Source of the DNA: Caballeronia peredens
Lineage (GTDB): Bacteria > Pseudomonadota > Gammaproteobacteria > Burkholderiales > Burkholderiaceae
Reading direction: 5' to 3'
Assembly (NCBI GenBank): GCA_001544595.2
Contig: FCOH02000002.1
Span: forward strand, 434,001 to 498,000
DNA: 64,000 nt
This document shows positions 1-64,000 of this stretch, in pieces. Under the pieces are notes generated by a model. The model saw only the letters and a program-made list of their open reading frames with translations. It had not been told where the DNA came from and searched no databases. Position 1 is the stretch's first letter, and every line of letters begins with the position of its first letter. The position numbers and the translations under genes were made by a program.

Positions 1-25
1 CCCCGCCAGCGTTACGCTGTCGGGG
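1..25 (-). terminator. Hairpin, probable displaced tRNA-Leu terminator
   Basis: CCCCG and CGGGG close a stem with an inner CAGCG/CGCTG pair around a TTA loop. On the minus strand this lies just downstream of the tRNA 3'-end fragment at 61-83, where the tRNA terminator would sit before integration. The expected U-run would fall left of base 1 and cannot be seen. Confidence 0.5.
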
Positions 26-57
26 CTTCTGGTGAAACCTTGCCGCCACTGGGAAAC

Positions 58-83
58 CATTTGGTGCGGGGACCGGACTCGAA
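58..83. repeat. attL: duplicated 3' end of tRNA-Leu
   Basis: Bases 67-83 are identical to 19054-19070 inside the tRNA-Leu gene (17 bp). The preceding catttggtg also matches; the two copies differ by one missing C in the left copy. This is the direct repeat expected when a tyrosine integrase recombines in the T-arm and acceptor region of a tRNA gene. The flanking sequence further left (1-57) also resembles the sequence beyond the tRNA 3' end at about 19005-19047. Confidence 0.8.
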
Positions 84-137
84 AAATTCCCGCTATCTGT
101 TGTCTGGATAGGGTCTGCGATCTTCGCTTCGTTTACA

Positions 138-157
138 TACCCCCATTTGTACCCCCT
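138..157 (+). promoter_or_regulatory. Putative integrase arm-type sites, left end
   Basis: TACCCCCA (138-145) and TACCCCCT (150-157) repeat 12 bp apart just inside attL. The same octamer occurs twice, 10 bp apart, at the right end (18927-18944). Short direct repeats flanking both att cores are typical arm sites of P4/lambda-type integrases. This is inferred from sequence only. Confidence 0.5.
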
Positions 158-195
158 GAGGGGCGAGGCTGCCCCGCCCCGTGATGCCGATACGA

Positions 196-786
196 TCAGT
201 TGAAGCTCGCAATCAAACTCGCTGCGGCTCGCTTAACCAGATATTGCTGAAGCGTCGCAGCCTCAACGTCGGAAAGAGCGAGTTCAATCTTGCCGCCCCG
301 AATCAGCATCAGCCGACCATCGCTCGCGACGGCGCAAGCAAAGTCCTGTGGTGCGACATTTGTGTCTCGGGCGTTTCCGGCGCTGACGATTGGTTTCGAA
401 TGGTGTCTCGCTGTCCCCTTGCCCCTGCGCCCGGTCGATCGGCGCGCCGGCGGCTTCGCAACATCGAACACGCTGCTTCTGGCAGTCGCCGTCTTGGCGA
501 TCGGCACGACGTTCTTTGCGTCGACGACGCTTTGACGGATGCGCTCCACCGTTTCGGCATCAACTTGCTCGGGCAAGTAATAGGCGCTGACGTGGCGACT
601 GTTTACTACCACACGTTCTGTCAGGATGCGGCCGCTACGCAGGTCCTGCCAGAGAGCCGAAGGCACCGGCTTCGAGGATTGCAGGCCGAGCCGGGTTGCA
701 ATCTCCGCGGAGGTAATGCCAGGCTCTGCCTTGATGAGATCAACCATCGCGGCCTTCCTGCTCTGCGCTTGCTTCGAAGATTTCAT
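196..786 (-). CDS. Putative winged-helix DNA-binding protein of the element
   Basis: This 196-residue protein has an N-terminal region (about residues 10-60) that reads like a helix-turn-helix: GITSAEIATRLGL followed by a charged wing-like stretch. The middle is Arg/Lys/Ala-rich and probably flexible. The C-terminus is a small domain of about 50 residues. It reads leftwards toward attL, divergent from the rest of the left arm, where a repressor or early regulator often sits. GGAG lies about 10 bp before the ATG. A 6-bp GC stem (810-815/823-828) lies in its 5' leader. I recognise no specific family; a role in lysogeny control is inferred from position only. Confidence 0.6.
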   Translation of the reverse strand: MKSSKQAQSRKAAMVDLIKAEPGITSAEIATRLGLQSSKPVPSALWQDLRSGRILTERVVVNSRHVSAYYLPEQVDAETVERIRQSVVDAKNVVPIAKTATARSSVFDVAKPPARRSTGRRGKGTARHHSKPIVSAGNARDTNVAPQDFACAVASDGRLMLIRGGKIELALSDVEAATLQQYLVKRAAASLIASFN

Positions 787-1279
787 GACAGTCTCCAGTG
801 TATTGAGTCCCGGCCAAGCGAAGGCCGGTTGAACAGATTATTTTTTCTGCTCCGGAGGGTCGATGAAATCGCTCCACGCAGACCGCCGCTGTCATCGCGA
901 GAATCAATTTGCGGATGCGGTGTGCACGAGGCGGGTGGGTTGACTGACGCACAGCCGGAACCCGCCATGTGGATTCGCTGGCGGTCGGGCGCTTTCGGGA
1001 GAGTTTTTATACGCCTACGCGCGCGCGCGCACGCGCGATCGCCGTCAGCGGCGAGTCATTAGCATCAGGCGCGACATCGGCGAGTTTTCTTACACGTATA
1101 CGCGTGCGCGCGGGACACATCGTCAATATTTCGACTTGCATCCGCGAGACGCTGGTTCGCCATCAGGGCGCCCTCGGTCTGTGTTAGCGCGGCCTCAGTT
1201 TTGTTGCTGAGAGGGCGCTCAGAAGATTCCGGGCAATTACAATCGTCTGCAAGTTCGCTCAGGCGAGCGACATCAGTCA
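787..1279. other. Divergent regulatory region without a convincing gene
   Basis: The stretch separates the leftward HTH gene from the rightward operon. It holds the stem CCGGCC/GGCCGG (810-815/823-828), an alternating purine-pyrimidine tract at about 1015-1038 (mostly CG and CA steps), and a second similar tract with the imperfect palindrome cacgtatacgcgtg near 1091-1105. Short open frames exist, but none has a ribosome site or a recognisable product. It probably holds divergent promoters and operators. Confidence 0.45.
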
Positions 1280-1336
1280 AACCGCGCCTAGCTCGACGGG
1301 GCGAAAGCCAGGGCCCCTTGCCTGGTTGGCGCGGTT
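1280..1336 (+). promoter_or_regulatory. Structured leader element, copy 1
   Basis: AACCGCGCC (1280-1288) pairs perfectly with GGCGCGGTT (1328-1336) and encloses an inner hairpin CCAGG/CCTGG (1308-1312/1321-1325). The 15-mer ccgcgcctagctcga (1282-1296) recurs exactly at 4252-4266, where it starts a similar fold. Both copies end about 30 bases before an ATG. This suggests a shared cis-acting RNA or operator. I know no family that matches. Confidence 0.45.
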
Positions 1337-1368
1337 CCCCATCCAAGGTTCAGCGTGCAGGGACGCGT

Positions 1369-2529
1369 ATGGGTGCGGAAACCCCTCTGTCATTTTCGAC
1401 AATCGTGGCATGGAAGCGCTTCGAGTTCATCAGTTGCAGGGAGGTGCTCGAAAAACTCGCGGCTCACACGGGCGACCCGTTGTCCGCGGTCGCGGAGTTT
1501 TTGAAGCACATCGGCGTTCACAACCAGAACACGGCGTGTCTAGTCGGGCCGGAACGGCGGGTCGAACCGATTGACGACTCGGCGTCGGTTGAGGCCATCC
1601 TGGACGAAACCATTCGGTCGGGCTCGATCCCGGATTCAGTTTCCGTGTGGGATCAGGCCAACGCGACCGCGGACGGTGATGGCTGGATGCGTGGAGCATT
1701 CGTCATCGATCTTCGTAAGCAAAAATTCTCCTGCCCGGACTCATTGGAAGAGGCCCCTCCGCTCACGAAGACGTCGATCAATCCGGGCGCCCCGCAGCCT
1801 CCTGAATGGGCCGTCGAGATGCGCGGCATGCCGTCGCTGTCGCTTTCGGAGGCCGCATCCGTCATGGCGGGCGTTGACCCGCACGATTCTCCTTGGGATT
1901 TCGATCAAGACTCGGAGCGGCGAATTAAGCGGTTTTTGCGCATGCTGACTCTTGCGGTTGATGCCGGCGAATTGTCGGGCAGCACCTGGAGCGACGATCG
2001 CAACGCGCAGCAGGAGATCGCCCACGCCGAGCTTCGCGCGTGGTGTCGGTCGAGAGGCTATTTATGGCTCGTTCCTGAGATCGCTCCAACGCCCGCCACA
2101 GACGCTGAAGCGCTTGCGCTGATTGACGATCTGAAACTTGCGAATGGTCACCTGTCAGCGATGGTCGATGAGCTTGTGGCTGCTCGGGACCACGCCGTCG
2201 CCGATGACGGCTCGGCTGCTGAGATCGCGCGGCTGAAGGCAAACGTCGAGCATCTGTTGAGTGAGCGCGATGCGCTGTCCCAAGCGAACGATCGCTTGCG
2301 TTCCGTCCTGCTGCCGCGGACCGATTATCTCGTTCCCGTCGTCGCAGCTGTACAGCGAGAGTTCTGGGCCGACTGGGATGACACGCGGCCGCGCCCTAAG
2401 TCCGAGGTCATCGTCGCTTGGGTGATGGAAAAATTCCCGGATGTGGTCAGGTCAGTTGTGATCGCGGGAGCGGTAGATAAGGTCGCGTGTCCTTTTTCTC
2501 GCGACCCTCGGGACGCGAAGCGGCTTTGA
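1369..2529 (+). CDS. Element protein of unknown function with coiled coil
   Basis: The ATG at 1369 is chosen because it follows a purine-rich gcaggga site and the structured leader ends 33 bases upstream; an open frame continues upstream but looks non-coding. The product has 386 residues. It has an N-terminal globular part, a middle segment with aromatic residues, a likely coiled coil around residues 240-305 (LANGHLSAMVDELVAARD and following heptads), and a C-terminal domain of about 70 residues with FWADWDD. The layout resembles phage-borne regulatory proteins, but I recognise no family. It lies in the same position relative to alpA copy 1 as the gene at 4334 does to alpA copy 2. Confidence 0.6.
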   Translation: MGAETPLSFSTIVAWKRFEFISCREVLEKLAAHTGDPLSAVAEFLKHIGVHNQNTACLVGPERRVEPIDDSASVEAILDETIRSGSIPDSVSVWDQANATADGDGWMRGAFVIDLRKQKFSCPDSLEEAPPLTKTSINPGAPQPPEWAVEMRGMPSLSLSEAASVMAGVDPHDSPWDFDQDSERRIKRFLRMLTLAVDAGELSGSTWSDDRNAQQEIAHAELRAWCRSRGYLWLVPEIAPTPATDAEALALIDDLKLANGHLSAMVDELVAARDHAVADDGSAAEIARLKANVEHLLSERDALSQANDRLRSVLLPRTDYLVPVVAAVQREFWADWDDTRPRPKSEVIVAWVMEKFPDVVRSVVIAGAVDKVACPFSRDPRDAKRL

Positions 2530-2553
2530 GCCTGAGTTTTTTCGATCCGAATC

Positions 2554-2681
2554 ACCCTCAGGGCTGTCGCGCGGTAAATTCAACCCCGAGGGTTAGAACG
2601 CCCACCGGATAAGGCGCCGAGCAACCCTGAGGGTATCTTTGATTCGCAACCCGAAACCCTGACCGTATTGCCCTAAGGGTT
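2554..2681. promoter_or_regulatory. Array of AACCCTNAGGGTT palindromes upstream of alpA copy 1
   Basis: Four palindromes of the type AACCCTNAGGGTT occur: accctcaggg (2554-2563), aaccccgagggtt (2582-2594), aaccctgagggt (2623-2634) and ccctaagggtt (2671-2681), plus a half site aaaccctga at 2654-2662. They fill the whole gap between the preceding gene and alpA, so they are likely operators for a dimeric regulator. They are not part of any open frame. Confidence 0.65.
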
Positions 2682-2732
2682 GGTCGATCGCTTTCAATGC
2701 AGCCATGTTCAACGACCTGCCAAGGTTCGCAA

Positions 2733-3011
2733 ATGGCCGCTAAAGCTACCAAGACCCCGCCCACCGACGCTCAGTCCGCCGCGCCGCGCGTCCTCCCGCT
2801 CGACGGATTCACGCGTTGGAGTGATCTCAAGCACTTCGTCCCGCTGAGTCACGAGTCGGTCCGCCAGCGTGAGCTCGCCGGACGCTTCCCAAAGCGTATC
2901 AACCTCGGCTCTGCACGCTGCGTCGCCTGGTCGAACCGCGAGGTTCACAAGTGGCTGGCTGATCCCGTCGGATACCGTGCTCCGACGGCGACTGCTGGCG
3001 AGGCTGCGTAA
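2733..3011 (+). CDS. alpA: AlpA-family phage transcriptional regulator (copy 1)
   Basis: This 92-residue protein has the AlpA signature: GFTRWSDLKHFVPLSHESVRQRE (helix-turn-helix of MerR/AlpA type), then GRFPKRINLGSARCVAWSNREVHKWL. AlpA proteins in P4-like satellites and prophages activate integrase or early genes. The ATG at 2733 is preferred over one at 2697 because caagg lies about 8 bp before it and the conserved part is kept. The gene follows a palindrome array and its stop overlaps the next ATG (TAATG). It is a paralog of the protein at 5177, with about two thirds of core residues identical by eye. Confidence 0.85.
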   Translation: MAAKATKTPPTDAQSAAPRVLPLDGFTRWSDLKHFVPLSHESVRQRELAGRFPKRINLGSARCVAWSNREVHKWLADPVGYRAPTATAGEAA

Positions 3012-3568
3012 TGGCCCGCGCTCACCAACCGATCATCGCAACGAGGGCTAATGGAATGCCCAATGTTGCCGTTAAGAGTGAACGTGCGGAAGCAATCTCT
3101 GCTCGCATAAACCGCTTGACGCGCTCGCGCGTGGACGCCTATTCTTTCACTGTCGCCGAGACAACGGCGACCCGGATTGGCGTCCGGAATAGTTCTCTGG
3201 CGGACAACCGCCGCAGCGCGGTTTTTTTACGTCCGCACACCATGCGCCTTCAATGGTCGGGCCTTGGTGGGGGTGCGCTTGCGCACGCCGGTATCCAGAG
3301 ACGCCGGTACGCCAACCCTGCCTTGTGCTCGGCCACCCCGATTGGCGTCGGGGGCCGGGTTCTTACACCCGTCTCTGGAGGCCGCATCATGCGCCAGTCC
3401 CTGCACGCCCATACCGGGCACGTCAGCCCCGCCATCCTTGAATTCATTGTCCGCGACGCCATCAAGCGCGCCGCACTTGCGCCCTCGCATGCCGCGGCGC
3501 TCGACATTGCTGGCGAAGCCCTTCTTGCCGTCGCACAGATCCTGAGCCGGGAGGTGAGCCATGGCTAA
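3011..3568 (+). CDS. Possible Ash/Icd-like leader reading frame (contains CI/C4-like RNA)
   Basis: An open frame of 185 codons runs from the alpA stop (TAATG) through the structured RNA region to the end of the small gene at 3389. Its YSFTVAETTATRIGVRNS stretch resembles the leader ORF (Ash or Icd-like proteins) that overlaps CI/C4 RNAs in P4- and P1-type phages. An intrinsic terminator (3206-3228) lies inside it, so full-length translation would be conditional. The frame may be partly fortuitous; the independent gene at 3389 is better supported. Confidence 0.35.
   Translation: MARAHQPIIATRANGMPNVAVKSERAEAISARINRLTRSRVDAYSFTVAETTATRIGVRNSSLADNRRSAVFLRPHTMRLQWSGLGGGALAHAGIQRRRYANPALCSATPIGVGGRVLTPVSGGRIMRQSLHAHTGHVSPAILEFIVRDAIKRAALAPSHAAALDIAGEALLAVAQILSREVSHG
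3206..3228 (+). terminator. Intrinsic terminator inside the alpA leader
   Basis: AACCGC (3206-3211) pairs with GCGGTT (3218-3223), followed by a run of seven T. An outer stem gcggac/gtccgc (3200-3205/3231-3236) encloses it. In P4 the CI RNA causes early termination of its own operon leader; a terminator in this place fits that model. Confidence 0.65.
3240..3340 (+). ncRNA. CI/C4-type immunity antisense RNA
   Basis: The sequence matches the general form of the P4 CI and P1 C4 RNAs: tggtcgggc, a GTGCGC/GCGCAC hairpin (3274-3287), a ccggt...ccggt section, then acgccaaccc and ggccacc. ACGCCAA (3309-3315) is complementary to TTGGCGT in two places: in the upstream hairpin (3177-3183) and just downstream (3342-3348). 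That reproduces the seqB/seqA/seqC arrangement by which P4 CI RNA ends transcription of its own operon. Ends are approximate. Identification is by recall of the family pattern, not a covariance search. Confidence 0.7.
3389..3568 (+). CDS. Small element protein of unknown function (59 aa)
   Basis: The ATG at 3389 follows a good ribosome site (tctggagg, 3375-3382) directly after the CI/C4-like RNA, so it is the likely target of that control. The product is short and mostly helical (SPAILEFIVRDAIKRAAL and DIAGEALLAVAQILSRE), without cysteines or a signal peptide. It overlaps the next start by 8 bases, which implies translational coupling. No family recognised. Confidence 0.6.
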   Translation: MRQSLHAHTGHVSPAILEFIVRDAIKRAALAPSHAAALDIAGEALLAVAQILSREVSHG

Positions 3569-3788
3569 GAAAATCGCACCCACTTCCGAGGCGGCGCGCA
3601 ATCAAGCGGCGAAGCTTCACGCGTTGATCCACCTGATTTCCGGCGAGGGACAGGATTATTTCGATCGCTCTGCCGACTCAATCAGGGCAAGCGTTCTCTG
3701 GCTCATGGGCGATCTTGCGGAAGAGCTCCTGGGGCTCACGGATTTCGCCGCGAGGACGGCCATCGGCAGCGAGGTCGGTCATGACTAA
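3561..3788 (+). CDS. Small element protein of unknown function (75 aa)
   Basis: The start overlaps the end of the previous gene, with gggaggtg just upstream as ribosome site. The 75-residue product is acidic and helical (QDYFDRSADSIRASVLWLMGDLAEELLGL). It overlaps the next gene by 8 bases at 3781, so 3389, 3561 and 3781 form one coupled set. Function unknown. Confidence 0.65.
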   Translation: MAKKIAPTSEAARNQAAKLHALIHLISGEGQDYFDRSADSIRASVLWLMGDLAEELLGLTDFAARTAIGSEVGHD

Positions 3789-4188
3789 CGTCATCCAGCA
3801 CCCGACCGCGGTCCGAACGGAAGTTCCGAAGAACCGTCATTACGGCTCGTACCCGAAGGGCATCAAGAGCTTGAGAATGTGGAAGATCGAGAAAGAGCGG
3901 CGCCAAACGGACGAGTTGACGAAGTGGGCGGACTCGCACGGCTTGCGTCATCTGACATCGGCGTGTAGCTCAGAGATGGTCGGCGTCATCAAAGATGCAT
4001 ACGAGTCGTGCTGGGCTGAAGAGAATCGGCGACGCAAAGCTGATCTCGATAGCGCATTGGCGCTTAAAGACGTTCTCGTCGATTTGCTCAAGATGGCTAT
4101 GGCGCGAGAGCGGAGCCTGCAGCGGCAAATGGCCGCCGATATCGTAGACCAGATCGCACGCGAGAACGGCATCGCGGTCCGCTGGTAG
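3781..4188 (+). CDS. Element protein of unknown function (135 aa)
   Basis: The ATG at 3781 is chosen because it overlaps the end of the preceding frame and is preceded by gcgaggtcg; an in-frame upstream ATG at 3715 would lie deep in that gene. The protein is basic, with a likely long helix or coiled coil over its C-terminal half (EENRRRKADLDSALALKDVL through MAADIVDQIARE). It ends the first AlpA operon. No family recognised. Confidence 0.6.
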   Translation: MTNVIQHPTAVRTEVPKNRHYGSYPKGIKSLRMWKIEKERRQTDELTKWADSHGLRHLTSACSSEMVGVIKDAYESCWAEENRRRKADLDSALALKDVLVDLLKMAMARERSLQRQMAADIVDQIARENGIAVRW

Positions 4189-4251
4189 CTTCACGCGACG
4201 GCGGATGCTCGACATCAATACGGTGCATTCGCCGGCGCCACTTCAAGACAG

Positions 4252-4303
4252 CCGCGCCTAGCTCGAGAAGCAGATACCGGGGTTCCCTACCCGACAGGTG
4301 CGG
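4252..4303 (+). promoter_or_regulatory. Structured leader element, copy 2
   Basis: The 15-mer ccgcgcctagctcga (4252-4266) is identical to 1282-1296. CCGCGCC (4252-4258) pairs with GGTGCGG (4297-4303) with one G-U wobble, where copy 1 has a full Watson-Crick stem. An inner CGGG/CCCG hairpin replaces the CCAGG/CCTGG of copy 1. The element ends 31 bases before the next ATG, against 33 in copy 1. Conserved fold with a changed sequence suggests a real RNA or operator element. Confidence 0.45.
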
Positions 4304-4333
4304 TCCTTATAAGGGATCTTGCGTGAGGGCGCT

Positions 4334-5068
4334 ATGAGCGTCAACGAATTGCAGAAAGTCTTGCTGGAGCGGCTGTCGCAGCTTGCAGATTGGCATCTCA
4401 CGACCTTGGTCGAGTCGGAGGCGCGTCACGAGCGGGATATCGAGCGTGGGCTGCAGGCCATCGCCAATAACGCGGCGAAGTCCGGGTTCACCGGCGATGA
4501 GGTGCTCTCGGTCTGGGAGACGATGTTCCTGGAGGAGTCGATAGCCATCTCAGACGACCCGGCGCTGATGGGTAGCTCGCTCGGACTGTCGATGACGCCG
4601 CCGCTCGAGGTAGGCGAATACGCGTTGCTCGTCGGCTTGTATCTCGCTCGCGCGGGCGTAGGTTATGTGGTCAGCGGCTCGGCCAAGCAGAGTTTGCTGG
4701 CCGCTCTTATGTTGGCCGACGCGGTCGAAGCCCAGTGCTACTGGATCGCAAACCGCGGCCTGACCGGCTGCCGCAAGCCCCATCCGGACGCGGTGACCGC
4801 GGAAAAAATGCTGAAGCGGCGGGAGAGCGCTTCGCTTATTCGCGACGAAAAGAGTGAAGCCGCCAGAAAGGCGGCGAACGCGAAACACGGGAAGCCGGGC
4901 GGATCTCGCGATAAGGCGGATCAGATCCGCGCGATTTGGGCGTCGGGCAAATATTCCACGCGAGAAATCTGCGCCGAGCAGGAATGCGGTGCCTTGGATA
5001 TGTCTTTCTCGACGGCTCGGCGTGCACTTCGCGGCACGCCCGAGCCTATGCGCAAACCTTCTAAGTAG
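4334..5068 (+). CDS. Element protein with C-terminal HTH-like region, function unknown
   Basis: The ATG at 4334 (after gtgaggg) gives 244 residues; a TTG at 4319 is in frame but less likely. The N-terminal two thirds are helical with a hydrophobic segment near residues 95-130 (GEYALLVGLYLARAGVGYVV and SLLAALMLADAV). The last 60 residues read as a helix-turn-helix: KADQIRAIWASGKYSTREICAEQ then SFSTARRALRG. It sits between structured leader copy 2 and alpA copy 2, as 1369 does for copy 1, so a regulatory role is inferred. Confidence 0.6.
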   Translation: MSVNELQKVLLERLSQLADWHLTTLVESEARHERDIERGLQAIANNAAKSGFTGDEVLSVWETMFLEESIAISDDPALMGSSLGLSMTPPLEVGEYALLVGLYLARAGVGYVVSGSAKQSLLAALMLADAVEAQCYWIANRGLTGCRKPHPDAVTAEKMLKRRESASLIRDEKSEAARKAANAKHGKPGGSRDKADQIRAIWASGKYSTREICAEQECGALDMSFSTARRALRGTPEPMRKPSK

Positions 5069-5070
5069 CT

Positions 5071-5110
5071 TAGCCGCTGCGCGCACAGGCTAGCCGCTGC
5101 GCGCAGAGGT
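5071..5110. repeat. 20-bp tandem repeat upstream of alpA copy 2
   Basis: tagccgctgcgcgca occurs at 5071-5085 and again at 5091-5105; the 20-bp units differ only near their ends (caggc against gaggt). The array begins 3 bases after the stop of the preceding gene and lies about 70-105 bp before alpA copy 2. It is unlike the palindromes before alpA copy 1. A probable operator. Confidence 0.6.
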
Positions 5111-5176
5111 CATTCCGCTCAGGTCTTCAACTCCTTAGCCTGTAGACGTTCCTCAACTGTCTGCAAGGGTTTTCAC

Positions 5177-5452
5177 ATGGTCACAAAGAACCAATCTGCT
5201 TCCGTCGCGGACGCACAGCCCAAGCCGCAATCGCTCCCGCTCGATGGCTTTACCCGCTGGAACGATCTGAAGCGAATCATTCCGCTCAGCCACGAATCGA
5301 TTCGTCAGCGCGAGTTGAAAGGGCGTTTCCCGAAGCGCGTCCAACTTGGTTCGGCGCGGTGTGTTGCCTGGCCCAATCGCGAGATTCATCGTTGGCTTGC
5401 TGATCCGGCCGGGTATCGTGCGGCGGCACCTAGCGTGGCGGAGGCCGTGTGA
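5177..5452 (+). CDS. alpA: AlpA-family phage transcriptional regulator (copy 2)
   Basis: This 91-residue AlpA-type protein has GFTRWNDLKRIIPLSHESIRQRE and GRFPKRVQLGSARCVAWPNREIHRWL. It is closely similar to the protein at 2733 but has its own upstream repeats. It heads the replication operon (58-aa gene, initiator, DnaB, SSB-like). A GTG start of the next gene overlaps its stop. It may switch on replication while copy 1 controls the immunity operon; that split is inference. Confidence 0.85.
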   Translation: MVTKNQSASVADAQPKPQSLPLDGFTRWNDLKRIIPLSHESIRQRELKGRFPKRVQLGSARCVAWPNREIHRWLADPAGYRAAAPSVAEAV

Positions 5453-5625
5453 GTTCCCTTTTCGTCCACATCGAACCTGCGGACCGACCGGATTTCGTCT
5501 TGCTTCGCACGTCGACGAACTCGCAGCCAGAGCGCAAACCGGCTCTGTACGTCGCTCTTGCCGAGTTGCCCGCCGTCTTGCTCGCGCTTATGAACGCGGC
5601 AACAAGTGCTCCCGCCCTGCGTTGA
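5449..5625 (+). CDS. Small protein with GTG start, unknown function (58 aa)
   Basis: GTG at 5449 overlaps the alpA stop (GTGTGA), and GGAGG at 5440-5444 is an ideal ribosome site inside alpA. The frame runs 58 codons and starts MSSLFVHIEPADRPDF. Its C-terminal third is hydrophobic (ALAELPAVLLALMNAA). The start type and length make it easy to miss. Spacing and overlap support a real gene; no family recognised. Confidence 0.55.
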   Translation: MSSLFVHIEPADRPDFVLLRTSTNSQPERKPALYVALAELPAVLLALMNAATSAPALR

Positions 5626-5640
5626 CGAGGCCGTAACCCT

Positions 5641-6516
5641 ATGCCAATCGTCAGGGGCCCGCGGCCTGATCGCGACTTCACCGTCATCCGGAATTCCGTC
5701 ATCAACGACGGCCGGCTGTCGCTCGAAGCGCGATTCATCCTCATCTACCTGCTAAGCAAGCCGGAGACGTGGAGCGTGAACGCGCAAGACCTGATCAACC
5801 AGTCGAAGGCGTCGGCACGACCGTCGGGAAAGACGTCGATTTACGCATCGCTGAAGGAACTCGCGGACCTCGGATATCTGCATCGACGCCGTTTAGCTGC
5901 TGGAGGAATGCAGTACACGGTCTATGAAATTCCGCGAGATGAGGGAAAAGCGGACGCGGACGCCGAGAACAGCCCGCAAACCCTTGCCAGTCATCCACTT
6001 GCCGCAAATCAGGAAGTGGGTACTGAGCCACTTCCCGAAAAGCGGCAAGTGGAAGCCAGTCATCCACTTCCCGAAAAGCCACTTTTGGAAAAGCCACTTT
6101 TGGGTAATCAGACACTAGTAAAGACTGAAGTAGTAGTAAGAAAAGAAAAAGCAGAAAAACCGGATTCGCTTCGCGTTATGGAGAAGAGGAGTCGAGGCAA
6201 GAAACTTCCGCTCCAAGCGTTCATCGCGGGATGCAGAGAGGCAGGCGAAAAGGTAATTCCCGACGCTGACCCGGTCTTCGCATATGCGGACACGATCGGT
6301 TTGCCCTACGACATGGTGTCGCTCTGCTGGAAGGTTTTTCGTGAAAAGCACGTCAACGACGACAGCAAACGATACGTCGATTGGCGAGCCCATTTTCGCA
6401 ACGCGGTTCGAGGCGCCTGGTACGGGCTGTGGCGCATCGATGCCGGCTCGAACGAATACAAGCTCACCACCGCCGGCGAGCAGGCACGACGGATCTACGA
6501 GAGGACAGCAGCATGA
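5641..6516 (+). CDS. Phage replication initiator with internal iterons
   Basis: This 291-residue protein has an N-terminal winged-helix domain (residues 1-100; LSLEARFILIYLLSKPETW and TSIYASLKELADLGYL), a linker at about 118-155 encoded by DNA repeats (SHPL, PLPEK, PLLEK), and a C-terminal domain with YVDWRAHFRNAVRGAWYGLW that resembles phage DnaT/DnaD-like or lambda O-type replication proteins. It should bind the iterons and load the DnaB encoded next (ATGA overlap at 6513). The ATG at 5641 follows a weak site (gaggccg). Confidence 0.75.
   Translation: MPIVRGPRPDRDFTVIRNSVINDGRLSLEARFILIYLLSKPETWSVNAQDLINQSKASARPSGKTSIYASLKELADLGYLHRRRLAAGGMQYTVYEIPRDEGKADADAENSPQTLASHPLAANQEVGTEPLPEKRQVEASHPLPEKPLLEKPLLGNQTLVKTEVVVRKEKAEKPDSLRVMEKRSRGKKLPLQAFIAGCREAGEKVIPDADPVFAYADTIGLPYDMVSLCWKVFREKHVNDDSKRYVDWRAHFRNAVRGAWYGLWRIDAGSNEYKLTTAGEQARRIYERTAA
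5995..6165. other. Putative replication origin inside the initiator gene
   Basis: The hexamer CCACTT occurs at 5995, 6028, 6064, 6079 and 6094 and inverted (AAGTGG) at 6014 and 6047. The first four form two inverted pairs 33 bp apart; the last three are direct repeats at 15-bp steps. An AT-rich stretch follows (about 6105-6160, tagtaaag...agtagtagtaag...aaaagaaaaagc). Iterons plus an adjacent AT-rich region inside the initiator gene is the lambda O/ori layout. Confidence 0.65.
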
Positions 6517-7913
6517 ACGCCCCACACGAATTCAACGAAATCCATGCTCAGGCGCTCGTCGCGGTGGAGATGGAGCAATCCGTTCTCGGCGGCCTGCTGG
6601 TCGACAACGACGCGATCGACCGTATCGGCTCTTTGCGCGGGGAGCACTTTTCGCGCGCGGACCACCGCATCATCTTCGAGTCGATCAAGCGAATGATCGG
6701 CGACGGCGTGACGGCCGACGTTATTACCGTGCTCGAGCAACTTCGGACGATCGGAAAGGAAGACGTCGCCGGCGGCCTGCCTTACCTAAACGCGCTCGCG
6801 CAGAACACGCCGGGCGCAGCGAACATCGCCCGATATGCTGAAGGTGTCGTCGACCGGTGGCGCCTGCGTCAGATGATGGCCGCGGCTGACGAGGTCCGCG
6901 CGGAGGTAATGAACAGGAACGGCGCGAGCGTCGGCGACATCCTCGGCAGTGCACAGGCCAAGTTCGAACGCATGGCGGACACGCGCGGCACGGAGCCACG
7001 CCTGCTTGGGGAGTACTTCGGTGAGCTTGTGCAGGAGCTCGACGCACAATACGCCGGCCGCTCGACGGTCAAGGCAACGCCGACGGGTTACACGGATCTT
7101 GATGCCAAGCTTGACGGCGGCATGTTCGATGGCGATCTTGTCATCGTCGCGGGCCGTCCGTCTATGGGGAAGACGGCCTTCGCAATGGGCATCGCCGAAC
7201 ACGTCTCCTGCCATGCCCCGGCGGTCTTTTTCTCGATGGAAATGGGTGCCCAGCAACTCGCCATGCGTCACGGCGCACGCTCAGGCGGCATTCCGATGGG
7301 CAGATTGAAAGATGGCAAGCGTCTGCATGACGCTGATTGGGCAGGCATCACACGCGCCGCCGAACGTGCTGCAAGCGCGAAGCTTTTCATCGACGATCGC
7401 TCGGGCCTTTCGCTCTTCGAGGTCCAGAACGCCGCGCGCCGCATCAAGCGCCTGCACGGGCTCGGCCTCGTCGTCATCGACTATCTCGGCCTCATGACCG
7501 GCGGCGATGGCGACAACCGCACACAGCAGATCGGCAGCATCACGCGGGGCCTGAAGGGCTTGGCGAAACAGCTCGGCTGCCCGATCGTCCTCCTCGCGCA
7601 GCTCAATCGCGGCCTCACAAACCGGCCGGACAAGCGCCCGAACATGTCGGATTTGCGCGACTCGGGCGAAATCGAGCAGGACGCAGACACGATTCTCTTC
7701 ATCTATCGCGACGAGGTCTATCACGCCGACACGCGGGCGAAGGGCGTCGCAGAAATCATCATCGGCAAGCAGCGTAACGGCGCGCTGGGAAAGGTGGGGC
7801 TGGCGTACACGGCGGAGCTCACGCGATTCGCCGATCTTCCTCCCGGCGCGCTCTGGGAAGACCTCTCCGACCGGCGCTCCAGCTTCCGCCCGCGCGGCGG
7901 CTTCGACGAATAA
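6513..7913 (+). CDS. dnaB: Replicative DNA helicase, DnaB type
   Basis: The ATG at 6513 overlaps the initiator stop. The product has 466 residues. The N-terminal DnaB domain is EQSVLGGLLVDNDAIDRI onwards. The RecA-type core has Walker A GRPSMGKTA (about residues 212-220) and Walker B VVIDYLGLM (about 320-328), with QLNRGLTNRPDKRPNMSDLR downstream, as in bacterial DnaB. Phages that carry their own DnaB load it through their own initiator, bypassing host DnaC/DciA. The gene is full length, so replication looks self-sufficient in helicase. Confidence 0.95.
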   Translation: MNAPHEFNEIHAQALVAVEMEQSVLGGLLVDNDAIDRIGSLRGEHFSRADHRIIFESIKRMIGDGVTADVITVLEQLRTIGKEDVAGGLPYLNALAQNTPGAANIARYAEGVVDRWRLRQMMAAADEVRAEVMNRNGASVGDILGSAQAKFERMADTRGTEPRLLGEYFGELVQELDAQYAGRSTVKATPTGYTDLDAKLDGGMFDGDLVIVAGRPSMGKTAFAMGIAEHVSCHAPAVFFSMEMGAQQLAMRHGARSGGIPMGRLKDGKRLHDADWAGITRAAERAASAKLFIDDRSGLSLFEVQNAARRIKRLHGLGLVVIDYLGLMTGGDGDNRTQQIGSITRGLKGLAKQLGCPIVLLAQLNRGLTNRPDKRPNMSDLRDSGEIEQDADTILFIYRDEVYHADTRAKGVAEIIIGKQRNGALGKVGLAYTAELTRFADLPPGALWEDLSDRRSSFRPRGGFDE

Positions 7914-7928
7914 CTGATGAGGTGAACC

Positions 7929-8312
7929 ATGATCGATGCATTGGTGGGCGGAAGGCTGTGGAAACAGGCCGAAGAGCGGCGCAGCCAGAACGGCAATACG
8001 TACGTGCTTGCCAAGGTCCGCGCGGCCGATGGTGAAGGCGAGAGCATGTTCATCAGCGTCATTGCTTTCGACCAAGCGGCGCAGGACGCTCTGCTCGCGC
8101 TCGAGGACGGCGATAGCGTTTCGCTGGCCGGTCCGCTGAAGATCGGGACGTACGTCGGTCGCGAAGGCACCAAGGCGAGCGTCAGCATGACCGCGCAGCG
8201 CGTTTTGACCTCCTACCATGTCCAGCGCAAGCGAAAGGCTGTGGTGGGCTCTGGTGATGCCAGGGAGGCATCCGAGAACTGGTGCGAGGATGCCTTTCCG
8301 GGTGCGATTTAA
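7929..8312 (+). CDS. Single-stranded DNA-binding (OB-fold) protein
   Basis: This 127-residue protein lies 15 bp after dnaB with a gaggtg ribosome site. The pattern LVGGRLWKQAEERRSQNGNTYVLAKVRA...FISVIAFDQAAQDALLALEDGDSVSLAGPL fits an SSB-type OB fold. The C-terminus ends DAFPGAI; it is acidic just before but lacks the canonical DDDIPF tail of SSB. It probably covers single strands during element replication. Confidence 0.75.
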   Translation: MIDALVGGRLWKQAEERRSQNGNTYVLAKVRAADGEGESMFISVIAFDQAAQDALLALEDGDSVSLAGPLKIGTYVGREGTKASVSMTAQRVLTSYHVQRKRKAVVGSGDAREASENWCEDAFPGAI

Positions 8313-8349
8313 CGCGCCCATGTGAATTTTTCAGAGGGAATGCAGGGAT

Positions 8350-8781
8350 ATGAGCAGCAGCCACTTCAAAAAAGGCCAGAGCGGTAACCCAGCGGGGAAA
8401 CCGAAAGGGGCGCGCGACAAGCGCACGGCTCTACGCGAACTGCTGCAGCCGCACGCGGCCGATCTTGTGAAAAAGGCCGTTGAACTCGCGAAGGCCGGCG
8501 ATACAACCGCGCTTCGCATCTGCATCGATCGGTGCATCCCGGCGATGAAGGCGAAGGACGAGCCGGTCGAACTGCCCGCGCTGACCGGTTCACTGGCGGA
8601 GCAAGGCGACGCGGTCATGCGTGCGATGGCGGCCGGCGCGATCACGCCGGATCAAGCGCAAGCGGTCATGCAGGTACTGGCGGCACAGGTGAGGATCATC
8701 GAGGCCGACGACCTTGAGAAGCGAATTGCGGCCCTAGAGGGAAAAGAGAATGGCGACCAGCAATCTCCGGGCGCGCGTTGA
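8350..8781 (+). CDS. DUF5681 domain protein, possible small terminase-like
   Basis: This 143-residue protein has the hallmark FKKGQSGNPAGKPKGARDKRTALRE at residues 5-30, then a helical segment with ALRICIDRCIP. DUF5681 proteins are frequent in prophages, often just before terminase large-subunit genes, and are thought to act in packaging or DNA recognition. Here no terminase follows. The last 32 bases overlap the next gene. If packaging-related, it could redirect a helper terminase; that is inference. Confidence 0.75.
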   Translation: MSSSHFKKGQSGNPAGKPKGARDKRTALRELLQPHAADLVKKAVELAKAGDTTALRICIDRCIPAMKAKDEPVELPALTGSLAEQGDAVMRAMAAGAITPDQAQAVMQVLAAQVRIIEADDLEKRIAALEGKENGDQQSPGAR

Positions 8782-9013
8782 ACGTTTGGAGCGTCAGCAA
8801 GGGCCTAGCGCGATAGATCCCTTGATCGTGGTGATTCGCTGTTTCGGCGAGCTAGAGCACGGGGCAGGAATTTCGGTCGACGGTGAGTTTTACGCTTGCC
8901 CGCCGGGGGTAGATGAACATGAGCATAAGAGGGCAGTGGCCCGCGAGGTGAATCCAAATAATTCGCGGACGCTGATTGTTCTGATATGGACCGAACCATC
9001 GGATCTCTTATGA
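8750..9013 (+). CDS. Small phage protein of unknown function (87 aa)
   Basis: The start overlaps DUF5681 by 32 bases, with gagggaaaagag as ribosome site. The N-terminus (NLRARVERLERQQ) is a helical, probably coiled-coil segment often seen at the start of small phage proteins; the rest is a compact domain with FYACPPGVDEHEHKR. An ATGA overlap joins it to the next gene. No function assigned. Confidence 0.65.
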   Translation: MATSNLRARVERLERQQGPSAIDPLIVVIRCFGELEHGAGISVDGEFYACPPGVDEHEHKRAVAREVNPNNSRTLIVLIWTEPSDLL

Positions 9014-9543
9014 GCGGGCCATCACATTCAGCACTTTGGCTTTTGGAGCGACAGAACGCTGACGGCGGAATCGTCGATGATCCGCTCCTCGTCCTTCCTT
9101 TGAGTGACCTCGTCTCGCGTATTCGAGTGTTGGAAGCCAAGCTCGAACGATTCGAGCGCGCAGCGTCGCTATCAAACGCATTGATGTCGTCGCGATCGAT
9201 CCCGGCCCGGCGCATTGGCCGACCTACCGATCCAGATCTACGCGGCAAACAAATTGCGTGGGCGCTCGCATCTGCGCCTGGCGGATCCATCGAACAGTGG
9301 ATCAAGGCGAACCGCATTGGAATGCGACCCATAGGACGAATTCGAGATAGCGCTCATTCGCGGATTCGCACGTTCGTGTTCGCGTCGTTTGATGAGCATG
9401 AGAGGTTGACTGGGAACGCTGTTTCCGTCGGGCGCCGAGAACAGATCACCACAAGACTCAACAATTATGCGAAGGCGGGACGATCTCTTCTCAAGCTAGG
9501 CGTTCCACCGACGCTTCACTGTTTGATCGAAGCGGAGCGCTGA
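9010..9543 (+). CDS. Element protein of unknown function (177 aa)
   Basis: The ATG at 9010 is chosen because it overlaps the preceding stop (ATGA). The protein has a short coiled coil (VSRIRVLEAKLERFER, residues about 37-55) followed by a basic domain with many Arg. It is the last gene before the perfect hairpin at 9554-9582. In an intact podovirus, terminase, portal and capsid genes would be expected hereabouts. Function unknown. Confidence 0.6.
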   Translation: MSGPSHSALWLLERQNADGGIVDDPLLVLPLSDLVSRIRVLEAKLERFERAASLSNALMSSRSIPARRIGRPTDPDLRGKQIAWALASAPGGSIEQWIKANRIGMRPIGRIRDSAHSRIRTFVFASFDEHERLTGNAVSVGRREQITTRLNNYAKAGRSLLKLGVPPTLHCLIEAER

Positions 9544-9553
9544 TTCGCACGAA

Positions 9554-9582
9554 GGCAGAAAATTCGGCCGCTCTTTTCTGCC
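9554..9582 (+). terminator. Perfect 9-bp hairpin between replication and ejection modules
   Basis: GGCAGAAAA (9554-9562) pairs perfectly with TTTTCTGCC (9574-9582) around an 11-base loop. It lies 10 bases after the stop of the previous gene. The T-rich arm is inside the stem, so it is an atypical terminator; a protein-binding site is also possible. Confidence 0.4.
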
Positions 9583-9642
9583 CGGATCAAATTGGAGCGT
9601 CCTCGTAGACTGAATTCATCATCCATCAACGAGGATTTCTTC

Positions 9643-9942
9643 ATGCAAACCATCGAAGAAGCGCGTCAGCAGCAACTGGTCAACATCGTCGAGATGGCCG
9701 GCGCTCGCCTGCGGTCCATGTTCGCCACCATCGTCCAATCGTCCGAACGAGCGGCCGCAGGCCATCAGGTCGAAGCCGATCTTCGCATTGTCGGCGCTGA
9801 CATTGTGCAAATCCATGACTGGATGAGCCATCAATTGGCGGAGGCGATGTCTGACACGCCGCTTGAGTCCGCCTCCGGGGCTGCGCTGATCGTTGCGATG
9901 GGCATTCCTGAGCCGATCGAAATTTCCCACGTCAAACACTAA
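9643..9942 (+). CDS. Small phage protein of unknown function (99 aa)
   Basis: The ATG at 9643 has cgagga 7 bp upstream; an in-frame ATG at 9592 has none. The 99-residue product is mainly helical (EEARQQQLVNIVEMAGARLRS...DIVQIHDWMSHQLAEAM) and acidic. It starts the operon that contains the two large ejection-type proteins and ends 12 bp before their first start. Such small helical proteins often accompany podovirus internal proteins; no family recognised. Confidence 0.6.
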   Translation: MQTIEEARQQQLVNIVEMAGARLRSMFATIVQSSERAAAGHQVEADLRIVGADIVQIHDWMSHQLAEAMSDTPLESASGAALIVAMGIPEPIEISHVKH

Positions 9943-9954
9943 TCGGGAGGGAGC

Positions 9955-10011
9955 ATGGCCGACTCGTCCTATCCATTTGTGGCGCCCCAGTTTCGGGGAA
10001 CGCCTATCTGA
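9955..10011 (+). pseudogene. Detached N-terminus of the ejection protein (frameshift)
   Basis: An ATG at 9955 with an excellent ribosome site (gggaggga) opens MADSSYPFVAPQF and then stops at 10011. The frame of the following large gene is open upstream and reads NAYLIQRQQALANALAQ from 9999, a natural continuation of VAPQF. A lost base in the TTT run at 9991-9993 (or a -1 shift there) would join the two frames. No canonical slippery heptamer is visible, so a mutation or sequencing error is more likely than programmed frameshifting. Confidence 0.6.
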
Positions 10012-10055
10012 TTCAGCGGCAGCAGGCGCTTGCCAATGCCCTCGCACAAAATGCG

Positions 10056-11987
10056 ATGCAGGGGCAGCCACAGCCGCAGATGGTTGGCTCTGGTGGATCG
10101 CAGAACTATCAGGTCATGCCGCATACGTCAGCTCTCGCACCCGTTGCGCAGGTCGCACAAGGATTCTTGGCGCATGCGTTGGCGCAACGCGCGGCGCAAG
10201 GTCAAAATCAACTCGGCCAGCAGCAGATGGACTGGGCGACCGGGGACAACGCGCCGCAACAGCTCGGACTGGGCGCGCTCAGCAACGCACTCGGATCGTC
10301 TGGAGCGCAGCCCCCTCTTCAGCAGCCCCCAGCAGGGCAACCCGGCGCAACAGCCGGGACTGCTGGGGGGTATGACGCCGTTTCTGGGGATGCAGGGCTT
10401 TCTGACCAGTTGAGCCAGCAACCGCGGCAGCAGGGCGCGCTCGCTCCGGGGGGGCCGCTCAATCCGCTCGGGATTCCGACTCGACAGGCCGCGATGTTGT
10501 TCTTCGGCAATCAAGGCAAGTATTGGGATCTGCAGTCGCAAGCGTACAAGCCGGCTGAGATCGTCTCGCAGATTCGCGCCGCCGGAATCGATCCGAACAG
10601 CATGCTCGGCCGGCAAATCGCTCAGCAGTCCCTCGCTAAAGCGAACTACATCGCGCCCATTTCGGCACGTCCGGGCGGCGCGCTGATGATGCCGGACGGT
10701 AGCACGCGTTACACGCTGCCCGCGCCTCAAGCAGGCGGCATGTGGGCCACCAATTCGGATGGCTCGCTGAAGCTCAATCAGGCCGGCCAGCCGTATCAGA
10801 TTGGCATCGGTGGAGCAGCGCAGATCGAGGGTGGCATGATGGCCGCCAAAGCCGCTGGCGAAGGCTCAGTATTGCCGTATTCCGGGTTCGATATGCAAGG
10901 CAACCCACTGCCTGTCACGAACCGCACCGCAGCCGCGACGCAGGCCAATGGCACGCCGCTCCCGCTGCGCAACAACAATCCAGGCGCCGTCTCGCCGGGC
11001 GGTTCAGTCGCGCAATATCCCGACATGCAGACGGGCCTTGCCGCGATGGACAAGAATCTTGCGGGTTACGCCGGTCAGTCCGGAACGGGCACGCTCGGCG
11101 GGGTCATCACGAAGTGGGTCGGCTCGCCACCGAACGCGCCCGCTTATATCAAGGACGTGTCGACGCGCCTCGGCATCGGACCGAACACGCCTGTGGACCT
11201 GACGAATCCGGCTCAACGCCAGGCGATCGCCACGGCCATCATGCTTCACGAGAACGGTCCGTCGAACGTCTTCGCACCGTCGCAGATGGGCCGCGCGTCA
11301 CAGCCGTCGCAGGCTCCGGTGCCGTCGTCACAGCCGACGAGCGGCGCGATCTACGCGCAGCCTCAGCCGGGGTTCAATCAAGGTCAGACGGACCTTCAGA
11401 CCGACCTGACGAAGAAATGGGGGACGCTGAACGAGGCGAATTCGCAAGCGCAGAACACGATCTCGTACCTGCAGAACATCAAGGGCCTTGCAGGTAGGGC
11501 CACGACGGGTCAACAGGCAGATCGGATCAACTATGTGAACGGCCTGCTCGCGCTTGCTGGCAGCGAGAGGGCGAACGACGCCGTGACCGCGAATAACCTG
11601 CTCGACAAGTACAGCAATCAGATCGTCGCCCGGCTCGGTCAGGGCGGCCTCGGCACCGATGCCGCGCGGTCGATTCTCGCCTCGGCCTACCCGAACGCCC
11701 ATATGACCAAGGAAGCTATCAACGAGGCGACGGATAACCTTGTTGGTGCTCAACAGATGACACAGGCGAAGGCACGTCTATTGCAGCCTCTCTACAACGC
11801 GCGGGACACGAAGGCCTACAACGACAAAGAGATGATATTCGATCAGAACGCCGACCCGCGCATCTGGCAGTTCCAGAACATGAATCAGCAGCAGCGGCAG
11901 GCATTCAAGGCCAGCATGACGTCCGACGAGCAGCAGCAGTTCGGAAAACAGATTCGCGCGTTGGTCGGATTGGGGGTACTCAAATGA
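10056..11987 (+). CDS. Podovirus-type ejection/structural protein with transglycosylase-like domain
   Basis: The 643-residue frame from the first in-frame ATG is Gln/Gly/Pro/Ala-rich at the N-terminus. It has a globular domain at about residues 300-405 beginning PLRNNNPGAVSPGGS and ending AIMLHENGPSN, which matches the peptidoglycan-acting structural-protein domain seen in many phages. The rest is helical. The position before a second very large helical protein fits DNA-ejection proteins of podoviruses, which leave the virion and cross the envelope. The true start was probably 9955, now separated by a frameshift. The start at 10056 has no clear ribosome site. Confidence 0.7.
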   Translation: MQGQPQPQMVGSGGSQNYQVMPHTSALAPVAQVAQGFLAHALAQRAAQGQNQLGQQQMDWATGDNAPQQLGLGALSNALGSSGAQPPLQQPPAGQPGATAGTAGGYDAVSGDAGLSDQLSQQPRQQGALAPGGPLNPLGIPTRQAAMLFFGNQGKYWDLQSQAYKPAEIVSQIRAAGIDPNSMLGRQIAQQSLAKANYIAPISARPGGALMMPDGSTRYTLPAPQAGGMWATNSDGSLKLNQAGQPYQIGIGGAAQIEGGMMAAKAAGEGSVLPYSGFDMQGNPLPVTNRTAAATQANGTPLPLRNNNPGAVSPGGSVAQYPDMQTGLAAMDKNLAGYAGQSGTGTLGGVITKWVGSPPNAPAYIKDVSTRLGIGPNTPVDLTNPAQRQAIATAIMLHENGPSNVFAPSQMGRASQPSQAPVPSSQPTSGAIYAQPQPGFNQGQTDLQTDLTKKWGTLNEANSQAQNTISYLQNIKGLAGRATTGQQADRINYVNGLLALAGSERANDAVTANNLLDKYSNQIVARLGQGGLGTDAARSILASAYPNAHMTKEAINEATDNLVGAQQMTQAKARLLQPLYNARDTKAYNDKEMIFDQNADPRIWQFQNMNQQQRQAFKASMTSDEQQQFGKQIRALVGLGVLK

Positions 11988-14062
11988 GCCTCGCTGACGA
12001 TTTCGACTCGATCCAGGTCAAGGGCACGCAGGGCGCGCCCGCGCAAGGCTTGGCTTCGCAATGGGATGCCACGCCCACGACGCCAGTTGCCGCGCCGCAA
12101 TCGCAGACATCGCAGCCTTCGTTCGTGGATCAACTCGGCCGACAACTCGGACTGACCGCGCGCGCGGGCGTGAGCGGCATCACAGCGCTTCCGGCGATGG
12201 TCGGGAATGCTCTGAACTCTGGCGTCAATTTAGGGATTCGTGGTGTGAACGCACTCGGAGCGCATATCCCGGAACTCTCGATGCCTTCCGACGCGATCCA
12301 ACAGGGAATGAATGCGGTCGGCTTGCCACAACCGCAGACGCCGACCGAACGCATTGTTCAAAACGCTGCAGCTGGCATGGCGAGTGTGCCGACCTCGATG
12401 GGGATGGGCGGTGTGCTGTCCCGGTCCGCGTCACCGGTAGCGTCGGCAATCGGAAGCGGGCTCCAGATCTCTCCCGGCATGCAACTGTTCGGTTCGGCTG
12501 GCGCCGGAGCTGGTTCGCAAGGGGCTGCGGAGCTGGGCCTGAATCCCGCATGGCAAGTCGCTGGCAGCGTTCTCGGCGGCGCAACAGGTGTTGGCGCAGG
12601 GTCTGCATTGACCGCAACGGCACGCGCATTTGGCAACGTGGCCGGCCGGCTTACCGCGCCGCCGATGAGTCCTTCTGCTGCGGCAACTAAGGCTGATATC
12701 GGTGTCGATCGCGCCGTGTCGGACCTCGGCCCGCAAGGCGGCGCACTCTTTACCCCGACCGAGATCGATCCCTTGAAGCAACAGGTCGCGGCGCAGATTC
12801 AACAGAATCCGGGCGTGAGTCCGGTTGCTGCGGTGCGCTCGCAAGACTTCCGGAATCTCGGCATGCAGCCGACGCTCGGGCAGATCACGCGCGATCCGAT
12901 GCAATATGCGCAGGAAATGAATATTCGAGGCATCCCGGAGGTGGGGGCCCCTCTTACGCAGCGTTTCAACACGCAGAATACGCAGCTTCAACAGAACTTG
13001 TTCGGGCTCGCCGGGCGGCCGTCCGATGCCTACACGGCCGGGACGCAGCTTCAGACGACGCTGAAATCCATCGACGACCAGATGGCATCGAACGTCCGGG
13101 CCGCGTATGACGCAGCTCGCGCATCGAGCGGCAAGAACCTAGACGTTCCTCTCTCGGGCGTCGCGCAGGACTATGCGCAGGTTCTAAACGACTTCGGCGA
13201 CAAGGTGCCGAGCGGCGTTCGGAACAACTTCAACCAGCTCGGGCTGATGGGCGGCACGCAGCAGAAGACATTCACCATCGAGAACGCCGAAAACCTGCTG
13301 AAGGTCATCAACGCGAACCAGAGCAACGATCCGGCGACGAATGCGGCCCTCGCGACGCTACGAACAAGCGTGAAGAACGCGGTTCTTTCTGCAGATGACA
13401 AAGGAGGCGTTTTCGCGCCGGCCCGTCAACTCGCTGCACAGCGATTCGCCCTGCAGGATTCGGTACCCGCTTTGGAAGCTGCCTCGAACGGCTCTGTCGC
13501 GCCGGATGACTTTGTGCGTCGCTTTGTGCTCAATGGCAAGACGAACGATGTGCTGTCGCTCGCGGATTTACTGAAGCAACACAATCAGTCGAATACGCTT
13601 CAGGAGATGCGCAATCAGGTTGGCGGTCAACTGTCCCAGGCGGGGTTTGGCGCAAACCCGGCCGGCGACGCGAAATTTGGGCCGGTGCCCTATGCGAACG
13701 CGCTACGCAATATGGGCGACACGAAGCTTGGCGCCTTCTACTCGCCCAACGAGATCGCCCAACTGCACACTATCGGGCGAGTCGGCGGCTACATGAACAG
13801 CTTCCCGAGTGCGGCGCCGGTTAATACGTCGAACACGGCCTCGGCTCTCGCTTCAGTCTTGGGCACAGGTGTGAAGAAGATCCCGTACGTTGGGCCGCTA
13901 ATCCAAGGCGCGCAGAACCGGATGTTCGTCACGCGGGCGCTTGCCGCAGCGCTGAGCAATGCGCCTGCGACTCCGACGCCGAGTTATCCGATACCGACTG
14001 CGGCTCTAGCGAATGCTCTTGCGCGCGCGCAGGCGACGAATGGCTCCAACGGCTCCCCGTAA
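11984..14062 (+). CDS. Large podovirus-type DNA ejection / internal virion protein
   Basis: The ATG overlaps the preceding stop (ATGA). The product has 692 residues. The N-terminal third is Gly/Ala-rich with amphipathic or membrane-active stretches (GVSGITALPAMVGNALNSGV; AGAGAGSQGAAELGL). The remainder is long helical with many Gln/Asn. This composition and pairing is typical of P22-like internal proteins that form the trans-envelope channel. It has no enzymatic motif. It ends the structural operon; a terminator follows at 14139. Confidence 0.7.
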   Translation: MSLADDFDSIQVKGTQGAPAQGLASQWDATPTTPVAAPQSQTSQPSFVDQLGRQLGLTARAGVSGITALPAMVGNALNSGVNLGIRGVNALGAHIPELSMPSDAIQQGMNAVGLPQPQTPTERIVQNAAAGMASVPTSMGMGGVLSRSASPVASAIGSGLQISPGMQLFGSAGAGAGSQGAAELGLNPAWQVAGSVLGGATGVGAGSALTATARAFGNVAGRLTAPPMSPSAAATKADIGVDRAVSDLGPQGGALFTPTEIDPLKQQVAAQIQQNPGVSPVAAVRSQDFRNLGMQPTLGQITRDPMQYAQEMNIRGIPEVGAPLTQRFNTQNTQLQQNLFGLAGRPSDAYTAGTQLQTTLKSIDDQMASNVRAAYDAARASSGKNLDVPLSGVAQDYAQVLNDFGDKVPSGVRNNFNQLGLMGGTQQKTFTIENAENLLKVINANQSNDPATNAALATLRTSVKNAVLSADDKGGVFAPARQLAAQRFALQDSVPALEAASNGSVAPDDFVRRFVLNGKTNDVLSLADLLKQHNQSNTLQEMRNQVGGQLSQAGFGANPAGDAKFGPVPYANALRNMGDTKLGAFYSPNEIAQLHTIGRVGGYMNSFPSAAPVNTSNTASALASVLGTGVKKIPYVGPLIQGAQNRMFVTRALAAALSNAPATPTPSYPIPTAALANALARAQATNGSNGSP

Positions 14063-14138
14063 TGCGTGATAGATGGCGATCGAGCCAATCGGAGCCAGAG
14101 CGACGATCGCGAGATGCAGGTTCATGCAGTTCTCCAGC

Positions 14139-14160
14139 CCCCGCCGCGCGCGGGGTTTTT
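14139..14160 (+). terminator. Terminator after the ejection operon
   Basis: CCCCGC (14139-14144) pairs with GCGGGG (14150-14155), followed by TTTTT. It lies 77 bases after the stop of the large ejection gene, inside an unlikely open frame that continues to 14526. Confidence 0.8.
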
Positions 14161-14367
14161 CGTTATGGGCATCGGACCATGCAGTTTACGGCCATTGTCT
14201 GCGCGCTTCTCTTAATTCCCGCCGATTGTGAGGCCAGCGTCTCGGAGCGCGCCGGCTTCATGTCGACAGGGGTTCATGGTTTCCACCGATCAAGCCGTTT
14301 CCGCTATGTGCCGACATCGCGTCTGTCGCTGATGCCAGCGGCGCGATCGCTCAACAGGGGAGAATTC

Positions 14368-14526
14368 ATGAAGAGAATCATCGCCGCGCTAATCTGCGCG
14401 TCTTTCATCGTTCCAGCTATCGCGGAGGCGCGTGGCGGCCACTATGCCGGCGGTCACGGCTCATCGCACAAGGGCGGCCACTACAAAAACGCGCGCACGG
14501 GCGACCACTACGAGAAGCGGCACTGA
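14368..14526 (+). CDS. Small secreted Gly/His-rich protein
   Basis: The ATG at 14368 has a strong ribosome site (cagggga). The 52-residue product starts with a signal peptide (MKRIIAALICASFIVPAIAEA) followed by a short basic Gly/His/Lys-rich mature part (GGHYAGGHGSSHKGGHYKN). It is likely exported. Similar tiny secreted proteins occur in Burkholderia genomes; function unknown. A longer frame from 14179 in the same phase also begins with a hydrophobic stretch, but its ribosome site is weak. It is a probable accessory gene of the element. Confidence 0.65.
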   Translation: MKRIIAALICASFIVPAIAEARGGHYAGGHGSSHKGGHYKNARTGDHYEKRH

Positions 14527-14875
14527 ACTCGCGCCGCGGCGGCACGCGCCGAAGCGTTTCTCTGATCGAAATTCAAAAAATCAGAGATCTGTGTTGTCAG
14601 TTAGAGAGCATATGGCGAAGATACGCGGGAGCGCAGTACATCGCGCTCGCCCTCTCAAATTTTGGCCCGTCCTCGCGACGGGCTTTTCTTTGGATTGCAG
14701 CGCCGTCGCCGTGACATCGAGATAAATGCGTCTGCATGTTCGGGCTCACCGGGTGTTCGCACTGCCCGGATAGACTGGCACGTCAGTGCGTAGCCCCCAG
14801 GCGCCTGACAACCGGAGAAAAATTGCAGTGGTACGATGCGCGAATCCGTGAATCGCCGCTCCGAGGGAGGGACCA
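14527..14875 (+). other. Gene-free stretch with a strong terminator at 14665-14690
   Basis: No convincing gene. GCCCGTC (14665-14671) pairs with GACGGGC (14677-14683), followed by TTTTCTTT. A short transcript or the end of the preceding unit is implied. The 190 bases after it lead to the next gene and probably contain its promoter. Confidence 0.6.
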
Positions 14876-15142
14876 ATGACCGATCAGGAAGTATTCGCAG
14901 CGCTTCGCGTCATGGCGCGGACGCATCGGCCACCGGTGACGCTTGAGGAAGCGCTCCACAAGCACGTGCAGGCGCTGGCCTCCCTGCAGGGGAGGATCGA
15001 CGATGACCTCTACGGAAAGCTCGTCGACGTGGGCGTGATGCTGTGCGGAGTCTACGATCGCTGCGCCGCCGAGCACGATCATCCGTTGCACGCGCTGATC
15101 GAGTCGGCGAACGAGCCACGCGCGGCTTCAGATCGGCCGTAG
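14876..15142 (+). CDS. Element accessory protein of unknown function (88 aa)
   Basis: It has a strong ribosome site (gagggaggg). The 88-residue product is helical and acidic, with MARTHRPPVTLEEALHKHVQ and a Cys-containing middle (VMLCGVYDRC). It stands alone between two terminator-like regions, with an opposing gene at 15281-15988. No family recognised. Confidence 0.6.
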   Translation: MTDQEVFAALRVMARTHRPPVTLEEALHKHVQALASLQGRIDDDLYGKLVDVGVMLCGVYDRCAAEHDHPLHALIESANEPRAASDRP

Positions 15143-15280
15143 CTCTCCGCCGCTCGTCATCCCTTGGCCCGGCCGCAACGTGAATGCCGCTGTCCGGAGA
15201 GCGACCGCGAGTATCGTTCTCTCCAGCGCTTTCGTTGCCCGAGACCAATCCCGCCGAACGAGTGCGATTCCTGTGCCATC

Positions 15281-15988
15281 TTACTGAACTCGCGGCCTCG
15301 GAAGACGAGGCCAGTCAGCATGTTCGTTCCAGATCTCAGGCCGGCGATGATTTTTGTGATCGAGATAGTACCGGTAATCCTCGATGTAGCCGATGCGGTC
15401 CTGATCGAGGTAACCGTTTCTTTCCAACCATTCGCGGAGTTCGTCGGGCGTTGGCCGATTCTCGTTGAATGCACGGCGCCTAAGTTCTTTCCATTGGCCT
15501 ATCGCAGGCTCGGACAGTCCTTCCGGCACCATGCTATTTCCGAGTATGCCGAACACATAATCGTTAAGCACCCATTTGTGCCACTCCTCAAGTACGTCCG
15601 GAAATTCGCTTTCAGGAACGTGGGCCGATCGGAGAAGCTGGAGCGTGCGCTCGCGAATTTGCTCCTCTTCGGCCGGAGGAAATCCACCAATTCTGGCGCT
15701 CCGCTTCACAAACGAAAGGCTGATCTTCGCCAGATGCTTTGCAAGGAGTTGCATTTCTGTGACTGTTGCTCGGGCTTCCTCCACTGCACGCCGCGCCTCG
15801 AACTCAATGCCGCTTGTGCTCGCTTTTAGCCTGTCGATACGCTCGACATTCGCCGCGAAGAGTGTTGCCACAAAGATCCACATACCGGGCCAAAGAAGCG
15901 CGTCGTTACGAAAGAGCGCTGCGACGACCGATAAACCGGCGCACGCCGCTCCAAAAGGAACCAACCATCCGGGCGCTTTCCAATTCAT
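15281..15988 (-). CDS. Membrane-anchored accessory protein, two N-terminal TM helices
   Basis: The minus-strand ATG at 15988 follows ggagaag; an ATG further upstream (16075) is less likely. The product has 235 residues: two membrane segments within the first 45 residues (LVPFGAACAGLSVVAALF; LLWPGMWIFVATLFAA), a short coiled coil (EARRAVEEARATVTEMQLLAKHL), then a soluble helical domain to the C-terminus. It is convergent with the gene at 14876. It lies in the accessory zone between structural genes and integrase, where lysogenic-conversion or anti-phage genes sit. No family assigned. Confidence 0.6.
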   Translation of the reverse strand: MNWKAPGWLVPFGAACAGLSVVAALFRNDALLWPGMWIFVATLFAANVERIDRLKASTSGIEFEARRAVEEARATVTEMQLLAKHLAKISLSFVKRSARIGGFPPAEEEQIRERTLQLLRSAHVPESEFPDVLEEWHKWVLNDYVFGILGNSMVPEGLSEPAIGQWKELRRRAFNENRPTPDELREWLERNGYLDQDRIGYIEDYRYYLDHKNHRRPEIWNEHADWPRLPRPRVQ

Positions 15989-16183
15989 CGCCACTTCTCC
16001 ACGCGTTATTCCGCCACGCTGGGCGGTGTCACGGGATTCTACCGTTTGGAGCGACAGGTCCGCAGCCGGGCGCAAGCGCCTTCAGTTTTGCTCCGCTTTG
16101 CCGATATAGCTCTTAGAAAACCGGAGAAGTTATCGCGGAATACCGAGTTGAAGGACCGCGACTAGCAGAGAGCAGAGGGACCG

Positions 16184-16705
16184 ATGAAAACGTTGCGCAC
16201 GATACTCGCTGCGGCACTGACAGTGCCGTGTATTTCTCATGGAGCAACGATCGGCAGTTGGATTACCGGATCGACCGAGGATGGCCAGCAGCTATTCGCA
16301 GGGTCTGTAAATGAGAGCGGCGGGATGCTGACGAAGGCATGTCGGCCGTCGTCGGGCGTTTGTTACTGGTACCTCATCACGTCGACGATTTGCGATAAAG
16401 GGCAGACTACACCCGCGCTATTTTCCACCTCTAAGGGCGCTGTGCCTTTCCAGCTTAGCTGCGAATCCACGATCGTACAGAATGGCAAGACGATGTATCG
16501 ATCTCTCATTCTTAACCCAGATCTGATGGACTCGATGTTGGAGTCGACGATGCCTCTGGGTATTGCGGTCGCCCTGGAGGATGGAAGATTCGCCGTTTAC
16601 CGCTTTCCCATGTCGGGTGCGAAGCGTGCGGTTTCGATTCTGATGGAAGGAGCTAGCAAGCTGACTCAGCCGAGTTCTGCAAGCACGAGGGACACCGCGC
16701 TTTGA
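16184..16705 (+). CDS. Secreted protein of unknown function
   Basis: This 173-residue protein has a signal peptide (MKTLRTILAAALTVPCISHGA). The mature part has four Cys (KACRP, GVCYW, TICDK, LSCES) that could form two disulfides, so a periplasmic location is likely. No lipobox is clear. A weak ribosome site (agagggacc) precedes it. It sits in the accessory block just before the excisionase. No family recognised. Confidence 0.6.
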   Translation: MKTLRTILAAALTVPCISHGATIGSWITGSTEDGQQLFAGSVNESGGMLTKACRPSSGVCYWYLITSTICDKGQTTPALFSTSKGAVPFQLSCESTIVQNGKTMYRSLILNPDLMDSMLESTMPLGIAVALEDGRFAVYRFPMSGAKRAVSILMEGASKLTQPSSASTRDTAL

Positions 16706-16764
16706 TCCTTGCACGGAGGTGCAGGTAGCAGCTATCGTGGTCTCCTTCCTTCGAAGAGGTCGCG

Positions 16765-17061
16765 ATGGCGGCGAAAATCGACAAGAGCAGGCCCGGGTGG
16801 CTGGCGCGACTCCTCGTGCAGCAGGAAGAGGATAGGAATCGCGAAATAGCTGAGCGCGCCGGCAAATACGTTCCTAAGCCGAAGAAGGACGGACAGCCAA
16901 GGTACGTGCCTCTTCGAGTCTGGGCGGAGATCATGTTCGGTGAACACGCTCCTGGGATCAACACGCTTCGAAAATGGATGCACGAGGGCCGCATCTACCC
17001 GCCCCCCAAGAAAATCGGAGGCCGCTATTTCGTCAGCCCGGACGCCGATTACATGGAGTGA
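16765..17061 (+). CDS. xis: Excisionase (recombination directionality factor)
   Basis: This 98-residue protein has a C-terminal half RYVPLRVWAEIMFG...INTLRKWMHEGRIYPPPKKIGGRYFV that fits the phage excisionase winged-helix pattern (conserved LRxWxxxGRIxPPPxKxGxxY). It would bend attP arms and steer the integrase toward excision. It lies about 0.6 kb from the integrase gene, in the opposite direction, with the minus-strand gene 17099-17617 between them. gaagaggtcgcg precedes the ATG. The N-terminus is basic. Confidence 0.8.
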   Translation: MAAKIDKSRPGWLARLLVQQEEDRNREIAERAGKYVPKPKKDGQPRYVPLRVWAEIMFGEHAPGINTLRKWMHEGRIYPPPKKIGGRYFVSPDADYME

Positions 17062-17098
17062 CGCCAGCGTTGAGCGATCGGCCGCGAACCTCGCAGAA

Positions 17099-17617
17099 TC
17101 ACGGACGCGTAGCAACGCTCGCTAGGGCTAACGTATTGGCTACGGCTTTCAGGCTTTCAATCGCTGGTGACCTTCCGATCGACCGGGTGCCGCACGCGGT
17201 GTCCGCGTATAGGTCCCGGCCGCCGGCAAACTCAGTCGTTTCCAGCATGATCGTGTAGAAGGTCACTGAATCGCGTGGCTCGATCCGGACAGGGAGGTTG
17301 CGACCGTCTGCCGTGTGCGAGTCGACGAACACCTTCCGAGCCGAGCCGGCTGTTGTCATACCGAGTTCGTCGATGGTCACCGGAAACGCGCTGAGGTTGA
17401 GGACTTCGATCCCAAGCCGCACGGCACGTGGCGCATCGCTTGGGTCAAGGCGGACGTTAGTGTGGGTGGCGACGCCAGTAGACGTTTGATGCATGACCAA
17501 TGAAGGCGTCACGCGTACCCGTACGCGATCTGTACTGAGTTGACGCCACAGGTTGAAAAAGCCCAGCGCAGCGCCAGTGACCGCTGCACCTGTTGTAAAC
17601 CAATCGTTGAGAGTCAT
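17099..17617 (-). CDS. Accessory protein with N-terminal membrane anchor, unknown function
   Basis: The ATG at 17617 gives 172 residues beginning MTLNDWFTTGAAVTGAALG, a single hydrophobic anchor followed by FFNLWRQL; a GTG at 17647 is an alternative. The rest is beta-rich (VRVRVTPSLVM; LGIEVLNLSAFPVTIDELGM). This shape, a short TM anchor plus a beta-sandwich-like domain, is common in uncharacterised prophage proteins. It sits just downstream of the integrase gene on the same strand with a gap of about 36 bases. Confidence 0.6.
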   Translation of the reverse strand: MTLNDWFTTGAAVTGAALGFFNLWRQLSTDRVRVRVTPSLVMHQTSTGVATHTNVRLDPSDAPRAVRLGIEVLNLSAFPVTIDELGMTTAGSARKVFVDSHTADGRNLPVRIEPRDSVTFYTIMLETTEFAGGRDLYADTACGTRSIGRSPAIESLKAVANTLALASVATRP

Positions 17618-17653
17618 GCAGATTTTGCTGTGTTGATCAAATGGCACGCGAGA

Positions 17654-18871
17654 TCACGCCGTGCCGCTTCTCAGCTCGATGACTTCCGCGCCAGCCTTCA
17701 GGCGGTCGAGGTAGTCCGCCCACTCTTGCATCATGACGCGGCGGTCTTTGATGAACTTCGTCCGGTTGTATGCACGCCCAAGATTGTCGGGCACCGTGTG
17801 CGCGAGCTGGTGCTCGATGACCTCCGGCTTTTGACCGAGCTCCTCATGCAGGATCGTCCGCGCCATCGCGCGAAAGCCATGCCCGGTAATCTCCGTGCGC
17901 GTGTCGTAGCCCAGGCGCCGCAGCGCGGCGTTCACGGCCGCATCGCTCATTGGACGCTTGTTCGAACGGGCGCCGGGGAACACGTATTGTCCTGAGCCCG
18001 TGAGGGCGTAGATCTCGCGCAGGACCGCGACGGCCTGCGTCGACAGCGGGACGAGGTGATCGGTCTTCGTCTTCGTTACGAGGTAGCGCCATTCGCCCTT
18101 GTCGAGATCGAACTGCGTCCATTCCGCTTTTCGCAGCTCGCCGGGCCGAACGAACAGCATCGGCGCCAGCTTGAGCGCGCATTGCACTGGGAATGTGCCT
18201 TGGAAGCCGTCGAATGCGCGCATCATCTCGCCAACCTTCAAGGGATCGGTGATTGCCGCGAAGTGCGTAGTCTGAGCGGGCGGAATCGCGTCAACCAGAT
18301 CGCGCGCCGGGTCCGCTTTGCAATACCCCTCCTTGATCGCATACCGGAACACGCGACTGATCTCGCTTCGCACACGGTGCGCCGTGAAGCGCGCGCCGCG
18401 GCCGTCGATGCGCTTGAGGACCGACAGTATCTCTGGCGCGTCGATCTCGCTGATAGGGCGCTTCCCGAGCCAAGGAAACACATCGCTCTTGAACCGAGCC
18501 ATGGTCTTGTCGTACTGGCCGATTTGCACGACGGTCTTGCGTTCTTCCATCCAGCCCTTGGCGACCACCTCGAACGAGTTCGCCGCAGCAATGCGCAGAG
18601 CGTGCCGTCCTGCCTTCTTCGCTGCGCTCGGATCGCCGCCGTCTGCTAACAGCTCGCGCGCCTCATCGCGCTTCTTGCGTGCTGCCGCAAGCGACACGTC
18701 GGGGTAGACACCCAAGGCGAGCAGCTTCTCCTTGCCCGCCACTCGGTATTTCAGGCGCCAATACCGCTGTCCCGCCGGTGTGATCAGCAAGAAAAGGCCG
18801 CCACCATCGAACAGTTTCTGCGCCTTGTCGGTGGGCTTCGTGTTCCGAACAGCGGTATCAGTCAGTGGCAT
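17654..18871 (-). CDS. int: Tyrosine integrase, P4 type with DUF4102 arm-binding domain
   Basis: The ATG at 18871 (MPLTDTAVRN) gives 405 residues, the usual length; the longer frame upstream is not needed. The N-terminal arm-binding domain (residues 1-85) has DGGGLFLLITPAGQRYWRLKYR and ALGVYPDVSLAAAR. The catalytic domain shows R in FVRPGELRKAEW, K in VTKTKTDHLVPL, HGFRAMART (HxxR), HQLAH and the nucleophile Y in GRAYNRTKF. It lies next to attR in tRNA-Leu, reading away from it. An inverted TACCCCCA lies 3 bases upstream of its start, so Int may repress its own gene. Confidence 0.95.
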   Translation of the reverse strand: MPLTDTAVRNTKPTDKAQKLFDGGGLFLLITPAGQRYWRLKYRVAGKEKLLALGVYPDVSLAAARKKRDEARELLADGGDPSAAKKAGRHALRIAAANSFEVVAKGWMEERKTVVQIGQYDKTMARFKSDVFPWLGKRPISEIDAPEILSVLKRIDGRGARFTAHRVRSEISRVFRYAIKEGYCKADPARDLVDAIPPAQTTHFAAITDPLKVGEMMRAFDGFQGTFPVQCALKLAPMLFVRPGELRKAEWTQFDLDKGEWRYLVTKTKTDHLVPLSTQAVAVLREIYALTGSGQYVFPGARSNKRPMSDAAVNAALRRLGYDTRTEITGHGFRAMARTILHEELGQKPEVIEHQLAHTVPDNLGRAYNRTKFIKDRRVMMQEWADYLDRLKAGAEVIELRSGTA

Positions 18872-18873
18872 GT

Positions 18874-18944
18874 TGGGGGTACCCGGGAGCGTAAGAGCGG
18901 GGCAGGGCTGCAGATACCCCGAACGATACCCCCAGCTACCCCCA
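18874..18944. promoter_or_regulatory. Putative integrase arm-type sites, right end
   Basis: TACCCCCA occurs at 18927-18934 and 18937-18944, one helical turn apart, and inverted (TGGGGGTA) at 18874-18881; TACCCCG at 18915-18921 is a weaker copy. They match the left-end sites at 138-157. The inverted copy covers the region just before the integrase start codon. Confidence 0.55.
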
Positions 18945-18975
18945 GTTGTCACTAGTGGAACCTAGTGAACTTTGG

Positions 18976-19012
18976 GAATAAAAAACCCCGCGAGACTTTA
19001 TCAGGCGGGGTT
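18976..19012 (-). terminator. Terminator for tRNA-Leu (element-supplied)
   Basis: AACCCCGC (18984-18991) pairs with GCGGGGTT (19005-19012). Read on the minus strand, the stem is followed by TTTTTTATT. It lies 35 bases past the tRNA 3' end, so the element brought its own terminator and restored tRNA transcription. It is also usable against plus-strand read-through. Confidence 0.75.
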
Positions 19013-19047
19013 CTTTTGTGAAACGTGGTTTTCGCTGGGACTTCATT

Positions 19048-19133
19048 TGGTGCCGGGGACCGGACTCGAACCGGCAAGCCGTTAGGCGGCGGATTTTAAG
19101 TCCGCTATGTTTACCAATTTCATCACCCCGGCA
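19048..19133 (-). tRNA. leuZ: tRNA-Leu (UAA anticodon)
   Basis: The minus strand reads TGCCGGGGTGATG, a D-arm, the anticodon stem-loop GGACTTAAAATCC with TAA, a long variable arm typical of class II tRNAs, TTCGAGTCC as T-loop, and an encoded CCA end (19048-19050). The acceptor stem TGCCGGG/CCCGGCA pairs fully. The gene is intact and its 3' part (19054-19070) is the att core. The gene symbol is by analogy with the E. coli tRNA of this anticodon. Confidence 0.9.
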
Positions 19134-19249
19134 GGGCGGACGCGATTCTACCATTGCGCCCACACGCGCCAAAACGCCGTCCGTTCGACAAGCCCGCGAC
19201 CCTCGCGCATAATCGGCGCACCTTCCAGACGCAACCGCCCGAGCCCGCG

Positions 19250-19702
19250 ATGCGCATCGGCCTCATCTCCGACACCCACAATCTCGTGCGTCCCGAAGCG
19301 CTCGACGCCTTGCGCGGCTGCGCGCATATCATCCACGCAGGCGACATCTGCAGGCGCGATGTCCTCGATCTGCTCGCGCCACTCGCGCCGCTCACCGTCG
19401 TGCGCGGCAACAACGACATCGATGAGAGTGTCGCGTCGCTGCCGGAACACGCGCGCATCGAACTGGACGGCGCGACGATCCACGTTGTGCACGACATCGC
19501 CGATGTGCCGCGCCGGCTCGACGGCATCGATGTCGTCGTGACCGGTCATTCGCACAAACCGCTCATCGAGCGACGCGACGACGTGCTGTTCGTGAATCCC
19601 GGCAGCGCGGGGCCGCGCCGCTTCAGATTGCCGATCACGCTCGCGCTGCTCGACATCGACGATGGCAAACCGCAAGCGCGCATCGTCCCGCTCGTGGCAT
19701 AA
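19250..19702 (+). CDS. YfcE/MJ0936-type metallophosphoesterase
   Basis: The ATG at 19250 (MRIGLISDTHN) gives 150 residues. Metal-binding motifs are in order: SDTHN, HAGDI, GNNDID, GHSH and NPGS, as in YfcE-type phosphodiesterases. A longer upstream frame crosses the tRNA flank and is rejected. It is the first chromosomal gene after the tRNA and ends in a bidirectional terminator shared with the opposing transporter gene. Confidence 0.9.
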   Translation: MRIGLISDTHNLVRPEALDALRGCAHIIHAGDICRRDVLDLLAPLAPLTVVRGNNDIDESVASLPEHARIELDGATIHVVHDIADVPRRLDGIDVVVTGHSHKPLIERRDDVLFVNPGSAGPRRFRLPITLALLDIDDGKPQARIVPLVA

Positions 19703-19734
19703 AAAAAGCCGGCGCTCACGCACCGGCCTTTCGC
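19701..19734. terminator. Bidirectional terminator
   Basis: AAAAAAA precedes GCCGGCG ctca CGCACCGGC-type pairing (19708-19727), followed by CTTT. It lies between the ends of two convergent genes. Confidence 0.65.
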
Positions 19735-19752
19735 CTTCAACAATCTGAACGC

Positions 19753-21228
19753 TTACGCGCGCACCGTGCCTTCCGGGAACGCATCGTCCATTTCGGCGGC
19801 TTCGCGGTGGCCGCGCAGGATCGCGTGCGCTTCCGACTTCGACGCCACCGCCGGCGGCGAGCCCTTCAGCGGCTTCTTCGCCGTCTCGTGCAGCGCGAGC
19901 ACCGAGACGATGCCGATCAACGACGCGCCCATCAGATAGTACGCGGGCATCATCAGATTGCCGGTCCGGTCGACGAGCCATGCCGTCACGAGCGGCGTCG
20001 TGCCGCCGAACAGCGACACCGACACGTTGAAGCCGATCGCGAGCGCGCCGTAGCGGATCTTGGTCGGGAAGAGCGCCGGCAGCGACGACGGCATTACGCC
20101 CGTGAACGTCGAGAGCAGCGCGCCGAGAATCATCATGCCCGCGAAAATCGACGGAATCGTGCCCATGCGGATCAGCGAGAGCGCCGGAATCGACAGCACC
20201 AGCAGGCCGACGCAGCCCGCGAGCATCACCGGCTTGCGGCCGATCGTGTCCGACAGACGGCCGGCGAACAGCGTCAGCGGCATCATCAGCACCATCACGA
20301 CGAGCACGATGAACAGGCCATGCGTCTCGTTGAACTTGAGCGTCGCCGACAGATAGCTCGGCAGATACGACAGCGCCATGTAGTCGGTCACGTTGAAGAT
20401 CAGCACGAGTCCCACGCATTGCAGCAGCGGCTTCCATTGCTGGACGAGCGTCTCGCGGAACTGCTGCTTGGTCGTTTCGTGCGCCACTGCTTCGGCCTTC
20501 TCGGCTTCGCGCTGGAACGCCGGCGTCTCTTCGAGCTTCATCCGGATATACAGCCCGATCAGGCCGAGCGGACCCGCGATCATGAACGGAATGCGCCAGC
20601 CCCAGGAAAGCAGCGCGCTTTCCGACATCACCGCCGTCAGCACCGCGACCACGCCCGCGCCGAGCACGTAGCCGACCAGCGTGCCGAATTCCAGAAAGCT
20701 CGACATGAAGCCGCGCTTCTTGTCCGGCGAGAATTCGGCGATGAAGGTCGCCGCTCCGCCGTACTCGCCGCCGGTGGAAAAGCCCTGCACGAGACGCGCG
20801 ACGAGCAGCAGCACCGGCGCCATCACGCCGATCGTGTCGTAGCTCGGAATGAGGCCGATACAGAAGGTGCCGACGGCCATCATGATCATCGTCATCGCGA
20901 GCACGCGCTTGCGGCCGATGCGGTCGCCGAGCGGGCCGAACACCATGCCGCCGATCGGGCGCACGAGGAATGCGGCCGCGAACGTGCCGAAGGTCGCCAG
21001 CAACTGCGCGGCGGGACTGCTCGACGGGAAAAAGACCTTGCCGAGCGTCACGGCGATGTAGCTGTAGACGCCGAAGTCGAACCATTCCATCGCGTTACCG
21101 ATGGCCATGGCGCCGACGGCGCGCTTCAGCAGGGACTGATCGACGATGGTGATGTCGTCAAGGGTGAGATCGGACTTCTGACTCGATGTATCGCGTTTGC
21201 GCCAAAGGCCCTCTTGAAGGGTGGACAT
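19753..21228 (-). CDS. MFS transporter, metabolite:H+ symporter (ProP-like)
   Basis: The ATG at 21228 (MSTLQEGLW) gives 491 residues; the longer open frame upstream has no support. Twelve hydrophobic segments are visible. Signatures: NAMEWFDFGVYSY in TM1, GDRIGRKRVL in the loop 2-3, GGEYGGAATFIAEF and DKKRGF. These place it in the MHS family with ProP (proline/betaine) and related dicarboxylate or shikimate carriers. The substrate cannot be told from the sequence. It is convergent with the yfcE-like gene. Confidence 0.9.
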   Translation of the reverse strand: MSTLQEGLWRKRDTSSQKSDLTLDDITIVDQSLLKRAVGAMAIGNAMEWFDFGVYSYIAVTLGKVFFPSSSPAAQLLATFGTFAAAFLVRPIGGMVFGPLGDRIGRKRVLAMTMIMMAVGTFCIGLIPSYDTIGVMAPVLLLVARLVQGFSTGGEYGGAATFIAEFSPDKKRGFMSSFLEFGTLVGYVLGAGVVAVLTAVMSESALLSWGWRIPFMIAGPLGLIGLYIRMKLEETPAFQREAEKAEAVAHETTKQQFRETLVQQWKPLLQCVGLVLIFNVTDYMALSYLPSYLSATLKFNETHGLFIVLVVMVLMMPLTLFAGRLSDTIGRKPVMLAGCVGLLVLSIPALSLIRMGTIPSIFAGMMILGALLSTFTGVMPSSLPALFPTKIRYGALAIGFNVSVSLFGGTTPLVTAWLVDRTGNLMMPAYYLMGASLIGIVSVLALHETAKKPLKGSPPAVASKSEAHAILRGHREAAEMDDAFPEGTVRA

Positions 21229-21859
21229 AGTTCGAAAAGCTCCGTGTTCAATCCCGAAGACTCGCGCGGAGCTTCGGGCGCGCGGTCCGGAGACCACGCG
21301 TATTGCCGGGACAGTGCAGTTTCGCGACGGCGCCGCGATGCTTCGGGACGCGGGCGAAATGGCTCCGCGCAGCATCCTAATGAAGCGGATGCTGAAGACT
21401 CGATAGCAAAAGCGGTGCCGGTGCTTCGCGGTGGGTCGCGAAAATGCACTCGGGATGAAACAAACGAATTTGACGTGCGGACGGCGAACTCAACGGGAAT
21501 CCGGAGCTGCCGCGGGTGGGCCGCGACGTCGGCGAAAAAACAACCTGAGACGAAAAAGGCCGGCGTGAGTCTGGCAGAACCAGCTAAAAAACCGACGCGC
21601 CTCTTTGTATGAAAACTGTCACTACCACGCCGGTTCCGAGTGAAGATGCGCCGGACTCAAGCGTGTGAATGATGGTGAATTGCTGTTGATAACGAGAAGA
21701 TGATAACACGATGCCAGACGATCTGCAAACCGACCGTTTCGACCGGGCCCGGCTGGCACGCCTGATCCCTTGCTGGGCATAGGATTGCGCCGAATGAATT
21801 CTTATTCGTCTGATGTTCCAAATCGATCATTTTTGAGTGTTTCGACGGCCGTGCGGGCA
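21229..21859. other. Intergenic region, no gene seen
   Basis: The stretch lies between the divergent start of the MFS gene and the end of yggX. The right part (about 21600-21860) is less GC-rich than its surroundings and contains only very short frames. I see no RNA gene or repeat. It should contain the promoter of the MFS gene. Confidence 0.5.
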
Positions 21860-21886
21860 ATAAAAAACCGGCCGCGTGGGCCGGTT
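21860..21886 (-). terminator. Terminator of argA-yggX
   Basis: AACCGGCC (21866-21873) pairs with GGCCGGTT (21879-21886). On the minus strand a TTTTTTATT run follows. It lies 25 bases after the yggX stop. Confidence 0.8.
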
Positions 21887-21911
21887 CTTGCAGACGTTCG
21901 GGCGCAGTTTT

Positions 21912-22184
21912 TCAGCTCTGCGGCGGCACGTAGCCGGTGGCCGTATCGGCGCCTTCGCCGAAGAAATACTTTTCGGTCTGCTTGAGCAGATATTGCCGCG
22001 CGCGCGGATCGGCCATGTTCAGGCGGTTCTCGTTGATGAGCATCGTCTGCTGCTTGAGCCAGCCTTGCCACGCTTCCTTCGAGATCGTCTCGTAAATGCG
22101 CTTGCCGAGTTCGCCCGGCAGCGGCGGAAAATCCAGTCCTTCGGCTTCCTTGCCGAGCTTTGCGCATTGAACCATTCGGGCCAT
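21912..22184 (-). CDS. yggX: Probable Fe(2+)-trafficking protein YggX
   Basis: This 90-residue protein matches the family's length and form: [21 protein letters not shown] with the conserved Cys, then [30 protein letters not shown] and [16 protein letters not shown]. In enteric bacteria YggX protects Fe-S clusters and iron pools from oxidation. It is downstream of argA on the same strand with a 70-bp gap and is followed by a strong terminator. Confidence 0.95.
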
Positions 22185-22254
22185 CGTGAGTTTCTCCTGT
22201 ATCGGGGTAGCGAGACGCGCGCGTGTCAGAACGGCCGCGCGTCCGGAATAGGGT

Positions 22255-23637
22255 TCAAAGCTGTTTCATCAGCACGAGCGACTTGCGCTGCCAGTTATAG
22301 AGGCGCCGGCGGTCTTCGGGTAAATCGTCCACGGTGACCTTCACGAAGCCGCGCTTGAGGAACCAGTGCTCCGTGCGCGTCGTCAGCACGAAGATGCGCG
22401 TGAGGCCGCGCGCGCGGGCGCGCTGCTCGATGCGCTTGAGCAGGCGCTCGCCGTCGCCGGAACCTTGCGCTTCGGGCGCGACCGTGAGGCACGCCATTTC
22501 GCCGATGCGCTCCTGCGTGTACGGATAGAGCGCTGCGCAGCCGAACAGCACGCCATCGTGCTCGATGACCGAAAAATGATCGATATCGCGCTCGATCTGA
22601 TGCCGCCCGCGCCGCACGAGCGTGCCGTCGGATTCGAGCGGTTCGATCAGCGTGAGAATGCCGCCGACGTCGTCCGGCGTCGCTTCGCGCAGGCTTTCGA
22701 GGTTCTCGTACGAGATCATCGTGCCGACGCCGTCGTGCAGGAACAGTTCGAGCAGCACGCTGCCGTCGAGCGAATACGGAATGATGTGACCGCGCGCCAC
22801 GCCGCCGCGACACGCGCGCACCGTGTGTTTCAGATAGAACGCCGTGTCGCCCTGCAGCTCGCCGCTTTCCTGCAGGCGATAGGCGTCGTCGAGCGACAGT
22901 TCCCGGATAAGTTCGTTTTCCGAATCCACCAGGCCGGGAATTTCCGTCACGAAAATGATCTTGTCGGCGCGCAGCGCGATGGCCGCGGCGGAGGCGACAT
23001 CTTCCATCGACAGATTGAACGCCTCGCCGGTCGGTGAAAAGCCGAGCGAGGACAGCAGCACGAGCTTGTTCGATGCGAGCGACTGGCGGATCGAGTCGCC
23101 GTCGATCTTGCGCACGACGCCCGTGTGCTGGAAATCGACGCCGTCGAGAATGCCGACCGGCCGCGCCGTCACGAAATTGCCCGATACGACGCTGATGTGC
23201 GCATGCGCCATCGGCGTGTTCGGCAGGCCCTGGCTGATCGCGGCTTCGATGTCGAGGCGCACTTCGCCGGCGGCTTCCTTCGCGGATTCGAGCGCGCGGG
23301 CGTCGGTGATGCGCAGGCCGTGCGAAAACGACGATTCGACGCCGTGCAGGCTCAGTTGCTCGTCGAGCTGCGGACGCGAGCCGTGCACGAGCACGACGTG
23401 AATGCCCATGGCGTGCAGCAGGCCGACGTCCTGCACGAGCGCGTTCAGGCGTCCTTCCTGCACGAGTTCCCCGCCGAAAGCGACGACGAACGTCTTGTTC
23501 CGGAACGCATGAATATAGGGCGCGACGGAACGCATCCAGTCGACGAACTGGGCGTGGGGATTCGCCGCTTCGGGCTCGGCTGGAGCCGTCGGCGACGCCG
23601 CCTGCGAGGCGATCGTGAGGTCGGTTTGAGAATTCAT
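22255..23637 (-). CDS. argA: Amino-acid N-acetyltransferase (N-acetylglutamate synthase)
   Basis: The 460-residue protein has two domains: an amino-acid-kinase-like domain (residues about 30-310; [39 protein letters not shown]) and a C-terminal GNAT domain (about 315-460; [29 protein letters not shown]). It makes N-acetylglutamate from glutamate and acetyl-CoA, the first step of arginine synthesis. The N-terminal 30 residues are low complexity. It starts divergently from hrpA, only 22 bp apart. Confidence 0.95.
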
Positions 23638-23659
23638 CCCGGGATTATAATGCGACGCT

Positions 23660-26600
23660 ATGCCGAATGTTTCTCGTCCCTCGCGTCCCGATCAGGCGGG
23701 CAAGTCCCAGTCCGCCGATAAATCCCTCGATCCTCAGGAGCAGTTGCGACAACTGCGTGAAAATCTGCTGCGCGAAGCGCGGGAGGGCGCGGGTGCATCC
23801 GGCGATTCCGCCGCGTTGAGCAAAAAGGAACTGGCCGCGCGGCGTTTTTCAGGGGCGACGGGAACGGGGAAGGCTGCGGCTTCCGCGCAACAAAAGGTTC
23901 CGGCCGCGCCGAAACAGGCGGCCGTGGCGCCGACGACGCGACCTTCGCCGAAAACCGTCGATTCGACGCCCGACGTAACACGCGACGCGCCGCAGAAGAC
24001 GCCGCCGCCGGCGCGCGAATCCGAACGCGCAACGATGCGCGAGCCGCGTCTCGAAACGAAACGCTCCGCGCCGTCTCCGGTCAGGCGCGACGACGCGCGC
24101 CGCGAGCAAGCCAATCGCCCGTCGCGTGACGCAAAGCCCGCGGCGCGGCCGGAAGGCACTGCGCGCGCAGAGAAGCCCGCGGCCCGACCGGAACGCGAAG
24201 CGCACGCGCGCAAACCGGCCGCACAGCCGGAACGCGATACGCGCGCAGACAAGCCCGCCGGGCGGCCGGAACGCGAAGCGCAAGCAAGCAAGCCCACCGC
24301 CCGACCGGAACGCGAACGCGAAACGCAGGCGAACAAACCCGCCGAGCCGCGCCAGCACGAAGCCCGGCGCACGCCCGAGGCGCGCGAACCACGCGAACGC
24401 GAGCCGCGCCCGCCACGTCCGCCGCGCGAGGCGCGCATCGTCACGCCCAATCCCGTTCCGCCGATCACGTTTCCCGAGGCGCTGCCCGTCTCCGGCCGAC
24501 GCGAGGAAATCGCCCGCGCGATCGCGGCGAATCAGGTCGTGATCGTCAGCGGCGAAACCGGCTCGGGCAAGACCACCCAGTTGCCGAAAATCTGCCTCGC
24601 GCTCGGGCGCGGCGTCGGCGCGGGCGGCAGCGGGTTGATCGGGCATACGCAGCCGCGACGGATCGCGGCATCGGCGACGGGCCGGCGCATCGCGGAGGAA
24701 CTGGGCACGCCGTTCGGCGAAGTCGTGGGCTACAAGGTGCGCTTCACGGACAATCTCGCGCCGGGCGCGTCGGTGAAGCTGATGACCGACGGCATCCTGC
24801 TCGCGGAAACGCAGACCGATCCGCTGCTCAAGGCCTACGACACGATCATCATCGACGAGGCGCACGAACGCAGCCTCAACATCGACTTTCTGCTCGGCTA
24901 TCTGAAGGAAATCCTGCCGAAGCGTCCCGATCTGAAGCTGATCGTCACGTCCGCGACCATCGACGCCGAGCGTTTCGCGCGCCATTTCGGCAGCGACGAA
25001 AAACCCGCGCCGGTCATCGAAGTGAGCGGCCGGCTCTATCCGGTCGAAGTGCGCTACCGGCCGGTGCAGGAGGACAGCGTCGCCGTCAAATCCGCGCAAG
25101 GCACGCTGCCCAAAAGGAACGACCGGAGCGATCGCAAGACCGACCGCGATCTGATGGAAGCCATCGTCGATGCCGTCGACGAACTGTGCCGCGTCGGCCC
25201 CGGCGATGTGCTCGTGTTCCTGCCGGGCGAGCGCGAAATCCGCGACGCCGCCGAGGCGCTTCGCAAGCATCATCCGCCGCACACGGAAATTCTGCCGCTC
25301 TTCGCGCGTCTCTCGGCGCAGGAGCAGGAGCGCGTGTTCAGGCCGTCGAACGCGCGGCGCATCGTGCTTGCGACCAATGTCGCGGAAACGTCGCTGACGG
25401 TGCCGGGCATCCGCTATGTCGTCGATACCGGCATGGCGCGCGTGAAGCGCTATTCGTATCGAAACAAGGTCGAACAGTTGCAGATCGAATCGATCTCGCA
25501 GGCGGCGGCGAATCAGCGCGCGGGCCGCTGCGGGCGCGTCGCGGACGGCGTGTGCATCCGTCTCTACGACGAAGCGGATTTTCAGTCGCGCGTGCGCTTC
25601 ACCGATCCGGAAATCCTGCGCTCGTCGCTCGCGTCGGTCATTTTGCGGATGAAGTCGCTGCATCTGACGGCGATCGAAACGTTCCCGTTCATCGAGCCGC
25701 CGCCGGGCCGCGCGATCGCGGACGGCTATCAGCTGCTGAACGAACTCGGCGCCGTCGACGACGACAACGCGCTCACGCCGCTCGGCCGCGAACTCGCGCG
25801 CCTGCCGCTCGATCCGCGCGTCGGACGCATGATTCTCGCCGCGCGCGATCATCATGCGCTGAAGGAAGTGCTGATCATCGCCTCGGCGGTGTCGGTGCAG
25901 GATCCGCGCGACCGGCCGGTGGAGGCGCAGGAGCAGGCGGATCAGGCGCATCGACAGTTCGTCGACGAGCGCTCCGAATTCCTGCAATGGACGCGCATCT
26001 GGAAGTGGTTCGAGGAAGCCGTCGCCCACAAGAAATCGAACAAGCAGCTCGCCGATGCCTGCCGCGCGAATTTCCTCTCGCATCTGCGGTTGCGCGAATG
26101 GCGCGACGTGCACTCGCAATTGCTGACGGTCGTGCGCGAGCACGGCTGGCGCCTGAACGAGTCGGATGCGACCTTCGAACAGGTGCATCTGTCGCTTCTG
26201 ACGGGTCTGCTCGGCAATGTCGGACTGAAAGCCGACGACGAGCCGCATTATCTCGGCGCGCGCGGCATCAAGTTCCACCTGTGGCCCGGTTCGGCGCTGC
26301 TGAAGAAAGCGGGGCGCTGGGTGATGGCGGGCGAACTCGTCGAAACGAGCCGTCTGTACGCGCGCACGATCGCGAAAATAGAGCCGGAATGGCTCGAAAC
26401 GGTGGGCGCGCACTTGCTGAAGCAGTCGCTCTCCGACGCGCATTGGGAGAAAAAGGCCGCGCAGGTCGTCGCCTTCGAACGCGCGACGCTTTACGGCCTG
26501 ACCGTCTACGCACGCCGGCGCGTGAGTTTCGGCAAGCAGGATCCGAAGTACGCGCGCGAGCTGTTCATTCGCGGCGCGCTCGTCGAGGGCGAGTTCGACA

Positions 26601-28285
26601 CGCGTTTGCCGTTCTTCGCGCACAACCGCAAGCTTGTCGGGGATATCGAGCAACTGGAGCACAAGTCGCGCCGCCAGGACGTGCTCGTCGACGACGAACT
26701 GATCTACGGTTTCTACGATTCGCTGATTCCCGCAGGCATCTGGACCGGCACGGACTTCGAGCGCTGGTATCGCAATGAACAGAAGAAGGGCGGCAACGAA
26801 AAGCTGCTGTTCCTTTCGCGCGACGACCTGATGCGCCACGAAGCCGCCGGCGTCACCACCGATCTGTTCCCGAAGCGCATGACGATGTCGGGCATCGAGA
26901 TGTCGCTCACGTATCACTTCGAACCGGGCGCGCCGCGCGACGGCGTCACGCTCGCGGTGCCGCTGTACGGGCTGAATCAGATCGATGCGCGGCGCATCGA
27001 GTGGCTCGTGCCGGGCATGATCAAGGAAAAGGCGCAGCTTCTGCTCAAGTCGCTGCCGCAAAAGCTGCGCCGCCATGTCGTGCCGTTGCCGGAATACGCG
27101 GCGGCTTTCGCCGGGCGTCACGGCGGGCCGAAATTCGGCGCGGGTGCGCTGGTCGATTCGCTCATCGCCGATATTCGCGAGCAGACGCAAATCGCCGTGA
27201 AAAGCGCGGATTTCAAGCTCGAAACGCTGCCCGCGCACCTTTTCATGAATTTCAAGGTGATCGACGAGCACGGCCGCCAGCTCGCGATGGGCCGCAATCT
27301 CGCGCAACTTCGCGCCGAACTGGGCGGCCAGGCGCAACAGCACTTCCAGAAGCTGACGGCGAGCGCCGCGCTCGATGCGCTTTCCGGCGAATCGAACGCG
27401 CCGCCTCCGCAACCGTCCGGCGAGGGAACCGCCCTCTACGAAAACCTGACGACCTGGAACTTCGGCAAGCTGCCCGAGCTGCTCGAAATCCGTCGCCGCG
27501 GGCAGACGCTGTTCGGCTATCCGGCGCTCGTCGATCGCGGTACGCATTGCGACGTCGAAGTGTTCGATTCGCCCGAGGAAGCGGCGCGCATCCATCGCGC
27601 GGGCTTGCGGCGCCTGTTCGCGCTGCAGCTGCGCGAGCCGATCCGCTATCTGGAGAAAAATCTGCCCGGCCTGCGCGAAATGTCGATGCAGTACATGGCG
27701 CTCGGCACCGCCGAGGAATTGCGCGATCAGATTGTCGAGACGGCGCTCGATCGCGCGTGTCTGCAAGACCCGCTTCCCGATGACGACGCCACGTTCCACG
27801 CCCGCCGCGACGCCGCGAAAGGGCGCCTCACGCTGCTCGCGCAGGAAATCGCGCGGCTCGTCGGCGCGATCCTGACCGAATACGCCGCGCTCGCGAAAAA
27901 GCTCGCGCAGGCGAAGATTTTCGCCGCGGCCTACGCGGACATGCAGACGCAATTGAACGCGCTGATCGGCAAACGCTTCGTGATCGATACGCCTTACGCG
28001 CAGCTCGCGCATTTTCCGCGTTATCTGAAGTCGATCGCCTTGCGCATCGACAAGCTCAAGGCCGATCCCGCCCGCGACGCCCGCCTGCTCGCCGACCTGC
28101 TGCCGCTCGCGCAGCATTATCAGCGGGCGCTGTCGCAGCGCGGCGGCGTCGCCGATGCGCGGCTGGCGGAGTATCGCTGGCTGCTGGAGGAGTTGCGCGT
28201 CTCGCTGTTCGCGCAGGAATTGCGCACGCCGATGCCGGTTTCGGTCAAGCGTCTGCACAAGGTCTGGGAGTCGATGCAGCGCTAG
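23660..28285 (+). CDS. hrpA: ATP-dependent RNA helicase HrpA
   Basis: The 1541-residue DEAH-box helicase has Walker A GETGSGKTTQLPK (about residue 297), DEAH in IIIDEAHERSLN, SATI and QRAGRCGRV, then the HA2, OB and long C-terminal HrpA domains. E. coli HrpA has about 1300 residues; the excess is an N-terminal extension of about 280 residues. It is rich in Arg, Pro, Ala, Glu and Lys, with a degenerate repeat of the type KPAARPERE at about residues 155-235, and looks disordered. HrpA acts on structured RNA and stalled ribosomes. No operon partner. Confidence 0.95.
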   Translation: MPNVSRPSRPDQAGKSQSADKSLDPQEQLRQLRENLLREAREGAGASGDSAALSKKELAARRFSGATGTGKAAASAQQKVPAAPKQAAVAPTTRPSPKTVDSTPDVTRDAPQKTPPPARESERATMREPRLETKRSAPSPVRRDDARREQANRPSRDAKPAARPEGTARAEKPAARPEREAHARKPAAQPERDTRADKPAGRPEREAQASKPTARPERERETQANKPAEPRQHEARRTPEAREPREREPRPPRPPREARIVTPNPVPPITFPEALPVSGRREEIARAIAANQVVIVSGETGSGKTTQLPKICLALGRGVGAGGSGLIGHTQPRRIAASATGRRIAEELGTPFGEVVGYKVRFTDNLAPGASVKLMTDGILLAETQTDPLLKAYDTIIIDEAHERSLNIDFLLGYLKEILPKRPDLKLIVTSATIDAERFARHFGSDEKPAPVIEVSGRLYPVEVRYRPVQEDSVAVKSAQGTLPKRNDRSDRKTDRDLMEAIVDAVDELCRVGPGDVLVFLPGEREIRDAAEALRKHHPPHTEILPLFARLSAQEQERVFRPSNARRIVLATNVAETSLTVPGIRYVVDTGMARVKRYSYRNKVEQLQIESISQAAANQRAGRCGRVADGVCIRLYDEADFQSRVRFTDPEILRSSLASVILRMKSLHLTAIETFPFIEPPPGRAIADGYQLLNELGAVDDDNALTPLGRELARLPLDPRVGRMILAARDHHALKEVLIIASAVSVQDPRDRPVEAQEQADQAHRQFVDERSEFLQWTRIWKWFEEAVAHKKSNKQLADACRANFLSHLRLREWRDVHSQLLTVVREHGWRLNESDATFEQVHLSLLTGLLGNVGLKADDEPHYLGARGIKFHLWPGSALLKKAGRWVMAGELVETSRLYARTIAKIEPEWLETVGAHLLKQSLSDAHWEKKAAQVVAFERATLYGLTVYARRRVSFGKQDPKYARELFIRGALVEGEFDTRLPFFAHNRKLVGDIEQLEHKSRRQDVLVDDELIYGFYDSLIPAGIWTGTDFERWYRNEQKKGGNEKLLFLSRDDLMRHEAAGVTTDLFPKRMTMSGIEMSLTYHFEPGAPRDGVTLAVPLYGLNQIDARRIEWLVPGMIKEKAQLLLKSLPQKLRRHVVPLPEYAAAFAGRHGGPKFGAGALVDSLIADIREQTQIAVKSADFKLETLPAHLFMNFKVIDEHGRQLAMGRNLAQLRAELGGQAQQHFQKLTASAALDALSGESNAPPPQPSGEGTALYENLTTWNFGKLPELLEIRRRGQTLFGYPALVDRGTHCDVEVFDSPEEAARIHRAGLRRLFALQLREPIRYLEKNLPGLREMSMQYMALGTAEELRDQIVETALDRACLQDPLPDDDATFHARRDAAKGRLTLLAQEIARLVGAILTEYAALAKKLAQAKIFAAAYADMQTQLNALIGKRFVIDTPYAQLAHFPRYLKSIALRIDKLKADPARDARLLADLLPLAQHYQRALSQRGGVADARLAEYRWLLEELRVSLFAQELRTPMPVSVKRLHKVWESMQR

Positions 28286-28410
28286 GCGGCGGCTGAAATC
28301 CGCCGTTTCTTGCGCCGATGCAGCGTATTGCGCAAAAACACGCGTAGGGTCAACGCGCCGGCGAATGCAAACGTTCTACAATGACGCCTGCCTTCCGATC
28401 CTCATTCTTC

Positions 28411-29445
28411 ATGCGCAATATTTTCCGTTTCAGCCGCTCGTCCGGCAGCTTTCGCACGACCGCCGCGCGTGCCGTGCTCGCCGCGGTAACCGCCGCCGTC
28501 TCCCTGACCGCCACCACCGCGTTCGCCAACAACGTGATCGTGCTCAATTCGGCGGAAGCCACGCTGAGCCTGATCGACGAAAACACGCGCCAGGTCGTCG
28601 GCACCGTGCCGACCGGCAAGGAGCCGCACCATCTGATGCCGACGCCGGACGCTTCGTCGCTGATCGTCGCGAATTCGGTGTCGAACAACCTGATGTTCGT
28701 CGATCCGAAAACCGGTGCGTTCCAGCGCTGGGTGCAGGACATCGAGGATCCGTATCAGATCGGTTTCTCGCCGGACAAGAAATGGTTCGTGTCGACCGGC
28801 CTGCGCCTCGACCGCCTCGATATCTACCGTTTCGACGGCAAGAACCTCGCCATCGCCAAGCGCCTGCCGCTCGCCACCATGCCGAGCCATATCGCGTTCA
28901 CGAACGACAGCACGACCGCGTTCATCTCGCTGCAGGTCTCCGGCGAAATCGCCGCGATCGACCTGGCGACGCAGACCGTGAAATGGAAAATGAAGGTCGG
29001 CAAGGTGCCGGCGGGCGTGTGGCTCACGCCCGGCGACAAGTTCCTGCTCGTCGGCATGACGGGCGCGGATTACGTGGCCGTCGTCGACTGGCGCAGCCAG
29101 AAGATCGTCAAGACCATCACCACGGGCAAGGGCGCGCACAACTTCCGCTCGCTCGTGGACGGCAAGCACGTCGCGGTGTCGAATCGTGTGGCGAACACCA
29201 TCAGCATCATCGACGAAGATTCGCTGACGAACGTCGGCGACATCACGGGCCTGCTTCCCGGCCCCGACGACATGGAACTTTCCGCCGACAAGAAGTATCT
29301 GTGGGTTACGTTCCGCTTCGCGAAGCACGTCGGCGTGATCGATCTGGCCAACCGTAAGCTGATCGAAACCATCAAGGTCGGCCGCTCGCCGCACGGCATC
29401 TATTTCTTCAACCGCGCGCCGGTGACGGCGCCGAACGGCGCCTGA
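28411..29445 (+). CDS. Secreted YVTN/YncE-type beta-propeller protein
   Basis: The ATG at 28411 gives 344 residues; an ATG at 28381 overlaps a likely -10 box (TACAAT, 28377-28382) and is less likely. The signal peptide is ARAVLAAVTAAVSLTATTAFA. The mature protein consists of seven-blade-type repeats (NVIVLNSAEATLSLIDENTRQVVGTVPTG, and ISIIDEDSL, VGVIDLANRKLIETIKVG). Such periplasmic propellers bind ligands or partners; the specific role is unknown. It is followed by palindromic GGGCGCCC sequences near 29460-29490. Confidence 0.85.
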   Translation: MRNIFRFSRSSGSFRTTAARAVLAAVTAAVSLTATTAFANNVIVLNSAEATLSLIDENTRQVVGTVPTGKEPHHLMPTPDASSLIVANSVSNNLMFVDPKTGAFQRWVQDIEDPYQIGFSPDKKWFVSTGLRLDRLDIYRFDGKNLAIAKRLPLATMPSHIAFTNDSTTAFISLQVSGEIAAIDLATQTVKWKMKVGKVPAGVWLTPGDKFLLVGMTGADYVAVVDWRSQKIVKTITTGKGAHNFRSLVDGKHVAVSNRVANTISIIDEDSLTNVGDITGLLPGPDDMELSADKKYLWVTFRFAKHVGVIDLANRKLIETIKVGRSPHGIYFFNRAPVTAPNGA

Positions 29446-29531
29446 AGCAGGCAAGTGGCGAGGGCGCCCTACAACACGCGGGCGCCCTGTACTACGATTG
29501 AAGCAGGCATCACCGGGCATCACGGAGCACC

Positions 29532-30551
29532 ATGTTTCATTCCATTCTTTCGGTTCTCGACAGTTTCGTTTCGTCGCTGCAGACGCTTCTCTACGTCGAT
29601 GTGGTTCAGCCGTTCCTGTTCAAGACCGGCATGATGGACTACGACGAAGACACGTACGACGCGCTCTACTGGGTGATCGTCGGCGTGCTGGAAGTGCTCG
29701 CGATGTACGCCGTCCTGCGTCCGCTCGAAGCGCTGCGCCCGGCGGAAGAATGGCAGGACCGAAAAGGCGTGCGCGTGGACGTGCTCTACACCTGGATCGT
29801 CAAGCTCGGCATCCTGAACTTGTTTTTCTTCTTCACGTTCCAGCCGCTCTTCGATTCATTTCAAAGCTGGCTGCGCATCCAGGGCGTGCCGAATCTCGAG
29901 ATCGACAACCTGTGGCCGGGCGTCACCACGCAGCCGATCGTCACGTTCGTCATCTATCTGCTTATTCTCGACTTCGCGGGCTACTGGTATCACCGCCTGG
30001 AGCATCGCTTCGGCATCTGGTGGGAATTGCACGCGGTGCATCACAGCCAGAGGAAGATGTCGCTCTGGACCGACGACCGCAATCACCTGCTCGACGACAT
30101 CCTGCAAGCGAGCTTTTTCGCGTGCGTGGCGCTCGTGATCGGCGTGGAGCCGTCGCAGTTCGTCGTGCTGGTCGCCATCACCAATTTCATGCAGAGCCTG
30201 CAGCACGCGAACATCCGCCTGCACTACGGCTGGCTCGGCGAGCGTATCGTCGTGAGCCCGGCGTTTCACCGGCGCCATCACGCAATCGGCTTCGGGCACG
30301 AAGGCACGACGTACGGCTGCAATTTCGGCGTGCTCTTTTCCTTCTGGGACATCCTGTTCCGTTCGGCTTCGTTCGACCGGACCGTCGAGCCCACCGGCAT
30401 TCGCGACCAGCTCGGCGCGCCGGGTGTGGCGCCGGTCCATTACGGCGAAGGGTTCTTCGAGCAGCACTGGCTCGCGTTCCGGCGCATCGCCGCGCGGGTT
30501 GCGGCGCGCCGCGCGAGTGCATCGCCGTCCGACAACTCGGCGGCCGTCTGA
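29532..30551 (+). CDS. Sterol desaturase / fatty acid hydroxylase family membrane protein
   Basis: The 339-residue protein has several membrane helices and the eight-histidine di-iron pattern: HRLEHRF, HAVHHSQ and HRRHH, plus HLLDD and HANIRLHYG. This superfamily hydroxylates or desaturates lipids using a di-iron centre. The substrate in this organism is unknown. The start is supported by cacggagcacc. The next gene (EI24) starts 78 bp downstream and is co-oriented. Confidence 0.9.
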   Translation: MFHSILSVLDSFVSSLQTLLYVDVVQPFLFKTGMMDYDEDTYDALYWVIVGVLEVLAMYAVLRPLEALRPAEEWQDRKGVRVDVLYTWIVKLGILNLFFFFTFQPLFDSFQSWLRIQGVPNLEIDNLWPGVTTQPIVTFVIYLLILDFAGYWYHRLEHRFGIWWELHAVHHSQRKMSLWTDDRNHLLDDILQASFFACVALVIGVEPSQFVVLVAITNFMQSLQHANIRLHYGWLGERIVVSPAFHRRHHAIGFGHEGTTYGCNFGVLFSFWDILFRSASFDRTVEPTGIRDQLGAPGVAPVHYGEGFFEQHWLAFRRIAARVAARRASASPSDNSAAV

Positions 30552-30629
30552 GCTTCTCCGACCGACCGGCGCCCGCGGGCGGCGCTGGTTTATTCTGTCG
30601 GTTCCTCTTCCTTCTTCGACGAATCACGC

Positions 30630-31481
30630 ATGAATGACTTGCTGCGTTCGTTCGTGCGCGCGATGGCGAACGTCTTTCATCCGCGCATGCTCTGGCTCAC
30701 GCTGATGCCGTTCGGCGTCGCCACGGTGGTCTGGGGCGCGATCCTCTGGTACTTCTGGCAGACGCTCACGGGCGCCGCAAACGGCTGGCTCGACGGCTGG
30801 GCGCTCACGTCCGCCATGTACCGTCTCTTCGATACGGTCGGCTTCTCGGCGCTGCATTCGGTGATCGCGCCGTTTCTGGTCGTCATCATGACGATTCCGC
30901 TGATCGTCGTGACCGTGCTGCTGCTCATCGCCACGCTTTCGATGCCGGGCGTCGTCAAGTTGCTCACGCGCCGGCCGAAAGGACATTACGCGTCGCTGGA
31001 AGAGCGGCATGGCGGTTCGTGGTACGGCAGTCTCGGGCATTCCGTCGTGACGACGGTCGTGTGTCTCGTGCTCCTGGTCGTCACCTTGCCGTTGTGGCTG
31101 ATTCCGCCGTTTTTCGCGCTGATTCCGCCGCTCCTGTGGGGCTGGCTCACGTATCGCGTGATGACTTACGACGCCCTCGCGCTGCACGCGAGCGCCGACG
31201 AACGCCGCGCGATCGTGCGCGAACTGCGCTGGCCGTTGCTGGCGATCGGCATCGTGAGCGGGCTGCTCAGTTCGGTGCCGACCATGATCTGGGCCTGGTC
31301 CGTCTGGCTCCTGCCGCTCTTTCCGGTAGTGGCCGCCGTGACGATCTGGGCTTACGCGTTCATCCTCGTGTTTTCGGCGCTGTGGTTTGCGCATTACTGT
31401 CTGCACGCGCTCGAGCGCATGCGTGCAAACGAGCCGCGCTATCCGGCGATCACAGTCGAATCCCGCGACGTTTCACTGTAA
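30630..31481 (+). CDS. EI24 domain membrane protein
   Basis: The 283-residue protein has about six membrane helices and a general EI24/CysZ-like form: MNDLLRSFVRAMANVFHPRMLWLTLMP at the N-terminus and LPLWLIPPFFALIPPLLWGW in the middle. E. coli CysZ of this fold is a sulfate channel; Burkholderiales EI24 proteins are not characterised. The CinA-like gene follows after 16 bp, so these probably form an operon with cutC. Confidence 0.85.
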   Translation: MNDLLRSFVRAMANVFHPRMLWLTLMPFGVATVVWGAILWYFWQTLTGAANGWLDGWALTSAMYRLFDTVGFSALHSVIAPFLVVIMTIPLIVVTVLLLIATLSMPGVVKLLTRRPKGHYASLEERHGGSWYGSLGHSVVTTVVCLVLLVVTLPLWLIPPFFALIPPLLWGWLTYRVMTYDALALHASADERRAIVRELRWPLLAIGIVSGLLSSVPTMIWAWSVWLLPLFPVVAAVTIWAYAFILVFSALWFAHYCLHALERMRANEPRYPAITVESRDVSL

Positions 31482-31497
31482 GAACAAAGGGGCACTC

Positions 31498-32316
31498 ATG
31501 GGCATTGGCGTCATCATCATCGGCGACGAGATCTTGTCCGGCCGCCGCACCGACAAGCATCTGCCGAAAGTCATCGAATTGCTGGGCGCGCGCGGCCTGT
31601 CGCTCGACTGGGCGGAGTACATCGGCGACGATCCCGCGCGCATCACCGCGACGCTCGCGCGCACGTTCGCCTCGGGCGATATCGTCTTTTCGACGGGCGG
31701 CATCGGCGCCACGCCCGACGATCACACGCGGCTGTGCGCGGCGCAGGCGCTGGGCGTGCCGCTCGAGCTGCATCCGGAGGCCGCCGAGCTGATCCGCGCG
31801 CGCATCCGCGAGACGGCGGCCCAGGCGGGCAAGCCTGTCGAGCTGGAATCGCCCGAGAATCTGCATCGGCTGAACATGGGCACGTTTCCGCAGGGCGCGG
31901 CGATCATCCCGAACAGCTACAACAAGATTCCGGGCTTTTCCGTCGGCGATCATCATTTCGTGCCGGGCTTTCCGGTCATGGCCTGGCCGATGATCGAATG
32001 GGTGCTCGACACGAAATACGCGCATCTGCATCACGCGACGCCGCACGTCGAGCGCTCGCTGCTCGTGTTCGGCCTGCCGGAATCGCGCATCACGCCGCTG
32101 ATGGTGGCTATCGAGCGCGATTTCGAAGGCGTGCGCGCGTTCAGCCTGCCGAGCGTCGGCGATGCCGCGCGCGGGGCGCTCTTCGCGCGCTCGCATATCG
32201 ATCTGGGCGTGAAGGGCGATCCGGAGCAAGCGAACGCCGCGTTCGAGGTCTTGCGCGAAGGCGTGATCGCACTCGGCGGTGAGGTCGTGGAAGTGCCGCC
32301 GGCGGAGGCGCAATGA
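31498..32316 (+). CDS. CinA-like competence/damage-inducible protein (MoCF-binding domain)
   Basis: The ATG at 31498 (MGIGVIIIGDEILSGRRTDKHL) gives 272 residues; ggggcac precedes it. The N-terminal molybdopterin-binding domain has IGDEILSGR, FSTGGIGATPDDHTR and HRLNMGTFPQGA with a PGFPVM loop. The C-terminal nicotinamide deamidase domain of full-length CinA is absent; this is the single-domain form. The stop overlaps the cutC start (ATGA). Confidence 0.85.
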   Translation: MGIGVIIIGDEILSGRRTDKHLPKVIELLGARGLSLDWAEYIGDDPARITATLARTFASGDIVFSTGGIGATPDDHTRLCAAQALGVPLELHPEAAELIRARIRETAAQAGKPVELESPENLHRLNMGTFPQGAAIIPNSYNKIPGFSVGDHHFVPGFPVMAWPMIEWVLDTKYAHLHHATPHVERSLLVFGLPESRITPLMVAIERDFEGVRAFSLPSVGDAARGALFARSHIDLGVKGDPEQANAAFEVLREGVIALGGEVVEVPPAEAQ

Positions 32317-33008
32317 CGTTGCTCGAAGTCATCGCCACGACGGTTTCCGATGCGCGCGCGGCCGAACGCGGCGGCGCGGACCGGCTGGAGCTCGTCACCG
32401 CGATGGGCGAGGGCGGGCTCACGCCGAGCATCGGGCTGATCGAGGCGGTCGTCGGTGCGGTGCGCATTCCGGTGAACGTGATCGTGCGGCCGCACAGCCG
32501 CTCGTTCGTCTACGATGCCGACGATTACGCGGTCATCACCCGCGACGTGCGCGCAATCTCGAAATCGGGCGCGAACGCGATCGTCGTGGGCATGCTGCTC
32601 GCGGACGGCGCGATCGACACGGAAGGCCTCGCGCGCGTGATCGAGGCCGCCGATGGCTTGCCGCTCACGTTCCACCGCGCCTTCGACGAAACGCGCGATC
32701 TCTTCTCGGCGTTCGACGCGTTATTGCGCTTCGATGCCGTCACGAACGTGCTGACATCGGGCGGCAAGCCTTCGGTGCTCGAAGCAGAAGCGACGATCGC
32801 GGCACTCGTCACCAAGGCGGCGGGCACGCGTTGCACGGTGTTGGCGGGCGCCGGGCTCACGGTGGAGGCGGTCGCACCGTTCGTCGCGTCTACGGGCGTG
32901 CGCGCGGTGCATTTCGGCTCGGGTGTGCGCGTGGATGGCCGTGCGCTCGCACCCGTCGATGAAGAAAGGGTCAGGCGCGTGCGCGCATGGCTTAACGCGC
33001 CGCGCTAG
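32313..33008 (+). CDS. cutC: CutC family protein
   Basis: The 231-residue TIM-barrel protein has LLEVIATTVSDARAAERGGADRLELV at the N-terminus, NVIVRPHSRSFVYD, LPLTFHRAFDET and VLTSGGKPSVLE, all CutC hallmarks. Originally linked to copper homeostasis in E. coli, its role is disputed. It is translationally coupled to the CinA-like gene and ends 9 bp before the convergent rhodanese gene. Confidence 0.95.
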   Translation: MTLLEVIATTVSDARAAERGGADRLELVTAMGEGGLTPSIGLIEAVVGAVRIPVNVIVRPHSRSFVYDADDYAVITRDVRAISKSGANAIVVGMLLADGAIDTEGLARVIEAADGLPLTFHRAFDETRDLFSAFDALLRFDAVTNVLTSGGKPSVLEAEATIAALVTKAAGTRCTVLAGAGLTVEAVAPFVASTGVRAVHFGSGVRVDGRALAPVDEERVRRVRAWLNAPR

Positions 33009-33017
33009 CTGAGCCGC

Positions 33018-33482
33018 TCAGGCGCCGATCCACGGCAGCCCGCGGAAGCACCATCCCGCGACGGTTTTCCGGTGCCCTTGTCCGTCCTTGTCGCCTTCGA
33101 AGCCTTCGAGCAGGTCATAGGCGCTCGCAAAGCCTTCCTTCTGCGCCGCGACGGCCGCGAGCTTCGAACGCGCCGCGCTGCGGCACAGAAAAATTACCGG
33201 CGTATCCGGGGTGGCGACCTGTCGCAATTGTTCGATAAACTCAGCGTTCGGCGCCGATCCGGGATAGCGGATCCACTCGATATGCGCGTACTGGGCGCCG
33301 TCGATCGCGGGACGGCCGACCCAGTCGAGTTCGGCGCGGGTGCGGACGTCCACGAGGCGCACGCGCGGGTCGAGTTGCAGCAGTTCGAAAGCTTCGGCGG
33401 GCGCAAAGGCGCCGGCGTAGGTCAGCTTGTTTTCGGCGGCGCGGCGCTCGGCCTGGCCATACAGTTGTTCCAGCGTGCTCAT
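33018..33482 (-). CDS. Rhodanese-like sulfurtransferase domain protein
   Basis: The 154-residue single rhodanese domain includes VRLVDVRTRAELDWVG and the active loop PVIFLCRSAARSKLAAVAA with Cys as nucleophile. Such proteins transfer sulfane sulfur; the partner is not evident. The C-terminal GHRKTVAGWCFRGLPWIGA is typical of Burkholderiales homologs. It reads toward cutC and diverges from glnA. Confidence 0.9.
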   Translation of the reverse strand: MSTLEQLYGQAERRAAENKLTYAGAFAPAEAFELLQLDPRVRLVDVRTRAELDWVGRPAIDGAQYAHIEWIRYPGSAPNAEFIEQLRQVATPDTPVIFLCRSAARSKLAAVAAQKEGFASAYDLLEGFEGDKDGQGHRKTVAGWCFRGLPWIGA

Positions 33483-33554
33483 GGCGCATCGTCTCCGTGA
33501 AGGCGCAAAGAGTCATTTTAGCGTGACGCACCGCGGCTATTTGGCAATCGCGAT

Positions 33555-33641
33555 TGCATCGAACTGGTGCACAATCAGACGAATGCACCAGTTCGAGGCG
33601 TTCCGCAAAGCGGTCACGGACGCGCGCACCAAAAAAGTGCG
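33555..33641 (+). promoter_or_regulatory. NtrC binding sites upstream of glnA
   Basis: TGCATCGAACTGGTGCA (33555-33571) and CGCACCAAAAAAGTGCG (33625-33641) fit the NtrC consensus TGCACCANNNTGGTGCA with few mismatches. TGCACCA at 33584-33590 is a good half site. They lie 100-185 bp upstream of the sigma54 box, the usual enhancer distance. Confidence 0.7.
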
Positions 33642-33739
33642 ATAAGCAGTTACGAGGATTCAAACGGCACTTCGCCATCGCGAAGTCGTTTTAACTAAAC
33701 GCGCGCTGCTTCAAGCGCTTAGCGCAAAGTTGGTGCGCT

Positions 33740-33755
33740 TGGCACGGAAGCTGCT
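33740..33755 (+). promoter_or_regulatory. Sigma54 promoter of glnA
   Basis: TGGCACGGAAGCTGCT matches the -24/-12 consensus TGGCACGNNNNTTGCW with correct spacing. It lies 85 bases before the glnA ATG. Together with the NtrC sites it predicts nitrogen-limited induction of the glnA-ntrBC cluster. The remainder of 33483-33839 shows no gene. Confidence 0.75.
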
Positions 33756-33839
33756 TTTTCATCCTCGATTGGATCGAAGTACAGGATTGGTCGGGGCGGC
33801 GAAGCGATTCGCCGACTTTTGTTAATCAGGAGATAGGTA

Positions 33840-35255
33840 ATGAGTAAATCCGTGGCCGACGTCATGCAACTCGTCAAGGACGAGGACGTCAAGTTCGTCG
33901 ACTTCCGTTTCACCGACACGCGCGGCAAAGAACAACACGTTTCCGTGCCGGTTTCGGCATTCGACGAAGACAAATTTGAAAGCGGCCACGCTTTCGACGG
34001 TTCATCCATCGCCGGCTGGAAGGGCATCGAAGCGTCGGACATGCTGCTCGTGCCGGATGCGGATACCGCGTTCATCGACCCGTTCTATGAAGAGTCCACG
34101 CTGGTTCTGACCTGCGACGTGGTCGAGCCGGCCGACGGCAAGGGCTACGAGCGCGACCCGCGTTCGCTCGCACGACGCGCGGAAGCCTATCTCAAGAGCT
34201 CGGGCCTGGGCGACACCGCCTTCTTCGGTCCGGAGCCGGAATTCTTCATTTTCGACTCGGTGCAATGGAACACGGACCAGTCGGGCACGTTCGTGAAGAT
34301 CGGCTCGGAAGAAGCGCCGTGGTCGTCGGCGAAGGAATTCGAAGGCGGCAACACGGGTCACCGTCCGGGCACGAAGGGCGGCTACTTCCCGGTTGCGCCT
34401 GTCGACACGTTCCAGGACATCCGCTCGGAAATGTGTCTGCTGCTCGAACAGATCGGCATTCCGGTCGAAGTGCATCACCACGAAGTGGCGGGCCAGGGCC
34501 AGAACGAAATCGGCACGAAGTTCTCGACGCTGGTTCAGCGCGCCGACTGGCTGCAGCAGATGAAGTACATCATCCACAACGTGGCGCACACGTACGGCAA
34601 GACGGCGACCTTCATGCCGAAGCCGATCGTCGGCGATAACGGCTCGGGCATGCACGTTCACCAGTCGATCTGGAAGGACGGTCAGAACCTGTTCGCGGGC
34701 AACGGCTACGCTGGCCTGTCGGAATTCGCGCTGTTCTACATCGGCGGGATCATCAAGCACGCGCGCGCCCTGAACGCGATCACGAACCCGGGTACGAACT
34801 CGTACAAGCGTCTCGTGCCGCACTTCGAAGCGCCCGTGAAGCTGGCTTACTCGGCTCGCAACCGTTCGGCATCGATCCGTATTCCGCACGTCTCCAACCC
34901 GAAGGGCCGCCGTATCGAAACGCGCTTCCCGGATCCGCTCGCGAATCCGTACCTGTGCTTCTCGGCGCTGATGATGGCGGGTCTCGACGGCGTGCAGAAC
35001 AAGATTCATCCGGGCGAAGCCGCGGACAAGAATCTGTACGATCTGCCGCCGGAAGAAGACAAGAAGATCCCGACCGTGTGCGCGGGCCTCGACCAGGCAC
35101 TCGACGCGCTCGACGCGGATCGCGAGTTCCTGACGCGCGGCGGCGTGTTCACGGACTCGATGCTCGACGCCTACATCGAACTGAAGACGAACGAGCTGCA
35201 ACGTTATCGTCAGGCGGTGCATCCGATCGAGTTCGAGATGTACTACTCGCTGTAA
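33840..35255 (+). CDS. glnA: Glutamine synthetase type I
   Basis: The 471-residue enzyme is typical GSI-beta: [75 protein letters not shown] and [12 protein letters not shown]. The adenylylation tyrosine lies in NLYDLPPEE near residue 397, so GlnE control is expected. It condenses ammonia and glutamate. The ribosome site is aggagat. A strong terminator follows at 35322. Confidence 0.98.
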
Positions 35256-35321
35256 GCATGACGGCAGCGCGCTTCCTCGACAGCAGTCCGATGAAGCGTG
35301 CGGCGCATGTGATGCGGTGAC

Positions 35322-35352
35322 GAAAAAGGGACGGCGCGCCGTCCCTTTTTTA
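35322..35352 (+). terminator. Terminator after glnA
   Basis: GGGACGGCGCGCCGTCCC (35328-35345) is a perfect palindrome with an A-run before and TTTTTT after. It probably attenuates read-through into ntrBC. Confidence 0.85.
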
Positions 35353-35440
35353 ATCGCCGCGTGCTTTCCGCGCGATTGTTTGCGCGGTTTCCAGCCTCAA
35401 GAAGAAGATCGGTTCCACTAACGACCTCAAACATTGCTCG

Positions 35441-36583
35441 ATGGTGCTCAAGAATCTGATCAAGGCGCGCAAAGGCCACGCCGACGCACTCTCCGACGAC
35501 GCCCAACTGGCCGCGAGCGGACTGCTGCCGGGATTCGAAGCGCTGCCCACGAACGTGCTCGTTCTGGACATGCGCAATCTCAGGATCGCCTACGCGAACC
35601 CTTCGGCCGAAGCGATGCTGGAGATGTCGCGCAAGCAACTGACGCAGATGAACTGGCCGGAGCTTTTCGCCAACTCGGACGAACTGGCGAGCACGATTGC
35701 GTCGATCGCGGAGAATCGCTTCAACGCCACACGCCTCGACGCCGTGCTCGAGCGCACCGGGCGCGAGGCGGTGCATGTGCATGCGATCGTCGGTTATCTC
35801 GAAGCCGCCACCGACTACGTGCTGCTCGAACTCTTCGAGAACGAGCGTCATCTGCGCACCGACCGCGAAGAGCGCATCCACGATCTCACCGCCGTCAACA
35901 AGCAATTGATCCGCAACCTCGCGCACGAGATCAAGAATCCGCTCGGCGGCATCCGCGGCGCGGCGCAGTTGCTCGAATTCGAGCTTGGCGAACGCGAACG
36001 CGACGAACTGCGCGAATACACGCAGGTCATCATCAAGGAGTCGGATCGCCTGCAGACGCTCGTCGACCGATTGCTGGAACCGCACCGGCATCCGCATATC
36101 GTCGGCGACGTGAATATCCATGAAGTGTGCGAGCGCGTGCGCGCCGTGATCCTCGCGGAGTTTCCGCGCGGCCTCACGATCGAACGCGACTACGACGTGA
36201 GCGTGCCCGATTTGCGCGGCGACAAGGAGCAACTGATTCAGGCGCTGCTGAACATCGTGCGCAACGCGGCCGAAGCGCTGAAGGAACGCATCTCACAAGG
36301 CGACGCGAAGATCGAACTGCGCACGCGCATCGCGCGCAAGGTGACGATCGGCAAGAAGCTGCACAAACTGGCACTGGACTTGCATATCACTGACAACGGC
36401 CCCGGAATCCCCAGCGATATTCGCGACCGGATCTTTTTTCCGCTGGTATCGGGCCGTGAAGACGGCAGCGGTCTCGGTCTCACGCTCGCGCAGTCGTTCG
36501 TGCATCAGCACGATGGCCTGATCGAAGTGGAGAGCAGGCCGGGTTGTACCGAGTTCGCCATCCTGTTGCCGTTCGAGAACTGA
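35441..36583 (+). CDS. ntrB: Nitrogen regulation sensor kinase NtrB
   Basis: The 380-residue soluble histidine kinase has a PAS domain (about residues 30-140), H-box NLAHEIKNPLGGIRGAAQLL with the phospho-acceptor His, N-box NIVRNAAEAL, G1 DNGPGIP and G2 GSGLGLTLAQS. It phosphorylates NtrC when PII signals nitrogen shortage. No membrane segment, as expected. It follows glnA by 185 bp and precedes ntrC by 122 bp. Confidence 0.95.
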   Translation: MVLKNLIKARKGHADALSDDAQLAASGLLPGFEALPTNVLVLDMRNLRIAYANPSAEAMLEMSRKQLTQMNWPELFANSDELASTIASIAENRFNATRLDAVLERTGREAVHVHAIVGYLEAATDYVLLELFENERHLRTDREERIHDLTAVNKQLIRNLAHEIKNPLGGIRGAAQLLEFELGERERDELREYTQVIIKESDRLQTLVDRLLEPHRHPHIVGDVNIHEVCERVRAVILAEFPRGLTIERDYDVSVPDLRGDKEQLIQALLNIVRNAAEALKERISQGDAKIELRTRIARKVTIGKKLHKLALDLHITDNGPGIPSDIRDRIFFPLVSGREDGSGLGLTLAQSFVHQHDGLIEVESRPGCTEFAILLPFEN

Positions 36584-36705
36584 AAACCTTTTGCGATCAC
36601 CGACATCACAACACGAAGTCACAGGCCGCGTCCGCATCAAGCTTTGACGCCTGACCGTTTCGACGGGCTCACACCGAACCATACGAAGACTTCTCGCCGA
36701 ACGAT

Positions 36706-38202
36706 ATGAAGCCGATCTGGATAGTAGACGACGACCAATCCATCCGTTGGGTGCTGGAAAAAGCGCTCGCACGAGAAAATTTCACGACGCGCAGCTTTTC
36801 GGGCGTGCGCGATGCGCTCGCCGCGCTGGAGCAGGAAAGTCCGCAGGTGCTCGTATCGGATATCCGCATGCCGGGCGGCTCCGGGCTCGAACTCTTGCAG
36901 ACCGTGCGCGACCGGCTGCCGGGATTGCCGGTCATCATCATGACCGCGTTCTCCGATCTGGACAGCGCGGTGGCCGCGTTCCAGGGCGGTGCGTTCGAAT
37001 ATCTCGCCAAGCCGTTCGATGTCGACAAGGCCGTCGAGCTGATCCGCCGTGCGGTCGACGAAAGCATGCGCGGCGAAGCGGCCTACGACGAGCGCGTGAC
37101 CGAGACGCCCGAAATGCTGGGCCAGGCGCCCGCGATGCAGGACATGTTCCGCGCGATCGGCCGTCTGTCGCATTCGGCGGCGACCGTGCTCATCACGGGC
37201 GAATCAGGCACCGGAAAGGAGCTTGTTGCGCGCGCCTTGCACCGACATAGCCCGCGCGCGAACGGACCGTTCATCGCGCTGAACACGGCGGCGATTCCGA
37301 AGGATCTGCTGGAATCCGAACTGTTCGGCCACGAGCGCGGCGCGTTCACCGGCGCGCAGGCGATGCGCCAGGGCCGCTTCGAGCAGGCCGAGAACGGCAC
37401 GCTGTTCCTCGATGAAATCGGCGACATGCCGTTCGATCTGCAGACGCGGCTCTTGCGCGTGCTGTCCGACGGGCAGTTTTATCGCGTCGGCGGACACAAT
37501 CCGCTGAAGGCGAATGTGCGCGTGATCGCCGCGACGCATCAGAATCTCGAATCGCGCGTGCGGCAAGGCTTGTTTCGCGAGGACTTGTATCATCGTCTGA
37601 ACGTGATTCGCCTGCGCCTGCCGGCGTTGCGCGAGCGCAGCGAGGACATTCCGCTGCTCACGCGTCACTTTCTGCAGAAGAGCGCGCGCGATCTCGGCGT
37701 GGAGCCCAAGCGCGTGTCCGACGACGCGCTCGCCTATCTCGCGTCGCTGCCTTTCCCCGGCAACGTGCGGCAACTGGAGAACCTGTGTAACTGGCTGACC
37801 GTGATGGCGCCCGCGCAGGTGATCGAGCAGAAGGACTTGCCGCCCGATCTGACGCCTCGTCAGGAGTATGCGCCGGAGGCGATCGCGGTATCGACCGACG
37901 GTGCCGTGGCCGCGATCCCGGGCGGGCAGAACGGCACGGGCGCGACGGCCGGGCCGGTGGCGGCCTCCGTCGCCGGTGTGGTGACGAGCGTATGGGAGAA
38001 CGGCTTGCGAACCGAAGTCGCGCGCCTGCTGCGCGAGAATTCCGCGGACGTGATGGACGAACTCGCGCGCCGTTTCGAAGCCGCGGTGATCCGCGAAGCG
38101 CTCGATTTCACGCGCGGGCGCAAGGTGGAAGCGGCGGAACGTCTTGGCATCGGCCGCAATACGATCACGCGCAAGATTCAGGAACTGCATCTCGACGCGT
38201 GA
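36706..38202 (+). CDS. ntrC: Nitrogen regulation response regulator NtrC
   Basis: The 498-residue sigma54 activator has a receiver domain with VSDIRMPGGSG (phospho-Asp), and an AAA+ domain with GESGTGKE, the GAFTGA loop, GTLFLDEIGD and RVIAATHQNLESRV. Its C-terminal Fis-type HTH (ALDFTRGRKVEAAERLGIGRNTITRKIQEL) binds the sites seen upstream of glnA. A Gly/Ala-rich linker (about residues 395-430) is longer than in E. coli. Convergent with xth. Confidence 0.95.
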   Translation: MKPIWIVDDDQSIRWVLEKALARENFTTRSFSGVRDALAALEQESPQVLVSDIRMPGGSGLELLQTVRDRLPGLPVIIMTAFSDLDSAVAAFQGGAFEYLAKPFDVDKAVELIRRAVDESMRGEAAYDERVTETPEMLGQAPAMQDMFRAIGRLSHSAATVLITGESGTGKELVARALHRHSPRANGPFIALNTAAIPKDLLESELFGHERGAFTGAQAMRQGRFEQAENGTLFLDEIGDMPFDLQTRLLRVLSDGQFYRVGGHNPLKANVRVIAATHQNLESRVRQGLFREDLYHRLNVIRLRLPALRERSEDIPLLTRHFLQKSARDLGVEPKRVSDDALAYLASLPFPGNVRQLENLCNWLTVMAPAQVIEQKDLPPDLTPRQEYAPEAIAVSTDGAVAAIPGGQNGTGATAGPVAASVAGVVTSVWENGLRTEVARLLRENSADVMDELARRFEAAVIREALDFTRGRKVEAAERLGIGRNTITRKIQELHLDA

Positions 38203-38217
38203 TGCACAGTCGCGGGA

Positions 38218-39000
38218 TCAGCCGAGCGTCGCGATGACCGGCGTGTGGTCGGAGGGCTGATCCCATTTGCGCGGCACCTTGTCCACCTCGCACGACGTGC
38301 ACGCCGCCGCGAGTTCCGCCGACAGCAGAATGTGGTCGATGCGCAGTCCCGCGTTGCGGCGAAACGCCATCATCCGGTAGTCCCACCACGTGAAGAGTTT
38401 CTCCGGCTGCTCGAACTTGCGGAAGGCATCGGTCAGACCGAGTTCGATGAGTTGCCGGAAGTGCGCGCGCTCTTCCGGCGACACGAGATTCTGGCCTTCC
38501 CACGCTTTCGGATCGTGCACGTCGCGGTCTTCTGGCGCGATGTTGTAGTCGCCGAGCAGCGCGAGCTTCGGATGACGCGCCATGTCTTCGCGCAGCCACT
38601 CGCGCAGCGCGTCGAGCCAGCGCATCTTGTAGGCGAATTTCTCGGAGCCGGGCGCCTGTCCGTTCGGGAAATACGCCGAGATGATGCGCACGCCGTCGAC
38701 GGTCGCGGCGATCACGCGTTGCTGCAGATCCTCGAAACCGGGGATGTTGCGCACCACGTTGATTTCATCCACTTCGTATCCAGCGTCGGCGCGCACCAGA
38801 ATGCCGACGCCGTTGTACGTCTTCTGTCCCGCGAACCAGCTCTTGTAGCCGGCGGCTTCGAGTTCCGCGCGCGGGAATTTCTCGTCGGGCATTTTCAGTT
38901 CCTGCAGGCACAACACGTCGACGCCCGAGAGCGCGAGCCAGTCGATCACGTGCTGCTGGCGGACCTTGAGGGAATTGACGTTCCAGGTGGCGATTTTCAT
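38218..39000 (-). CDS. xth: Exodeoxyribonuclease III (AP endonuclease)
   Basis: The 260-residue enzyme has all ExoIII/APE motifs: ATWNVNSLKVR, LCLQELKMPD, GDYNIAPEDRDVHDP, WWDYR, LRIDHILLS and SDHTPVIATLG. It repairs abasic sites and 3' blocking groups. It is convergent with ntrC, 15 bp apart, and divergent from the glycosyltransferase gene. Confidence 0.95.
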   Translation of the reverse strand: MKIATWNVNSLKVRQQHVIDWLALSGVDVLCLQELKMPDEKFPRAELEAAGYKSWFAGQKTYNGVGILVRADAGYEVDEINVVRNIPGFEDLQQRVIAATVDGVRIISAYFPNGQAPGSEKFAYKMRWLDALREWLREDMARHPKLALLGDYNIAPEDRDVHDPKAWEGQNLVSPEERAHFRQLIELGLTDAFRKFEQPEKLFTWWDYRMMAFRRNAGLRIDHILLSAELAAACTSCEVDKVPRKWDQPSDHTPVIATLG

Positions 39001-39234
39001 TGCTAGGCGGAAGTGTTAGTTTGAATGTCGTCCGCGGCCGCTTTGGACGACGAGCCTGAATGATACCCACAAGCGCGCCCGTCGCCCGGAATGCGGCGAG
39101 CGGCGCATTTCCGGTAGCGCAACGATCCGGATTGGTAGAATCCCGCCCGGCGCCGCGCGCAACACGCCGATCGAAACGATTGATCAAACAATTTTGTGAT
39201 GCGAAGCAAGGCATCGGCCAATGAGGTATTTCAC

Positions 39235-40002
39235 ATGACATCGCCATTTTCCATCGCCATCGCGACGCCGACGCGATCCGGCTCGTTCTGCATGGACTAT
39301 GTCGGCAGCGTGCTGGAGTTGCAGCGCCAGTGCCTTGGCGCGGGCATCGATTTTCAGTTCCTGCCGCTCGCCAATGTCACGCTGATCGATCTTGCGCGCA
39401 ACACGCTGGCGAATCGTTTCCTGTGGGAGACCTCGTGCACGCATCTCCTGTTCATCGACGACGACATGGGCTTTCACGCGGGCGAACTCGCGCGGATGTT
39501 CGACTATCGTGACCGCGACGTGATCGGCGCGCTGTATCCGCGCCGCGCCTACGACTGGGCGCGCATCAAGCAGGCGGTTCTGGATCATCCGGACATCGAT
39601 CCGGCGACGTTGCCCGAGATCGCCGGGGATTATCGCGACATGTTCACGCTGCCCGGCGATGCCCCGACGATGAAAATCGGCCATGAACCCATCCGCATGG
39701 CAGGCATCCCGACCGGCCTGATGATGATTTCGCGCGCGTGCCTGATGAAGCTGATCGAAAGCGGACGCGTCGCGCCGATCAATTCCGGAACCGAGGTGAA
39801 CGGGCAGGCCGTCAAGTATCCGATCTACGAGTTCTTTCGCCAGATGACCGTCGACGGGCGCACGCAGGGCGAAGACTATTACTTCTGCTCGCTGGTGAAC
39901 GCGAGCGGCGGCGACGTGTGGGGTTGCAGCTGGATTCAGGTGACGCACACGGGCGCGCATTCGTTTCATGGGAATCTGCATAGGATCTCGGACTACCTGT
40001 AG
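39235..40002 (+). CDS. GT-A fold glycosyltransferase-like protein
   Basis: The ATG at 39235 (MTSPFSIAIATPTRSGSF) gives 255 residues; an in-frame ATG at 39196 is possible. It has the nucleotide-sugar form: AIATPTRSG at the N-terminus and CTHLLFIDDDMGFH with the DxD metal motif at about residue 77, then GALYPRRAYDW. Similar single-domain enzymes occur in bacteriophages and in O-antigen or methyl-sugar loci; no polysaccharide cluster surrounds it here. Target unknown. Confidence 0.7.
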   Translation: MTSPFSIAIATPTRSGSFCMDYVGSVLELQRQCLGAGIDFQFLPLANVTLIDLARNTLANRFLWETSCTHLLFIDDDMGFHAGELARMFDYRDRDVIGALYPRRAYDWARIKQAVLDHPDIDPATLPEIAGDYRDMFTLPGDAPTMKIGHEPIRMAGIPTGLMMISRACLMKLIESGRVAPINSGTEVNGQAVKYPIYEFFRQMTVDGRTQGEDYYFCSLVNASGGDVWGCSWIQVTHTGAHSFHGNLHRISDYL

Positions 40003-40051
40003 GCGAGGGCGCTTATGATGTCCGTTCACCTCAAATCCCTGAATTCGATCG

Positions 40052-40642
40052 ATGAGCGAACATCAGCCGACACTCACCGGCCAACGCGTGCAACTGCGCC
40101 CGCTGCAACGCGAGGACCGCGCCGCCTTGCTCGACGCCGCCGCGGACGGCGAACTCTGGAATCTCAGCGTGACGGTGGTGCCGAACGAGGACACCATCGA
40201 CCGCTATATCGACACCGCGCTCGCGGGCCGCGATGCCGGCACGGTGATGCCTTTTGCGATCGTGCGCGCGGATGACGGACGCGTCGTCGGCAGCACGCGT
40301 TTCTGGAAGATCGATCGCGTGAACCGGAAGCTGGAAATCGGCCATACGTGGCTCGCGGCATCGACGCAACGCACCGGCATCAACACCGAGGCGAAATTGC
40401 TGCTGCTCGCGCATGCCTTCGATTCCATGCATTGCGTGCGCGTGCAGTTCACCACCGACGAGCGCAACGAAAAATCGCGCGCCGCGATACTCGGCATCGG
40501 CGCGAAACAGGAAGGTATCGTGCGCCATGAGCGCATCATGCCGGACGGCCGCAAGCGCAACTCGGTGCGCTTTTCCATCATCGACGACGAATGGCCCGGC
40601 GTTCGCGCGATGCTGCTCGCGAAGCTCACGAACCGGGCGTAG
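40052..40642 (+). CDS. GNAT acetyltransferase, RimJ/RimL type
   Basis: The 196-residue protein has the RimJ/L pattern: LRPLQREDRAALLDAAADGELW, TRFWKIDRVNRKLEIGHTWL, LLAHAFDSMHCVRVQFTTDERNEKSRAAILGIGAKQEGI. These enzymes acetylate N-terminal amines of ribosomal proteins, antibiotics or small molecules; the substrate is unknown. Its last 17 bases overlap the convergent LysR gene. Confidence 0.85.
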   Translation: MSEHQPTLTGQRVQLRPLQREDRAALLDAAADGELWNLSVTVVPNEDTIDRYIDTALAGRDAGTVMPFAIVRADDGRVVGSTRFWKIDRVNRKLEIGHTWLAASTQRTGINTEAKLLLLAHAFDSMHCVRVQFTTDERNEKSRAAILGIGAKQEGIVRHERIMPDGRKRNSVRFSIIDDEWPGVRAMLLAKLTNRA

Positions 40643-41525
40643 CGCGTTCCTTCAACGCTTTCACGCGTGCCTTCATGAACGTGACGAAGCGGCGCGTGAC
40701 CGTATCGTCGGGCTGATTTCCCCATGCGAGGCCGACGCGCCAGCGCGCCGGCTTGTCGCGCAAGGTCAGCACGCGCGCATCGCGCAGCAGATATTGCGCG
40801 CGCGACGGCAGAAACGCCGCGCCCACGCCGCCTGCCACCGAGGCCAGCACGGACTGGATGTCGTCCGCTTCCTGAATCACGCGCGGCACGAAGCCGTGCC
40901 CGGCGCACCAGCGGTCGATCTGCGCGGCCAGCCCCGGCCCGCGCGTGCGCGCGAGCGCAATGAACCCCGGTTCGTTCAGTTCATCGAGATTCGCGGGTAG
41001 CCGCGTGTGACGCGTGTGCTCGGGCACCGCGAGCGCGAGCGTTTCGTCGAGCACGCTGAAGCCGTTCAGGCCCGCGCCGGCGGGCATGCGCATGAAACCC
41101 ACATCGAGCTTGCCCGAGAGAATGCGGCGCGTTTGTTCGTGCGAGGACAGATCGTGCAGCGTGATGCTCACGGCCGGATTGAGCGCGCCGAATTCGGCGA
41201 TGAGTTTCGGCACATGCGTGAGCGTCGACAGACAAAGCCCCACGCGCAGGAAGCCGCGTGCGCCGCTCGCCGATTCGCGGGCGCGGGCGAGCACGGCGTC
41301 GGCATCGCGCACGAGCGTCTGGGCATCGCCGATGAAGCCCGCACCGAACGTCGTCAGTTCCGCGCCGTGCCGGCCGCGCTCGAAGAGGCGCGCGCCGAGG
41401 CTCGCTTCGAGCGCGGCGATCTGCTTGCTGAGCGCGGGCTGGCTCAGATGCAAGGCGTCGGCGGCGCGACCGAAGTGGCGCAGGTCGGCGATCGTAAGGA
41501 AGGCGCGCAGGAGTTTGAGTTCCAT
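40626..41525 (-). CDS. LysR-family transcriptional regulator
   Basis: The ATG at 41525 (MELKLLRAFLTIADLRHFGRAADALHLSQPALSKQIAALE) gives 299 residues; an in-frame ATG five codons upstream is possible. The N-terminal winged HTH is followed by a substrate-binding domain (FLRVGLCLSTLTHVPKLIAEF to the C-terminus). It is divergent from the nitrilase-like gene and codA, about 107 bp between starts, so these are its probable targets. Confidence 0.9.
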   Translation of the reverse strand: MELKLLRAFLTIADLRHFGRAADALHLSQPALSKQIAALEASLGARLFERGRHGAELTTFGAGFIGDAQTLVRDADAVLARARESASGARGFLRVGLCLSTLTHVPKLIAEFGALNPAVSITLHDLSSHEQTRRILSGKLDVGFMRMPAGAGLNGFSVLDETLALAVPEHTRHTRLPANLDELNEPGFIALARTRGPGLAAQIDRWCAGHGFVPRVIQEADDIQSVLASVAGGVGAAFLPSRAQYLLRDARVLTLRDKPARWRVGLAWGNQPDDTVTRRFVTFMKARVKALKERATPGS

Positions 41526-41632
41526 GGCATTCGATTCCATTAAGTGATCGAACCGGTCAAAACATTCATTTTACTTATCGATATGCAAGCGGTCCAATGA
41601 GGCTGTCTACTCGCTTATCGCCGGAGCCTCGC

Positions 41633-42478
41633 ATGGATGCCACTTCGTTTCGCGTCGCCGTCATGGCGTTTGAGTCGCAACCGGGCGACGCCGTGCGCCA
41701 TTGCGCGCTCGTCGCCGCCGAGCTTTCCGGCGCTGCACGACTCGGCGTGCAGCTCGCGCTGTTTCCGCAGGCGTGCATCGGCGGGCACGACACCGCGCGT
41801 GCCGAAGCGTTCGACGGTCCGTCGATCGATGCGATCGCCGCCGCCGTCGAGCAAACCGGCGTGGCGGCGGGTGTCGGCTGGATCGAACGCACCGGCGACG
41901 GCCGCCTCTACGACAGCTACGCAGTCTGCTTTCCGGGCGGCGCGCGCGTGCGCCATCGCAAGCTGCATTCGACGCAGCGCGGACTGCACGGCGGCAATCG
42001 CTTCACCGTGTTCGATACGCCTTTCGGGATGCGCATCGGCATTCTGATCGGCGACGACAACGATGTCGTCGAGAACGTGCGGATGACGGCGCTCATGGGC
42101 GCGACGCTGCTGATCGCGCCCATGAGCCGCGCTGCATCTCGCCGCGCGACGCTCGCCGCGCGCGCCGCCGACAACGGCATGTACATCGCGTATGCGCATC
42201 CGTCGAGCGACGAAGCGATGATCGTCGGTCCGGACGGCCGCGTGCTCGCGCGTCACGCGACGGCGCAGGACGGTCTCATCGGCGCGCAGGTGAAGCCGGC
42301 GCTGGCGGAGGCGAGCGCCGGGCGGCGCGCGCTCGCCGCCCGGCGGCCGGATCTCTATGAACCGCTCGCGCGGCAGGGCAACGTCTATCCGCTCGCGATC
42401 GACACGGAAAGGGCGCAGGCGCGCGGCGCGCTTGCGCTGAGTTTCGCGATCGTCGGCCGAAACCGCGTGATGGGATGA
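41633..42478 (+). CDS. Nitrilase-fold protein lacking catalytic residues
   Basis: The ATG at 41633 has ggagc as ribosome site; 281 residues. It has the overall carbon-nitrogen hydrolase fold, but the catalytic Glu position reads FPQACIG (Gln46), and the Cys position reads GILIGDDNDVVE (Gly140 where enzymes have Cys in ICxD). Lys110 in HRKLHS is retained. It therefore looks like a pseudoenzyme, or an enzyme with a different chemistry. It lies between a divergent LysR and a cytosine-deaminase-like gene, suggesting a role tied to pyrimidine or amide use. Confidence 0.8.
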   Translation: MDATSFRVAVMAFESQPGDAVRHCALVAAELSGAARLGVQLALFPQACIGGHDTARAEAFDGPSIDAIAAAVEQTGVAAGVGWIERTGDGRLYDSYAVCFPGGARVRHRKLHSTQRGLHGGNRFTVFDTPFGMRIGILIGDDNDVVENVRMTALMGATLLIAPMSRAASRRATLAARAADNGMYIAYAHPSSDEAMIVGPDGRVLARHATAQDGLIGAQVKPALAEASAGRRALAARRPDLYEPLARQGNVYPLAIDTERAQARGALALSFAIVGRNRVMG

Positions 42479-42548
42479 AGCGCGCCCGCGCACGGCAATT
42501 CTGTCCCGATACAATCGGACGGAATTGCCCACGCCGGAGGTTTCGCTC

Positions 42549-43826
42549 ATGGATTTGATCATTCGCCGCGCGGCGCTCGTGAATTCGCGCGAACTCGTCG
42601 ATATCGGCATGGAAGCGGGGCGGATCGCCGCGATCGAGCCGCGTCTGTCCGCCACCGCGCGCGAGGAAATCGACGCGAACGGCTCGCTCGTCAGCGCGCC
42701 GTTCGTCGACGCGCATTTCCATATGGACGCGACGCTTTCCTACGGCCTGCCGCGCGTCAATGCATCGGGCACGCTGCTCGAAGGCATCGCGCTGTGGGGC
42801 GAACTGAAACCCGAGCTCACGCAGGAGGCGCTCGTCGGGCGCGCGCTGCAGTATTGCGACTGGGCCGTCGCGCGCGGCCTGCTCGCGATCCGCTCGCATG
42901 TCGATGTGTGCGATCCGCGCCTGCTCGCCGTGGAAGCGCTCGTCGAAGTGAAGCGGCGTGTGAAGCCGTATCTCGATTTGCAGCTCGTCGCGTTTCCGCA
43001 GGACGGCGTGCTGCGCAGCGCAGGCGCGTTCGAGAACCTGAAGCGCGCGATTTCGCTGGGCGTCGATGTCGTCGGCGGCATTCCGCACTTCGAGCGCACG
43101 ATGGCCGACGGCGCTGCCTCCGTCACGCTCTTGTGCGAATACGCGGCACAGCAGGGCTTGCGCGTGGACATGCACTGCGACGAATCCGACGACCCGATGT
43201 CGCGCCACATCGAAACGCTCGCCGCCGAGACGCATCGGCTCGGGCTGCAAGGACGCGTGACCGGCTCGCATCTCACGTCGATGCATTCGATGGATAACTA
43301 CTACGTCAGCAAGCTCATTCCGCTGATGCGCGAAGCGGGTGTGGCCGCGATCGCCAATCCGCTCATCAACATCACGCTGCAGGGGCGCTCGGACACGTAT
43401 CCGAAGCGGCGCGGCATGACGCGCGTGCCTGAGCTGATGGCGGCGGGCATCACGGTCGCGTTCGGCCACGATTGCGTGATGGACCCGTGGTACAGCCTGG
43501 GCTCCGGCGACATGCTCGAAGTCGCGCACATGGGCCTGCACGTCGCGCAGATGACGGGCGTCGACGCAATGCGCGCCTGCTTCGACGCGGTGACGGCGAA
43601 TCCTGCGCGCATTCTCGGACTGGAAGGCTACGGCATCGAAGTGGGATGCCACGCGGACTGTGTGGTGCTCGACGCGCGCGATCCGATCGAAGCGATTCGC
43701 CTGCGTGCGGCACGCACGGCGGTGGTAAGACGAGGCAAAGTGGTGAGCCGGAGCCCGGCCGTGCGCGCGACGCTCGCGCTCGAAGGCAGGCCCGCGGAAA
43801 TCGATTTCCGGATCGACAGGCGATAA
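42549..43826 (+). CDS. codA: Cytosine deaminase-like amidohydrolase
   Basis: The ATG at 42549 follows cggaggt; 425 residues. The amidohydrolase motifs are FVDAHFHMDATLSYG (first metal His pair), MHCDESDD, GSHLTSMHS and FGHDCVMDPWY, the usual CodA layout. It would deaminate cytosine to uracil or act on related heterocycles; substrate not certain. It follows the nitrilase-like gene by 70 bp and probably shares its promoter. No codB transporter is next to it. Confidence 0.85.
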   Translation: MDLIIRRAALVNSRELVDIGMEAGRIAAIEPRLSATAREEIDANGSLVSAPFVDAHFHMDATLSYGLPRVNASGTLLEGIALWGELKPELTQEALVGRALQYCDWAVARGLLAIRSHVDVCDPRLLAVEALVEVKRRVKPYLDLQLVAFPQDGVLRSAGAFENLKRAISLGVDVVGGIPHFERTMADGAASVTLLCEYAAQQGLRVDMHCDESDDPMSRHIETLAAETHRLGLQGRVTGSHLTSMHSMDNYYVSKLIPLMREAGVAAIANPLINITLQGRSDTYPKRRGMTRVPELMAAGITVAFGHDCVMDPWYSLGSGDMLEVAHMGLHVAQMTGVDAMRACFDAVTANPARILGLEGYGIEVGCHADCVVLDARDPIEAIRLRAARTAVVRRGKVVSRSPAVRATLALEGRPAEIDFRIDRR

Positions 43827-43828
43827 AA

Positions 43829-43853
43829 AACCCCGGTCGCGACGACCGGGGTT
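43829..43853. terminator. Bidirectional terminator between codA and prlC
   Basis: AACCCCGGTCG (43829-43839) pairs with CGACCGGGGTT (43843-43853) with an A-run before it and TCTTCG after. It serves the two convergent genes. Confidence 0.8.
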
Positions 43854-43882
43854 CTTCGAAGCGCTACCGCGTCAACGCGGCA

Positions 43883-45994
43883 TCAGTGCAGCGTCTGCCC
43901 CGACATGCCGTTGTGCCGCAGCAATGCGTCGATGTCCGGCTCGCGGCCGCGGAACGCCTTGAACGAGTCCATCGCCGGGCGGCTGCCGCCCACTTCGAGA
44001 ATCTCGCGGCGGTAGCGCGTGCCCGTCTGCACGTCCAGCACCGAGCCGTTGCCGAGCTTCGCGGCTTCCTCGAAGGCGGCGTAGGCATCGGCGGATAACA
44101 CTTCAGCCCACTTGTAGCTGTAGTAACCCGCCGCGTAGCCGCCCGCGAAAATATGGCTGAAGGTGTTCGGCCAGCGCGAGATCGGCGCCTGCGGGATCAC
44201 ATGGAACTTCTCGTTGATCTCGCGCGCGACGTCGTTGACGTTCTGCGTGCCGCTCGCCGGATCGTAGGACGTGTGCAGCACCATGTCGAACATCGAGAAG
44301 ACGATCTGGCGCAGCGTGCCGAGACCGCTCTGGAAGTTCTTCGCGGCGAGCATCTTGTCGAAGAGTTCGCGCGGCAACGGCGCGCCGGTGTCGACGTGAG
44401 CGGACATGTCGGTGAGCACGTCCCACTCCCAGCAGAAGTTCTCCATGAACTGCGACGGCAGTTCGACCGCATCCCACTCGACGCCGTTGATGCCCGACAC
44501 GCCGAGTTCGTCGACGCGCGTCAGCATGTGATGCAGGCCGTGGCCGAACTCGTGGAACAGCGTGATGACTTCGTCGTGTGTGAAGCAGGCGGGCTTGCCG
44601 CCGACCGGCGCGGAGAAGTTGCAGGTGAGATAGGCGACAGGCGTTTGCACGCCGCCTTGCGTGCGCTTGTGGCGCGAGCGGGCGTCGTCCATCCATGCGC
44701 CGCCGCGCTTGCCTTCGCGCGCGTACAGATCCAGATAGAACTGCGCGACGAGCGTGCCGTCCTTGTTCTCGACGCGGAAGAAACGCACGTCCGGGTTCCA
44801 GACGGCGGCTTCGTCGCGGCGGATCGACACGTTGAAGAGCGTCTCCGTGACCTTGAACAGGCCCTTCAGCACGGCTTCCTGCGGGAAGTACTGCTTCACT
44901 TCGTTCTCGGAGAACGAATAGCGCTTCTGACGCAGCTTCTCGGCCGCATAGGCGATGTCCCACGGCTGAAGCTCGGGCATGCCGAGTTCGGTCGCGGCGA
45001 ACGCGCGCAGTTCCATCCAGTCGTTTTCGGCGTAGGGGCGGGCGCGTTTCGCGAGGTCTTCGAGGAATGCGATGACCTGCGCGGGCGACTCGGCCATCTT
45101 CGGCGCGAGCGACACTTCCGCGAAGTTCTGATAGCCGAGCGTCTTCGCTTCTTCCTCGCGCAGTTGCAGATGCTCGACGACATTCGCCGTGTTGTCCCAT
45201 TCGGGCTTGCCGTCCCCGTAAGTCGCGCCGAGTTCGGACGCGCGCGTGACGTAGGCACGGTACATCGCCTCGCGCATCGGGCGATGCTCGGCGTATTGCA
45301 GCACCGGGAAATACGACGGGAAATGCAGCGTGAACTTCCAGCCGTCCTTGCTCTCGCGCTGGGCGGCTTCGCGCGCCGCTTCGATCACGTCTTCGGGCAG
45401 ACCGGCGAGTTCGCTTTCCTTCGTGACGAAGTACGCATAGGCATTGGTCGCATCGAGCACGTGATCGGAGAAGGCCTTCGACAGCGCCGCCTGTTCTTCC
45501 TGCAATTGCGCGAAACGCGGCTTGCGGTCTTCGGGCAGTTCGGCGCCGGAGAGACGGAAATCGCGCAGCGAATTCTCCAGAATCTTCTTGCGCTCGGCCG
45601 ACAGGCCCGCGAAATCCGGCCCCGCCGCGATCGCCTTGTACTTTTCGTACAGCGCGAGATTCTGGCCGACGCTCGCGGAAAACTCGGTGACGCGCGGCAG
45701 ATTCTCGGCGTGCGCGGCGCGCAGTTCGGGGGTATCGGCGACGGCGTTCAGATGGCCGATGATGCCCCACGCGCGCGACAGTTTTTCCGAGTCCTGCTCG
45801 AGCGCCTCGACGACGTCCGTCCAGGTCGCGGGCGTGTCGGGAGCGCTCGCGCGATCGACAGCGGCTTTCGCGGCGGCCAGCAGCACGTCGAGCGCCGGCG
45901 TGACATGTTCGGGCTTGATTTCGCCGAAGCGGGGAAGGTCGGAAAAATCGAGCAGCGGATTGGCGGCTGCCGTGGTGGACGTGGTATCGCTCAT
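43883..45994 (-). CDS. prlC: Oligopeptidase A (M3 metallopeptidase)
   Basis: The ATG at 45994 (MSDTTSTTAAANPLLDFSDL) follows gggagag; 703 residues. The zinc site HEFGHGLHHML is at about residue 480, with E downstream in FMENFCWEWD. It degrades short peptides, including signal peptide fragments, in the cytoplasm. The longer upstream frame is rejected because it crosses the 18-bp repeats near 46100. It reads in the same direction as folD upstream. Confidence 0.95.
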   Translation of the reverse strand: MSDTTSTTAAANPLLDFSDLPRFGEIKPEHVTPALDVLLAAAKAAVDRASAPDTPATWTDVVEALEQDSEKLSRAWGIIGHLNAVADTPELRAAHAENLPRVTEFSASVGQNLALYEKYKAIAAGPDFAGLSAERKKILENSLRDFRLSGAELPEDRKPRFAQLQEEQAALSKAFSDHVLDATNAYAYFVTKESELAGLPEDVIEAAREAAQRESKDGWKFTLHFPSYFPVLQYAEHRPMREAMYRAYVTRASELGATYGDGKPEWDNTANVVEHLQLREEEAKTLGYQNFAEVSLAPKMAESPAQVIAFLEDLAKRARPYAENDWMELRAFAATELGMPELQPWDIAYAAEKLRQKRYSFSENEVKQYFPQEAVLKGLFKVTETLFNVSIRRDEAAVWNPDVRFFRVENKDGTLVAQFYLDLYAREGKRGGAWMDDARSRHKRTQGGVQTPVAYLTCNFSAPVGGKPACFTHDEVITLFHEFGHGLHHMLTRVDELGVSGINGVEWDAVELPSQFMENFCWEWDVLTDMSAHVDTGAPLPRELFDKMLAAKNFQSGLGTLRQIVFSMFDMVLHTSYDPASGTQNVNDVAREINEKFHVIPQAPISRWPNTFSHIFAGGYAAGYYSYKWAEVLSADAYAAFEEAAKLGNGSVLDVQTGTRYRREILEVGGSRPAMDSFKAFRGREPDIDALLRHNGMSGQTLH

Positions 45995-46091
45995 GACTCT
46001 CCCGTATTCGTGTTGGGTGAAGCCCGGGCGGGTGTCGCACCCCGCGCCGGCTCTCCACGAGATTATTGGGGCGGGCGGGGCAAATTCCAAT

Positions 46092-46122
46092 CGATTGTTT
46101 TTAATGGGCCGATTGTTTTTAA
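46092..46122. repeat. 18-bp tandem repeat between folD and prlC
   Basis: cgattgtttttaa occurs at 46092-46104 and 46110-46122, separated by gggc. A GGCCGG/CCGGCC dyad follows (46126-46143). The repeat is short and AT-rich against a GC-rich background. Its role is unclear. Confidence 0.5.
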
Positions 46123-46168
46123 GGGGCCGGTTAATGCCGGCCAGGCTCACGCGCGACTTGCACGCGTG

Positions 46169-47023
46169 TCAGGCCTGCGCCGCGCGTTCGGCCGCCTCGA
46201 TCGTGTTGACGAGCAGCATCGTGATCGTCATGGGGCCGACGCCGCCCGGCACCGGCGTGATGTAGCCCGCCACTTCCCTGACGCCCGCGAAATCGACGTC
46301 GCCGCACAGCTTGCCTTCCTCGTTGCGGTTCATGCCGACGTCGATCACGGCCGCGCCCGGCTTCACCATGTCGGCGGTGAGGATGTTGCGGCGGCCCGTC
46401 GCGGCGACGACCACATCCGCATCGCGCGTATGTTTGCCGATATCGCGCGTCTTGCTGTGACAGATCGTGACGGTCGCGCCGGCTTCGAGCAGGAGCAGCG
46501 CCATCGGCTTGCCGACGATATTCGAACGCCCGATCACCACGGCGTTCGCGCCCTTCAGATCGATCTTGTGCGCCTCGAACATCTTCATTACGCCGTATGG
46601 CGTGCACGGGCGAAAGAGCGGCTTGCCGGTCATCAGCGCGCCGGCATTGGCGACGTGAAAGCCGTCGACGTCCTTTTCCGGCGCGATCGCCTCGATCACC
46701 TTGTGGCTGTCGATGTGCGCGGGCAGCGGCAGTTGCACCAGAATGCCGTGGATGGCGGGGTCGGCGTTGAGTTTCGCGATGTGCGCGAGCAGCTCGTTTT
46801 CGGCGAGCGTCGCGGGGAAGCGGTCCATCACCGAATGCAGGCCGTTGTCGTGACAGGCCTTCACCTTGTTGCGCACGTAGACTTCGCTCGCGGGATTGTC
46901 GCCGACCAGCACGACGGCCAATCCCGGCTGATGTCCGCGAGCGGTGAGGGCGGCGGCGCGCACGGCGACATCGGCGCGAAGGGTCTTGGAAAGGGCGTTG
47001 CCGTCGATGAGTTGGGCGGTCAT
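46169..47023 (-). CDS. folD: Methylenetetrahydrofolate dehydrogenase / cyclohydrolase
   Basis: The ATG at 47023 ([19 protein letters not shown]) gives 284 residues. Motifs: [11 protein letters not shown] (substrate Tyr and Lys), [45 protein letters not shown] (dinucleotide binding) and [11 protein letters not shown]. It interconverts methylene-, methenyl- and formyl-THF. The longer frame is rejected. No close operon partner apart from downstream prlC. Confidence 0.95.
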
Positions 47024-47268
47024 GGCGAATCGGATCGAGGATGGGCGAGGGCGCGAGGGCAGCAAGCCGACGCCGTGCCCGCCGCTCTGTGCGGCTGCGG
47101 TGCGCGGCGCTCGCGCGTGTTGCGGGGCGCGGGCTTCGGCAAAAGCGTCGACGAAAACGTCGGCCGTTGCGTCGGCAAACACCCCCTTGGGAAGGGCGAA
47201 ATTATACCGCCGGGCGCCTGCCCGCGTTTTCCCGCGCCGTTTCGGACGCGCAGCCGCGCCTCAGGGCC

Positions 47269-48189
47269 TCAGGGCGAAGCCGGCTGCCAGGTCGAATCCG
47301 GGTCGAACGACTTGATGGCGGCAGCCGCGCGTGTCGTGCCGGGGCCTAAGTCTTTCCCGTAGACCTGTCCGTCCTGATTGACGATGAAGGTCATTACGCC
47401 CGTCTGGCCGTAGCGCGCCGGCGTGGCGATCAGCCCGAAACCCTGCGTCAGTTCGCCGCCCTGAAGATAGTTCTTCGCGCCGCCTTTGGCGTGCGGGCCC
47501 TGCGCCGTCAGGATGCGATAGTGATAGCCGTAATAGCCGTCGGTCGCGTTCGGCTTGTTCGGCATCACCGCGACGAGCGGGCCGAGCGGACTGTCCGGTT
47601 CGCCCTCCGCCGTCTTCCAGTAGAGGCCGTCGTGCTTGCCGGGCGTGCTCGCGAAGCGGTCGGCGTAGCGGTTCATCGCCTGGCGATAGTCGTTTTGCGC
47701 GGCGACATACGCGAGCGCGACCTGCATCGCCGAGCGCTCGTTGCGGCCGATGCGCCGCGTGAGCACTTCGTCGCGCGCGGCGCGCATGTCGAAGCGCCAG
47801 CCGTTCGCGACTTTCACGAGTGGAATCGGCAGCGTCCAGCCGCTCGTGCCCGCTTCGATGTAAGCGGCCGGACGGCCGTCGATTTTCTGCGGATCCTCGA
47901 CGATGCGATGCTGCTGCGCCCACGCGCCGAGATACGAATAGATGTCCTGCTCGCCGATGCTGTCGGTGGGCACGTAATGCGCGTGATCGCGGCCGAGCAC
48001 TTTCGAGAGCGCGGTTTCGTCGTTGCTCGCGATGGCGTCGGTGAGCGCCTGCGCTGCGGCGTCGGCGCTCGGGTAGACGGCCTGCGCATGCGCGGACTGC
48101 GCGATTGCTGCGCCGAGCAGAAGCGCCGCGGCGAAGAGCGCACGCAGCAAAGGCTTGTTCGGTGAGGCGGATGCTTGGTTCGGGGTCAT
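47269..48189 (-). CDS. DUF2950 exported protein
   Basis: The ATG at 48189 (MTPNQASASPNKP) gives 306 residues after gagcccgag. Signal peptide: LLRALFAAALLLGAAIAQSAHA. The mature part has YPSADAAAQALTDAIASNDETALSKVLG, GWRFDMRAARDEVLTRRIGRNE, GYHYRILTAQGPHAKGGAKNY and GVMTFIVNQDGQVYGKDLG, diagnostic of DUF2950. Function unknown. It lies 59 bp after the DUF3300 gene on the same strand; the two families often occur together. Confidence 0.85.
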   Translation of the reverse strand: MTPNQASASPNKPLLRALFAAALLLGAAIAQSAHAQAVYPSADAAAQALTDAIASNDETALSKVLGRDHAHYVPTDSIGEQDIYSYLGAWAQQHRIVEDPQKIDGRPAAYIEAGTSGWTLPIPLVKVANGWRFDMRAARDEVLTRRIGRNERSAMQVALAYVAAQNDYRQAMNRYADRFASTPGKHDGLYWKTAEGEPDSPLGPLVAVMPNKPNATDGYYGYHYRILTAQGPHAKGGAKNYLQGGELTQGFGLIATPARYGQTGVMTFIVNQDGQVYGKDLGPGTTRAAAAIKSFDPDSTWQPASP

Positions 48190-48248
48190 CTCGGGCTCCT
48201 GAATCTGGCGTTCGTCGCTCGCGCGGCGTCTGGGCATCGGACGTGACA

Positions 48249-49625
48249 TCAGCGGCGACGAAAACCGCCGCCGCCACCGCCGCCGTGAAATCCACCTCCG
48301 CCGCCCCCGCGCTGCATTCCGCCGCCGCCCTGACGCTGCACGCCTCCACCGCCTGCGCCGAAACCGCCTCCCGCGTCGCCGCCGCGCTGCACGCCGCCGC
48401 CGCCCGCGCCCACCCGCTCATGCGACTGGTTCGCGAACGACTGCCGGCTCGCCTGTCCGCGCTGCATGTCCTGCCGCGCGCCGTTGCCGTCGCCCGCGCC
48501 ACGCAGCGCGTTGTCGCGGTTCACGCTCTGCGCGCGCTCGCGCACGTCGGCGTTGTTGAGCGCGTTCTGCGCGCCGCCCTGGCGCATGTTCTGCACGCGC
48601 TGGCTCGCCGGCTGGTTCAGGTTCTGCCCCGTGCGCTGCTGCAGCGTCTGCGCCGCCTGCTCGCGCGCATTTTCGCGTCCGCGAAACTGATTGGCGTTCG
48701 CGCCGAGATTCGCGTTGTTGAGCGTGTTCTGCCGGTTCGCGACGTTCGTGCGGTTGAACTGCGGATCGTTGCGGTTCCAGCGCACGTTGTTGCTGTTCGC
48801 GTTGATGCGGTTGTTCACGTTGATGTTGTTGTAGCGATTCACGTTGACGTTCACGTCGCCGCGATTCCAGTCGCAGTTGCCCCACAGCGAATTGGCGACC
48901 GCCACGCCCGCGCCGAAGGCGAGCCCGCCGACGAACGCCGATGCCATCGCATAGCCCGGAGGCGGCGGCATATAGACCGGCGGATAGGCCGGATAGGGCC
49001 ACGTGCCGTAGACGACCGTCGGGTTGTAGGTCGGCACATAGACCACTTGCGGATTGGCCGGCTCGATCTGGATCGTCGTGGTGCTCGTGCTGGGCGCCTG
49101 CTGGACCACGACCTTCTGCTGCTCGTTCGTCTTGAGGTTGCCCGCGCTCTGCGCCGCGCGCCGCAGGCGCTGCACGGAGTCCATCACGTCGCTCGGCTGC
49201 GCGATGAACGCGTTGCCGAGTTGCGTCACCCAGTCGGGCTTCGAGGCCATCGTCGCGAGCGCCTGCGGGAACGCGACGAGCGACTGCACGCTCGGATCCC
49301 ACGGCTCGGACTGCACGGCCTTCACGGCGTCGTCGCCCTTGACGTTCGGATTCGCCTTCGACCAGGCGGCCGCATCGGTGACTTCGGACGGATAGGTCGA
49401 AGCCATCAGCACCTGCGCGAGCAGCGCGTCGGGATAAAGCGCGATCGGCGCGGTCAGCGCATCGAGTTGCTGGTTCGTCAGCTTCTGCCCGGTGCTGGCG
49501 GCGGGCTGTGTCTGCGCATCGGCTACGCCCGGATGGAACGCGGCGAGCGGCAGCGCGAGCAGTGCGGCGCTCATCGCGAGCGCGCGCAGCGTGCGCGCCG
49601 GGACAGGGGAAGGGTTCCGTTTCAA
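48249..49625 (-). CDS. DUF3300 exported protein with Gly-rich C-terminus
   Basis: The start is probably TTG at 49625: CGGAGGA lies 7 bases upstream, and it gives a good signal peptide (MKRNPSPVPARTLRALAMSA... ending GVADA). There is no ATG in a suitable place. 458 residues. The DUF3300 domain (about residues 45-250) includes LDALTAPIALYPDALLAQVLMAST and VYVPTYNPTVVYGTWPYP. After it comes an Asn/Arg-rich region (NVNVNRYNNINVNNRINAN) and a Gly-rich tail (GGGGGGFHGGGG). It is an envelope protein of unknown role. Confidence 0.8.
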   Translation of the reverse strand: MKRNPSPVPARTLRALAMSAALLALPLAAFHPGVADAQTQPAASTGQKLTNQQLDALTAPIALYPDALLAQVLMASTYPSEVTDAAAWSKANPNVKGDDAVKAVQSEPWDPSVQSLVAFPQALATMASKPDWVTQLGNAFIAQPSDVMDSVQRLRRAAQSAGNLKTNEQQKVVVQQAPSTSTTTIQIEPANPQVVYVPTYNPTVVYGTWPYPAYPPVYMPPPPGYAMASAFVGGLAFGAGVAVANSLWGNCDWNRGDVNVNVNRYNNINVNNRINANSNNVRWNRNDPQFNRTNVANRQNTLNNANLGANANQFRGRENAREQAAQTLQQRTGQNLNQPASQRVQNMRQGGAQNALNNADVRERAQSVNRDNALRGAGDGNGARQDMQRGQASRQSFANQSHERVGAGGGGVQRGGDAGGGFGAGGGGVQRQGGGGMQRGGGGGGFHGGGGGGGFRRR

Positions 49626-50029
49626 GATCAAGTCCTCCGATGCACGGCGCTCGATGCGCGTGAACTGCCGATACGGCGGGATGGGCGCATCGATTGCCGA
49701 CAAGCAGCAATCGGGGGCGCAGTGCTTGATGAAAGCGAAGGTGATGAGGCGGGCTCGCAGGCGTCGGAAGCCTGGACGCTAAACGTTTGACCGTCGGGCA
49801 AGGACGCGGAAGACGTCGGGTTGCGCATGACCGTTGTCCGGAGTGGAGGCCCGATCAAAGTACGGGTGGGCCGCGAGGTGTGTCAACGTGGATTCAGGAA
49901 ATATCACGTTTCAATCTCGCCGACAACGGGATTCGTAGAAGGGATGACGCGGCGTTCGCCCGGCGCCGGGCTCGCCATTACAGCGCGCGGCCGGCATGGC
50001 TCGCCGGCCGCGAAAGGGAGACGAAGTGC
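49626..50029. other. Intergenic region, no gene seen
   Basis: The stretch lies between the DUF3300 start and the end of the response regulator gene. It contains GCCGGC/GCCGGC dyads near 49990-50012, a likely end signal for the regulator transcript. A promoter for the DUF3300-DUF2950 unit should lie at 49630-49800. Frames in it are shadows. Confidence 0.5.
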
Positions 50030-50665
50030 TTACTGCTGCGGCTTGTTCGACAGCGCGAGACGCAGCAGGTCGGCGACGGTATTCACGGAAAGCTTTTCCA
50101 TGATGTTCGCGCGATGCGCTTCCACCGTCTTGATGCTGATGCCGAGATCGTCCGCGATCTGCTTGTTGAGGCGACCCGCGATGATGCGCTCGAGCACCTG
50201 ATGCTCGCGCGCGGTCAGCTTGCCGAGGCGCTCGGCGGCGGCGCGCTGCTGCTGCACGCTGGTGCTCTCGCTGCGCGCCTTCTCCAGCATGCGCTCGACG
50301 AGCTTGCGCAGTTCGGCTTCGTCGAAGGGCTTCTCGATGAAGTCCATCGCGCCTTTTTTCATGGTCGAGACGGCCATCGGCACATCGCCGTGACCGGTCA
50401 CGAAGATGATCGGCAGCAGCGAATTTTCGGCGATCAGTTTCTCCTGCAACTCGAGACCCGTCATGCCGGCCATGCGCACGTCGAGGATCAGGCAGGCGAT
50501 CGCGCCGGAGTGCGAGATCGGCAGGTAGACGTCGAGGAAGGATTCCGCGCTCGAAAAACACTGCACGCGATAGCCGTTGGCCTCGAGCAGCCAGCGCAGA
50601 GAATCGCGCACGGCTTCGTCATCGTCGACGACAAAGACGGTTTCCTGGGTGGTGACTGTGCTCAT
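50030..50665 (-). CDS. FixJ/LuxR-type response regulator
   Basis: The ATG at 50665 follows gggaga; 211 residues. The receiver domain has VFVVDDDEAVRDSL, LILDVRMAGMTGLEL (phospho-Asp) and FIEKPFDEAELR. The LuxR-type HTH is LTAREHQVLERIIAGRLNKQIADDLGISIKTVEAHRANIMEKL. This is the FixJ/TtrR architecture. It overlaps the kinase stop by 4 bases, so the two are one operon. The target genes are not evident here. Confidence 0.95.
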   Translation of the reverse strand: MSTVTTQETVFVVDDDEAVRDSLRWLLEANGYRVQCFSSAESFLDVYLPISHSGAIACLILDVRMAGMTGLELQEKLIAENSLLPIIFVTGHGDVPMAVSTMKKGAMDFIEKPFDEAELRKLVERMLEKARSESTSVQQQRAAAERLGKLTAREHQVLERIIAGRLNKQIADDLGISIKTVEAHRANIMEKLSVNTVADLLRLALSNKPQQ

Positions 50666-53190
50666 AGTTCTCCCGTAACTGTTTGTTGTCTCGTATGTTC
50701 GTCGTGTGCGTCGCCGTTCGTGCCCGAACCGTCCACTTCGCCGATCGGCAGGCTGCAGTGGAAGGTCGCGCCGGTCACGTGGCCGTCCGCCTCGACGTTG
50801 TTGACCACCCAAAGTCTTCCGCGATGCGATTCGATGATCGAGCGGCAGATGTTCAGCCCCATGCCCATGCCGTCGGACTTGGTGCTGTAAAACGGTTCGA
50901 AAAGACGCTCGGCCGTTGTTTCGTCGACGCCGGGGCCCTGATCGACCACGCTGATGCACACGAAGCCGCCGTCCATGCGCTGCACGACCACGCGAATCAC
51001 CGGATCGACGGCGTTCGGTTTCGCATCATGCATCGCCTCGGCCGCGTTTTTCAACAGGTTGACCAACACTTGTTCAATCAAAACCGGATCGACGTAGATG
51101 ACCGGCATGCGCGAGCGGATTTCCGTCACGATGCGGATCTTGCGCTTGCGCGCCTCGATCTCGGCGAGCCCGACCGCGTCCGCGACAATATCGGCGACCC
51201 GCGCCGCCTGGCGCTTGGGCTCCGAGCGCTTCACGAACTCGCGGATGCGCTTGATGATCATGCCCGCGCGCACGGCCTGCTGCGCGGTTTTTTCCAGCAC
51301 GGGCAGCAGCGTTTCCTGCGTCATGCGGCCGGATTTGACCAGCGCGACGCAGCCCGAGCAGTAGTTGTTGATCGCGGCGAGCGGCTGGTTCAGCTCGTGC
51401 GCGAGCGACGAGGCCATTTCACCCATCGTCATGAGGCGGCTCGTGAACTGCAGCTTTTCTTCCTGCTGATGCGCGAGTTCCTGCGCCTGCTTGCGCTGCG
51501 TGATGTCGGTCGCGATCTGCATCTGCGCGAGATGGCCGTCGACCCACTGAATGTACTGGCGGCGCACTTCGAACCACTTCTGGATGCCTTCCACGTAGAC
51601 TTCCTGCGCGTCCGCCGAGCTTTCGGTGAGGGCGGTGGCGGGCAGGCCCGCATAGGTGTCGACCATGTCGATGGTGTCCGACGAACTCTGCGAGCCGCCG
51701 TCGAACGCGGCGCCCGCGAGCTCCAGATGGCCGTCCGGACGGATGCCGAACAGATGGCGGTAATAGCGGTTCGCGAAGAGCAGTTCGGCTTCGTCGGCGG
51801 CGAGCACGGAGACGGCGGCGTCCAGGCTTTCGAGCACGGTGGTGAAGCGTTCGTGCGCGGCGGCGAGTTCTTCACGCGCGCGCTTGGGCTCGGTGATGTC
51901 CGTCATCGACGACATCCAGCCGGTCTGGCGGCCCGAACTGTCGATCAGCGGCGAAACGTACAGGCGCGCGTGGAAGAACGAGCCGTCCTTGCGGCGCACG
52001 CGCAATTCGAAGCCGGACGACGGCGCCTTGCCGCGCAGGGTCATGTCGAGCTGGCGCTGCATCTCCGGGTACGCGTCGCGCGGCCAGTACGGGAACGGCG
52101 CGTTCTTGCCGACGAGATCGCTTTCGTCCCAGCCCGTCATGCGGCAGAACGCGGGATTCACGTGCGTGATGCGGCCGTGCATGTCGAGCACGCGCATGCC
52201 GATCAGCACCGAGTTTTCCATCGCGCGGCGGAAGAACGCTTCGGCGTAGAGCGCCTGCTGCGCTTCGAAGCGCTGGCGCGTGTGTTTCCACAGACTCCAC
52301 AGGCTCCACAGCACGAAGCACGACAGGCCGGCGACCAGCCACACCAGCGTGTTGTTGGTGAAGTTCGTGAGCTGCGGATACGAATACACGCGCACCGACA
52401 GGCCTTGCCCCGGCGGATCGAGCGGCAGGTCGTAGAACATGTCGCGCGGCAGGCGCGGCCGGCTCGACGTGGTCGCGAGTTCGCGGTTGTTCAGATCGGT
52501 GATCGAGATCTTGTACTTCGCCGACAGTTCGCTGGGAATGTCGTGCTTCAGGATGCCTTCGATCGAAAACACCGCGGCGATGGAGCCGAGGAACTCGCGA
52601 TCGCGGAAAACCGGTGTCTGCAGCGTGATGTAACCGTTGCCGAGATCATCGTAGAGCAGCGGCGAGTAGACTTGGCGGCGCGTGGTGCGCGCCTCGTCGA
52701 AGGCGGCCTGCACGGCCTCGTCCATCTGCGTTTCGTTGGGCTTGGCGAGGCGCGATCCGAGCACGGGCAGCGGCGTGTTGGGCCAGCGCGGCTTATGCTC
52801 GCGCGTGTACCAGTTCATGTAGAGGATTTCGGGATGCCCCTGCATGATGTCCGCCGACGAAGTCTGGAACGTCTGGGGATCGCCGTGGCCGGTCGCGAGG
52901 TCGCGCGAGAGGGCCTGGATCTGTTCCTGCGCGCCGGTCATGGACAGGCGGATTTGCTGCTGTGCCCACGCGACGTTGCGGTAAAGCGTGTCTTCCTGCT
53001 GCTGCTGCTCGCGCCGGTTGAGACTCCAGAGAATCAGACTCATCACGACCAGAAATACCAGAATCGAAATGAGCGGCGTGAGTAAATAGGAGTTCGACCA
53101 CCACGGTCCGTGGTGCCAGCGGGTGGGCGACGAATCAGTCGGCTTGCGCGCGACCCTCGCCGAGCGTTTGATCAGCCGTTCGGTCAACAT
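50662..53190 (-). CDS. PAS-domain sensor histidine kinase
   Basis: The 842-residue membrane kinase has TM1 (about residues 36-57, LLTPLISILVFLVVMSLILW), a large periplasmic sensor domain, TM2 (about 285-302, LVWLVAGLSCFVLWSLW), two PAS domains (about 320-445 and 450-575), an H-box SLAHELNQPLAAINNY and the ATPase boxes NLLKNAAEAM, DQGPGVD and GMGMGLNI. The kinase core is of the FixL/DctB class (HK4). It partners the FixJ-type regulator (ATGA overlap). The signal is unknown. Confidence 0.92.
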   Translation of the reverse strand: MLTERLIKRSARVARKPTDSSPTRWHHGPWWSNSYLLTPLISILVFLVVMSLILWSLNRREQQQQEDTLYRNVAWAQQQIRLSMTGAQEQIQALSRDLATGHGDPQTFQTSSADIMQGHPEILYMNWYTREHKPRWPNTPLPVLGSRLAKPNETQMDEAVQAAFDEARTTRRQVYSPLLYDDLGNGYITLQTPVFRDREFLGSIAAVFSIEGILKHDIPSELSAKYKISITDLNNRELATTSSRPRLPRDMFYDLPLDPPGQGLSVRVYSYPQLTNFTNNTLVWLVAGLSCFVLWSLWSLWKHTRQRFEAQQALYAEAFFRRAMENSVLIGMRVLDMHGRITHVNPAFCRMTGWDESDLVGKNAPFPYWPRDAYPEMQRQLDMTLRGKAPSSGFELRVRRKDGSFFHARLYVSPLIDSSGRQTGWMSSMTDITEPKRAREELAAAHERFTTVLESLDAAVSVLAADEAELLFANRYYRHLFGIRPDGHLELAGAAFDGGSQSSSDTIDMVDTYAGLPATALTESSADAQEVYVEGIQKWFEVRRQYIQWVDGHLAQMQIATDITQRKQAQELAHQQEEKLQFTSRLMTMGEMASSLAHELNQPLAAINNYCSGCVALVKSGRMTQETLLPVLEKTAQQAVRAGMIIKRIREFVKRSEPKRQAARVADIVADAVGLAEIEARKRKIRIVTEIRSRMPVIYVDPVLIEQVLVNLLKNAAEAMHDAKPNAVDPVIRVVVQRMDGGFVCISVVDQGPGVDETTAERLFEPFYSTKSDGMGMGLNICRSIIESHRGRLWVVNNVEADGHVTGATFHCSLPIGEVDGSGTNGDAHDEHTRQQTVTGEL

Positions 53191-53329
53191 GGAAGCGATT
53201 GTAACGCAGCGCCTGATTGTTAATTGGCGTAAAAAGACGGTAAAGAAAGCGCCATTTCCGGGAAAAGGAGGAGAAACATCTGATTAAAAAAGTCTTATCG
53301 GACGGTGCGTTGCAGCAATTTTTCGCATT

Positions 53330-53346
53330 ATGAGATCAACTCTCAT
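53330..53346. promoter_or_regulatory. 17-bp palindrome upstream of aceE
   Basis: ATGAGATCAACTCTCAT has perfect 6-bp arms (ATGAGA/TCTCAT) around 5 bases. It lies 137 bp before aceE and 140 bp before the divergent kinase gene, a likely operator for one of them. It does not match the PdhR consensus AATTGGTNNNACCAATT. Confidence 0.45.
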
Positions 53347-53482
53347 GATTTGAAAAATTCCTTGCGTCATGGTCTGGACCCTCTTTAGAATTGCCGGCAC
53401 GCGGCCAGTGCCCGCTTGTCTGTGCTCGCAGCACGGGCGTGCGCCGGCGGTTCTAGAGTGTTCCTCACATCAGGAGACGAGC

Positions 53483-56176
53483 ATGTCCGCTGTACCCGAC
53501 GAAGTTCTCAAATATGTCGCCAACGCCAAGGACGACGATCCTCAGGAAACCGCCGAGTGGCTCGACGCGCTCGACGGCGTGATTTCCGCGGTCGGTCCTG
53601 ATCGCGCGCATTACCTGATCGAGAAACAGATCGAATTCGCTCGCGTGCACGGCGAGCACCTGCCGTTTTCCGCAAACACGCCGTACATCAACACGATCCC
53701 CGTCGCGTCGCAGTCGAAGATTCCGGGCGATCAGGACATCGAACACCGCATTCGCTCGTACACGCGCTGGAACGCCATCGCCATGGTGTTGCGCGCGGGC
53801 AAGGACACCAATGTCGGCGGCCACATCGCTTCGTTCGCCTCGGCCGCGACGCTCTATGACGTCGGCTTCAACCACTTCTGGCACGCACCGTCGAAAGAAC
53901 ACGGCGGCGACCTCGTGTTCGTGCAGGGCCACTCGTCGCCGGGTGTGTACTCGCGCGCGTTCCTGCTCGGCCGCCTGACCGAGAAGCAACTGAACAACTT
54001 CCGTCAGGAAGTGGGCGGCGAGGGCATCTCGTCGTATCCGCATCCGTGGCTGATGCCTGACTTCTGGCAGTTTCCGACCGTGTCGATGGGCCTCGGCCCG
54101 ATCATGGCGATCTATCAGGCGCGTTTCATGAAGTACATGGAAGCGCGCGGCATCGCGAAGACGGAAGGCCGCAAGGTCTGGGCGTTCCTCGGCGACGGCG
54201 AAACGGACGAGCCCGAATCGCTCGGCGCGATCGGCATGGCCGGGCGTGAGCGGCTCGACAACCTCGTGTTCGTCATCAACTGCAACCTGCAGCGTCTGGA
54301 TGGCCCGGTGCGCGGCAACGGCAAGATCATCCAGGAACTGGAAAGCGAATTCCGGGGCGCGGGCTGGAACGTCATCAAGGTCATCTGGGGCAGCCGCTGG
54401 GATGCGCTGTTCGCGCGCGACAGGACCGGCGCGCTGATGCGCCGCATGATGGAAGTCGTCGACGGCGAGTATCAGACCTACAAGTCGGAATCGGGCGCGT
54501 TCGTGCGCGAGCACTTCTTCAACACGCCGGAACTGAAGGCGCTGGTCGCCGACTGGACCGATGAGGACATCTGGAACCTGAACCGCGGCGGCCACGATCC
54601 GCACAAGATCTACGCCGCGTTCGACGCCGCGACCAAGACGAAGGGCGCGCCGACCGTCATCCTCGCCAAGACCATCAAGGGCTATGGCATGGGCGAGCAC
54701 GGCCAGGCGATGAACATCACGCACCAGCAGAAGAAGCTGCCGATCGACACGCTGAAGAAATTCCGCGACCAGTTCCGCCTGCCGCTCAGCGACGAGCAGA
54801 TCGCCGACGTGCCGTACCTCACGTTCGAGGAAGGCTCGAAGGAACTCGAATACATGCGTCAGAAGCGCATGGACCTGGGCGGCTATCTGCCGGCGCGCCG
54901 CGAAAAGGCGGAATCGCTGCCGGTGCCGGAACTCTCGGCGTTCGAGCCGCTCCTGAAGGGCACGGGCGCAGGCCGCGAGATTTCCACGACCATGGCGTTC
55001 GTGCGGATTCTCAACATCCTGTTGAAGGACAAGGCGCTCGGCAAGCGCATCGTGCCGATCGTGCCGGACGAGTCACGTACTTTCGGCATGGAAGGTCTGT
55101 TCCGCCAGATCGGCATCTGGAATCAGGACGGCCAGAAATACATTCCGGAAGACTCCGATCAGCTGATGTTCTATCGCGAATCGGAAACCGGTCAGATCCT
55201 GCAGGAAGGCATCAACGAAGCGGGTGGCATGTGTGACTGGATCGCGGCCGCGACGTCGTATTCGACGCACGGCGAGATCATGATCCCGTTCTACATCTTC
55301 TACTCGATGTTCGGCTTCCAGCGCATCGGCGATCTGGCCTGGGCCGCGGGCGACATGCGTTCGCGCGGCTTCCTGCTGGGCGGCACGGCCGGGCGCACGA
55401 CGCTCAACGGTGAAGGCCTGCAGCACGAAGACGGCCATTCGCTGATGTGGGCGGCGTCGGTGCCGAACTGCATCAGCTACGACCCGACGTTCGGCTTCGA
55501 ACTCGCCGTCATCATGCAGGACGGCCTGCGCCGCATGGTCGCGGAGCAGGAGGACGTGTATTACTACGTCACGGTGATGAACGAGAACTACGAGCATCCG
55601 GCGATCCCGCAGGGTGACGCCGTGGCTTCGGACATCATCAAGGGCATGTACGCGTTCAGCAAGGCCGAAGCTGCCGGGAAGGCGCACGTCCAGCTGATGG
55701 GCGCGGGCACGATCTTCAACGAAGTGATCGCGGCCGCCGACCTGCTCAAGAACGACTGGGGCGTCAGCGCCGATCTGTGGAGCGTGCCGAGCTTCACCGA
55801 ACTGGCCCGCGACGGTCAGGCGTGCGAGCGCTGGAACCTGCTGCATCCGACGGAAGAGAAGCGCGTGCCGCACGTGACCAAGCTGCTCAAGGGTGCGCAA
55901 GGCCCGGTGATCGCGTCGACGGACTACATCCGCGCGCTCGTCGATCAGGTGCGCGGCTACGTGCCGAACAAGTTCGTGGTCCTCGGCACCGACGGCTACG
56001 GCCGCTCGGACACGCGCGAGGCGCTGCGCCACTTCTTCGAAGTCGACCGCTACTGGGTCACGCTGGCGGCGCTCAACGCGCTCGCCGACGAAGGCACGAT
56101 CGAGCGCAAGGTCGTCGCAGAGGCGATCAAGAAGTACAACCTCGACCCGTCCAAACCCAACCCGATGACCGTCTAA
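53483..56176 (+). CDS. aceE: Pyruvate dehydrogenase E1 component (homodimeric)
   Basis: The ATG at 53483 follows caggagacga; 897 residues, the usual size for the homodimeric E1. The thiamine diphosphate motif is [10 protein letters not shown]...[11 protein letters not shown]. Other signatures: [27 protein letters not shown]-equivalent transketolase core in the C-terminal half ([26 protein letters not shown]) and DGYGRSDTR. It decarboxylates pyruvate and acetylates lipoyl groups of E2. First gene of the complex operon. Confidence 0.97.
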
Positions 56177-56255
56177 AGGCATCGCCCCCGAGCGTTGTGA
56201 CGCGGCCTCCGTCCGAAGCGGGCGGAGGCCGCGTGCAACCCAGGAGACACTAATA

Positions 56256-57890
56256 ATGAGTCAAGCGATCGAAGTCAAAGTGCCGGACATCGGCGATTTC
56301 AAGGACATCCCCGTGATCGAAGTGCTGGTCAAGGTGGGTGACACCGTCGAGCCCGAGCAGTCGCTCGTCACGCTCGAATCCGACAAAGCCACGATGGACG
56401 TGCCGAGCTCGGCAGCGGGCACCGTGAAGGAAGTAAAGGTCAAAGTGGGCGACAACGTGTCGGAAGGCACGCTGATCGTCGTGCTGGAAGGCGCTGGCGC
56501 TGCGCCGGCCGCCAAGCAAGAGGCCGCGGCGCCCGCGCCCGCCGCCGCACCGGCTCCCGCTGCCGCGGCGAGCGGCGGCGGTGCTGTCGAAGTGAAGGTG
56601 CCGGACATCGGCGACTTCAAGGACATCCCGGTCATCGAGATCGCGGTCAAGGTCGGCGACAAGGTCGAGAAGGAGCAGTCGCTCGTCACGCTCGAATCCG
56701 ACAAGGCGACGATGGACGTGCCGAGCCCCGCGGCGGGCACGGTGAAGGAGCTGAAGGTCAAGATCGGCGATACGGTCTCCGAAGGTTCGCTGATCCTCGT
56801 GCTCGAAGGCGGCGCGAGCGCTGCGGCTGCACCCGCGGCCGCACCGGCTGCCGCTCCCGCGAAGGCGGAAGTGCCGCCCGATGCGCCCGCGAAACCCGCG
56901 CCCGCGAAAGAGCCGCCGTCGGCGCTCGCGCAGGCGCCCGTGATGCCCGCCGGCGACGGCACGCACACGTCGAGCCATGCGTCGCCGTCCGTGCGCAAGT
57001 TCGCGCGCGAACTGGGCGTCGATGTCGCGCGCGTGAGCGGTACCGGTCCGAAGGGACGCATCACGCAGGAAGACATCACCGCGTTCGTGAAGGGCGTGAT
57101 GTCGGGCCAGAGCAAGGCGCCCGCAGCAGCCGCGCCGGCCGGCGGTGGCGGCGGCGAACTGGGCTTGCTGCCGTGGCCGAAGATCGACTTCACGAAGTTC
57201 GGTCCGGTCGATCCGAAGCCGCTGTCGCGCATCAAGAAGATCTCGGGTGCGAACCTGCATCGCAACTGGGTGATGATTCCGCACGTCACGAACAACGACG
57301 AAGCGGACATCACCGAGCTCGAAGAACTGCGCGTGAAGCTCAACAAGGAACACGAAAAGGCGGGCGTGAAGTTCACGATGCTCGCGTTCGTCATCAAGGC
57401 AGTGGTCTCGGCGCTCAAGAAGTTCCCGGACTTCAACGCGAGCCTCGACGGCGACAACCTCGTGTTCAAGCAGTACTACCACATCGGTTTCGCGGCCGAT
57501 ACGCCGAACGGCCTCGTCGTTCCGGTGATCCGCGACGCCGACAAGAAGGGCCTCGTCGATATCGCCAAGGAAATGGCGGAGCTGTCGAAGCTCGCGCGCG
57601 ACGGCAAGCTCAAACCCGATCAGATGCAGGGCGGCTGCTTCTCGATCTCGTCGCTGGGCGGCATCGGCGGAACGCACTTCACGCCGATCATCAACGCGCC
57701 CGAAGTCGCGATTCTCGGCCTGTCGCGCGGTCAGATGAAGCCGGTGTGGGACGGCAAGCAGTTCGTGCCGCGCCTCACGCTGCCGATGTCGCTGTCGTAC
57801 GACCATCGCGTCATCGACGGTGCGGCCGCCGCGCGCTTCAACGCTTATCTGTCGGCGATTCTGGGCGATTTCCGTCGCGTCATTCTCTGA
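56256..57890 (+). CDS. aceF: Dihydrolipoamide acetyltransferase E2, two lipoyl domains
   Basis: The 544-residue protein has two lipoyl domains (about residues 3-78 and 112-187), each with [10 protein letters not shown] and the lipoyl Lys. Ala/Pro-rich linkers follow each. The peripheral subunit binding domain is [27 protein letters not shown] (about 245-280) and the catalytic domain ends [15 protein letters not shown]. It transfers acetyl from lipoamide to CoA. It lies 79 bp after aceE with a caggaga ribosome site. Confidence 0.97.
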
Positions 57891-57963
57891 TCAGCTGATC
57901 CGGCCGACGGCGGAACCTCGGGCTTGCCCCGAGGTTCCATCCGCACATCTCTTAGGGGACAAC

Positions 57964-60027
57964 ATGAGTCTCGTCGAACTAAAAGTACCTGACATCGGCG
58001 ACTTCTCCGATGTCGATGTCATCGAAGTCAATATCAAACCCGGCGACGTCATCGAAAAGGAACAGGGCGTCATCACGCTCGAAACCGACAAGGCCACGAT
58101 GGAAGTGCCCGCCGATGTCGCGGGCACCATCAAGGAAGTGAAGGTCAAGCAGGGCGACAAGGTCTCGCAAGGCTCGGTCGTCGCGCTGGTCGAGACCGCG
58201 GGCGCGGGCGCCGCTGCTGCGCCTGCCGCGGCCCCGGCTCCCGCCGCCGCGCCCGCGAAGGCTGCGGGCGGTGGCGGCGTGCAGGACGTGAAGGTGCCGG
58301 ACATCGGCGACTTCAAGGACATTCCGGTCATCGAAGTGCACGTGAAACCGGGCGATACGGTCGAGAAAGAGCAGTCGCTCGTCACGCTCGAATCCGACAA
58401 GGCCACGATGGACGTGCCGTCGCCGGCCGCCGGCGTGGTCAAGGAACTGAAGGTCAAGGTCGGTGACAACGTCTCGGAAGGCACGCTGATCCTGACGCTC
58501 GAAGGCGGCGGCGCCACGGCCGCGGCTCCGGCGCCCGCGCCTCAGAAAGCGGCGCCGGCTCCAGCGGCAGCCGCGGCGGCGCCCGCGCCGCAAGCCGGCA
58601 GCTACTCCGGCGCGGCCGATGTCGAATGCGACATGCTCGTGCTCGGCGCCGGCCCCGGCGGCTATTCGGCGGCGTTCCGCGCGGCCGATCTCGGCATGAA
58701 GACGGTGCTCGTCGAACGTTATTCGACGCTCGGCGGCGTGTGTCTGAATGTCGGCTGCATTCCGTCGAAGGCGTTGCTGCACACCGCGCTCGTCATCGAC
58801 GAAGCGGCCGCGCTCGCGTCGCACGGCATCAGTTTCGGCGAGCCGAAGGTCGATCTCGACAAGCTGCGCGGCTTCAAGGAAGGCGTCGTCAAGAAGCTGA
58901 CCGGCGGTCTGGCGGGCATGGCGAAAGCGCGCAAGGTGCAGGTGGTGACGGGCGTCGGCAACTTCGTCGATCCGAATCACATGGAAGTGAACGGTCCGGA
59001 CGGCAAGAAGGTCGTGAAGTTCAAGCAGGCGATCATCGCGGCGGGTTCGCAGGCGGTGAAGCTGCCGTTCTTCCCGGACGATCCGCGCGTCGTCGACTCG
59101 ACCGGCGCGCTCGAGCTGCGTCAGTTGCCCAAGCGCATGCTGGTGGTGGGCGGCGGCATCATCGGCCTGGAAATGGCCACGGTGTACTCGACGCTCGGCT
59201 CGGAAATCGATGTCGTCGAAATGCTCGACGGCCTGATGGTCGGCGCGGATCGCGATCTCGTGAAAGTCTGGGAGAAGTTCAACGCCAAGCGCTTCGCGAA
59301 CGTCATGCTCAAGACGAAGACGACCAAGGCCGAGGCCAAGGAAGACGGCATCTACGTGACCTTCGAAGGCGAGAAGGCGCCGAGCGAACCGCAGCGTTAC
59401 GACCTCGTGCTGCTGGCGGTCGGCCGCAGCCCGAACGGCGGCAAGATCGGCGCGGACAAGGCGGGCGTCTCGGTAACGGAGCGCGGCTTCATCAACGTCG
59501 ACAAGCAGATGCGCACCAACGTGCCCCACATCTTCGCGATCGGCGATCTGGTCGGCCAGCCGATGCTCGCGCACAAGGCCGTGCACGAAGGCCACGTCGC
59601 GGCGGAAGCGGCGCACGGCGAGAAGGCGTATTTCGATGCGCTGCAGATTCCGTCCGTCGCCTATACGGATCCGGAAGTGGCGTGGGCCGGCAAGACGGAA
59701 GAGCAGTGCAAGGCCGAAGGCATCAAATACGGGAAGGCGGTGTTCCCGTGGGCGGCTTCCGGCCGCGCGATCGCCAACGGGCGCGACGAAGGCTTCACCA
59801 AGCTCATCTTCGATGAGACGACGCATCGCGTGATCGGCGGCGGCATCGTCGGTCTGAACGCGGGCGATCTGATCAGCGAAGTGTGTCTCGCGATCGAGAT
59901 GGGCGCGGATGCGACCGACATCGGCAAGACGATCCACCCGCACCCGACGCTCGGCGAATCGGTCGGCATGGCCGCCGAGTTGTACGAGGGCGTCTGCACG
60001 GACTTGCCGCCGCAGCGCAAGAAGTAA
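57964..60027 (+). CDS. lpdA: Dihydrolipoamide dehydrogenase E3 with two N-terminal lipoyl domains
   Basis: The ATG at 57964 gives 687 residues, about 90-100 more than the single-lipoyl E3 usual in beta-proteobacteria. Lipoyl domain 1 is residues 2-78 ([26 protein letters not shown]); lipoyl domain 2 is about 106-182 ([25 protein letters not shown]) and is nearly identical to the E2 lipoyl domains. The E3 part from about 223 has [25 protein letters not shown] (redox Cys pair) and HPHPTLGES. It reoxidises dihydrolipoamide to NADH. It is the last gene of the operon. Confidence 0.95.
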
Positions 60028-60050
60028 GCTCCTGCGCCTCGGAAAGTGCA

Positions 60051-60086
60051 AAGGCGCGCTCCTTCACGGGAGCGCGCCTTTTTTTT
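60051..60086 (+). terminator. Terminator of the aceE-aceF-lpdA operon
   Basis: AAGGCGCGCTCC (60051-60062) pairs with GGAGCGCGCCTT (60069-60080) and TTTTTT follows. Strong intrinsic terminator 23 bases after the lpdA stop. Confidence 0.9.
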
Positions 60087-60109
60087 GCTGGGCACCCAAG
60101 CGTCAGACG

Positions 60110-60138
60110 ACAAAAAACCCGGCGCGATGGCCGGGTTC
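60110..60138 (-). terminator. Terminator of the phasin gene
   Basis: AACCCGGC (60116-60123) pairs with GCCGGGTT (60130-60137); on the minus strand TTTTTTG follows. It lies about 47 bases past the phasin stop. Confidence 0.75.
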
Positions 60139-60184
60139 TTCGTGATGCGTACTGCGCTCGACCGGGCAGAGCCCGGCGGCAAAC

Positions 60185-60760
60185 TTACGCGACCGACTTC
60201 TTGGCGACGCGCGAAGCTTGCTCGGTCGCTTGCGTAGCGGCCTTCGTCGCAGCCGTAGCGGCGGCGTTGAAGTTGCTTTCAGCGATTTCGACAGCTTGCT
60301 TCGTTGCCTTGTGAACCGTTTCGTACGTCGTGTTGGCGGCGGTGATAGCCGACTTCATCACGGCGACAGCCGTTTCCGAACCGGCCGGCGCGTTCTTCGC
60401 GACGTTGTCGACGAGCGTTTGCACCTTGCGGTTCTGCTCTTCGTACTGCACTTCCGCGACGCGGGCGAATTCAGCTTGCGTGGCCGACGCGATTTCATAC
60501 AGGTGACGGCCATACGACAGCACCTTTTCCGCGACCGGCTGGGTCAGGCTGGCTTGCAGTGCGAGCAGTTCCTGAGCATCCTTCACCGACAGCGCGCGCT
60601 GGGCGTTTTCCTGGCTTTCTGCCAGCGTGGACTTCACGACTTGCAGGTTCAGTTCGACGAGCTTCTCGATTCCTTCGAACGCCTTGTTCGTGAGGCCGAA
60701 CAGCGTGTCGAAGTTGGATTTCTGTGCAGCGGCGATTTGCTCGGGGGTCAACAGCGTCAT
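60185..60760 (-). CDS. phaP: Phasin family protein
   Basis: The 191-residue helical protein begins [38 protein letters not shown], the classical start of Burkholderiales phasins, and ends in an Ala/Thr/Lys-rich tail. Phasins coat polyhydroxybutyrate granules. ggagcc precedes the ATG by about 7 bases. The promoter region has palindromes that could bind PhaR. Confidence 0.93.
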
Positions 60761-61533
60761 CTCAGGCTCCTGATGGCCGACCCATCAAACGCGGGTCGTG
60801 GTTTGGGTAGTTCCGGCTGATGAGGCCTGCCGGCTAGATGCAACCGCGATTGGTGCGTCGCAACATGAGACCCATTTTAGAGATATTCCGATGGATGTCA
60901 AGCATTTTTTGTGCGCCGCACCATTGGGCTAAAACGCTTGTTAAACAACAACTTACTTTGATTGAACAGGCGTGTGCGAGGGCTCAGTGAAAACCCTGTG
61001 CACCGCGATGGATCAAGGCTCGGAGAGGGGGCGCAGCCAGGTCCATTCGTCTATGAGAGCGCAAACAGATGAAAGTTTGATGTTTGTCGACGCCCGCGCG
61101 GATTTTGGTGCCGCAGTGCAGAATACGGAGTCTTCTCAAGTTCGTCTTATTTTTAAGACGTCGCCGTACACCAAATTCGTGAAGAAACGTTAACATTTCG
61201 TCTGTCCGACCCGCCGCGTCTTTTTCGCCGCGTCCCGCGACACCTTTCTCTCGATTCGAACTCTGCGTTTTGTCCGAAGCAACTCACAAGTTTGACTAAA
61301 GTTGTGGAAAGTTTTGCCGATAGTGCGCTTGTCGTCGTGTAGTAAAAGCGCGCTCGGGGCGAAACCGTTCCGCCGGAGTGATCGTTTTTTCCGATCGAGG
61401 CGCGTTTTTTATTGGCAATATGCAATCAAGTCTTACAACTCGGTTTAACGAGTTCCGATAAGTGCTTAATATTGCTTAAATTTCGTAGCTTCACTACACT
61501 TGGCGGTACTCTCAGCCGCCCAACAGAACACTA
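60761..61533. other. Long intergenic region with putative phasin operators
   Basis: TGCGTCGCA (60854-60862) and TGCGCCGCA (60912-60920), palindromes of the form TGCGNCGCA 58 bp apart in the phasin upstream region, are candidate PhaR sites. The rest (about 60930-61530) is AT-richer than average and has no convincing gene; weak frames at 60972-61193 lack ribosome sites. The promoter of the endopeptidase gene lies at its right end. Confidence 0.5.
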
Positions 61534-62733
61534 ATGAAAACCGAAATGTTTTCGTCGTTGAAGGTGGTGCATGGCAGGGCAGTGCGCTCGGCGCTCTCGC
61601 TTGCCGTCTCCATCGCAGTAGCGACGTCCTTCGCAGCGGCTCCGGCTGAAGCCCTCGCGAAGACCACCAACACCACCGCCGCCAAGACCGCCAAGAAGCC
61701 CGCGAAATCTGCTGCTCAGGCCGAAAAGCCCGCGCGCGTGGCCAAGACGACGCTCAAGTCACCCAAACCCGTGAAGGCCGCCAAGGTCGCCGCCGCAGAT
61801 GATGACGACGACGCGCCGCGTGCCTCGCGCAAGCGCCGTGTTTCGTATCGCATGGAGCCGCACGCCCGCCGCGCGTCGGTGCATGCGGTGGCTTTCCAGC
61901 CGCGCGCGGCCTCGGTCGGCCAGGCGTTCGGCCTGCATGACACGCCCGACAGCCTCGCGCTGCGCTCGAGCGTGGCCTATGTGGTCGATCAGAACACGTC
62001 CGAGACGCTGTTCGACAAGAACTCGCGCGCCGTCGTGCCGATCGCGTCGATCACCAAGCTCATGACGGCAATGGTCGTGCTCGATTCGCACATGCCGCTC
62101 ACCGACGAAATCGCCGTCACCGACGAAGATCGCGATTACGAGAAGTTCACGGGCTCGCGTCTCGCGGTCGGTTCGGTGCTCAATCGCGAGGACATGCTGC
62201 ATATCGCGCTGATGGCGTCGGAAAATCGCGCGGCGGCGGCGCTGTCGCGCTATTACGCGGGCGGCCGTCCGGCCTTCATCGCGGCGATGAACGCGAAGGC
62301 GAAATCGCTCGGCATGAGCGACACGCACTTCGAGAATTCGACGGGCCTCACGAGCCAGAACGTGTCGAGCGCGCGCGATCTCGTCAAGATGGTCAACGCG
62401 GCGTATCAATATCCGCTGATTCGCAAATTCTCGACCGATCGTAGCTACGATGTCTTCACCGGCAAGCGCAATCTCGCCTACAACAGCACGAATGCGCTGA
62501 TCCGCAATGCATCGTGGGACATCGGTTTGCAGAAGACCGGCTTCATCAACGAGGCGGGAGAATGCCTCGTGATGCAGGCGAACGTAAACGGCCGTCCGGT
62601 CGTGATCGTTCTGCTGGACTCGTACGGAAAGTATTCGCGTTTTGCTGATGCGGGCCGTCTGCGCTCGTTTCTCGATACGCTCGGCGAGCCGCATATCATG
62701 AGTGCCGACATGGGCAGCGGCGCCAATCCCTGA
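61534..62733 (+). CDS. pbpG: D-alanyl-D-alanine endopeptidase (PBP7-type)
   Basis: The 399-residue S11 peptidase has a signal-peptide-like N-terminus (SALSLAVSIAVATSFAAAPAEA). It is followed by a Lys/Ala-rich linker of about 60 residues and an acidic patch (ADDDDDAPRAS). The catalytic motifs are SITK (about residue 171), SEN (about 229) and KTG (about 333). It cleaves peptidoglycan cross-links in the periplasm. The Lys-rich linker is longer than in E. coli PBP7. Ends in a strong terminator. Confidence 0.92.
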   Translation: MKTEMFSSLKVVHGRAVRSALSLAVSIAVATSFAAAPAEALAKTTNTTAAKTAKKPAKSAAQAEKPARVAKTTLKSPKPVKAAKVAAADDDDDAPRASRKRRVSYRMEPHARRASVHAVAFQPRAASVGQAFGLHDTPDSLALRSSVAYVVDQNTSETLFDKNSRAVVPIASITKLMTAMVVLDSHMPLTDEIAVTDEDRDYEKFTGSRLAVGSVLNREDMLHIALMASENRAAAALSRYYAGGRPAFIAAMNAKAKSLGMSDTHFENSTGLTSQNVSSARDLVKMVNAAYQYPLIRKFSTDRSYDVFTGKRNLAYNSTNALIRNASWDIGLQKTGFINEAGECLVMQANVNGRPVVIVLLDSYGKYSRFADAGRLRSFLDTLGEPHIMSADMGSGANP

Positions 62734-62760
62734 GCTTCTTCCGGGACGCTGACCCATTGC

Positions 62761-62797
62761 AAACGGGATTCGTCGAAAGGCGAATCCCGTTTTTCTT
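62761..62797 (+). terminator. Terminator after pbpG
   Basis: AAACGGGATTCG (62761-62772) pairs with CGAATCCCGTTT (62781-62792), then TTCTTTT follows. It also separates the convergent IclR gene. Confidence 0.85.
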
Positions 62798-62814
62798 TTA
62801 CGTTCTGTCGGGTT

Positions 62815-63642
62815 TTAATGCCGCGCAGTCTGACGGTGCGTCAGCGCGTGCGGCGCGTCAGTCGCTGTCTCTTCCGGGTGATAACCCAGCGAGCGTGAGA
62901 TTTCGAGCGCGGTATGGCTCAGTTGCTTGAGCCACGCGTCCTGCAGGCGATCGGCGGGCGCCGACAGCGACAGCCCCGCGACGAGCCGGCCGGTGTCGTC
63001 GTAAATACCCGCCGCGATGCAGCGCACGCCGAGTTCCAGTTCCTCGTTGTCGCGCGCGCAGGACTGCTGGCGCACGAGCAACAGTTCGCGCTCCAGCTTG
63101 GCGAGATCGGTGATGCTGTTCTGCGTGTGGCCCGACAGGCCAGTGCGCATCGCGTAGGCGCGCACGCGCGTGGCTTCGTCGGCGGCGAGAAAGAGCTTGC
63201 CCACCGATGTCAGATGCAACGGCGCCCGCCCGCCGATCGCGCGCACGACCTGCATGCCCGAGCGTTCCGAATACGCGCGCTCGATATACACGATCTCGTC
63301 GCCCTGACGCACCGACAGATTGACGGTCTGCCCGGTCTGCCGGTGCAGCTCGCGCATCGGCGGCATCGCGGCTTCGCGCACCGAAAGACGCGCCTTCACC
63401 AGATTGCCGAGTTCCAGCAGACGCATGCCGAGCCGGTACGTGCCCGGATCGGAGCGATCCACGAGGCGGCACAGCACCATGTCGTTCAGGATGCGGTGCG
63501 CGGTGGACGGATGCAGATCGGTGCTCTGGGAAAGCTCTTTCAGGCTGACGGGATCGGTGTGATCGGCGAGGGCGTCGAGAAGACGCATCATGCGCTCGAT
63601 CACCTGAATGGACGTCTTGGATTCCGGGTTCGTATCGCTCAT
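62815..63642 (-). CDS. IclR-family transcriptional regulator
   Basis: The 275-residue protein has an N-terminal winged HTH (VSLKELSQSTDLHPSTAHRILNDMVLCRLV) and a C-terminal IclR effector domain (TVNLSVRQGDEIVYIERAYSE; GVRCIAAGIYDDTGRLVAGLSLSAP). It is divergent from the Fe-S protein gene at 63834, which suggests control of lactate or glycolate oxidation genes. The effector is unknown. An AT-rich gap (63643-63833) holds the shared promoter region. Confidence 0.93.
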   Translation of the reverse strand: MSDTNPESKTSIQVIERMMRLLDALADHTDPVSLKELSQSTDLHPSTAHRILNDMVLCRLVDRSDPGTYRLGMRLLELGNLVKARLSVREAAMPPMRELHRQTGQTVNLSVRQGDEIVYIERAYSERSGMQVVRAIGGRAPLHLTSVGKLFLAADEATRVRAYAMRTGLSGHTQNSITDLAKLERELLLVRQQSCARDNEELELGVRCIAAGIYDDTGRLVAGLSLSAPADRLQDAWLKQLSHTALEISRSLGYHPEETATDAPHALTHRQTARH

Positions 63643-63833
63643 CGGGGAGAATCGGTTGATGCGTCAAACAGCGGAACAGGAATTGTATCTCATAATGTGA
63701 AAAAAGCGAACGCTGCTTCTGAGCAATGAGCCCGGCCGTTTCGCATGGATGCCGGCGAAGCCGCGTCCGGCGGGCGTTTTCGCGGATAATCGGCGGGCGT
63801 TCACATCACTTCTACAAAACAGGAAACGCCCCC

Positions 63834-64000
63834 ATGCGAGTCGGATTATTCGTGACTTGTCTTATCGACATGATGCGCCCCGAGATCGGCTTCTCGGTCA
63901 TCAAGCTGATCGAGCGCGCGGGTTTCGAGGTCGTCGTGCCGCCGTCGCAGACGTGCTGCGGCCAGCCCGCCTACAACTCCGGCGACCGGCCGCTCGCTCG
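63834..64000 (+). CDS. lutA: LutA/GlcF-type (Fe-S)-binding protein, truncated by window end
   Basis: The ATG at 63834 with aggaaac upstream starts MRVGLFVTCLIDMMRPEIGF, followed by VVVPPSQTCCGQPAYNSGD, the first cysteine-rich CCG motif of LutA-type L-lactate oxidation subunits. Only 55 codons lie in the window. The next genes would be expected to be lutB and lutC. Divergent from the IclR gene. Confidence 0.85.
   Translation, partial: MRVGLFVTCLIDMMRPEIGFSVIKLIERAGFEVVVPPSQTCCGQPAYNSGDRPLA

What the first reader, a model, noticed from the sequence alone, without database searches (positions are those of the whole stretch)
67..19070. Satellite-like element that carries podovirus ejection proteins but no capsid, portal or terminase genes
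The element has its own integrase, excisionase, two AlpA regulators, P4-like immunity RNA, initiator/origin, DnaB and SSB-like protein, which is the kit of a P4-type satellite. Unlike known satellites it also encodes two large DNA-ejection-type proteins and a DUF5681 protein, and nothing else of a virion. Either it is a satellite that replaces the ejection proteins of a helper podovirus, changing entry or host range, or it is a prophage that lost terminase-to-tail genes between 8781 and 9643. The tight ATGA couplings around the gap argue against recent decay; the frameshift at 9991 argues for it.
Basis: partly seen in the sequence, partly recalled or inferred. Interest (0 to 1): 0.75.

Follow-up and report, generated by a model that had tools for sequence, protein, structure and literature searches.

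The report
Phage satellite carrying podovirus DNA-injection genes
This is most likely a small parasite of a short-tailed bacterial virus that borrows the virus's shell but brings its own DNA-injection proteins, an arrangement that recurs in other bacteria, including an E. coli element already shown to travel in a helper virus.

Summary
Window 67-19070 is a tRNA-Leu-integrated element with integrase, two AlpA genes, C4 RNA, initiator, DnaB, SSB, DUF5681 and two large podovirus ejection-type proteins; no terminase, portal or capsid match was found. A recent deletion is unlikely: a compact element in another species, at another site and with other replication genes, shares the p9592-ej1-ej2 cassette (dN/dS about 0.1). 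Further compact elements in the family carry other ejection-type genes. The key comparison is EcCIMP1, an E. coli PICI shown in print to be transduced by the podovirus Kapi1. RefSeq annotates an ejection block there and no terminase, portal or coat; it shares C4/isrK RNAs and integrase type with the window. Its authors noted similarity to DNA transfer proteins but suggested packaging. Best reading: a podovirus satellite that builds its own ejection proteins into helper capsids, with DUF5681 as a possible TerS-like protein. Published P22 hybrids show that ejection proteins can be exchanged between phages and that one foreign set of four weakened superinfection exclusion, which suggests a benefit. 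The window's ej1 has a one-base frameshift near 9991 (relative intact), so this copy may be impaired. No experiment exists on this element.

The parts
67..83 (.). left attachment repeat (17 bp)
   Evidence: identical to 19054-19070
19054..19070 (.). right attachment repeat inside tRNA-Leu
19048..19132 (-). tRNA-Leu(taa), integration site
   Evidence: ARAGORN, Rfam
17654..18952 (-). P4-type tyrosine integrase (likely start nearer 18871)
   Evidence: Pfam PF13356, PF22022, PF00589; E 7e-97 to EcCIMP1 integrase
1281..1348 (+). int-alpA RNA
   Evidence: RF02996, 61.7 bits
2697..3011 (+). AlpA 1
   Evidence: PF05930 above cut-off
3152..3228 (+). isrK RNA
   Evidence: RF01394, 54.3 bits
3249..3340 (+). 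C4 antisense RNA
   Evidence: RF01695, 62.9 bits
5177..5452 (+). AlpA 2
   Evidence: PF05930 above cut-off
5641..6516 (+). replication initiator
   Evidence: phrog_4707, 1.6e-16
6513..7913 (+). DnaB helicase
   Evidence: PF03796, PF00772
7929..8312 (+). SSB
   Evidence: PF00436
8350..8781 (+). DUF5681 protein, candidate small-terminase-like packaging protein
   Evidence: PF18932; relatives lie upstream of TerL in phages PVA1 and Kc259
8750..9013 (+). small protein p8750, shared with G275 and G305b elements
8986..9543 (+). p8986, shared with the G017 element
   Evidence: 75.5% over 147 aa
9643..9942 (+). p9592, shared with G017 and G305 elements
9955..11987 (+). ej1, ejection-type protein with a muralytic-like segment; frameshifted near 9991, open from 10056
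11984..14062 (+). ej2, ejection-type protein
   Evidence: 63-81% to podovirus proteins; profile match to SLT-class proteins of podoviruses
14062..14526 (+). small protein; its C-terminal part 14368-14526 is conserved

Best explanation
The element is an integrated satellite of a podovirus. When a helper develops lytically the satellite excises from tRNA-Leu and replicates with its own initiator, DnaB and SSB. It uses helper TerL, portal, coat and tail, with DUF5681 possibly steering packaging as a TerS-like protein. Its own ej1 and ej2 (which I place at the positions of P22 gp20 and gp16) are built into the helper procapsid in place of, or beside, the helper's, so that satellite particles inject DNA through satellite-encoded proteins. 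The likeliest benefit is entry into cells that already hold a helper prophage, whose superinfection exclusion acts on the helper's own ejection proteins. SHOWN HERE: anatomy, boundaries, recurrence, purifying selection, no match to other virion genes. SHOWN IN PRINT for the E. coli counterpart: helper-dependent excision and transduction by a podovirus. INFERRED: incorporation into virions, the TerS role, evasion of exclusion, and the identity of the helper.
For: att repeat and tRNA. C4/isrK RNAs. Satellite gene kit with no terminase/portal/capsid match. Second compact element G017 at another site with primase/helicase instead of DnaB, sharing p8986-p9592-ej1-ej2-p14062. dN/dS 0.108 ej1, 0.074 ej2, 0.11 p9592 between them. 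Further compact elements with other ejection-type genes: G305a, G305b, G275, G219, G055. No TerL, portal or major capsid family among those shown for 80 ORFs of 12 elements. EcCIMP1 carries DUF2824, a Kapi1_056 homologue, a phage DNA ejection protein and a lytic transglycosylase protein with no terminase/portal/coat annotated, has C4+isrK and a related integrase, and is mobilised by Kapi1. E. coli EC931 carries only the gp20- and gp16-position genes, as the window does. P22 hybrids worked with ejection proteins of four other phages; Sf6 gp16 or gp20 alone failed and both together worked; HK620 proteins weakened SieA exclusion.
Against: No P22-type portal gene in the own genome, nor in G017 or G036, so no resident helper of that kind; the helper is unknown. 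The window's ej1 is frameshifted. ej1/ej2 have no detectable homology to P22-type gp20/gp16, so 'ejection' rests on gene position, the muralytic-like segment, homology to SLT-class podovirus proteins and fold matches of a low-confidence model. The pair is not universal: G305a has a gp7-position and one large protein, G305b only a gp7-position protein, G055 one large protein, and G275 only a short ej1-like ORF beside its large protein. Three of four foreign ejection sets did not escape SieA. EcCIMP1 transduction is very rare. G017 has no DUF5681. No expression, packaging or virion data exist for this element.
Confidence: 0.72

Rival explanations
1. Decayed podovirus prophage: a full prophage lost terminase-to-tail genes by deletion, leaving ej1/ej2 behind.
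For: Frameshift in ej1; ej1/ej2 are 53-81% identical in the best segments to podovirus proteins.
Against: The same compact cassette recurs at another site with other replication genes and shows dN/dS about 0.1. dnaB, SSB, DUF5681, p8986, p9592 and p14062 match nothing in seven fetched podovirus stretches. Independent compact elements carry other ejection-type proteins.
Confidence: 0.08
2. The ejection proteins interfere with the helper: made in the cell, they compete with the helper's ejection proteins so that helper particles are less infectious, rather than helping the satellite enter.
For: P22 virions with a single foreign Sf6 gp16 or gp20 are made but not infectious, so a lone satellite protein could act as a dominant negative; G305a, G305b and G055 carry incomplete sets.
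Against: Window, G017, EcCIMP1, EC931 and G219 carry at least two neighbouring large ejection-position genes, the kind of configuration that works in P22 hybrids. Muralytic domains suggest action during entry.
Confidence: 0.13
3. Packaging or head-morphogenesis genes: the cargo changes capsid size or DNA packaging, as suggested for EcCIMP1_017-019 by its authors.
For: Authors' suggestion; DUF5681 sits next to the cargo.
Against: Counterparts in Kapi1 and E. coli HS lie downstream of the tail needle gene and several are annotated as DNA transfer proteins; ej2 relatives lie downstream of tail genes.
Confidence: 0.07

Closest known systems
EcCIMP1, PICI of E. coli MP1 with helper podovirus Kapi1 (PMC11773190; passages and section 16 read)
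   Same: tRNA-integrated element of about 19-20 kb, related integrase (E 7e-97), C4+isrK RNAs, two AlpA genes (EcCIMP1's per the paper), ejection-block genes, no TerL/portal/coat annotated
   Different: EcCIMP1 has a TOPRIM/DUF927 protein and four ejection-block genes including DUF2824 and the gp7-position gene; the window has initiator+DnaB+SSB, DUF5681 and two large genes. The ejection proteins are not detectably homologous.
V. cholerae PLE chimeric tails (PMC12987554; abstract and section 8 read)
   Same: satellite-encoded virion parts (TMP, BhuB) replace helper parts in satellite particles
   Different: contractile-tailed helper ICP1 and tail proteins, not internal ejection proteins
P4-like satellites (PMC8628076; passages read)
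   Same: integrase and AlpA; C4 RNA (its link to P4 immunity is recalled)
   Different: no psu, delta, epsilon or alpha family found among 20 ORFs; carries virion-type proteins
Satellite phage AH14b of Pseudomonas (PMC4936722; passages read)
   Same: integrase, AlpA, a primase with a separate helicase-like gene as in G017, a tail assembly gene shared with the helper, no terminase
   Different: a tail assembly protein I homologue, not ejection proteins; none of its proteins was detected in the capsid
SaPI TerS strategy (PMC6893505; passages read)
   Same: a satellite-encoded packaging-specificity protein is a possible role of DUF5681
   Different: DUF5681 has not been shown to be a TerS
Podoviruses of the L008/L027-L029 type and EBPR podovirus 1
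   Same: ej1 and/or ej2 homologues behind tail genes
   Different: phages with tail genes (L008 type) or annotated TerL, portal and coat (EBPR); they do not share the satellite backbone. TerL and portal of the L008 type were not verified.

Membership tests
P4-like satellite (components listed in PMC8628076) | tyrosine integrase and AlpA | tested here: met
P4-like satellite (components listed in PMC8628076) | psu, delta, epsilon, alpha | tested here: not met
   No such Pfam family among 20 window ORFs scanned at E up to 0.05; replication is DnaB-based. Some short ORFs were not scanned.
P4-like satellite (components listed in PMC8628076) | sid | not tested
   no custom Sid model available
P4-like satellite | C4-type RNA (link to P4 immunity is recalled) | tested here: met
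   RF01695 62.9 bits
PICI (Gram-negative) | integrase, AlpA, replication gene, no full virion gene set, integration at a tRNA or gene end | tested here: met
PICI (Gram-negative) | AlpA in the conserved place downstream of the integrase | tested here: not met
   integrase is at the right end, AlpA genes at 2697 and 5177
PICI (Gram-negative) | AlpA-dependent induction and helper-specific packaging | not testable with these tools
   needs induction and transduction
EcCIMP1-like podovirus satellite (my grouping) | ejection-block genes without TerL, portal, coat | tested here: met
EcCIMP1-like podovirus satellite (my grouping) | homologous ejection proteins | tested here: not met
   phmmer none, hhalign probability about 1%
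EcCIMP1-like podovirus satellite (my grouping) | mobilised by a podovirus | not testable with these tools
   shown for EcCIMP1 only
Podovirus prophage | TerL, portal, coat, tail genes | tested here: not met
Terminase small subunit (DUF5681) | gene directly upstream of TerL in phages | tested here: inconclusive
   met in PVA1 (ORF 1699-2112, terminase from 2105); in Kc259 one gene lies between; no DUF5681 in five viral records that include the L008 type
Terminase small subunit (DUF5681) | TerS fold and DNA recognition | tested here: inconclusive
   single-sequence model mean pLDDT 52

The most novel reading that the evidence does not exclude
There is a widespread, unnamed class of 'entry-module' satellites. 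A P4/PICI-type core, often with a DUF5681 packaging gene, carries an exchangeable virion-entry cassette matched to the helper type: ejection proteins for short-tailed helpers, and Dit-like plus tail-fibre genes for other helpers (G112, G236). The module lets satellite particles enter cells that the helper's own particles cannot, above all helper lysogens protected by superinfection exclusion, which are the very cells a satellite needs next.
Probability: 0.35. Interest if true: 0.87.

Novelty: new variant of a known kind. Interest (0 to 1): 0.72.

Why it matters
[quoted passage not shown] Here compact elements in the window's family and in E. coli, one of them already shown to be mobile, carry podovirus ejection-type genes and no terminase, portal or capsid that I could find. 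If the proteins enter particles, this is a second, unrelated route to chimeric satellite virions, and it gives EcCIMP1_017-019 a new reading. It also makes a concrete question testable: do satellites carry ejection proteins to get past the superinfection exclusion of their own helper?

Tried and rejected
Deletion-derived prophage: rejected as main reading. Homology of ej1/ej2 to P22-type gp20/gp16 by sequence or profile: none. Solved structures: ej2 none; ej1 matched a chain named Gp29 (E 1e-8, muralytic segment) and two weak ones. Foldseek PDB: nothing at E 0.001. DUF5681 structure alone: too poor to use. ej1 in viral contigs as a single sequence: 0 confirmed. DUF5681 in viral contigs: 85 pattern hits, 0 confirmed. 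ej2 in genome contigs: 91 pattern hits, 1 confirmed, Paraburkholderia madseniana. Near DNA matches among phage records: none. PADLOC on 10 window ORFs: none. p9592 hits at E 0.0017-0.0097 in 24 genomes: treated as chance. G080, G251, G264, G326 and G030 have DUF5681 but no ejection pair seen; G264 and G326 were checked only with my query set, G030 has a short SET-protein-like ORF and G080 has transposase-like ORFs on both sides (my reading). Class-level DUF5681 loci: 6 of 9 non-own hits fetched. G542 and G523 have an integrase match (G542 also DnaB); in G553 and G649 only DUF5681 matched, beside a large ORF I read as primase-like, untested; G584 and G453 gave little. Att repeats were not found at the four elements beside the mnmE-like gene or for G251. 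Control on head/packaging detection: the 11 reference proteins matched ORFs in 3 of 10 podovirus stretches and in 0 of 17 satellite loci, so absence by that test alone is weak.
Full report
LABELS. ej1, ej2, p9592 and the like are my names. 'gp7-, gp14-, gp16- or gp20-position' follows the P22 gene order as I recall it; PMC10883804 names gp7, gp20 and gp16 as the ejection proteins. 'mnmE-like' is my reading of a neighbouring gene, untested by any search.

WHAT IS THERE. The element runs from a 17-bp repeat at 67-83 to its copy at 19054-19070, inside tRNA-Leu(taa) at 19048-19132. The integrase lies beside the tRNA. A C4 antisense RNA, an isrK RNA and an int-alpA RNA are above Rfam gathering scores. 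Pfam and PHROG identify the integrase, two AlpA proteins, a replication initiator (PHROG only), DnaB, SSB and a DUF5681 protein. Two large genes follow, ej1 and ej2. Of 20 window ORFs scanned none matched terminase, portal or capsid families, and none of 59 element ORFs matched 11 reference head/packaging proteins (limited sensitivity). Ten window ORFs gave no PADLOC match. An integrase remnant lies about 95-270 bp left of the window start, next to the left repeat, so another element probably used the same site before.

WHAT EJ1 AND EJ2 ARE. In viral contigs their homologues lie together behind tail genes: tail protein, amidase-family protein, GNAT, a virion structural protein (phrog_6121), a 197-aa protein in some, ej1, ej2. 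TerL and portal of these contigs were not verified; they did not match the references used. EBPR podovirus 1, which has annotated TerS, TerL, portal, scaffold and coat, carries an ej2 homologue (46.5% over residues 264-609). A profile of ej2 aligns over 573 columns (probability 100, E 1.7e-48) with a profile of four SLT-class proteins. One of these is from L032, a phage region with Terminase_6N, P22_portal and Phage_capsid_3 matches. ej1 has a muralytic-like segment, and this part differs between relatives. The ej2 model has mean pLDDT 52.7 with a better core; its Foldseek viral matches include LT_GEWL, SLT and one 'injection protein' entry among many unnamed ones. There is no detectable relation to P22-type gp20/gp16. 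The name 'ejection' is supported but not proven.

NOT A SIMPLE DELETION. In 58 genomes of the genus, ej2 is found in the window, in G017 (97%) and as a C-terminal stub in G036. G017 is a second compact element, beside an mnmE-like gene, with its own integrase, primase and helicase. It shares SSB, p8986, p9592, ej1, ej2 and the small protein after ej2. The DNA match is 88.7% over 9553-14721, from 73 to 99% in 250-base steps. Between the two, dN/dS is 0.108 (ej1, 643 codons), 0.074 (ej2, 692) and 0.11 (p9592). In seven fetched podovirus stretches only ej1, ej2 and, in one, a distant integrase matched. These stretches are not complete genomes. The frameshift near 9991 is in the assembly: the G017 gene is open through it. 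An assembly error cannot be excluded.

A FAMILY OF COMPACT ELEMENTS. An ej2 model found matches in 9 of 398 family genomes. Besides the window, G017, G036 and G305, these are G218 and G233, with terminase, portal and capsid matches, G243, with a capsid match, and G242 and G246, which look like phage by ORF layout only (G242 also matched one reference head protein). p9592 gave 27 matches, of which three are convincing: own, G017 and G305. G305 has two compact elements. One has C4 RNA, a 14-bp repeat at tRNA-Ser, a DUF5906 protein, a p9592-like protein, a SET-domain protein, a gp7-position protein, an SLT protein and DUF5681. The other has C4 RNA, a 13-bp repeat at tRNA-Leu(caa), an integrase 78% identical to the window's, DUF5681, a SET protein and a gp7-position protein. 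The gp7-position proteins match ORFs of podovirus regions L032-L035. A DUF5681 model hit 15 of 398 family genomes but no confirmed viral contig. I examined the neighbourhoods of 12 of the 15, the window included; G021, G355 and G311 were not looked at. Five carry ejection-type genes: window, G275 (a short ej1-like ORF and a 698-aa protein), G219 (645 aa with SLT, 708 aa), G305b, and G055 (one large protein related to an L035 ORF). Two carry Dit-like and tail-fibre genes (G112 by Pfam/PHROG, G236 by similarity to G112). In five I saw no such cargo. The 698- and 708-aa proteins match each other but not ej2. The borders of G055 and G219 are not set. From 12 elements my gene caller gave 127 ORFs of 110 aa or more, and I scanned 80. 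The 47 left out were mostly already identified integrase, replication, DUF5681 and cargo genes, plus some short ORFs. No TerL, portal or major capsid family was among those shown (25 of 37 Pfam families at E up to 1e-4, 25 of 26 PHROGs at E up to 1e-20). One ORF matched Bbp16 and some matched tail-fibre families. None of 891 ORFs in 17 satellite loci matched the reference head/packaging proteins; the same test matched 3 of 10 podovirus stretches.

DUF5681. A model built from ten DUF5681 proteins was run on the ORFs of 22 loci. It hit only Kc259 1466-1996 (1.1e-17) and PVA1 1699-2112 (2.5e-17) at E up to 0.1. In PVA1 this ORF overlaps the start of the terminase gene; in Kc259 one gene lies between it and TerL. 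I infer a TerS-like role by analogy with SaPIs (PMC6893505, passages). Against it: G017, G036 and five viral records, among them the L008 type, have none. In 274 class-level genomes 10, including the window, had a match.

THE E. COLI COUNTERPART. PMC11773190 (passages and section 16) reports EcCIMP1, a 19,963-bp PICI in tRNA-Thr with two AlpA genes. Its circularisation is detected when the helper Kapi1 is present, and it is transduced by Kapi1, at a very low rate. [quoted passage not shown] The RefSeq annotation of that stretch shows DUF2824, a 225-aa protein, a phage DNA ejection protein and a 906-aa lytic transglycosylase protein, with no terminase, portal or coat. Against Kapi1 these are 83, 57, 26 and 24% identical, and the other Kapi1 head and tail proteins tested find nothing there. 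EcCIMP1 has C4 and isrK RNAs and an integrase related to the window's. E. coli EC931 has a similar element with only the gp20- and gp16-position genes. E. coli HS, looked at as a possible further case, proved to be a full prophage. 66 of 5426 E. coli genomes hold at least 80% of the 15.3-kb integrase-to-ejection stretch of EcCIMP1.

HOW IT MAY WORK. In PMC10883804 (passages and section 12) P22 virions worked with all three ejection proteins of four relatives. Sf6 gp16 or gp20 alone gave non-infectious particles, but both together worked. SieA escape maps to gp16 and gp20. Of the four foreign sets, HK620's weakened exclusion (about 10% plating) and the other three did not. So foreign ejection proteins can run in another phage's capsid and can, in some cases, change sensitivity to exclusion. 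A satellite needs helper-lysogen recipients, which are the cells likely to express helper exclusion; carrying divergent proteins could help it. This last step is my inference. The pairing result fits window, G017, EcCIMP1, EC931 and G219, but G305a, G305b and G055 carry incomplete sets. PMC12987554 (abstract and section 8) shows the general principle in another system: PLE satellites build their own tail proteins into particles.

NOVELTY. Ten full-text searches, of which I saw listings (not all hits are listed) and opened six papers in part, gave no paper that describes satellite-encoded ejection proteins as virion parts. The library lacks most subscription papers, so this is not proof of absence. 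I file it as a new variant of a known kind, a PICI/P4-type satellite. The P4-like family proper is not met (no psu, delta, epsilon or alpha found).

CHANGES ON CHECKING. On rechecking I lowered the main odds from 0.74 to 0.72 and raised the interference rival from 0.12 to 0.13 and the packaging rival from 0.06 to 0.07, because the paired cargo is not universal and the helper type is unverified.

Noticed in passing
window 14368-14526; relatives in G017, G219, G055: A small Gly/His-rich protein with a signal-like start (my reading) follows ej2 and recurs in the fetched stretches of G219 and G055, whose cargo differs.
   Followed up: partly
G000:C35:433729-433905 (L009:19729-19905): Remnant of another integrase directly left of the element's left repeat, suggesting an earlier element at the same tRNA.
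   Followed up: partly
G112 (L106:7696-9749) and G236 (L107): DUF5681 elements with Dit-like tail protein and tail-fibre genes instead of ejection proteins.
   Followed up: partly
G017, G036, G275, G080, G236, G055 stretches (e.g. L016:5486-5953): A conserved protein of about 120-155 aa of unknown function occurs in six of the compact elements.
   Followed up: no
L099:10294-11127 (G275) and G080: A PAPS-reductase-domain protein lies close downstream of DUF5681 in two elements.
   Followed up: no
L036:13354-14232 and L080:10441-11322: Related proteins, one with a SET-domain match, lie next to gp7-position genes in both G305 elements; a related podovirus ORF exists in L034.
   Followed up: partly
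window 4251-4315: A second, sub-threshold int-alpA RNA match upstream of the 4319-5068 gene.
   Followed up: no
L041:9125-9188: Betaproteobacteria toxic small RNA in the chromosome stretch near the G036 element.
   Followed up: no
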